Source: a virus. From it: DNA of 25,541 nt. This document shows positions 1-25,541 of this stretch, piece by piece; position 1 is the stretch's first letter, and the number at the start of each line of letters is the position of its first letter. The position numbers and the translations under genes were made by a program. The notes beneath the pieces are model-generated. The model was not told the origin of the DNA and made no database searches. It saw only the letters and a program-made list of their open reading frames with translations. Location: IMG/VR virus record IMGVR_UViG_3300034020_000076, positions 1-25,541 of that record; one strand, given 5' to 3'.

Positions 1-89
1 TTATCCTGTGTCTTTTGAAACGCGGCGCGTATCGCGTCTGCGTCTGGATCATCTGGAAAACTACCGAAGTCAATGTTTCTTTGTGCCAT
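1..89 (-). CDS. Fibre or baseplate-like virion protein, N-terminus only (cut by window edge)
   Basis: Reading the minus strand from an ATG at 87-89 gives an open frame that begins MAQRNIDFGSFPDDPDADAI and runs off the left edge without a stop. About 29 residues are visible. The 'FP(D)DPxADxIRxAFxKxQ' style of N-terminus is, from memory, seen in structural proteins of T4-like aquatic phages, often baseplate or fibre associated, but this fragment is too short to assign a role. A late promoter (113-120) and a GGTGAG Shine-Dalgarno lie upstream, which supports both this start and late expression. The terminator at 144-173 separates it from the preceding gene. Confidence 0.7.
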   Translation of the reverse strand, partial: MAQRNIDFGSFPDDPDADAIRAAFQKTQD

Positions 90-112
90 TTAACCACTCA
101 CCGTTAATCTAG

Positions 113-120
113 TATTTATC
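113..120 (-). promoter_or_regulatory. Late promoter GATAAATA
   Basis: GATAAATA on the minus strand is one mismatch from the T4 late consensus TATAAATA. It lies 23 nt before the ATG of the leftmost partial gene, which has its own ribosome site (GGTGAG). It sits just downstream of a terminator, so it should start a new transcript. Confidence 0.7.
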
Positions 121-143
121 GTTCTGGGATAAAGTAAAACGCC

Positions 144-173
144 AAAAAAAATACCCGACGTGTGCCGGGTATT
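144..173 (-). terminator. Rho-independent terminator after the 831-aa gene
   Basis: Read on the minus strand, a perfect 8-bp stem (AATACCCG / CGGGTATT, 8-nt loop) is followed directly by eight T residues. It lies 27 nt past the stop codon of the 201-2696 gene and before the next late promoter. Confidence 0.9.
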
Positions 174-200
174 CTCTGTTGCTATTATACAATAGCCTTA

Positions 201-2696
201 TTACTGACCAAGACCTGCAAGTCTTCTGAACTCAGCGAAATCTTCATCTCCTGTGCGCTCTTTATCACCTGCAAGTACAGGGATAGTTTGCTGACCAGTT
301 GACTTAGGCTTGTTCAAGCCACCTGAGATAACTTGAGTCATGAATTCTATATCACGTTCAAATGTCTGCTGTGTACCGTCTTTACCCGCATCATTTGCCC
401 ACTCATCGACTTTTTCTTTCTTGTCTTTCTTGTCATCGTATTCGATGTCTTTCTTTACTTTTTCGCCGGCTTTTTCTGCTTTGTTGTCATCTTTACCTTT
501 ATGATCTTCATCATATTCGATATCTTTAGCGACTTTCTTAGCAGCCTTTTCTGCCTTGTCATCTTTCTCACTAGTTGACTCTTCAGCAAGCCATGCTAAT
601 TTCTTGTATAGATTCAAGAAACTTGTTCTTGATTCGCTCATTGCTTCTTCTTCCTCTTCGGCTGCATCTGCTGACGCTACTGCATCAGCCGCTAATGGAT
701 CGCTTTCCATACCGTCTTCGTTAGTCGCTCCACCTTTGGCTGACCCACCTGCTGCCAACGCTGAATCAATTTGTGCCGCGGCTTCTTGACCTTGCTCATA
801 ACCTTCTCCGTCATCTTCTGCGACTTGATATTCCATCTGGTCTTCTGATTCTACTTCATCAACCATCTCTTTACCTTCGCCGCACTTATGACCTGCTTCC
901 ATCATGCCACCGCACTCGTTGCAAGTTTGTTCTTGAGCGTGATCATGTCCTTCTTCATCTTTATAGTCATCACCACCTGACATGACTTTTAACAAGCCCA
1001 TCATGCCGCCTTTATCGTCATAGCCACTGAACTTAGGTGCACCATAGTCACTCATCGCGACTGCTGGCTCTGCTGGACTGTCTAGTTGCTGTTCGCCACC
1101 GAGACCACCTAGACCAACTTGCTTAATGAATGCCAACAACTTACCAGCATCATCACCTGTTGCTGAAACGCTTACTGAATCATCACCCATGCCATCATCT
1201 AAACCTTGTGACATGTTGACGCTTAGACCTTCGCTTACGACGTTTTCATTCAATAGATCATTCAACTGCTTGTCTAATGATTCGAATGCAAATGCATCTG
1301 TTTCTAGTACATCTTTGTCATGCATAGTCTGACCAAATGCTTTGAATGTGTCACCGGGTGTCTTCATGGCTTGTTGCTTCATGTAAGCAGTTTTGTCCAT
1401 CTCGCCCAGTGCGCCTTCTTCGGCACCATAACTTGCCATATCATCGACAACATCTTGTCCTGATTCGATCTCGCTTACTACAAGACCGCGATTTGGCATC
1501 AAGCCATAGCACTCATCGATGCCTTCTTTGAAACCTTCGTGATAACGACGGTGTTCATCACTGCCTTCGTTATAGCGGCAAGCATAATTTGACTTGCTCA
1601 ATCCGTGTGATTTGCCTTCGTGATAGGCTGCTTCTAATGTATTCATTGCTTCGTCTACCTTCTTTTTCTTTTCATCTTTTTGATGCGATTTTACTTTTTC
1701 TTCAGTTTCTTTTTTGTCTTTATTAGACTTATCTATATTTTTTTGAAACTTACCTGCAAAATCTTTTTTCGCTTCTAATGTTTTTTGACTACGACCAGCG
1801 CCTAATCCAGCACCGTAGTCTGGACCTGCATGTGGAATTTCTGCTTCGTCAGTTTTCTTAATTGACTTAGCAATGTCGTGTGCTTTAGTGATTGTTGATT
1901 TCTTTAATGGTGGTTTATCACCTGCTGATTTCATGGCTTGTGCCATGCCTACAGCATAAGGATTCTTTGCCTTCTCGTCAACTTGAACTTCATCTAGTTT
2001 GTCGTGCTTTGCGCGAATCTGTGCCATCTTTTCTTTGCTTGCGCCATCGCGACCTGCCTGTTGTAGAGCAGCCATGCCTTCTTTGCCATACTTCTTTTTA
2101 CCTAAGTATGCTTGAAGACCACTTTCTTCTACTGATGCTTCGTCAACTCCGCCCTTCCAATCTTTCTTGGCACGGATGGCGAACATGATCTGACGCATTC
2201 TCTTAAAGCCAGGAGTACCTTCTTTGTGTGGGCCACTCTTCTTTAATTTAGTAAGCATTGATTTCAATTCTTCAACACTCTTACCTGCATATTGACCAGT
2301 TGGCTCCACCTTAGCATCGCCGGCCCATTTCTCATCAAGAGCGTCTTCTTTCATTTCGTCTCCGGCTAGTGACATCTCACCTTTACCGATCGCTGATTTG
2401 ATTGTTGCGGCAAGTGCAGGATTAGTTACTGAGCCAATCACTTCATTACCTTTTTTAATAACTTGTGCTGATTGTTTTGCAGGTTCAATAGTCAATTGAT
2501 CTGCTTCGTTAATCATATTCTTGTCGATGGTTTCAAACCAATCTTTCAAAGATTTCTTTTTATCTTTAGCAGCCAATGCCGCTTTCTTAGCACGTTCTGC
2601 GGCTGCTTTTTTATCGTGTGGCTTGTCAGAAGATTTAGCATCTTTATCATATGCATCTTCTTCATTAACCATTTCTAGAAATTTTCTAAAATCCAT
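201..2696 (-). CDS. Large charged conserved phage protein of unknown function, 831 aa
   Basis: I do not recognise a function. The protein is very rich in Lys, Asp and Glu, with long low-complexity stretches and little hydrophobic core. Visible modules are an N-terminal helix-like segment; an EELKxxLxxLKK...FKRMRQIMFAIRAK segment near residues 135-180; a Lys-rich linker near 300-345; a CxxC...C cluster (CNECGG...GHKC) near residues 594-608 that could bind zinc; and a tandem repeat of about 25 residues near 712-760 (KAEKAxxKVxKDIEYD twice). The start is supported by AGAGGA 8 nt upstream. It follows the 203-aa gene by 12 nt and probably shares its late transcript. Its place beside head and packaging genes suggests an internal head, scaffold or virion protein, but this is inference. 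Similar charged proteins are known in T4-like aquatic phages. Confidence 0.85.
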   Translation of the reverse strand: MDFRKFLEMVNEEDAYDKDAKSSDKPHDKKAAAERAKKAALAAKDKKKSLKDWFETIDKNMINEADQLTIEPAKQSAQVIKKGNEVIGSVTNPALAATIKSAIGKGEMSLAGDEMKEDALDEKWAGDAKVEPTGQYAGKSVEELKSMLTKLKKSGPHKEGTPGFKRMRQIMFAIRAKKDWKGGVDEASVEESGLQAYLGKKKYGKEGMAALQQAGRDGASKEKMAQIRAKHDKLDEVQVDEKAKNPYAVGMAQAMKSAGDKPPLKKSTITKAHDIAKSIKKTDEAEIPHAGPDYGAGLGAGRSQKTLEAKKDFAGKFQKNIDKSNKDKKETEEKVKSHQKDEKKKKVDEAMNTLEAAYHEGKSHGLSKSNYACRYNEGSDEHRRYHEGFKEGIDECYGLMPNRGLVVSEIESGQDVVDDMASYGAEEGALGEMDKTAYMKQQAMKTPGDTFKAFGQTMHDKDVLETDAFAFESLDKQLNDLLNENVVSEGLSVNMSQGLDDGMGDDSVSVSATGDDAGKLLAFIKQVGLGGLGGEQQLDSPAEPAVAMSDYGAPKFSGYDDKGGMMGLLKVMSGGDDYKDEEGHDHAQEQTCNECGGMMEAGHKCGEGKEMVDEVESEDQMEYQVAEDDGEGYEQGQEAAAQIDSALAAGGSAKGGATNEDGMESDPLAADAVASADAAEEEEEAMSESRTSFLNLYKKLAWLAEESTSEKDDKAEKAAKKVAKDIEYDEDHKGKDDNKAEKAGEKVKKDIEYDDKKDKKEKVDEWANDAGKDGTQQTFERDIEFMTQVISGGLNKPKSTGQQTIPVLAGDKERTGDEDFAEFRRLAGLGQ

Positions 2697-2708
2697 GATC
2701 GGTTCCTC

Positions 2709-3320
2709 TTATACCATTGCGCCTGTTTTTGGCTTTTCTGGACGTTTGATATTTGTCATAGGACTCTTATCACCCATGCTCTTGTCATCTAAATAAGGCT
2801 TGAATGGATCAAAACTGTCCGGTGTTTCTTTCGCTGAATAAGGAATCATTATCTGTGAATCCTTGCTCTGTTCTTTGATACTACTTAGATATGAATCAGC
2901 ATAATCTTTATTTGCCTGATCTGCTCCGCTAATCTTATCAAAATCTTTTGTGTTAGGATTCATTTGATTAGCATATTCTTCTTGTTCGCGATTGATGCTA
3001 TCGTCATATTTGCTATCAACCAAACGAACATAATTCAAATTATAGCCTAATAATTGTGCCAACTGTTGTACCATTGGCTCAGTGCATGGATAACGGAACT
3101 TGCACTTTAATAGTGTCACTGGTTCGTTATGTACGCCAGGAAATCCATATGGGTCTTTAGCAATAGGAAGTGTCTTAGGAGTGATTGGTCCTGCTGGTTC
3201 AAACTTCTTTAAATTGAATATGAACAAATCTAAGAAGTTCTTATCCACTTCACCCGCGATCTTAATAGTGACATCATATAGATGTACGCTTTCAGCAATG
3301 TATTGTTTTAGGCTTTTCAT
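2709..3320 (-). CDS. Conserved phage protein, probably virion-associated, 203 aa
   Basis: The function is not recognised. The N-terminus MKSLKQYIAES resembles short leader segments on head-associated proteins of T4-like phages. Residues 8-10 (Ile-Ala-Glu) fit the (L/I)-X-E site at which T4 prohead protease gp21 cuts, so maturation cleavage is conceivable. Residues ~12-105 look folded (alternating strands, Pro-Gly turns), while the last ~95 residues are polar and probably disordered. A late promoter (3343-3350) sits 22 nt upstream with a GGGA ribosome site, so this is a late gene. It is followed 12 nt later by the 831-aa gene. A head or capsid-interior role is inference from context. Confidence 0.85.
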   Translation of the reverse strand: MKSLKQYIAESVHLYDVTIKIAGEVDKNFLDLFIFNLKKFEPAGPITPKTLPIAKDPYGFPGVHNEPVTLLKCKFRYPCTEPMVQQLAQLLGYNLNYVRLVDSKYDDSINREQEEYANQMNPNTKDFDKISGADQANKDYADSYLSSIKEQSKDSQIMIPYSAKETPDSFDPFKPYLDDKSMGDKSPMTNIKRPEKPKTGAMV

Positions 3321-3342
3321 ATCTTATAATTCCCGTATCTAA

Positions 3343-3350
3343 TATTTATC
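3343..3350 (-). promoter_or_regulatory. Late promoter GATAAATA before the 203-aa gene
   Basis: GATAAATA on the minus strand overlaps the TGA stop of the upstream small-terminase gene and lies 22 nt before the next ATG, with GGGA between. Confidence 0.65.
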
Positions 3351-3831
3351 ATTTATCCGTCTTTTTGTCAAGAAGTGCCTTGAGTATCTCATTACGATCA
3401 AGTGCTTTACCCTCACCTAACGGAGTGTTGTCTATCTCTTTGTCTTTGCTAGATTGCTTCTGGTCTAGCGCGGCCTTCTTTAACTGCAACTCAATCATCT
3501 TGAGTTTTTTGCTTACTTTGGCTGTTTTTGCTGTGATAGCATGTCCTAGCATAGTTCCTGCAACACCGAAAATCTCGCTACTAAAGCGACTATCTACTTG
3601 CATTCCTAGATCCATCAAGTCCTTATAACTGTTTTGTGCTAGGTTGGCTAGTTCGTCCATCTCTACGTCAGCGGTTTCAAGACCCCTGACTTGAGGTAAT
3701 GCATTTTCGATCTTTTCGAGGTTATTGAGTGCAGATACCGTTACTTCCTGAGTCTCAGGCGGTAACTGAAACTCTTCGGTACTCTCTTCAGATTGAGAGA
3801 GATTGAATAATTCTTCAAGTTTTCTGGTCAT
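3349..3831 (-). CDS. 16: Terminase small subunit, T4 gp16-like, 160 aa
   Basis: This is probably the DNA-recognition subunit of the packaging motor. The protein is almost entirely helical. The N-terminus MTRKLEELFNL is followed by an acidic linker, then a central predicted coiled-coil hairpin (residues ~50-120) that includes DLMDLGMQVDSR and ITAKTAKVSKKLKMIELQLKK. This matches the layout of T4 gp16 (164 aa: helical core with disordered ends) and the gp16 versions I recall from T4-like cyanophages. It directly follows the gp4-like gene with a 7-nt gap. No Shine-Dalgarno precedes the ATG; instead AATAAATA ends 4 nt before it. The large subunit gp17 is not in this window. The assignment rests on recalled family pattern, so moderate confidence. 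Confidence 0.7.
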   Translation of the reverse strand: MTRKLEELFNLSQSEESTEEFQLPPETQEVTVSALNNLEKIENALPQVRGLETADVEMDELANLAQNSYKDLMDLGMQVDSRFSSEIFGVAGTMLGHAITAKTAKVSKKLKMIELQLKKAALDQKQSSKDKEIDNTPLGEGKALDRNEILKALLDKKTDK

Positions 3832-3835
3832 GCAT

Positions 3836-3843
3836 TATTTATT
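3836..3843 (-). promoter_or_regulatory. Late promoter AATAAATA, 4 nt before the gp16-like ATG
   Basis: AATAAATA on the minus strand overlaps the TAA stop of the gp4-like gene. Its last A is only 4 nt from the next ATG, so a transcript started here would be leaderless. No ribosome site is visible for the downstream gene. Confidence 0.5.
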
Positions 3844-4276
3844 TGCGTTTGCCCTTGTAGAACAAATCATCTTCAGTAACTACTCTAAATGTACAACCTA
3901 TCCTTTTACAATAGGCCATAGCAGCCGCCCATTTTGCATGATTCAATGCTACCGTGACTCTTTCTCTTGCACTAGCCACTCTGCTCTCAATGAGACTTTG
4001 TTTTTTGGGTTTTATCTCTACTATCTCTGCTCGTTGATGACCTAATCTATCTTGGTATAAAACAAAAAAGTCAGGTATATAAACAGTCTGTTTACCCGTC
4101 AGTGGATTCCTGTAGGGTATTTGTATAGATTCACTAGCCCACTGTAATACGCTATCGTGGTTATCACAAAACATCATAAATGTTAATTCCCAACCTGAAC
4201 GATATTTAGGCACTGTTTTGCCTACGTATTTGTGTTTGTTCTTTACTTGGTATTTACCTTGTGCGTAATTAGCCAT
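3839..4276 (-). CDS. 4: Head completion protein, T4 gp4-like TnsA-type nuclease fold, 145 aa
   Basis: T4 gp4 acts after DNA packaging, preparing filled heads for tail joining. The sequence has the TnsA-like PD-(D/E)XK pattern: YRSGWE with Glu30, a WASE...IPY strand pair (residues 46-55), YIPDF with Asp69, and EIVEIKP with Glu87 and Lys89. All catalytic positions are present, so nuclease activity is plausible. The length (145 aa) is close to T4 gp4 (about 150 aa). The N-terminus is basic (KYQVKNKHKYVGK). Its ATG lies one nucleotide after the TGA of the 121-aa gene, so translation is probably coupled. It is followed by the gp16-like small terminase. Confidence 0.85.
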   Translation of the reverse strand: MANYAQGKYQVKNKHKYVGKTVPKYRSGWELTFMMFCDNHDSVLQWASESIQIPYRNPLTGKQTVYIPDFFVLYQDRLGHQRAEIVEIKPKKQSLIESRVASARERVTVALNHAKWAAAMAYCKRIGCTFRVVTEDDLFYKGKRK

Positions 4277-4277
4277 G

Positions 4278-4643
4278 TCATAAAACTACGTTACGTGCCA
4301 CTGGTTGTACAGGTCTGGGTATAGTTGCTACCCCATAAAGGCTTGTTTTTGATTTAAAACTATTTAGGTAGTATGCGAGATATTGATTTACTTCTAGTTT
4401 ATTTTTAGTTGTGCCTTTAATATTTTCTAATAATGTTATTGCGTTTATGCCTGATTCTTGTGATACTCTAAAAAAGAATGCTGTAAAATTTTGTGCTATT
4501 GATTCTGTCTCGCATACACTTTTAAAATAACTTAATACTATATCATATTCATTTGTAGGTACTGTGACAGCGACATTGTAAAAATTATCAAAAATCTTTA
4601 CTGTCCTGTCAATGCTTTCGGTTTGTGTTACTATTAATGCCAT
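4278..4643 (-). CDS. Conserved T4-like phage protein of unknown function, 121 aa
   Basis: The function is not recognised. The protein is compact and mainly helical, beginning MALIVTQTESIDRTVKIFDN. Its C-terminal half carries YLNSFKSKTSLYG followed by a proline-rich tail. From memory, similar proteins occur beside tail-tube-like proteins and gp4 in T4-like aquatic phages. There is no Shine-Dalgarno: the late element AATAAATA, which overlaps the stop of the 405-aa gene, ends 4 nt before the ATG. It precedes gp4 by one nucleotide. A structural or assembly role is suggested only by position. Confidence 0.85.
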   Translation of the reverse strand: MALIVTQTESIDRTVKIFDNFYNVAVTVPTNEYDIVLSYFKSVCETESIAQNFTAFFFRVSQESGINAITLLENIKGTTKNKLEVNQYLAYYLNSFKSKTSLYGVATIPRPVQPVARNVVL

Positions 4644-4646
4644 GTC

Positions 4647-5864
4647 TTATTTATTATTGTAAGTAGTTCTTACTTGAACTCCTGCATTAGAGACAGGAGT
4701 TACAGGGTTCGGAGTAGGAGGATTGCTGATAGTAGGTGCACCGGCAGTGCCTACTGTATAAGGAGTGACTGATTTATTAGGAATGTCGAATAATATATTT
4801 CTATTTTTACTGATAGGGCTACCGAACTGCCATGCTGCCTGTGCTACCATGTTTTCGAGTTCTGCTTTTGCTGTTTGTTTCAAGTTGATATTTTTAAACG
4901 TATTATATGCTGTGCCTGCTGTACGTAGTGCGCCTAAAATATTACCATCGCTGAAACTTTTAACTGCGCCACCGGCTGCATCAACTAATCCACCTTGACC
5001 TAATATGCTACCATTGGCTCCTGGCATCATGATAGGACTTGGTTTTCTATCGTATGTTGCTGGATCACCAAAACCTGTAACTATATCGCCGGGTGCTCTA
5101 CCGTCAATAGCACCTTCATTGTAAACTACAGTTTCATAATCTACTGTCATTTGATTTTGCATGACTCCTGCACCATCAGCATAACTGTATGTGTCATGTG
5201 CAAAGTTAGTTATAATAGGGTTTATTAAAGTATAAGCAGTGAATGCATGTTGATTGAAACCAAACACTGTAATGTTCTTAAAGAAAGGAACCTTGTGTCC
5301 AAATTTTGGAGTAGCGGTCTCGCCGATATAACCCCAATTATCATTTCCGCTTATGCTATCGTCATAGATATTTGTTATATTATAATCTGCGTTAGTAGTT
5401 TGTGCAGAACTGCTATTATCATTATTAGGTGGTATCGCGCCTCGCTTACCTAAAAATACAGTAGGTTTAGTTGCATCTGCATAATAATACGTATAATAAT
5501 TATACCACATTCTATTGATGAGGTTGTCATTATCATCATGAAAACTTATGTTTACAGGGTCGTATTTTATTTTAGTCTGTACGATACGTTTACGATTATA
5601 TTGATTGAGTTGTATTGTGTTAAAACCATACGAGGGAAGTTTTACATCTTTAACTAATAAACCTATATTTTTATCTACTGAATCTGGCCACGCTTCGACA
5701 TTGATGTTAAAGTAGGTATGAAATATGAATTTATATTTAGGAGCGTTTTGATAACTATTAGTCCTAAATGTTTTTGCGGCGTGCCTATAGTCTCTAAGGT
5801 AATCGCTGCCGAAGACTGCTCCGGCAGCGCCTTTAAGTAGGTCTTGAATAAATCCAACCTGCAC
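4647..5864 (-). CDS. Tail-tube-like virion protein (gp19/gp54 superfamily candidate), 405 aa
   Basis: This is probably a tube-fold protein at the tube-baseplate junction. Residues ~40-125 and 190-245 show the alternating strands of contractile-tail tube proteins: a membrane-free N-terminus (RDYRHAAKTFRTN), a LPSYGF turn, NQYNRKRIVQTKIKYDPV, SFHDDNDNLINRMWYNYY, and later MTVDYETVVYNEG. The C-terminal ~150 residues are Gly/Ala/Pro-rich and probably extended. It lies directly after the tail tube gene. The start is GTG at 5862-5864, since no ATG is close and AGGG lies 7 nt upstream. That ribosome site is inside a hairpin (5873-5889). A T4 gp54-like tube initiator role is inference; it could instead be a second tube-associated protein. 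Confidence 0.8.
   Translation of the reverse strand: MQVGFIQDLLKGAAGAVFGSDYLRDYRHAAKTFRTNSYQNAPKYKFIFHTYFNINVEAWPDSVDKNIGLLVKDVKLPSYGFNTIQLNQYNRKRIVQTKIKYDPVNISFHDDNDNLINRMWYNYYTYYYADATKPTVFLGKRGAIPPNNDNSSSAQTTNADYNITNIYDDSISGNDNWGYIGETATPKFGHKVPFFKNITVFGFNQHAFTAYTLINPIITNFAHDTYSYADGAGVMQNQMTVDYETVVYNEGAIDGRAPGDIVTGFGDPATYDRKPSPIMMPGANGSILGQGGLVDAAGGAVKSFSDGNILGALRTAGTAYNTFKNINLKQTAKAELENMVAQAAWQFGSPISKNRNILFDIPNKSVTPYTVGTAGAPTISNPPTPNPVTPVSNAGVQVRTTYNNK
4648..4655 (-). promoter_or_regulatory. Late promoter AATAAATA, 4 nt before the ATG of the 121-aa gene
   Basis: AATAAATA on the minus strand spans the last codons and stop of the preceding gene. It has the same 4-nt spacing to the ATG as the gp16-like gene. 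Confidence 0.5.
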
Positions 5865-5872
5865 CAGGAGAC

Positions 5873-5889
5873 CCTAACTATTAGTTAGG
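5873..5889 (-). promoter_or_regulatory. Hairpin covering stop of tail tube and ribosome site of next gene
   Basis: A perfect 7-bp inverted repeat (CCTAACT-ATT-AGTTAGG) contains the TAA of the tail tube gene and most of the AGGG that serves the GTG start of the next gene. Ribosomes ending on the tube gene would open it, which could couple and limit translation of the downstream gene. Confidence 0.5.
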
Positions 5890-6517
5890 CGCCAAGGCCT
5901 GTTACTGAATCGCCAGTCAAGATTCTTCCGATACTTGCACCAACGCCAGAAGCGAGTGGTGATTGTATTGCGTTGTCATAACGTAATGTCAATGCTATCG
6001 TTACAGCCTCGTTAGTACCATAGTTCAATGTATTGTAGTTTACAGTCTGTACAAAGCAACCATATAGTTCCCATGTTTCTAAGACTACTGGTGCACTAGT
6101 ACCGTTACCACCATCTAATATTTCGATGTTAGTCTGGAACTTATAGTCTTGACCAGTTGCCGCAGATGCTTGCTCTACGAAATCTAATTGCTTTTGAACT
6201 TGTTGTCCAACTGCTCTTGAAACTGTACCTGATGCATCATCACGAACGTTTACTGTGATAGGCTGCCATGCATACTTACCAGCAAGATACAATGTTGAGT
6301 TGTAAACTGGAATTGTGATTTCTTGGAACTGTATCTGGGGTCTTGCCACGTCAATAACTTGCTTAGTTAACGCTAGACCGCCGGCCGCATCGACGCCAAA
6401 GTTCAAGAAATTAACTCTGAAGCGATATTGTAGTTTTGGCATCAACAGGCCCTGATTGCCTCCGGCATTATCAGATGCGACTGTCATGTTAAACAATGAT
6501 TGTGAGGCTGTTGCCAT
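5885..6517 (-). CDS. 19: Tail tube protein gp19, 210 aa
   Basis: Polymerises into the inner tail tube through which DNA is injected. The sequence has the tube-protein pattern: YRFRVNFLNFG (residues ~31-41), a run of short strands including FQEITIPVYNSTLYLAGKY, WQPITVNVRDDASG (the 'D-D' strand common to tube proteins), a central helix QQVQKQLDFVEQ, and C-terminal strands TWELYGCFV...NYNTLNYG...VTIALTLRYDNA. It is somewhat longer than T4 gp19 (163 aa). It lies immediately downstream of the sheath gene, as in T4 gp18-gp19. The start is well supported by AGGAG 8 nt before the ATG and a late promoter 23 nt upstream, so strong late expression is expected. Confidence 0.92.
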   Translation of the reverse strand: MATASQSLFNMTVASDNAGGNQGLLMPKLQYRFRVNFLNFGVDAAGGLALTKQVIDVARPQIQFQEITIPVYNSTLYLAGKYAWQPITVNVRDDASGTVSRAVGQQVQKQLDFVEQASAATGQDYKFQTNIEILDGGNGTSAPVVLETWELYGCFVQTVNYNTLNYGTNEAVTIALTLRYDNAIQSPLASGVGASIGRILTGDSVTGLGA

Positions 6518-6540
6518 TTGTAAATTCTCCTACTTTATAG

Positions 6541-6548
6541 TATTTATC
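6541..6548 (-). promoter_or_regulatory. Late promoter GATAAATA of the tail tube gene
   Basis: GATAAATA on the minus strand lies 23 nt before the ATG, with AGGAG in between. It gives the tube gene its own late promoter, separate from the sheath. Confidence 0.75.
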
Positions 6549-6554
6549 ATAAGT

Positions 6555-6579
6555 GAGAGAGCCTCTTAGAGACTCTCTC
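6555..6579 (+). terminator. Stem-loop between sheath and tube genes, terminator-like on the plus strand
   Basis: A 7-bp stem (GAGAGAG / CTCTCTC, 11-nt loop) is followed on the plus strand by a T-rich run at 6582-6589. On the minus strand, where the genes are, there is no T-run after it. It may stop antisense transcription or mark an mRNA 3' end. Confidence 0.45.
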
Positions 6580-6590
6580 TATCTTTTTTA

Positions 6591-9500
6591 TTATGCTCCT
6601 GACAACTCACCTGTGTTCAAGATACGAACTGGGATGTAGATGAATTCAGCAGCCTTGACAGGCTCAACTGCGACATCGACCCACAATTCATTGCGATCTA
6701 TTCTAGCAGGGGTGTTGTTTGATTCATCGCAGACTACCAAGTAGTCATAGATGCCTCGTTTAGCAACAAGATCAACGAACAACGATTCAACAACGCCAGA
6801 AATTTGCTGACGAGTCAATGCATCGTTTGGTTCGAATACGAACGGTCTTGCGGCTATAGTCAATTGACGACGGATATAAGCGACCAAACGTGCTACGTTT
6901 GTTCTATCCAATGCGCTTTGACTATTGAATGATGTCTTGTTACCATAGTTCAACAATCCATTGCCAGTGAAGAACACTAGTGGGTTGATGAAGTTGATGT
7001 AGAGAACATCACGTATACCGATACGTGTCTTGATGACTTGGAACTCACCAGTTGCACGATCCAAGTAACCGATATTCAATGCGTTGTCGATGATACCACG
7101 ACGAGTACCTGCTGCCGCTAACCAAGGATAAGCGACTGTATCGTTACGCAAGAATGTACGCAACATCATGTGTGATGCTGGAACTGCTACTTCGTTACCG
7201 CTCAAGTCATTTGCAATTCCACTTGGGTAGAACAAGCCTAGATAAGTGTTGCGTGTTACACAACCATCTTCACCTGTGCTTGTTGCACCTGCGGCATTAG
7301 TTGCCCATGCTTGAATTGCTGTTGCATCATCAGGTAATCCCATTGGAGTGTCACCCAAGATGTAACCTGTCTCACCGCGATCACTATTCAACACAACCAT
7401 GTTAGGTTGTAGTTCTGGATAGTTAGGTGTTGCCATCAAGTTGAAATAGTTGTCTTCATCACGTATTGCAGTATTAGTGTCTACTACAGAACGCATTGCT
7501 GATACAACCATTGCTCTCTGAGCCTTGCGACCCATGTAAGGTGAACCGTCACTCTGCAATCCGCTTGCACTTACCCATGTGCTACGTATAGTAGGTAATG
7601 TTTCATCGGGGAAACTTGCTGAATTGAAGTAATTATTTCTCCACTGCTTGACGTTATAACCTGAACGGCGTGTGTTGAACAACATCATACCTACTGGATA
7701 TAGACTTGGATTTGGTGCATCTAAGTCTAAGTTGTTGCTTGTCAACAAACCCTTGATAGTTGGGATAGGATCGTTTGCTGGGTTGATAGTATTTTGATCA
7801 GTTGACCAACGTGCGTCAGCAAATACGATACCTGAACCTGATACTTGATCAGTATTGTCGATCAATACCCATCTGTCTTCGCCGTCGACTAGTTGCCAAC
7901 GACTGATTAGCGGATAGTTCTCAAGATCACTAGTGTCTACCCATAGATCACCATAAGCAAGAGCAGTACCATCACTTTGCGTAGTTGGTTCGCTTGCACT
8001 TACGATAGGACCATTTGGATCTGTAGTGTTTGTACCTGATGGTAGTGGGAAACCGTTGCTGTTATAGTTTACATTACGATAACCTTTCCAGCCACTGTTT
8101 GTTCTAACCATGATGTCTACTTCATCGACTACGCTATAGAACCAATTAGTTCCAGTAGCAGGAATCTCTGTTGGAGCACCTTCGTTAGCAGTGTATGCAA
8201 ACTCTACCCAATTGCTCAACTGCACTTCATAAACGAATGCCGGCGTGTCACTAGTAGTTGCTTCTGCAACCTTCAAGATACCGCCTGAGCCGTTAACTGC
8301 CGCCACCTTCACCACAAAGTCATTTGTGCCGGTAACACCACCTAGATTTACACCGTTGAATGTTAATGTATCACCTACTACATAACCAGTACCTGCTGCC
8401 GCTATAGAAGTGATTGTATATATGTGTGATTGTTTGTCTATAACAAATTGAGCACCTGTACCACTTCCTGAAGTTGAGTTTGCGCTTAATGTAAATTGTG
8501 TATCTACAAAATATCCAAACTTAACGCCATCAGTAGAACCTATGATGAAGCCTGCTTCAGACATTAGACCCTGGCTTAGACCAGTAGATGGATCGATGTC
8601 ATCGACACGGATAGTACCACCTAATGTGTGAGTTATCTGTATAGAACCATCTGTTCCTACTGTTGCAGTAGTATATGGAGCACCTGCTAACTGAAATGCT
8701 TCAACAAACTCTTCAGCAAAAGTATTATCTGCTAATGACATTGCATAAGGACCGCTCCAACCACTGCTGTTTGGTGTAGTTACATAAATGTTTGCAGTAT
8801 AAGGACCTGCATCAAAACTTGGGCTAGTATTAGTACCAGTCACGATTGTAGGACCAGTTGCTAAACGTCTCCACAAGTAAACAGGAGCCTCGTCATACTG
8901 CTCATCGAAATCATATTGAGCATATATCGTACCTGCAGGGATAGCCTGACCGCCAGTTGAATCGAGAGTATTAGTTATTGATGCATCGCTTGTTGCTAAC
9001 ACAGCAGTTCTTGATACCCATGCGCTAGAAACGGCATCGTATTCTTTAACTGCTAAGTTCATGCCATTGCCTGATGCACCGATCTTCATCCATACTGAAC
9101 CTGATGGAGCAGGATTTTGCTGTCCGGCACCCCATAATGGTAATTGAGCAGATGTACCAAATTGTAGGGCAGGTGGATAATAGATTTTCGGTGTGATACC
9201 TATATCAGTTAGTACTGTACCAGTACCTGTTTGGATATTGAGTCCAAGACTGTTATTCGCAAATATCTCTAAGCGACCTGAACTATTAACTGCGGCTTCC
9301 ACACCATGCCAGCCTAATGCATTAATTGCGGCTGCAACACCTGTTACATTATTTGATCCAAGTCCAGGAACTGTGATTGTAACGAACGCAGTCTCTGCCG
9401 CTGTTCCGCCTGCTAAAGTGATACCAAATGTGTTACCTGCTGTCAATGTAGGATTGCTATTAGTACCTGTTACTGCAGGGATGCTATTTTGCCATTCATA

Positions 9501-10154
9501 TGAACCTACAACTACCCATACATTGTCGCTATTCTTATAGAAGAATTGCTGTGCTTGTGCTGAACCAGGAGCCGCTGTGATCTGTATAGCATTAACAGCG
9601 TAATCTCCTACTGATCCCAAGAAAGGAGCAGGGAAATTAGCGACCATGTTATCGCTATCTGTGATAACGATAGGAGTCTTTTGTGCAAATAGTTCTGTTG
9701 TAGCATTCCATTCGAAAATACCCCAAGCAGTTGTAGTAGTGTCTAACCAGTATGCACCATCTTCTGGTTCACCTGTTGGACGACCTGTCTGACCTACTAA
9801 ACTTGCTAGATCGATATCTGCTCTTAGTACATAGCAACGATTTGTAGCACCTAATGCTGAGTATGCAGCCAATAGACCATACTCATTCAATTCATAACCT
9901 TGAATAGGAGTACCGTCTGTTGTGCTATAGAAGAACGGTGTGCCGTAAAGAGAAACAAGATCACGTTGACTAGTGACTTGAAACAATTTACCCGCATTAG
10001 CAGGAGTTGTTGCTACTGCAACACCTGCTCCGTTTGGGTTTGCCTTATCTTGTGCTGTAGCAACAATCACAAGAGGGGTTGAATTGGTTGGGGCTGGAAG
10101 ATACTGACTTTGATCTACTATCGTAACTTCTACGCCGGGTGATGTAAGTGCCAT
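6591..10154 (-). CDS. 18: Tail sheath protein gp18, enlarged, 1187 aa
   Basis: The contractile sheath subunit. The N-terminus MALTSPGVEVTIVDQSQ and the C-terminal ~300 residues (LTRQQISGVVESLFVDLVAKRGIYDYLVVCDES...VEPVKAAEFIYIPVRI) are typical of T4-like sheaths. T4 gp18 is 659 aa; this one is nearly twice as long because of a large beta-rich, Thr/Gly/Ser-rich insertion (roughly residues 115-800) holding repeated 'GxYWLDT...W' modules and a fibre-like 'GTGYVVGDTLTFNG' domain near residue 580. The start is ATG at 10152-10154, not the upstream TTG-type extension, because AGGAAAC lies at the right distance. A late promoter (10212-10219) and a leader hairpin precede it. The tube gene follows. Confidence 0.92.
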   Translation of the reverse strand: MALTSPGVEVTIVDQSQYLPAPTNSTPLVIVATAQDKANPNGAGVAVATTPANAGKLFQVTSQRDLVSLYGTPFFYSTTDGTPIQGYELNEYGLLAAYSALGATNRCYVLRADIDLASLVGQTGRPTGEPEDGAYWLDTTTTAWGIFEWNATTELFAQKTPIVITDSDNMVANFPAPFLGSVGDYAVNAIQITAAPGSAQAQQFFYKNSDNVWVVVGSYEWQNSIPAVTGTNSNPTLTAGNTFGITLAGGTAAETAFVTITVPGLGSNNVTGVAAAINALGWHGVEAAVNSSGRLEIFANNSLGLNIQTGTGTVLTDIGITPKIYYPPALQFGTSAQLPLWGAGQQNPAPSGSVWMKIGASGNGMNLAVKEYDAVSSAWVSRTAVLATSDASITNTLDSTGGQAIPAGTIYAQYDFDEQYDEAPVYLWRRLATGPTIVTGTNTSPSFDAGPYTANIYVTTPNSSGWSGPYAMSLADNTFAEEFVEAFQLAGAPYTTATVGTDGSIQITHTLGGTIRVDDIDPSTGLSQGLMSEAGFIIGSTDGVKFGYFVDTQFTLSANSTSGSGTGAQFVIDKQSHIYTITSIAAAGTGYVVGDTLTFNGVNLGGVTGTNDFVVKVAAVNGSGGILKVAEATTSDTPAFVYEVQLSNWVEFAYTANEGAPTEIPATGTNWFYSVVDEVDIMVRTNSGWKGYRNVNYNSNGFPLPSGTNTTDPNGPIVSASEPTTQSDGTALAYGDLWVDTSDLENYPLISRWQLVDGEDRWVLIDNTDQVSGSGIVFADARWSTDQNTINPANDPIPTIKGLLTSNNLDLDAPNPSLYPVGMMLFNTRRSGYNVKQWRNNYFNSASFPDETLPTIRSTWVSASGLQSDGSPYMGRKAQRAMVVSAMRSVVDTNTAIRDEDNYFNLMATPNYPELQPNMVVLNSDRGETGYILGDTPMGLPDDATAIQAWATNAAGATSTGEDGCVTRNTYLGLFYPSGIANDLSGNEVAVPASHMMLRTFLRNDTVAYPWLAAAGTRRGIIDNALNIGYLDRATGEFQVIKTRIGIRDVLYINFINPLVFFTGNGLLNYGNKTSFNSQSALDRTNVARLVAYIRRQLTIAARPFVFEPNDALTRQQISGVVESLFVDLVAKRGIYDYLVVCDESNNTPARIDRNELWVDVAVEPVKAAEFIYIPVRILNTGELSGA

Positions 10155-10183
10155 TTTTTTGTTTCCTATAATGTTATATTTTG

Positions 10184-10197
10184 AGGGTAACAACCCT
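10184..10197 (-). promoter_or_regulatory. Leader hairpin of the sheath mRNA
   Basis: AGGGT-TGTT-ACCCT on the minus strand forms a 5-bp stem with a 4-nt loop. It lies between the late promoter and the AGGA ribosome site, inside the predicted ~50-nt leader. Confidence 0.45.
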
Positions 10198-10211
10198 AAT
10201 ACGCTTAATAT

Positions 10212-10219
10212 TATTTAGT
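10212..10219 (-). promoter_or_regulatory. Late promoter ACTAAATA of the sheath gene
   Basis: ACTAAATA on the minus strand, 57 nt before the sheath ATG, matches six of eight positions of TATAAATA. The same variant is used on the plus strand before the gp14-like gene. Confidence 0.5.
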
Positions 10220-10225
10220 ACAGGT

Positions 10226-10315
10226 ATGAAAAAACCAAGGACTAAGAGACCTTCGAAGGTTTTAGATAAATATCAATATGGGATTACTAAGACCTATCTG
10301 CAATCAATGCAATAA
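10226..10315 (+). CDS. Possible small basic protein, 29 aa
   Basis: An ATG at 10226 opens a 29-codon frame ending in TAA at 10313-10315. The product begins MKKPRTKRPSKVLDKYQYG and is strongly basic. It overlaps the start of the zinc/HNH-like gene by 38 nt in another frame, and the late element GATAAATA lies within it. No strong ribosome site is visible (AGGT directly abuts the ATG). Lys/Arg-rich small proteins of this kind occur in T4-like phages, but I cannot confirm this one. It could be chance, or a short upstream reading frame coupled to the next gene. Confidence 0.35.
   Translation: MKKPRTKRPSKVLDKYQYGITKTYLQSMQ
10265..10272 (+). promoter_or_regulatory. Late promoter GATAAATA, 5 nt before the ATG of the zinc/HNH-like gene
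   Basis: By analogy with T4 late promoters, where the element spans about -13 to -6, transcription would begin at the A of the ATG at 10278. No Shine-Dalgarno is present. Confidence 0.55.
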
Positions 10316-10631
10316 GAACCCTAGAGCCGTTAATTATATTCGTGACGGTGTGAAACACTACCGCAGTATATGTGATGAGTGCGGTAAAAAGAAGAATAAA
10401 GTAAAGACAAGACCTAGCAACTGGGTCAAAGCAGGTTATAAAAAGAAGCAAGTTTGTGATATCTGCGGCTTTAAATGCATATATCATACTCAGATGACCG
10501 TGTTCCACATAGACGGAGACCTCAGAAATACTGCGTTTAGTAATCTGAGGTCTATCTGTTTGAACTGTATCGAGGTCGTTAAACGACAAAAAGTTACATG
10601 GAAGCGCGGTGACTTACAAGTTGACTATTGA
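10278..10631 (+). CDS. Zinc-binding HNH-like protein, 117 aa
   Basis: A small basic protein with two cysteine-pair clusters. Cys8/Cys11 with Cys32/Cys35 would form one zinc ribbon; Cys60/Cys63 with Cys94/Cys97 a second. Between the latter pairs is FHIDGDLRNTAFSNL with His77, Asn84 and Asn89, the shape of a treble-clef HNH nuclease core. The usual final His after the last CxxC is missing (Cys97 is followed by Ile), so it may be a degenerate nuclease or a DNA-binding protein. From memory it is a conserved T4-like cyanophage hypothetical. It is on the plus strand, opposite its neighbours, and overlaps the 3' end of the dNMP kinase gene by 18 nt tail to tail. Confidence 0.88.
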   Translation: MGLLRPICNQCNKNPRAVNYIRDGVKHYRSICDECGKKKNKVKTRPSNWVKAGYKKKQVCDICGFKCIYHTQMTVFHIDGDLRNTAFSNLRSICLNCIEVVKRQKVTWKRGDLQVDY

Positions 10632-11246
10632 ATCGATCTTTCTGTGTAATTCATCAATAGTTCCATTGTTCTCTATATGATGATCGTATTCTAATCCCAC
10701 GCTACTATATTCGCTAGCATGTACGTTAGATGATTCTAGAATTTTCATTGCTTCGGGATAGCCCTGCGCATAATAACCTTTTGAATAAGTCAAGGCAGCA
10801 TCATGCCAAGGTGGATTATCTCCCCTAGATACTCTGACAGTGATTCCCCCTAGACGCTTGATAGATTTCAATTCGTTAGGAAATCTGCAATCGCTGATAA
10901 CGATATCGTCTTTAGCCGTTCTTAATTTGTTTTCAATGCTAGCGATCCAGATATCGTCATGGAATGCCCTACGGCCTACTTCAGTACCCCATTGCTGTAG
11001 TACCCATCTAGGGGTAAGATGTCTGATATCTAAACGCTCTGCCCACCAAGAATCAACTTGATCTCGCCACTCGCGACTACTCTTGGTAGTGCCTTCTAGC
11101 ATTTCACGATCCCAATTAAAGATACTTGCGACCGCATCTTTTAGTGGGCCTGCGTAACTCATACGTTTAAAGCCCTTGAATGTGATCAAGTAGTCAGCAA
11201 TTGTATCTTTGCCGCTACCTATAAAACCTGAGACTCCTATAATCAT
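10614..11246 (-). CDS. 1: Deoxynucleoside monophosphate kinase, T4 gp1-like, 210 aa
   Basis: Phosphorylates dNMPs to dNDPs for phage DNA synthesis. The N-terminal P-loop GFIGSGKDT (residues 7-15) is intact. A Pro-Arg-Trp-Val-Leu-Gln-Gln-Trp-Gly segment near residues 79-87 and ISDCRFPNE near 117-125 (a Walker B-like and substrate region) are characteristic of the phage dNMP kinase family. The length is near T4 gp1 (241 aa), slightly shorter. A good sigma70-like promoter (11274-11302) precedes it, with a GAGAG ribosome site 5 nt before the ATG. It is therefore probably expressed earlier than its structural neighbours. Its 3' end overlaps the convergent zinc/HNH-like gene. Confidence 0.9.
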   Translation of the reverse strand: MIIGVSGFIGSGKDTIADYLITFKGFKRMSYAGPLKDAVASIFNWDREMLEGTTKSSREWRDQVDSWWAERLDIRHLTPRWVLQQWGTEVGRRAFHDDIWIASIENKLRTAKDDIVISDCRFPNELKSIKRLGGITVRVSRGDNPPWHDAALTYSKGYYAQGYPEAMKILESSNVHASEYSSVGLEYDHHIENNGTIDELHRKIDSIVNL

Positions 11247-11273
11247 GGTAACTCTCTTTCAAATAGAAAGATT

Positions 11274-11302
11274 ATTGTACATTGAAAAATATAGTTTGTC
11301 AA
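11274..11302 (-). promoter_or_regulatory. Sigma70-like promoter of dNMP kinase (TTGACA-17-TACAAT)
   Basis: On the minus strand, a perfect -35 TTGACA at 11297-11302 is 17 nt from -10 TACAAT at 11274-11279. It lies in the 69-nt gap before the dNMP kinase gene. An AT-rich inverted repeat (11285-11314) surrounds the -35. Confidence 0.8.
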
Positions 11303-11314
11303 TCAAATATTTTT
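11285..11314 (-). repeat. AT-rich inverted repeat over the dNMP kinase -35
   Basis: Arms AAAAATAT and ATATTTTT (8 bp, perfect) flank the TTGACA hexamer with a 14-nt centre. It could be a weak terminator for the upstream glycosyltransferase-like gene or a regulator site. It begins one nucleotide past that gene's TAG. Confidence 0.4.
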
Positions 11315-11315
11315 C

Positions 11316-12452
11316 CTATTTAAAAAAATTAATAACTTTGTCATGTAATGAATCATAAGGTCTAGTCCAGAATAGTTCACGATTGTGTACCAAAATATCT
11401 CTGTCTTTTTTATATAATTCATGTAGTTCATCGATTGAGAGATCAAGTAGTTTTTTGGCTGAGTTGGCATATGAGTCGAAACGCTCGTCAGTATTAGGTA
11501 GCGTGTCGTAACTATAATCTATCCAATCTGGAAGTTTAAATCCATATGATCGTATGTCATCTACTAAGCCCATATAACCGAATGGTAATATGAAATGACC
11601 CTTGATTAATGGATCCCAAGTTTTCTCTGTTATGGATCTGTACTTTATTGTCTCATCAAAAAAGTTCTGATTACCAGTGATCGTCTCACAGTACATACTA
11701 AAATATGTACCTTGATAATAATGATTGGCGATAGGATACCAGCCACCATTATTCAAGAACTTATCAGTATGAGGGTTTTCTGTTTCTAATATTAACCCTT
11801 TTGAGAAATCACTATAGTGACCATCCTTTGGATACATGTCTATCAACTTTTTTAATTTTTTTCTGAATTTAAATCTAGGGTGATCAAACGTTTGATATAT
11901 CCTATTGGGGCACAAATATTTTCGTATCGAATTAGTCTTTTTATCCGTTATCTTTTCTATAGGTCTTAATTCAAAATTCTTGATATTAGCACCTTGTACA
12001 TACAATCGTTCTCTAAGGTTGATTCTATTATAATCTGTGAAATATATCTTTTGTCTATTCCACAAAAAATCATAACTTATCTCTGTATCTAGGGCAAAGT
12101 TAGTATGTACTATAGCAAACTCATTGGGTATTTCTTGTTGTAATATTTTTCTAGCAAATAGAAAATAGTTTCTATCAGGAAAGCAATGATCTATGTGAAA
12201 AATATGTAATATTAAAAGTTTCTGATGTGGACTTAGATTCAAGTCTTTGATTTGTTGAACTTTGTCATATATTTGATCTTGACCAAATATATCATGACCA
12301 TGGATAGCGATTATATCTGCATCTTTTATATTGCTAGTATGTTTAAAATCATTTGACTCTATATCAAACTGCAGGAAGTTTTTATAATAACATCCTATAA
12401 CCTTATCAAAACTATGCGGGAATCCTGTACCTGGATTGTAAATTTTCAACAT
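11316..12452 (-). CDS. Putative glycosyltransferase (GT10-like), 378 aa
   Basis: The C-terminal half holds FSMYCETITGN, then about 15 residues later YRSITEKTWDPLIKGHFILPFG (near residues 255-290). This resembles the 'FxlxxEN...yiTEKxxxalxxgxiPv' donor-site motif of GT10 fucosyltransferases and exostosin-type enzymes. The N-terminal half is a Rossmann-like region (ADIIAIHGHDIF; KLLILHIFHIDH). No signal peptide or membrane segment is visible. It follows the gp13-like gene by 6 nt in the same operon, so late expression is likely. It might glycosylate a virion protein or a host surface target. A sugar-transfer role is moderately supported; donor and acceptor are unknown. Confidence 0.6.
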   Translation of the reverse strand: MLKIYNPGTGFPHSFDKVIGCYYKNFLQFDIESNDFKHTSNIKDADIIAIHGHDIFGQDQIYDKVQQIKDLNLSPHQKLLILHIFHIDHCFPDRNYFLFARKILQQEIPNEFAIVHTNFALDTEISYDFLWNRQKIYFTDYNRINLRERLYVQGANIKNFELRPIEKITDKKTNSIRKYLCPNRIYQTFDHPRFKFRKKLKKLIDMYPKDGHYSDFSKGLILETENPHTDKFLNNGGWYPIANHYYQGTYFSMYCETITGNQNFFDETIKYRSITEKTWDPLIKGHFILPFGYMGLVDDIRSYGFKLPDWIDYSYDTLPNTDERFDSYANSAKKLLDLSIDELHELYKKDRDILVHNRELFWTRPYDSLHDKVINFFK

Positions 12453-12458
12453 ACGGTA

Positions 12459-13244
12459 TTAACCTTGTATCCAAGTCAATGGTTGGCTGTAATCTTGATA
12501 CTTGCGCAGGTCTTCTAATAGTCTTTCTTGATCTGCTTTACCTTCTGCTTTCATAGCAGTACCATTCAAACTTGTGCCGCCACCGGGGCCTGCGATAGTA
12601 CCAAACTTCTCGCGGGCTTCACCGATGATAATCTTGAGTTGTGCTAAGATAAAATCTGCTAGCCAGATACCTGCGCCCGGATCTTGCAATATCTCAGTCT
12701 CAGGTCTAGTCATATCTGCCCAGATCAACACACGCTCACCTGTGCCCTTGAAGTCGCGCACAGTACGCAATACTTTAGTGACAGGGTTAAAAGTATAAGT
12801 GACATAACCACCAAACATACGTGCCGCTAATTCTACATAACCAGCATAGAAATCATATGTAGCCATGCCACCTGTGTAGTTATAGTTCAATAGGTAAGTG
12901 TTAAGAATAGCACTACTGAATGGGTCAAAACTTGTGCTTGAAGGGCCTGTCTCAAGACCTACTGTTCTACGGAAGATAGCACGAACGTTAATAAATTCAC
13001 TTGGAAGTGTATATGTATCAACGTTCTTGATGATAGTCATCAAGGTGTAACCTTCTTGCGTAGAATTCTGCGCACGTTGTCTATACGTCTTAATAGCATA
13101 GTCATACGCCGCTTCATAATGTTGCGGATCTAATTCTAGATCAATGATGTCACCACCTAAGCGTAACCTTAGGTTGTCGAACATCGCATCTTTTAGTTGC
13201 TGTAAATTAGCGTTAGTTGGGGTTGATAGTGGATCCGCAGCCAT
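12459..13244 (-). CDS. Neck / head-tail connector protein, gp13-like candidate, 261 aa
   Basis: The N-terminal half (LRLRLGGDIIDLELDPQHYEAAYDYAIKTYRQRAQNS, then TYTLPSEFINVRAIFRR) has the helical layout of phage head-tail connector or neck proteins, in which a pair of helices precedes a small beta-domain. A Gly-rich loop (GPGGGTSLNG) and a final helix (KADQERLLEDLRKYQ) close the protein. From memory, close relatives in T4-like aquatic phages are annotated as neck proteins. Here it lies 1.9 kb from the gp14- and gp15-like genes but on the opposite strand. A late promoter 22 nt upstream with CGGAA before the ATG supports the start. The gp13 label is inference. Confidence 0.7.
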   Translation of the reverse strand: MAADPLSTPTNANLQQLKDAMFDNLRLRLGGDIIDLELDPQHYEAAYDYAIKTYRQRAQNSTQEGYTLMTIIKNVDTYTLPSEFINVRAIFRRTVGLETGPSSTSFDPFSSAILNTYLLNYNYTGGMATYDFYAGYVELAARMFGGYVTYTFNPVTKVLRTVRDFKGTGERVLIWADMTRPETEILQDPGAGIWLADFILAQLKIIIGEAREKFGTIAGPGGGTSLNGTAMKAEGKADQERLLEDLRKYQDYSQPLTWIQG

Positions 13245-13266
13245 GTTATATTCCGATTAATAGTTG

Positions 13267-13274
13267 TATTTATC
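13267..13274 (-). promoter_or_regulatory. Late promoter GATAAATA before the gp13-like gene
   Basis: GATAAATA on the minus strand lies 22 nt before the ATG, in the gap after the MazG-like gene. It starts the neck/glycosyltransferase operon. Confidence 0.75.
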
Positions 13275-13279
13275 GGATT

Positions 13280-13729
13280 TTAAAGGTCTCCCTCTTTTCG
13301 ATTCTCGCTATAGTAAACGTCAAAGTGTCCGCCCGGGTATCGTGCTTCAAGTTTCTTGACGTTTTCAGCGACAACATCATTAGGGTCGAGATTCAATGCA
13401 CGACATGCATTAACCCAATACCACATGATATCACCTAGTTCACGCTTCATGTGAAAGTGCGCTTCTTCATTGAGGGGCTTGCCCTGAAACACAATCTTCT
13501 TTACGATTTCTTGAAACTCACCTGTCTCGCTACCAAGACCGATAGCACCACAAAGCAATAATGGTACATTGATATCTGGACCATGAACATACTCACCGTT
13601 CGGACCATATGCTTCGTAATTGCCATCGATTCTGTCTAACACATTCATAAACGTAGTAAGATCATTACTTTGTTTACTAGTAACTGCTTCAACAAATTCC
13701 ATATACTTGTTTAAATCTACATTATTCAT
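13280..13729 (-). CDS. mazG: MazG-like nucleotide pyrophosphohydrolase, 149 aa
   Basis: All-alpha NTP pyrophosphohydrolase that hydrolyses nucleoside triphosphates or related nucleotides. The metal-binding signature ExxE...ExxD is present: Glu68 and Glu71 in LGSETGEFQEIVKK, then Glu97 and Asp100 in KRELGDIMWYW. The C-terminal helix NVKKLEARYPGG is typical of the phage MazG-like subfamily. Phage MazG has been discussed as acting on host nucleotide or alarmone pools; that role is not shown here. Its ATG overlaps the TGA of the 64-aa gene (ATGA), so translation is coupled. It ends the operon driven by the sigma70-like promoter at 15085-15113. Confidence 0.88.
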   Translation of the reverse strand: MNNVDLNKYMEFVEAVTSKQSNDLTTFMNVLDRIDGNYEAYGPNGEYVHGPDINVPLLLCGAIGLGSETGEFQEIVKKIVFQGKPLNEEAHFHMKRELGDIMWYWVNACRALNLDPNDVVAENVKKLEARYPGGHFDVYYSENRKEGDL

Positions 13730-13920
13730 ACTAACTCCTTGAACATTTTTTTTCTACCTTCTTCACCTAGGATACTATCAAATATCTCTTTAGTACGTTG
13801 CATCATTGCACATGCCAACATTAGTTGATCATTAGCGTTCTCTGTTGACAATATAGCAGTATCTATGATTGTCATCATAGTTTCCATTCTTTTACCTAAC
13901 GGATCAAATGATTCTTCCAT
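13726..13920 (-). CDS. Small helical protein of unknown function, 64 aa
   Basis: The function is not recognised. It is a single short, predicted all-helical protein rich in Met (MEESFDPLGKRMETMMTI), with no cysteine pair or membrane segment. Its ATG overlaps the TAA of the upstream 377-aa gene by one base (TAATG) and its TGA overlaps the MazG ATG (ATGA). It is therefore tightly coupled to both neighbours, which argues that it is a real gene in the same operon. It might be a partner of MazG, but nothing in the sequence shows this. Confidence 0.8.
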   Translation of the reverse strand: MEESFDPLGKRMETMMTIIDTAILSTENANDQLMLACAMMQRTKEIFDSILGEEGRKKMFKELV

Positions 13921-15053
13921 TAGAATGCCTTTAGGATAATCATGTTTTCATTGAATCGACCGTTAGGTGTAGTCGATACAGCCTTGATGTCTTTGAAGTA
14001 CTTACGTGCCGCGGGCTTACTTCCCATGACTTCTTTGATTTGCACTTCGGGCTTACGTAGTGTCTTAGTCTCAGAATTCTTAGTGCAGAACCCGATAACA
14101 CTGTTACCTTTGACAGTCAAACTCTTGCCATATTCATCAGCAACTAAGTGAATCAACTTACGCTTCTTAGTATCATAGACCCAAGCCTCAGCACAACCAT
14201 GCAACTTTGTAGATGGTACACTGACCAACTCAAGTTTCTCAAGTTTGAATGTCTTGAGATACTTGAGGCTACGCACAATCTTTTCGATCGGCACTGCTTT
14301 CTTAGCACGTGGCTTTCGCCCTGCCTTTTTAATATTGACGTATGAATTGAGGTCAGAGATAACCTTCTCAATCACGCCGATTATGTTGCGAACCTGTACC
14401 TTACCTAAATGTGAATATGCTTCGTTCAACTGCTCATCTTTACCTGCTTGCAACTCGGTATACTCATCCAGTTTACGTTGCCAAGCACTAGTCAAAATAT
14501 TGATATGTTGCGGCAACACATTGTATTGTGTCAACACACTGACCGGATTGATGTTGCTTTCTTTCTTGCAACCACCTAGAATATATTCATCCCACTGCCC
14601 CTCAAGTTCTCCACCTGCTTCTAGAGCCTTCTCACGCATACGCTCTTGAATGTTCGGCTTGATGACCACAGTAGTAGTTACCTGTTCTGCTACTACCTCT
14701 TCCTTATCTTCCGTCAACAAACGTTCGATTTCTGAGGACAGTTTATTGATCGTATTCTCATCGTTGTATCCGCGCAACACGCATCGTGCCACGAATCCAT
14801 AAGTAGTAGTCACATTGCTATCGCTTACACGGCGAAATGCTTTTGCTTCAGTAATCTTGCCTGTAAAGTCAAGATATTGGGCAATAAATTCTTTAGCATC
14901 CTTCTTATCGTAGAAGTGATGATACCATGTTAGTGCTTCACCCAAACTATGTTTAGCGTTTTCTACACTAAAATCGGGTTCGGGTCCAAAATACTTAGCG
15001 TCTGCATCCCTGGGATTCAAGGGCTTGATTTCATGCGTTTTAGTCTTGACCAT
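13920..15053 (-). CDS. Conserved phage protein of unknown function, 377 aa
   Basis: The function is not recognised. The protein begins MVKTKTHEIKPLNPRDADAK and has a helical N-terminal half (WYHHFYDKKDAKEFIAQYLDF), a charged middle, a Lys/Arg-rich linker (KKAGRKPRAKKAVP near residue 250) and a small C-terminal beta-rich domain (AWVYDTKKRKLIHLVA...SLTVKGNSVIGF). This composition suggests nucleic-acid contact, but that is inference. I chose the ATG at 15051-15053 because GGAG lies 6 nt upstream; the longer frame up to 15113 would start inside the promoter. The operon continues into the 64-aa gene and MazG. From memory, similar proteins are conserved unknowns in T4-like aquatic phages. Confidence 0.88.
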   Translation of the reverse strand: MVKTKTHEIKPLNPRDADAKYFGPEPDFSVENAKHSLGEALTWYHHFYDKKDAKEFIAQYLDFTGKITEAKAFRRVSDSNVTTTYGFVARCVLRGYNDENTINKLSSEIERLLTEDKEEVVAEQVTTTVVIKPNIQERMREKALEAGGELEGQWDEYILGGCKKESNINPVSVLTQYNVLPQHINILTSAWQRKLDEYTELQAGKDEQLNEAYSHLGKVQVRNIIGVIEKVISDLNSYVNIKKAGRKPRAKKAVPIEKIVRSLKYLKTFKLEKLELVSVPSTKLHGCAEAWVYDTKKRKLIHLVADEYGKSLTVKGNSVIGFCTKNSETKTLRKPEVQIKEVMGSKPAARKYFKDIKAVSTTPNGRFNENMIILKAF

Positions 15054-15084
15054 AGTAGTCTCCAATGCTATTATCAATTTACTT

Positions 15085-15113
15085 ATTCTATCACCCTGTC
15101 TGATAAAAGTCAA
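15085..15113 (-). promoter_or_regulatory. Sigma70-like promoter of the 377-aa/64-aa/MazG operon (TTGACT-17-TAGAAT)
   Basis: On the minus strand, -35 TTGACT at 15108-15113 is 17 nt from -10 TAGAAT at 15085-15090. The ATG is 31 nt past the -10, with a GGAG ribosome site. A short inverted repeat TATCA-N7-TGATA (15089-15105) overlaps the spacer. Confidence 0.75.
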
Positions 15114-15141
15114 GCCCTTTGTAAGTCATTGATTCTAAACG

Positions 15142-15149
15142 ACTAAATA
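15142..15149 (+). promoter_or_regulatory. Late promoter ACTAAATA, 4 nt before the gp14-like ATG
   Basis: ACTAAATA on the plus strand, divergent from the sigma70-like promoter at 15085-15113. The downstream gene has no visible Shine-Dalgarno, so its mRNA should be leaderless. Confidence 0.5.
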
Positions 15150-15153
15150 CTGT

Positions 15154-16875
15154 ATGCCCAAATTATCGCTATATCACCCAACGAAAACTAACGATTATAA
15201 ATTCTTCGACAGGACGATTTCGGAGCAACTTACTGTGGGTGGAACTGACCTTTATATCCACAAATATATGGGCCCGTCTGCACAGACACCAAGTGCAGAC
15301 TACACTCAACCGCAGTATGTCAGTCCTGATCCTACACAGATACAAGACTTATTGTTCTTAGAAAACCGCGATAGGGTTTATGATCCAAATATCTATAGAT
15401 TGCGTGGACATTATAGCGTACAGAATCTAGACTTTGATTTAAGTCAGTTTGGATTATTCTTAAACAATGACATCATCTTTATTGCCGTTCATTATAACGA
15501 CATGATCGATATCATTGGTCGTAAACTAATGGTAGGTGACGTATTAGAATTACCTCACTTACTAGATTACAACCCATTAAAAGAATCAATACCGGTAGCA
15601 TTGAAGCGTTTCTATAGCATCACCGATGCTAACTTTGCTAGCGAAGGTTTCAGTCAAACTTGGTATCCACACTTATGGCGTATCAAGTGTGAGCCATTAG
15701 TAGATAGTGAAGAATTTAGCAATATACTCAAAGAGCCAATCAACAAAGACAATTATCTTGGTGATTGGGATCCTACTAAAGTATATCCGCCTGGTTATGT
15801 AATAAGTTATGGTGACAAGAACTACATCAGTAAGATAGAAGTTCCTGTAGGAATATATCCCCCAAATGAAACATATTGGGAATTAGATCCTAATCAGAAT
15901 CTCAAAGATATCTTATCAACATATAACAAGAATCTTGATGTTAATAATGCGCAACTTGAAGAAGCAAAACGTATAGTACCTAAAGCAGGTTACAACAACA
16001 AAGACCTATATGTCGTTCCAACATATGGAATATATGAAAGCAACAACACATTATCAGGCAAACTGAATCAGCCGGCGCCACCTATCAATGTTGTGACATA
16101 TAGTGGTGGAGCACCTAACACAGGTTCTTATGGTACTGTAGTCTACATGCGCAATCCTAAATATAAGAATCCTAGCGCAGGTATCAAAGTCAGTAAAGAA
16201 TTATTGAAGAGCATATGGGATATGACTGCTGACATGGATTTCACTAAGATGGATATCCATGTACAAACAAATATGGAAGTCATGGAAAGTGCTCCTGCAG
16301 TCCTCAAAGAAGGTAGTGGTTCAAGATCGCTAGAAGGTAATAAAGTATTATCTGTCATGTCACTTGGTCCAGTTACTGGTCCATATGGTACTGCTGACAA
16401 TACATATGCTACTGCTGACGCAGATCCAACTCAACCAGGATTTACTGGTACTATCAGTACACAAATGGATTGGCGTGCAGACTGCGATCCTGCATATCAG
16501 TATATCAGTCGCGCAAGTCCAAGAAGTTTCGGTTATGAAGCAGGTTATCTATCAGGAGATGGTACTGCCCCTAACGGTTATCCAAGTGGCGCAGGCATTG
16601 CGTTCCCGCAAAATCCTCAAGTAGGTGATTACTTCTTGCGCATCGATTATATGCCGCAGATATTATATCGTTGGGACGGAAAATTGTGGATTCGTATATC
16701 AACTAATGTACGTACAGACACTGGATTCACAGCGGACGACCAAGCACAGAAGTCTCAATTCATCAATAATGAAGCAGAGATATATAACAACAATACAGGT
16801 AACTTGATACCATCAGCACAACCATTATCAAGTATCTTACAATTAGCACCGAACAACTTACCCCCATTACCATAA
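15154..16875 (+). CDS. 14: Neck protein, gp14-like, 573 aa
   Basis: Probably part of the neck joining head to tail. Residues ~20-190 match the pattern I recall for T4-like cyanophage gp14: TISEQLTVGGTDLYIHKYMGP, IQDLLFLENRDRVYDPNIYRLRGHY, DFDLSQFGLFLNNDIIF, MVGDVLELPHL and WYPHLWRIKCEPLVDS. It is much longer than T4 gp14 (256 aa). Added parts include a segment near residues 202-247 (WDPTKVYPPGYVISYGDKNY...YWEL) resembling a chitin/carbohydrate-binding module (CBM5/12 style) and a C-terminal 'GDYFLRIDYMPQILYRWDGKLW' module near 490-515 similar to one in the sheath. The gp15 gene follows by 9 nt. There is no Shine-Dalgarno. Confidence 0.75.
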   Translation: MPKLSLYHPTKTNDYKFFDRTISEQLTVGGTDLYIHKYMGPSAQTPSADYTQPQYVSPDPTQIQDLLFLENRDRVYDPNIYRLRGHYSVQNLDFDLSQFGLFLNNDIIFIAVHYNDMIDIIGRKLMVGDVLELPHLLDYNPLKESIPVALKRFYSITDANFASEGFSQTWYPHLWRIKCEPLVDSEEFSNILKEPINKDNYLGDWDPTKVYPPGYVISYGDKNYISKIEVPVGIYPPNETYWELDPNQNLKDILSTYNKNLDVNNAQLEEAKRIVPKAGYNNKDLYVVPTYGIYESNNTLSGKLNQPAPPINVVTYSGGAPNTGSYGTVVYMRNPKYKNPSAGIKVSKELLKSIWDMTADMDFTKMDIHVQTNMEVMESAPAVLKEGSGSRSLEGNKVLSVMSLGPVTGPYGTADNTYATADADPTQPGFTGTISTQMDWRADCDPAYQYISRASPRSFGYEAGYLSGDGTAPNGYPSGAGIAFPQNPQVGDYFLRIDYMPQILYRWDGKLWIRISTNVRTDTGFTADDQAQKSQFINNEAEIYNNNTGNLIPSAQPLSSILQLAPNNLPPLP

Positions 16876-16884
16876 GAGTAACAC

Positions 16885-18261
16885 ATGGCACAATTTTTTT
16901 ACGACAATCAGATACGCAGATTTTTATTACAGTTCGCTAAGATTTTCAGCAACTGGTATGTGACTAAAGGCAAAGACCCTAACGGCAACGATATACTTGT
17001 ACGTGTGCCGGTAATGTATGGAGATCAAAGTAGATTAGTTTCAACTGCAATTGCTAACAATAGTGCAAGCACACTACCGAGTGCACCTATCATAACCTAT
17101 TGGATAACTGGATTAGAATATAATCAAAGTTGGATGCAGAATCCTACATACATTGAAAAGGTAAATGTTAGACAACGTGCTTATAATACAGAGACACAAA
17201 GTTATGAGCAAGTGCAAGGACAGGCATTTACAGTCGAACGATTGATGCCTGTACCTTATACATTACGTATGCAAGTTGACTTCTGGACTACTAATTATAA
17301 TCAAAAATTACAATTGATTGAACAGTTAGGTACTGTTTTTAATCCTAGCCTTGAAATACAAAGCACTGACAACTTTGTTGACTGGACTAGTTTAAGTGTT
17401 GTATATCAAGATGGTCTTACATTTAGTTCGCGTAGTATTCCGCAAGGCACAGGTAATCCAATCGATGTATTGAGTTGGAAGTTTTATATGCCTATATGGT
17501 TAAGCACAAGTACTAAACTCAAAAAGATGGGTGTTATCAATAAAATTATTGCTAGCATATTTAAGGGAAACGCATTACAAGACATGCAAGATGATGATTT
17601 GTTATTAGGTACTAGACAAAAGATCACACCATATGGATATAAATTATTATTAATAGGCAATAGATTACAATTATTACCTCAAGATAGCGCATTCTACCCA
17701 CCTAATACTGACTTGAATGACCCCACACCTCCTAACACAAATCTATATTGGTCTAGTTTATTAAATGTATACGGAGCATATAAACCGGGAATCAGTCAAA
17801 TATGGTTACAAAATCCATATATGGAAGATGACATAGTAGGCACCATAGTACTTGATCCAGTAGATGATAGATTATTGATATATGACATCGATCCAGATAC
17901 ATTACCACAAAATACATTGAATCCAGTAGATGCTGTGGTTAATCCTCAGTTGCAAGGACCAAATGCAGGTCTGCCCGGGCCAGTGAATGGGCGTAGATAC
18001 TTGATCGTAGAAGATATAGGAATGGCAGGTACGACTACGACTGCTTGGGGTGATCTTGTGGCAGAAGCGAATGATATCATACAATATGACTCTACAACCG
18101 GTGATTGGTTTGTTAGTTTCGATGCCGGTGCATCGACTACTGTAGAGTATGTTACCAATCTAACTACTAATATCCAATATCGTTATGTAGAGCAAGAAGG
18201 TCAATGGATGAAATCGTATGAAGGTTGGTACGATCAGGGCGACTATAGTATTGTAATCTAA
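16885..18261 (+). CDS. 15: Tail sheath stabiliser gp15 (proximal tail completion), 458 aa
   Basis: Caps the sheath and tube and joins the tail to the neck. The N-terminal ~230 residues are very characteristic of T4-like aquatic phage gp15: MAQFFYDNQIRRFLLQFAKI, VPVMYGDQSR, VERLMPVPYTLRMQVDFWTTN, FNPSLEIQSTDNFVDWTSLS and SWKFYMPIWLSTSTKLKKMGVI. The remaining ~225 residues are an extension relative to T4 gp15 (272 aa) and include LIVEDIG...WGDLVAEANDIIQYDSTTGDW near residues 375-410, a beta-type module seen in other phage surface proteins. The ATG is preceded by AAGAG 6 nt upstream. It forms a plus-strand pair with the gp14-like gene. Confidence 0.9.
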   Translation: MAQFFYDNQIRRFLLQFAKIFSNWYVTKGKDPNGNDILVRVPVMYGDQSRLVSTAIANNSASTLPSAPIITYWITGLEYNQSWMQNPTYIEKVNVRQRAYNTETQSYEQVQGQAFTVERLMPVPYTLRMQVDFWTTNYNQKLQLIEQLGTVFNPSLEIQSTDNFVDWTSLSVVYQDGLTFSSRSIPQGTGNPIDVLSWKFYMPIWLSTSTKLKKMGVINKIIASIFKGNALQDMQDDDLLLGTRQKITPYGYKLLLIGNRLQLLPQDSAFYPPNTDLNDPTPPNTNLYWSSLLNVYGAYKPGISQIWLQNPYMEDDIVGTIVLDPVDDRLLIYDIDPDTLPQNTLNPVDAVVNPQLQGPNAGLPGPVNGRRYLIVEDIGMAGTTTTAWGDLVAEANDIIQYDSTTGDWFVSFDAGASTTVEYVTNLTTNIQYRYVEQEGQWMKSYEGWYDQGDYSIVI

Positions 18262-18279
18262 GCAATAGAGTGTTATACT
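18251..18279 (+). promoter_or_regulatory. Sigma70-like promoter of the Nudix gene (TTGTAA-17-TATACT)
   Basis: -35 TTGTAA at 18251-18256 and -10 TATACT at 18274-18279 are 17 nt apart. The -10 ends 6 nt before the ATG at 18286, so the expected start of transcription is the A of the start codon. The -35 is inside the last codons of gp15. Confidence 0.65.
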
Positions 18280-18282
18280 CTA
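18266..18282 (+). repeat. 17-bp dyad over the Nudix -10 element
   Basis: TAGAGT-GTTAT-ACTCTA is a perfect 6-bp inverted repeat that covers the -10 hexamer. The position suits a repressor site, but no partner is known. Confidence 0.4.
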
Positions 18283-18285
18283 GAT

Positions 18286-18702
18286 ATGAAAAACACTTCG
18301 GCAGGTTTATTCTTTTACAGTAAAAATACGGGTAGATTCTTATATCTATTGCGTAATGATGCCAATCATAGTTGGGGCGTGCCGGGCGGTAAGGTAGAAG
18401 AAGATGAAACGTTGTTTGAAGGATTAGAACGCGAATGTGTAGAAGAGATTGGACATTTTCCAAAAGATGCCAAATTGATTCCTATACAGAAATTTGTCAA
18501 TAAGACTTTCACTTATCACACATTTTTCTGTTCAGTAGATGATGAGTTCATTCCTGTATTGAATGATGAGCATATCGGCTATGCTTGGGTAGGTGAGAAT
18601 CAACATCCTAAACCAATGCATCCCGGATTGTTTAGCACAATCAATATTGATATTGTGAAAGAAAAATTAAAAAATCTTACTGAAAATAAAAACGGGGCTT
18701 AA
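18286..18702 (+). CDS. Nudix hydrolase, 138 aa
   Basis: Hydrolyses a nucleoside diphosphate linked to another group; the substrate is unknown. The Nudix box Gx5Ex7REUxEExGU is present at residues 35-57: Gly35, Glu41, Arg49-Glu50, Glu53-Glu54, Gly56. Position 57 is His rather than the usual hydrophobic residue. The N-terminal strand (AGLFFYSKNTGRFLYLLRN) and WGVPGGK loop are standard. It could sanitise oxidised dNTPs, act on mRNA caps, or cleave NAD-type or alarmone compounds. It has its own sigma70-like promoter and no ribosome site, unlike the gp15 gene before it. A bidirectional terminator overlaps its stop codon. Confidence 0.92.
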   Translation: MKNTSAGLFFYSKNTGRFLYLLRNDANHSWGVPGGKVEEDETLFEGLERECVEEIGHFPKDAKLIPIQKFVNKTFTYHTFFCSVDDEFIPVLNDEHIGYAWVGENQHPKPMHPGLFSTINIDIVKEKLKNLTENKNGA

Positions 18703-18713
18703 GCCCCGTTTTT
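18688..18713. terminator. Perfect bidirectional terminator
   Basis: A 26-nt perfect palindrome: five A, CGGGGCTT, AAGCCCCG, five T. It terminates the plus-strand island (its stem holds the Nudix TAA) and, on the minus strand, transcription coming from the 105-aa gene at 18735-19052. Confidence 0.95.
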
Positions 18714-18734
18714 ACTGAGATGAATCATCTCTCA

Positions 18735-19052
18735 TCACATAGCAAAAAGCATCTTTACTGCTTCGACACCGGTCGCACCTAAAACTGCGGCCGCTCCCAT
18801 TAGCATCCATTTTATCTTTTCAATACCAGATATCTTTTCTGCTAACTCGTCATGAGATTTTTTATTACTCTCTTGAAATTCTTTGAGAATAATTTTAGTC
18901 TCATCCATGTTCCTGTCTAGGCAGTCATGCAAGTCTTTAACCTCGACTTTAATCTCGTCAATCTTCTCATCCAGATTTCTAAACTGGACTTGAAGTACCG
19001 CGATCTCAGTCTCGGCTTGTTCTACACGTTTAACTGCGCTTGCATTAGACAT
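18735..19052 (-). CDS. Coiled-coil protein with C-terminal membrane segment, holin-like candidate, 105 aa
   Basis: Residues ~5-75 form a heptad-like coiled coil (VKRVEQAETEIAVLQVQFRNLDEKIDEIK), followed by IEKIKWMLMGAAAVLGATGVEAVKMLF, a hydrophobic C-terminal segment at about 80-104 that could span the membrane. This layout (soluble coiled coil then one transmembrane helix) is like XhlA-type haemolysin/holin accessory proteins. A lysis role is possible but not shown; a membrane-anchored virion or assembly factor is an alternative. The ATG is preceded by AAGG about 11 nt upstream. It follows the 327-aa surface protein by 6 nt, and a strong terminator lies after it. Confidence 0.75.
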   Translation of the reverse strand: MSNASAVKRVEQAETEIAVLQVQFRNLDEKIDEIKVEVKDLHDCLDRNMDETKIILKEFQESNKKSHDELAEKISGIEKIKWMLMGAAAVLGATGVEAVKMLFAM

Positions 19053-19058
19053 GATTTA

Positions 19059-20042
19059 TTAAGCCTTATTAATAGTTACGATAGGATAAGGTTGTCCACC
19101 GTATGTATTAGCGGCATATGCAGTATTGAATGTCGAGAACGCAGGACTTGAATTGTTGATATTTGCTGTCTCATTAGGTAGAGCAGTAACACCCGAATTG
19201 GCAGTGAACAACTCAGCAGTATGATCGCTCAATGATTGAACATATACTGTTGATGTGTTTGCATATGTACCTTGGATATTGAAAGTATTTGGCAACAATG
19301 CTGTGTTTGCTACGTTTGCAGTATAGCAAGCGGCAGTCAAACCACTAGTTGAACCAGTGACTAGATACTTCTGCTTACCTTTCTGACGAACGATGAAACC
19401 TGCTTCTGGATTACCATAGATATATGCACCATCAGTTACGTTTGCTGTAGCATTGGCTGCAAATGTTGCGAATACAGCATTTGCATTTGCGATATCATCA
19501 ATAGTACCAAGAATCACACCTGCGTCTGTGTACACGATTGTACCATCAGTCAATGTGTTTGCAAAGTCAGTACCGACACCATCTAAGTTTGGACTGTCGT
19601 CTGCACAAGTTATTGTGCCTTCACCAGTGATACCGATACATACACCAACTAATACTTGGTTACCATATAGTGCTGTGTTACCACCGACTACTGAATATGT
19701 GTTTGCTGAACCATCTGGGTTGTTGAAATATGCATCTACTAAACCAACTGTTGCTGACACTGTAACAGGGCCCGCACCCGATAAATTAACCGGTGTGTAT
19801 GTTGGATTTGCTGATAATTCTGTTGCTGATACTGTGAAAGTAGTTGCTGACAATATTTGCAGTATCCAGTAAGTTGTACCTGCAACTAAGCCACCGATAT
19901 TGCTTGCTGGAATGAATGGCATACCTGCAATGATACCTAGATTAGTTAAGTTTGATGATGTAGTGACTACTTCTGTTGAGGCATTAGTAGCAGTTAAAAC
20001 TATGACTGCTTGAGCCTTTGCGATTTTTAATGGACGTCCCAT
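19059..20042 (-). CDS. Virion surface or fibre-like protein, 327 aa
   Basis: The function is not known in detail. The protein begins MGRPLKIAKAQAVIVLTATN and is beta-rich, dominated by Thr, Ala, Asn and Gly, with few charged residues, as in phage decoration or fibre proteins. It carries a GGLVAGTTYWIL segment (shared with the 427-aa fibre protein) and a DGVGTDFANTLTDGTIV...DDIANANAVFATF module (residues ~153-195) that also occurs in the 174-aa neighbour. A FIVRQKGKQKYLVTG strand pair is near residue 215. The start is supported by AGGAG 8 nt upstream and a late promoter 80 nt away with a structured leader. A structural role is inferred from composition and late promoter. Confidence 0.85.
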   Translation of the reverse strand: MGRPLKIAKAQAVIVLTATNASTEVVTTSSNLTNLGIIAGMPFIPASNIGGLVAGTTYWILQILSATTFTVSATELSANPTYTPVNLSGAGPVTVSATVGLVDAYFNNPDGSANTYSVVGGNTALYGNQVLVGVCIGITGEGTITCADDSPNLDGVGTDFANTLTDGTIVYTDAGVILGTIDDIANANAVFATFAANATANVTDGAYIYGNPEAGFIVRQKGKQKYLVTGSTSGLTAACYTANVANTALLPNTFNIQGTYANTSTVYVQSLSDHTAELFTANSGVTALPNETANINNSSPAFSTFNTAYAANTYGGQPYPIVTINKA

Positions 20043-20079
20043 TTGTTTTCTCCTGTTGATTGCGAGTTCTAGTCGCTAC

Positions 20080-20114
20080 GCAGTGGGTACTGCATAAACT
20101 CTCACTATGAGAGT
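20080..20114 (-). promoter_or_regulatory. Structured leader of the 327-aa gene (two hairpins)
   Basis: The first hairpin is ACTCTCA-TAG-TGAGAGT (20098-20114, 7 bp), starting about 3 nt after the predicted transcript start. The second is GCAGT-ACCC-ACTGC (20080-20093). Both precede the AGGAG site. Confidence 0.5.
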
Positions 20115-20122
20115 GTACAAAC

Positions 20123-20130
20123 TATTTATC
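20123..20130 (-). promoter_or_regulatory. Late promoter GATAAATA of the 327-aa gene
   Basis: GATAAATA on the minus strand, 80 nt before the ATG, the longest late leader in the window. Confidence 0.7.
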
Positions 20131-20144
20131 TTTTTTGCGTAATT

Positions 20145-20669
20145 TTATGATCCTGATGTACCTGTATCAGCGTGTGGCATACCAAGTTCAGTGATACTAA
20201 ATTCACTACCAGCACCGCCACCAGTTGTTAGAAACGCTACTACATTTCCTTGACCGCAATAAACGCTATTATAACTATCATTAGCAGAAAAAATTGCTGA
20301 CTGTTGTGTAGCAATTGCGTAAGGAACACCTGCATTATTGAAAGTGTATGCAACATTTGATAGTGCTACTCCTGCATTAGCAGTAAGCGTTAAACTAGTA
20401 GCGTTTGCAATACTTGATATGATTCCAACTGTTGTTCCAGTTGTGTTACCTATCCAACCACCTACTTCAAGTTGAGTGTCAAATGCTGTTCCAACTCCAG
20501 TTACTGTTGCACTGTTAGTTGCTGCCGTTGCTGTACCAGTACCAGCTACTCTAGGGTAACCGGTAACCGCGTGAATACCTACACCCGTAGTTGATATTCT
20601 AATCTTGTCTGTAGCAATATTAGCTGATTGCTGTGATACTAAATTACCTGTATATACGTATGATGCCAT
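20145..20669 (-). CDS. Virion surface-like protein, 174 aa
   Basis: A beta-rich protein with very low charge, rich in Ala, Gly, Thr and Ser, beginning MASYVYTGNLVSQQSANIA. The central module TVTGVGTAFDTQLEVGGWI...IISSIANATSLTLTANA (residues ~54-98) is clearly related to a module in the adjacent 327-aa protein, which suggests duplication of a surface domain. The C-terminal half ends FSITELGMPHADTGTSGS. It probably belongs to the virion exterior (fibre, decoration or baseplate periphery), but no specific role is visible. It has its own late promoter 18 nt upstream and an AGGA ribosome site 8 nt before the ATG. Confidence 0.82.
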   Translation of the reverse strand: MASYVYTGNLVSQQSANIATDKIRISTTGVGIHAVTGYPRVAGTGTATAATNSATVTGVGTAFDTQLEVGGWIGNTTGTTVGIISSIANATSLTLTANAGVALSNVAYTFNNAGVPYAIATQQSAIFSANDSYNSVYCGQGNVVAFLTTGGGAGSEFSITELGMPHADTGTSGS

Positions 20670-20687
20670 TTTCGTTATCCTATTTTG

Positions 20688-20695
20688 TATTTATT
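20688..20695 (-). promoter_or_regulatory. Late promoter AATAAATA of the 174-aa gene
   Basis: AATAAATA on the minus strand, 18 nt before the ATG with AGGA between. It lies just past the stop of the 427-aa fibre gene. Confidence 0.7.
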
Positions 20696-20696
20696 T

Positions 20697-21980
20697 TTAA
20701 ATTCTTCCAACCATTACTTCGACAAAACCGTCGCCGTCGTCAACTTTATTTTCTATCGCTTTACCTATAACTGTACCTATCTTAGGAGTGCCTGTAACAA
20801 CTTTAGCCAATCCATTTCCTGCACTAACAAGCATATCACCTTTACTTACTTTGCCGATAACTTTGACCGGTATGCGGCCTACCAAGGCTAAAATGACGGG
20901 GAACTGAGTTCGTAAGTCACCGTTCATCACATAAGAAGGGTTAGTAGAAACTACCCCTGCTAATTTGTTAGTTTCTATGCCGGCAATTGTAACTTCTTTT
21001 TCACCACCGAACTCTAATACAGTACCGGGTAGATATGCTTTGTCAGCAGAATAATATTCTGCAAGGTCAGCATAAGTCGCTGTCAATCTTGAGCCTGAAG
21101 TTAAAGTCCAGTTACCAGTGATAGTACCTGCTGTTGTGTTACCTCCAGTAGTGATCGCGGTTGTTACTGTTGTTTGTAAATTAGCATTACCAACAATTGT
21201 TAATTGATTTGTATTATAGTTCCATGTGAAGTTGCTGTCTCCGGCAAAATCTGTACCTGAATTATACTGTACGCTATATGTTGTTCCTGCTACCAATCCA
21301 CCATTTGCTGTTACAGTATTGAATATCACAATACCTGAGTCTGTAGGATACACTCCATATCCTGAAGTATTTTCACCAGAAACTAATCCTGAATCAGTAT
21401 ATAAATCATATAGTTGTAGATTGCCGGGCACTGTCTTTAGGAAGAAGACGTTACCATTTAAATTAGTTGCAAAACCACCTGCACCTGTTATACCATTGAT
21501 CGTGACTTCAACACCTTGTGCGAATGGATATGGTTGTGATAGAGTAATTCTACCAGGATTAGCGGCACTGATTGTTTCTATATTTTGTGCTACTATTCCT
21601 TTTGGAGACCATGATAATCCACCGGATCCATCAGTAGTTAATACATAACCTATAGCACCGCCTTCAATAGATACGTTTGTGACGTTGCCTAGATTTACAA
21701 ATCCGCCATTTACCCAATTATTACCATCATATACTAACACTTGACCATTGGCTAGTGTAGATGAATCAATGGATATATTACCATTCACACCTTCTATCTG
21801 ATCGAACGATATCTCACTATATGCAGTAAGAACTTCGATGTTTTCAATGTTGCCGGTGGTTTTGCCTATGAACAGTCGTCTTTCATCGGTAGCGAAACCA
21901 AACTCGGCCTCGTCTAATTGTGGGAGATCAACGAGATCACCCGCGCGTTGTTGTATTTTTGAAATTTGTATAATAGACAT
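20697..21980 (-). CDS. Tail fibre protein, 427 aa
   Basis: Probably a fibre or receptor-contact protein. The N-terminus (ISKIQQRAGDLVDLPQLDEAEFGFATDERRLFIGKTTG) matches the phage fibre N-terminal type in which 'L..GEfGfa.D..rLyIG' forms the particle anchor (Mtd-N-like). The middle is Gly/Thr/Asn-rich strand repeats (VLVYDGNNWVNG; GYVLTTDGSGGLSW). The C-terminus from about residue 305 (YADLAEYYSADKAYLPGTVLEFGGEKEVT...GRIPVKVIGKVSKGDMLVSA) is a compact domain that ends many T4-like fibre proteins and may help trimerisation. No ribosome site precedes the ATG; instead there is an 8-bp inverted repeat (21981-22008) and a late promoter 27 nt away. Confidence 0.88.
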   Translation of the reverse strand: MSIIQISKIQQRAGDLVDLPQLDEAEFGFATDERRLFIGKTTGNIENIEVLTAYSEISFDQIEGVNGNISIDSSTLANGQVLVYDGNNWVNGGFVNLGNVTNVSIEGGAIGYVLTTDGSGGLSWSPKGIVAQNIETISAANPGRITLSQPYPFAQGVEVTINGITGAGGFATNLNGNVFFLKTVPGNLQLYDLYTDSGLVSGENTSGYGVYPTDSGIVIFNTVTANGGLVAGTTYSVQYNSGTDFAGDSNFTWNYNTNQLTIVGNANLQTTVTTAITTGGNTTAGTITGNWTLTSGSRLTATYADLAEYYSADKAYLPGTVLEFGGEKEVTIAGIETNKLAGVVSTNPSYVMNGDLRTQFPVILALVGRIPVKVIGKVSKGDMLVSAGNGLAKVVTGTPKIGTVIGKAIENKVDDGDGFVEVMVGRI

Positions 21981-22008
21981 AGTTGTACATGTACCAAGTA
22001 GTACAACT
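21981..22008 (-). repeat. Inverted repeat abutting the fibre gene ATG
   Basis: Arms AGTTGTAC and GTACAACT (8 bp, perfect, 12-nt centre) lie immediately upstream of the ATG and touch the late promoter. The predicted transcript start (~22002) lies in the upstream arm, so it may act as DNA (protein site) rather than as a full RNA hairpin. Confidence 0.5.
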
Positions 22009-22015
22009 ATTTATG
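22008..22015 (-). promoter_or_regulatory. Late promoter CATAAATA of the fibre gene
   Basis: CATAAATA on the minus strand, 27 nt before the ATG, overlapping by one base the inverted repeat at 21981-22008. Confidence 0.65.
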
Positions 22016-22023
22016 CTATTATG

Positions 22024-22713
22024 TTACAAGAACTGCGTATAATATTTGTCTAGTCTAGTATACCATAGATCAGTATACTTGTCAAAATCAGCACCCTCTA
22101 TTATGAATTCTTGATATTCATTTGCGGCTGAACACATGAAAATAACGCCCTTACGTATTTTAGTGCCCCAGACTTCATTGTGTGCTGTTGCATAGGCCGC
22201 AGTCTGCACAAAATAGTCTTCGATCCACTCACGCTTCTTGGGCTTGTTCGTCTGCTTGTGGTCCATTATCGCTTCTTGACCACCATGGACACCTACTAAG
22301 TCTGTGGTCCCTGCATAAACTTCAGGAAAGTATAAAGATACTTCCGTGCCCCAGAACTCGGTGCAGTTGGATAGTCCTTTAGATATGATTGAATGTGCCA
22401 TCTGATGGCTTTGGATACTGTATGGATTGCTACCGGGCTCACCTGTGACTCCTGTCTTTACATAGTTCTCAAGCCACTTGTGCATTCGTGTTCCACGACC
22501 AGCGGCTTCAGTAGTGATCTGTTGAGCCTTCTCAGGTCCAACACGCTTGCGCCACTCATGTAACGCTTTCTTGCTCTCTTCAGATTTTGTAGCATCTAAG
22601 ATAGTTGTCACGCTAGGAACAGCATGACCATCGGGAGTCATATATTTTCTTGAGCCGTTAATGGTCTCGCGTTTTAACTCTTTATATGGGAATTTATCAG
22701 GTGTATAAATCAA
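22024..22713 (-). CDS. PD-(D/E)XK exonuclease, MGME1/RecB-like, 229 aa
   Basis: A predicted DNA exonuclease for phage replication, recombination or host DNA breakdown. Motifs are in order: GRGTRMHKWLE (His78), GTEVSLYFPEVYAGTTDLVG (Glu124, Asp138), IMDHKQTN (Asp151, Lys153) and QTAAY (Gln170...Tyr174), the RecB/Cas4/MGME1 pattern. Only two cysteines are present (117 and ~194), so it should lack the Fe-S cluster of Cas4 or AddB. The start is TTG at 22711-22713, which overlaps the TGA of iscA (TTGA); the next ATG (Met25) would remove a conserved-looking N-terminus. A GGAGAGAG run lies about 12 nt upstream. It is coupled to iscA and shares its sigma70-like promoter. Confidence 0.88.
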   Translation of the reverse strand: MIYTPDKFPYKELKRETINGSRKYMTPDGHAVPSVTTILDATKSEESKKALHEWRKRVGPEKAQQITTEAAGRGTRMHKWLENYVKTGVTGEPGSNPYSIQSHQMAHSIISKGLSNCTEFWGTEVSLYFPEVYAGTTDLVGVHGGQEAIMDHKQTNKPKKREWIEDYFVQTAAYATAHNEVWGTKIRKGVIFMCSAANEYQEFIIEGADFDKYTDLWYTRLDKYYTQFL

Positions 22714-23030
22714 ACTCTAAAACTCTCTCCGCATCCACAGCGGTCTTTTTCATTAGGGTTGATGAATTCAAAGCCTTCATTCAACCCTTGTCTTTTATAG
22801 TCTATGGTCATTCCTGTTAGATAAACAAATGATTTTGGATCGATAAACACTTTAAATTCTTCATAATCAATAACATGATCATGTTCAACGTGGTTATCCA
22901 CAAACTCTAATACGTAAGCAAGTCCAGAACATCCTGTAGTCTTGACACCAATTTTGATGCCTAGACCTTGACCACGTTTATTGAGATGGTGTTTAATTTT
23001 TGTTTTTGCTATCTCAGTCAAAACAATCAT
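22710..23030 (-). CDS. iscA: A-type iron-sulfur cluster carrier (IscA/ErpA/HesB family), 106 aa
   Basis: Carries and delivers Fe-S clusters to apoproteins. The three conserved cysteines are present at Cys34 (TTGCSGLAY) and Cys98/Cys100 (CGCGESF), matching the usual Cys35, Cys99 and Cys101 of IscA. The length (106 aa) is standard. The fold strands (GIKIGVKTTGCSGLAYVLEFVD; FKVFIDPKSFVYLTGMTIDY) are complete, so it should be functional. HesB/IscA-like genes occur in some marine phages, where they are treated as auxiliary metabolic genes. The sigma70-like -10 TATAAT ends 8 nt before the ATG and no ribosome site is visible, so the mRNA is probably leaderless or nearly so. The exonuclease gene overlaps its stop. 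Confidence 0.95.
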   Translation of the reverse strand: MIVLTEIAKTKIKHHLNKRGQGLGIKIGVKTTGCSGLAYVLEFVDNHVEHDHVIDYEEFKVFIDPKSFVYLTGMTIDYKRQGLNEGFEFINPNEKDRCGCGESFRV

Positions 23031-23036
23031 TTGTAT

Positions 23037-23064
23037 ATTATACTTGATAAAAAGTTAATTACAA
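23037..23064 (-). promoter_or_regulatory. Sigma70-like promoter of iscA-exonuclease (TTGTAA-16-TATAAT)
   Basis: On the minus strand, -35 TTGTAA at 23059-23064 and a perfect -10 TATAAT at 23037-23042, in the 35-nt gap after the 112-aa gene. The -10 is 8 nt from the ATG. Confidence 0.75.
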
Positions 23065-23065
23065 G

Positions 23066-23404
23066 TTATTTGGTCATTGCTGACTTAGCCATCTTTGCGA
23101 CGACTTCTTTACTTTGCTCAGGAGGAGGGGCTTCGGCTTGTGCTGGTTGTTGTGGCTCTAAGCCTTTGAATACTACTGTGTCACCTTCTATGTTACTCAC
23201 TACATTTTTTAGTGGTTTATTTTGAATCATAGAATATAGATCGTTAGTTGAAAAAGTAAGATCAAACTTCCTAAAATAGGTCAATAGTTTATCTACTGTC
23301 CAGTTGTCTGTAATCTGCTGGTTTTCCAATGCGGTTTTAAGTTGATCGGTAGCGGCGATCAACTTAACTAACTTCGGATCATTGACGAATTCATAGAGGT
23401 ACAT
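23066..23404 (-). CDS. Conserved phage protein of unknown function, 112 aa
   Basis: The function is not recognised. It is a small, mainly helical N-terminal domain (MYLYEFVNDPKLVKLIAATDQL...WTVDKLLTYFRKFDLTF) followed by a short strand region (VVSNIEGDTVVFKG) and a Pro/Gln/Glu-rich tail that is probably disordered. Its ATG lies one nucleotide after the TAA of the scaffold-like gene, so the two are translationally coupled and late. A partner or accessory role with the scaffold-like protein is inference from this coupling. The next gene, iscA, has its own promoter. Confidence 0.83.
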   Translation of the reverse strand: MYLYEFVNDPKLVKLIAATDQLKTALENQQITDNWTVDKLLTYFRKFDLTFSTNDLYSMIQNKPLKNVVSNIEGDTVVFKGLEPQQPAQAEAPPPEQSKEVVAKMAKSAMTK

Positions 23405-23405
23405 T

Positions 23406-24110
23406 TTACCTCAACTCGCGACCAACTCCGCCTGCTGGTTCTGTTTCTGGTTCTTCTTCTGGTGCAATCTCTGCATCCATTTCAGCACCGGCAACTTCTT
23501 CACCGCCGGGGGTAGATGTAGCCGCAACGTCAGTAACAGCCATTTCTTCACCGCCTGTTGGAGGTGCACCTAATGCTTCAGGGCTACCAACACCAGTCAA
23601 TGCATTCATAGCATTTTGCATTTCAGATTTGCTCTGACTCAATGTTTGATTCAATGTAGTTAACGCGGTGCTTGCTGCCTGATTGAATGCACCTGATTCG
23701 TTGACACCGATCTCTGATTGAATGCTGTCTGTCAATGCAGGTAGTTCTTTGACTAACATATCATTGACTTCTTCAATCATTTTCTGAAGGCTGTCGAGCA
23801 TATCTTGTGCTGCCAAGATAACCTGTGATTTTTCTACCTGCTCGTTTTCAACAACGATTCTAGCAGATTTAGTATTTTTATAATGCTCTGTCAATGCTTG
23901 AGCCATGAATACTAATTTCATGTATGAAGGATGCGTGTGGTTCTTGTAGAAATCAGGACTTGATTTTGCTTCCTTGATCAGTCCAACTACCTTCTCTAGC
24001 ATAGTTTTAGCCTGTGCGCGATTCAGTCTTGATGTATCAAAACTGAAACCGAAGTTGGCCTTAAGAGCCTGTGACGCTGTGTGTGTTTTGTCTAGTTCGT
24101 TGAGTCTCAT
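23406..24110 (-). CDS. Helical scaffold/prohead-core-like protein, 234 aa
   Basis: The protein is helical with an acidic, Ala/Pro/Gly/Glu-rich tail (residues ~180-234). The core segment VEKSQVILAAQDMLDSLQKMIEEVNDML followed by ELPALTDSIQSEIG (residues ~92-135) resembles, from memory, conserved proteins in T4-like aquatic phages sometimes labelled prohead core. Heptad-like spacing and the acidic tail suit an internal head scaffold. It has its own late promoter 24 nt upstream and a GGGA ribosome site 8 nt before the ATG, and is followed by the 112-aa gene after one nucleotide. The scaffold label is tentative; it could be another virion-interior protein. Confidence 0.8.
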   Translation of the reverse strand: MRLNELDKTHTASQALKANFGFSFDTSRLNRAQAKTMLEKVVGLIKEAKSSPDFYKNHTHPSYMKLVFMAQALTEHYKNTKSARIVVENEQVEKSQVILAAQDMLDSLQKMIEEVNDMLVKELPALTDSIQSEIGVNESGAFNQAASTALTTLNQTLSQSKSEMQNAMNALTGVGSPEALGAPPTGGEEMAVTDVAATSTPGGEEVAGAEMDAEIAPEEEPETEPAGGVGRELR

Positions 24111-24134
24111 GGTTAATTCCCATATTAATAGATA

Positions 24135-24142
24135 TATTTATC
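24135..24142 (-). promoter_or_regulatory. Late promoter GATAAATA of the scaffold-like gene
   Basis: GATAAATA on the minus strand, 24 nt before the ATG, with GGGA between. Confidence 0.7.
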
Positions 24143-24147
24143 AGTAA

Positions 24148-24618
24148 TCAATACTTTTCGTCTTGATATTCCTGATACTTTTTAGTCTGCAAATGCATAG
24201 AAAGTGAGGTGTAGCCCTGAATCTCTTTTAACGCATTTTTTCTCCTGAGTTTTTCCTCTTCTAGTTTTGCTAGATAAATGAACTTATCAGGAATTTCCCT
24301 TTTATTCATCAATTTTTTATGCTGTGCTATAGCGACATCTAATGCCCCTATAATCTGGTCTAATTCTCTTAGTCTTTTTGTCTCTTTACATTTCTTATTC
24401 TTCTCAAATACGCAATGAGTCACTGCATATTTAAGGCTAGAAAACTCATATTCAGGGGCATACGGATCATTGATAGTTACTATCTTAAATATTCCGTCCT
24501 CTTTAGGAACAATGATATATGTTCCAAACAGGTTATAACTCCCGTCATACTCCTTGACGATAAAGATATCCTTTATCTTTTTGGCTAGATAAGACTTATT
24601 CATATTCATATTTAACAA
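24148..24618 (-). CDS. Conserved phage protein of unknown function, 156 aa
   Basis: The function is not recognised. The N-terminal half is strand-rich (IKDIFIVKEYDGSYNLFGTYIIV...KIVTINDPYAPEYEF), the C-terminal half a long charged helix region (LRELDQIIGALDVAIAQHKKLM...LAKLEEEKLRRKNAL). Start choice is uncertain: a TTG at 24616-24618 has AAGGA 9 nt upstream, while in-frame ATGs at 24607-24609 and 24601-24603 have no well-placed ribosome site. I kept the TTG. All versions overlap the end of the previous gene, so coupling is likely. Composition suggests a small assembly or regulatory protein, but nothing specific. Confidence 0.82.
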   Translation of the reverse strand: MLNMNMNKSYLAKKIKDIFIVKEYDGSYNLFGTYIIVPKEDGIFKIVTINDPYAPEYEFSSLKYAVTHCVFEKNKKCKETKRLRELDQIIGALDVAIAQHKKLMNKREIPDKFIYLAKLEEEKLRRKNALKEIQGYTSLSMHLQTKKYQEYQDEKY

Positions 24619-25048
24619 AATAAATGTTCCTTTTTTCCAAAGTTATATCTAACCTATCTCCTGTATTGTGCCATTGACTATCACATTGAATCATAGGTAC
24701 TTCTGAACAGTCTTTATATAAAGACCCTAGATCACTGACCCCATCTTCAAATACACTTTGATGTTGCACCTCAAACACGAATTTCCATACAGGAACAGTT
24801 TTCTTATCTGTAAGCATAGTACCGAAATAATGCTCCTTACTAAAGTCTATTTCTAACCGTATAGGATCTTCAATGATATCGGGCTGTGCGCGTAATGATA
24901 TGACTTGCAATATAGTATCGAAATTGCATTGTGTGTTACGTTTTCTATACCATGCATTTGTATCTGTTATATCATCACCCGGTCTAGCACGATTCAATAC
25001 TCCTGTCTTTGTGATATCGAATAGTGTGTAGCAGGTAATCCTGTGCAT
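24596..25048 (-). CDS. Conserved T4-like phage protein of unknown function, 150 aa
   Basis: The function is not recognised. The protein begins MHRITCYTLFDITKTGVLNR and continues with RNTQCNFDTILQVISLRAQP and VPVWKFVFEVQHQSVFEDGVSDLGSLYKDC; the latter segments are, from memory, a conserved small family in T4-like aquatic phages. It is a mixed alpha/beta globular protein with four cysteines that are not in zinc-ribbon spacing. No ribosome site precedes the ATG; the late-type element CTTAAATA ends 5 nt upstream. It follows directly after the terminator at 25064-25092, so it should start its own transcript. It overlaps the next gene. Confidence 0.85.
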   Translation of the reverse strand: MHRITCYTLFDITKTGVLNRARPGDDITDTNAWYRKRNTQCNFDTILQVISLRAQPDIIEDPIRLEIDFSKEHYFGTMLTDKKTVPVWKFVFEVQHQSVFEDGVSDLGSLYKDCSEVPMIQCDSQWHNTGDRLDITLEKRNIYFVKYEYE

Positions 25049-25053
25049 GTCTT

Positions 25054-25061
25054 TATTTAAG
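25054..25061 (-). promoter_or_regulatory. Late-type promoter CTTAAATA, 5 nt before the ATG of the 150-aa gene
   Basis: CTTAAATA on the minus strand matches six of eight positions of TATAAATA. It sits between a strong terminator and an ATG without a ribosome site, which supports promoter function and a leaderless mRNA. Confidence 0.5.
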
Positions 25062-25063
25062 GC

Positions 25064-25092
25064 AAAAAAAAGACCCGAGAATAAATCTCGGG
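25064..25092 (-). terminator. Rho-independent terminator after the 126-aa gene
   Basis: On the minus strand a perfect 7-bp stem (CCCGAGA / TCTCGGG, 5-nt loop) is followed after two bases by eight T residues. Confidence 0.92.
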
Positions 25093-25120
25093 CCCTTTAT
25101 GCTTCAACTTAAACTAATGA

Positions 25121-25501
25121 TTAGTTAGTGAAAGTTGCTGAGGCTGATACAGTTACAGCATTTGCCCAAGCGGGACCTGTAGCTGATTCTAATGCAGTTA
25201 CTAGGGTAGCAGTTGTCCATGCACCTGTTGGGTATACAGCGAATGCTAATGTGTCGTTAGATGCGTCTGTGTATTCATAGATGTAGATAGTTGCTAACTG
25301 CTGAATTGTTTGAACTGCTGAGTTAACTTGAGTAGTTGTCAAAGCACCGTTTGCAGTTGCAGTGAAGAAGTCCAACTTTGGACCTTGTGGCTGAACTGTT
25401 AATGCTGAAGAAACTGCGTTAACGCCTGTGTTTGTGTAATCTGGCTGATCTAACCATAATACTGGTTTTAGGTCGCCATTAACTCTTGTAAATTGTGCCA
25501 T
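25121..25501 (-). CDS. Small virion-like protein, 126 aa
   Basis: The function is not recognised. The protein begins MAQFTRVNGDLKPVLWLDQP and is low in charge, rich in Thr, Ala, Val and Asn, with an IYIYEYTDASNDTLAFAVYP strand pair in the middle and Ala/Thr-rich ends, as in small phage surface or decoration proteins. It has an AGGAG ribosome site 8 nt before the ATG and a leader hairpin, followed by a strong terminator, so it seems to be a single-gene, highly expressed unit. A capsid-decoration role is a guess from composition and expression signals. Confidence 0.82.
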   Translation of the reverse strand: MAQFTRVNGDLKPVLWLDQPDYTNTGVNAVSSALTVQPQGPKLDFFTATANGALTTTQVNSAVQTIQQLATIYIYEYTDASNDTLAFAVYPTGAWTTATLVTALESATGPAWANAVTVSASATFTN

Positions 25502-25521
25502 TTTAAAATCTCCTAATGTTG

Positions 25522-25538
25522 TGAGACCTACTGTCTCA
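25522..25538 (-). promoter_or_regulatory. Leader hairpin of the 126-aa gene
   Basis: TGAGAC-AGTAG-GTCTCA on the minus strand (6-bp stem, 5-nt loop) lies 7 nt upstream of the AGGAG site. The expected late promoter would be beyond the window edge. Confidence 0.5.
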
Positions 25539-25541
25539 TAC

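What the first reader, a model, noticed from the sequence alone, without database searches (positions are those of the whole stretch)
3836..25061. Seven genes with promoters set for leaderless mRNA
Seen in sequence: in five genes the late element ends 4 or 5 nt before the ATG (gp16-like at 3836-3843, 121-aa at 4648-4655, zinc/HNH-like at 10265-10272, gp14-like at 15142-15149, 150-aa at 25054-25061). In two more, a sigma70-type -10 ends 6 or 8 nt before the ATG (Nudix 18274-18279, iscA 23037-23042). None of the seven shows a Shine-Dalgarno. The other nine late elements lie 18-27, 57 or 80 nt away, and all but the fibre gene show a ribosome site. The spacing is bimodal, which is unlikely by chance. 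T4 late transcripts start about 6 nt past the element, so starts would fall at or within one base of the ATG. A leaderless class mixed with a leadered class in one T4-like phage would be unusual and could be a translation-timing system.
Basis: partly seen in the sequence, partly recalled or inferred. Interest (0 to 1): 0.72.

Follow-up and report, generated by a model that had tools for sequence, protein, structure and literature searches.

The report
Leaderless late genes in T4-type phages
Some late genes of this aquatic T4-type virus of bacteria have their promoter so close to the start codon that the messenger RNA should begin at the first codon itself, a layout kept across many relatives but not found in T4, which points to a second, unusual way of starting protein synthesis within one virus.

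Summary
Five of 30 gene starts have a T4-type late element ending 4-5 nt before the ATG; 2000 shuffles gave at most 3. In relatives the spacing is kept while the spacer varies: gp14-like gene 50 of 51 distinct upstream regions, HNH 29 of 30, 160-aa gene 40 of 54 (13 others are leadered), 150-aa gene 4 of 5. Over 935 upstream regions spacing is bimodal: 135 at 4-6 nt, 12 at 7-15, 273 at 16-30. Short-class starts are all ATG and lack a strict Shine-Dalgarno motif (135 of 135). T4's element lies at -13 to -6 (PMC1524935), so +1 falls on the A of ATG. The class is absent from T4, Syn9, RaK2 and 400 kb of Atu_ph07, but numbers 17-32 in three large relatives and 12 in pelagiphage HTVC008M, where it is conserved too. 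The 121-aa gene (7 of 40) and the iscA-like sigma70 case (7 of 57, no better than a control gene) are weak. No transcript end was measured; the timing role is untested. I judge it a widespread leaderless late class in aquatic T4-type phages.

The parts
3836..3843 (-). late element AATAAATA, 4 nt before ATG of the 160-aa gene; overlaps the stop codon of the gp4-like gene
   Evidence: 40 of 54 distinct orthologous upstream regions short, 13 at 20-22 nt, 1 without
3349..3831 (-).
   Evidence: codon position 2 conserved from the ATG on
4648..4655 (-). late element AATAAATA, 4 nt before ATG of the 121-aa gene; overlaps the stop codon of the tube-like gene before it
   Evidence: weakly conserved, 7 of 40 short
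4278..4643 (-). 121-aa gene, no PHROGs or Pfam match
10265..10272 (+). late element GATAAATA, 5 nt before ATG of the HNH gene
   Evidence: 29 of 30 distinct upstream regions short
10278..10631 (+). HNH / zinc protein gene, divergent from the tail sheath gene
   Evidence: Pfam HNH 21.1 bits, just under its 21.4 cut-off; PHROGs HNH endonuclease, E 0.00025
15142..15149 (+). late element ACTAAATA, 4 nt before ATG of the gp14-like gene, in a divergent intergenic region
   Evidence: 50 of 51 distinct upstream regions short
15154..16875 (+). gp14-like virion structural gene (phrog_11591)
   Evidence: start codon supported
25054..25061 (-). late element CTTAAATA, 5 nt before ATG of the 150-aa gene, just after a hairpin plus T run
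   Evidence: 4 of 5 distinct upstream regions; short in the 6 G genomes compared, down to 45% identity
24596..25048 (-). 150-aa gene, no PHROGs match
18274..18279 (+). sigma70-type -10 TATACT, 6 nt before ATG of the Nudix gene
   Evidence: TATAVT at 5-9 nt in 25 of 39 distinct upstream regions, sham motif 2 of 39
18286..18702 (+). Nudix hydrolase gene
   Evidence: phrog_1198
23037..23042 (-). sigma70-type -10 TATAAT, 6 nt before ATG of the iscA-like gene
   Evidence: 7 of 57 distinct upstream regions, no better than the gp4-like gene (7 of 67)
113..120 (-). leadered late element GATAAATA, 23 nt from ATG (comparison class)
3343..3350 (-). leadered late element GATAAATA, 22 nt from ATG
6541..6548 (-). 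leadered late element of the tail tube gene, 23 nt, AGGAG
10212..10219 (-). leadered late element ACTAAATA of the tail sheath gene, 57 nt
13267..13274 (-). leadered late element of the head-tail adaptor gene, 22 nt
20123..20130 (-). late element with an 80-nt structured leader (freshwater-2 RNA, 20040-20114)
20688..20695 (-). leadered late element, 18 nt
22008..22015 (-). leadered late element of the fibre gene, 27 nt
24135..24142 (-). leadered late element, 24 nt

Best explanation
The short-spaced elements are genuine T4-type (gp55-dependent) late promoters placed so that transcription starts on, or within one base of, the A of the start codon. These late genes are therefore made as leaderless mRNAs, which ribosomes take up through the 5'-terminal AUG without a Shine-Dalgarno. 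They coexist with a leadered class (element about 16-30 nt away, ribosome site usual) in the same phage. Shown: the elements, the spacing and its conservation, the missing Shine-Dalgarno, correct start codons, and a gp55-type sigma in the larger relatives. From established knowledge: T4 late transcripts start 6 nt past the element. Inferred: that this phage's polymerase does the same; that ribosomes start on the 5' AUG; and that the class tends to serve low-copy virion proteins and enzymes while the most abundant proteins keep strong ribosome sites.
For: (1) TAAATA before 935 distinct start regions: 135 at 4-6 nt (41, 89, 5), 12 at 7-15, 273 at 16-30.
(2) Spacing is kept while the spacer varies: gp14-like 50 of 51 short with 20 distinct spacers, HNH 29 of 30 with 23; after thinning to upstream regions under 60% identical 11 of 12 and 10 of 11.
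(3) T4 TATAAATA lies at -13 to -6 (PMC1524935, passage): a 5-nt spacer puts +1 on the A of ATG.
(4) Short class: ATG 135 of 135; strict Shine-Dalgarno motif 0 of 135 (a looser set in 7%, against 87% of the long class); anti-SD pairing -0.23 against -0.28 for shuffles; long class -4.87 against -2.01. Base before ATG is T or C in 93% (long 61%, no element 54%).
(5) In the leadered class a pyrimidine-purine step at positions 5/6 after the element is in excess: 113 against 60 expected of 267; 32 against 16 of 107 in six G genomes.
(6) Codon conservation begins at the ATG.
(7) Of 31 divergently transcribed short genes in seven relatives, 23 show no other late element on their strand within the gap (up to 150 nt).
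(8) T4 0 of 238 starts, Syn9 0 of 171, RaK2 0 of 501, Atu_ph07 0 of 601 (400 of 490 kb), PA5oct 1 of 372; relatives G006 32 of 387, G009 20 of 284, G008 17 of 314; HTVC008M 12 of 174. In relatives of HTVC008M gp48 12 of 12 and gp4 18 of 23 distinct upstream regions are short.
Against: No 5' end was measured, and the host is unknown. With 4-nt spacing the canonical start would fall on the T of ATG, so the polymerase must choose one base earlier. The window has a sigma70-like match on the gp14 strand (15046-15074, 10 of 12) that could give a leader of about 72 nt; but 3 of 43 regions have one and such matches are not above chance there (18 found, 18.8 expected). The 121-aa case is short in 7 of 40. 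66 of the 97 short genes in relatives follow a same-strand gene and could also be read on longer transcripts. Genome-wide the contrasts are softer: T or C before ATG 89% short against 80% long in six G genomes; strict Shine-Dalgarno motif in about 2 of 80 short genes there and 2 of 12 in HTVC008M; in T4 the 5/6 step is common (10 of 20) but not above what the columns predict. Raw pattern counts without gene starts exceed the reversed control only about twofold in relatives (G006 38 against 19, G009 33 against 11, G008 25 against 18), and T4 (6 against 2) and Atu_ph07 (10 against 5) do so too, though not at called gene starts. P-SSM2 has 4 at exactly 5 nt, but the base before TAAATA is T in 2 of them, so these are doubtful.
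Confidence: 0.8

Rival explanations
1. The genes are read on longer, leadered transcripts that start further upstream, from sigma70 promoters or from the operon, and are translated without a Shine-Dalgarno or by coupling; the near element adds little.
For: 66 of 97 short genes in seven relatives follow a same-strand gene with a median gap of 21.5 nt; a sigma70-like match lies upstream of the gp14-like gene in the window; the neighbouring gp4-like gene has neither late element within 40 nt nor strict Shine-Dalgarno motif in 67 of 67 distinct upstream regions.
Against: It does not explain the exact 4-6 nt spacing or the near-empty 7-15 nt gap. 23 of 31 divergent short genes show no other late element on their strand within the gap (sigma70 promoters were not sought there). 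The upstream sigma70 match of the gp14-like gene is found in 3 of 43 regions.
Confidence: 0.1
2. The element near the ATG is not a promoter but an A/T-rich translation signal (unstructured or S1-binding region).
For: It is A/T-rich and sits where a ribosome binds; genes with it lack a Shine-Dalgarno.
Against: The [AC]TAAATA of the leadered promoters is kept, not general A/T richness: of eight other A/T hexamers plotted, the commonest at 4-6 nt is ATAAAT, which is the same element read one base out of register. SD-less genes such as the gp4-like one do not carry it. Some orthologues have the same motif at 20-22 nt and a ribosome site more often.
Confidence: 0.05
3. Gene-junction artefact: a TAA stop codon followed closely by an ATG makes AATAAATA by chance.
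For: True of the geometry at 3836 and 4648, where the element overlaps the stop codon of the gene before.
Against: The gp14-like and HNH elements lie in divergent regions with no stop codon involved and are the best conserved. T4, RaK2, Syn9 and 400 kb of Atu_ph07 also have many gene junctions and show no such class.
Confidence: 0.03
4. The true start codons lie further downstream, so the mRNAs are leadered after all.
For: None found.
Against: In the gp14-like, HNH and 160-aa families second codon positions change least and third positions most over codons 2-12. HTVC008M annotated starts agree at the 11 of 12 short genes looked up.
Confidence: 0.02

Closest known systems
Bacteriophage T4 late promoters (gp55/gp33/gp45 system)
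   Same: Same 8-bp -10-like element, no -35 element (PMC2988020, passages); a gp55-type sigma (phrog_12791) is found in 8 of 14 IMG/VR relatives searched
   Different: In T4 none of 238 starts has the element at 4-6 nt and 23 occurrences lie at 16-28 nt; here a second, leaderless spacing class exists
Leaderless phage mRNAs of E. coli (lambda cI; phage P2 late genes)
   Same: No leader and no Shine-Dalgarno; of mobile-element origin (lambda, P2, Tn1721 named in a passage of PMC4633059)
   Different: Those are few genes with other promoter types (recalled); here a whole class of T4-type late genes is positioned this way and conserved
Leaderless transcripts of mycobacteria and other bacteria
   Same: Genome-wide mixture of leaderless and leadered mRNAs; only AUG or GUG works as a leaderless start (PMC4633059, passage)
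   Different: Bacterial, host-type promoters (recalled); not tied to one phase of a phage cycle
T4 RNA structures that block translation of early read-through mRNA (genes e, soc, 49, I-TevI)
   Same: A late promoter close to the gene decides which transcripts are well translated (PMC3014915, passages)
   Different: T4 does it by sequestering a Shine-Dalgarno or AUG in a helix that the late start removes; here there is no Shine-Dalgarno to sequester

Membership tests
T4-type late promoter | TATAAATA-like octamer (core [AC]TAAATA here) at the -10 position | tested here: met
   A or C before TAAATA in most short and long elements of the relatives; position relative to +1 is inferred
T4-type late promoter | phage encodes a gp55-type sigma factor | tested here: met
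   phrog_12791 in 8 of 14 IMG/VR relatives searched (G006-G009, G011-G014), not in 6 others of 51-171 kb (G001-G004, G010, G015); the window itself is a 25.5-kb record and none of its proteins scanned matched such a sigma
T4-type late promoter | transcription starts 6 nt past the element | tested here: inconclusive
   sequence only: YR excess at 5/6 in the leadered class of the relatives, none above column expectation in T4; no 5' ends available
Leaderless mRNA | transcript 5' end at or within a few nt of the start codon | not testable with these tools
   predicted from element spacing and the T4 start position (PMC1524935)
Leaderless mRNA | AUG (or GUG) start codon | tested here: met
   135 of 135 short-class starts are ATG
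Leaderless mRNA | no Shine-Dalgarno | tested here: met
   strict motif 0 of 135, looser set 7%; pairing energy equal to shuffles; genome-wide about 2 of 80
Leaderless mRNA | start codon used in vivo without a leader | not testable with these tools
   needs 5'-end mapping plus ribosome profiling or reporters

The most novel reading that the evidence does not exclude
Aquatic T4-type phages (large-genome relatives of this window, and pelagiphages) run two translation modes within one late-transcription programme. Abundant proteins (capsid, sheath, tube) use mRNAs with strong ribosome sites. Many low-copy parts and enzymes (portal, terminase, neck, baseplate, tape measure, HNH) use leaderless mRNAs made only by the late polymerase, so dose and timing are set by where the transcript begins. 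The class may have arisen more than once, since it was not found in T4, Syn9, RaK2 or 400 kb of Atu_ph07.
Probability: 0.3. Interest if true: 0.82.

Novelty: new variant of a known kind. Interest (0 to 1): 0.67.

Why it matters
T4 late transcription is a textbook system in which late genes carry leaders with Shine-Dalgarno sites. A conserved leaderless class in uncultured aquatic relatives and in the isolated pelagiphage HTVC008M would show that the same promoter is used in two ways, and would raise the question of how ribosomes in an infected cell are shared between them. It also matters practically: start-codon and promoter prediction that filters by distance or demands a ribosome site will misplace or discard these promoters. 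HTVC008M has a named host strain (Candidatus Pelagibacter ubique HTCC1062), so one 5'-end mapping experiment would decide.

Tried and rejected
bS21 as the cause: I tested whether phage-encoded ribosomal protein S21 tracks the class. It does not: PF01165 matches in 8 of 24 records, among them PA5oct and Atu_ph07, which have one and no short-spaced starts, while G009, which has 20, has no match. Rejected.

Host: two genome-contig scans (gp14-like, gp4-like) gave no close relative; only three distant gp4 matches (34-38%) in metagenome bins. Host unknown.

Close named phages: megablast of bases 1-25000 against 50,697 phage records gave 4 records, each with the same 112-base mazG match. The nearest isolates by protein include large-genome phages (Atu_ph07, Phosso, PA5oct, SCTP-2) at about 35-50% identity.

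P-SSM2: 4 short hits, all at 5 nt, but the flanking base does not fit the promoter in 2 of them; left as doubtful.

The iscA-like sigma70 box: 7 of 57 upstream regions, no better than the gp4-like gene (7 of 67); I do not count it as supported.

A separate promoter type for the short class: in the family data G mostly stands two bases before TAAATA in the long class and A in the short class. Genome by genome the difference is smaller and the [AC]TAAATA core is shared; I take it to be driven by a few families, but a real sub-type is not excluded.

Print: no description found in searches of the held open-access library; subscription journals are mostly missing. PMC9004378 excluded promoters by position relative to ORFs, and its single 'leaderless' is a reference title (passages). 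Most other papers listed in those searches were not opened, PMC7892664 and PMC9516812 among them.


Full report
What the window is. It is a 25,541-base IMG/VR virus record with a T4-type structural region: gp4-like head closure (phrog_218), two tube proteins, a large tail sheath, a head-tail adaptor, a gp14-like structural protein, a gp15-like sheath stabilizer, plus HNH, dNMP kinase, MazG, Nudix, exonuclease and an iscA-like gene. There is no close named phage in the collection searched. The nearest isolates by protein include large-genome phages (Atu_ph07, Phosso, PA5oct, SCTP-2).

Observation. Five of 30 gene starts carry [ATC]TAAATA at 4-6 nt; 2000 dinucleotide shuffles gave at most 3. Two of the five overlap the stop codon of the previous gene. 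The nine leadered elements lie 18-27, 57 and 80 nt away.

Relatives. Window proteins were placed on them by tblastn, and the position of residue 1 gave the start; matches beginning after residue 4 or too near a contig end were left out. Rows with no start codon at that position were dropped before counting (for example HNH 22 of 70, 150-aa 36 of 56), and identical 60-nt upstream regions were merged, leaving 935. TAAATA distances: 4 nt 41, 5 nt 89, 6 nt 5, 7 nt 0, 8-9 nt 10, 10-15 nt 2, 16-30 nt 273. The ten copies at 8-9 nt are those of doubled TAAATAAATA in the 160-aa family, whose nearer copy is at 4-5.

Per family: gp14-like 50 of 51 short; HNH 29 of 30; 160-aa 40 of 54, with 13 at 20-22 nt and 1 without; 150-aa 4 of 5; 121-aa 7 of 40. 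The iscA-like gene has a late element at 5 nt in 5 of 57. After thinning to upstream regions under 60% identical: gp14-like 11 of 12, HNH 10 of 11, 160-aa 10 of 16. The 150-aa and HNH genes are short in all six G genomes compared, down to 45% and 63% identity; G003 is almost identical to the window and G001 and G004 to each other in this region, so these are about four independent cases. The gp14-like gene is leadered in G006 and G009. So the two classes interconvert in evolution, with almost no intermediate spacings.

Properties of the short class (n=135): ATG in all; no strict Shine-Dalgarno motif (a looser set in 7%, against 87% of the long class); anti-Shine-Dalgarno pairing -0.23 against -0.28 for shuffles. 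The leadered class (n=267) has -4.87 against -2.01, and 10 GTG/TTG starts. The base before ATG is T or C in 93% of the short class, 61% of the leadered, 54% of those without an element. Genome-wide in six G genomes the same figures are 89%, 80% and 48%, and the strict motif occurs in about 2 of 80 short genes; in HTVC008M in 2 of 12. Over codons 2-12 second positions change least and third positions most. Twenty spacers in 50 gp14-like genes, 23 in 29 HNH genes and 23 in 40 160-aa genes show that length, not sequence, is held.

Where transcription should start. In T4, TATAAATA lies between -13 and -6 (PMC1524935, passage); PMC2988020 (passages) places the box about one helical turn before the start. 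A 5-nt spacer puts +1 on the A of ATG; 4 and 6 nt are one base off. In the leadered class a pyrimidine-purine step at positions 5/6 after the element is in excess: 113 against 60 expected of 267 (6/7 is next, 104 against 79), and 32 against 16 of 107 in six G genomes. In T4 this step is common (10 of 20) but not above column expectation. Larger relatives encode a gp55-type sigma: 8 of 14 IMG/VR relatives searched, not 6 others of 51-171 kb.

Transcription units. The gp14-like gene is divergent from a gene with its own sigma70-type promoter on the other strand, matched in 38 of 43 regions (window included, relatives of at least 75% identity). A sigma70-like match on the gp14 strand is found in 3 of 43; the alignment shows it in the window and two near-identical sequences. 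In seven relatives, 31 of 97 short genes are divergent from their neighbour, and 23 of those 31 show no other late element on their strand within the gap, up to 150 nt.

Distribution (TAAATA at 4-6 nt before the first ATG of genes called by my own simple ORF caller): T4 0 of 238, Syn9 0 of 171, RaK2 0 of 501, Atu_ph07 0 of 601 (400 of 490 kb), PA5oct 1 of 372, P-SSM2 4 of 250 (220 of 252 kb, doubtful). Relatives: G006 32 of 387, G009 20 of 284, G008 17 of 314 (300 of 303 kb), G002 9 of 98, G001 8 of 118, G004 6 of 84, G003 5 of 65. Pelagibacter phage HTVC008M 12 of 174, eleven of them at exactly 5 nt; annotated starts agree at the 11 genes looked up. Counting the raw pattern anywhere gives a weaker contrast: about twice the reversed control in relatives, and T4 6 against 2, RaK2 5 against 10, Aeh1 0 against 0 at 5 nt. 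Forty-four loci related to HTVC008M gp4 give gp48 12 of 12 distinct upstream regions at 5 nt down to 40% identity, gp4 18 of 23 at 5-6 nt, gp2 11 of 21 at 5, 6 or 8 nt; 6, 2 and 2 rows respectively had no usable start. G005, G007, G010-G015, Aeh1 and Phosso were not counted at gene starts.

The sigma70 pair. A TATAVT box at 5-9 nt before the Nudix ATG is found in 25 of 39 distinct upstream regions (sham motif 2 of 39). For the iscA-like gene it is 7 of 57, no better than the gp4-like gene (7 of 67); the gp15-like gene has 0 of 56. The Nudix case fits a near-leaderless start from a host-type promoter; the iscA-like case is open.

Function. In G006 and G009 the portal gene is short, and terminase large subunit is short in G002, G006 and G009 (not in G001). 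In HTVC008M the 11 short genes looked up are annotated as DNA end protector, head closure, tail completion, baseplate tail tube cap, a baseplate wedge subunit, a baseplate wedge initiator, tape measure, 2OG-Fe(II) oxygenase, CsgF, a cyclase and a transcriptional regulator. Major head protein (G006, G009), sheath and tube keep ribosome sites in the relatives and in HTVC008M, though the head and tube genes of HTVC008M show no late element within 90 nt. This suggests low-dose expression of low-copy parts, but there are exceptions: the prohead protease and other baseplate genes of HTVC008M are leadered. Leaderless starts would also stop translation from read-through transcripts, as T4 does with RNA structures (PMC3014915, passages); that is inference. 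Phage bS21 does not track the class.

Known or new. Leaderless mRNAs are known from lambda, P2 and Tn1721 and widely in mycobacteria (PMC4633059, passages). I found no report of a leaderless class among T4-type late genes in searches. PMC5312081 (passages) says that phage transcripts are often leaderless but finds leaders of 26 nt or more in AR9. PMC9723584 and PMC13282480 were seen in passages only, which do not describe it. I rate it a new variant of a known kind.

Noticed in passing
window 20040-20114 (-): Rfam freshwater-2 RNA (RF02980, 69.9 bits, cut-off 49.9) fills almost the whole 80-nt leader between late element 20123-20130 and the ATG of the 327-aa gene, which also fits a start about 6 nt past the element.
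   Followed up: partly
window 10249-10260 (+) and HNH upstream regions of relatives: Palindrome ACCTTCGAAGGT lies a few bases before the HNH late element; CCTTC[GA]AAGG is present in 29 of 30 distinct HNH upstream regions, 2-10 nt before TAAATA. It sits between the divergent sheath and HNH promoters: possible operator.
   Followed up: partly
window 15122-15134 (+) and gp14-like upstream regions: A block like TAAGTCATTGATT, kept in many relatives, stands between the late element of the gp14-like gene and the -35 of the divergent sigma70 promoter; in the window the only other match has 2 mismatches and is at chance level. Unexplained.
   Followed up: partly
window 15085-15113 (-): Sigma70-type promoter TTGACT-17-TAGAAT for the 376-aa gene; a similar match in 38 of 43 regions, window included: an early-type promoter back to back with a late one.
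   Followed up: partly
window 3839-4276 (-) and relatives: The gp4-like gene has neither strict Shine-Dalgarno motif nor late element within 40 nt in 67 of 67 distinct upstream regions; probably coupled to the gene before.
   Followed up: no
HTVC008M 59714 and 109429 (NC_020484): Two genes (one annotated head-tail adaptor; one of 372 aa) have the late element at 8 nt, a possible 2-3 nt leader.
   Followed up: no
160-aa gene orthologues such as L118, L145, L159: In several leadered orthologues the leader reads about TACTATTATAGGATAGTA, an inverted repeat with AGGA near the loop.
   Followed up: no
records G006, G007, G008, G010, HTVC008M, PA5oct, Atu_ph07, Phosso: Phage-encoded ribosomal protein bS21 (PF01165) in 8 of 24 records searched.
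   Followed up: yes
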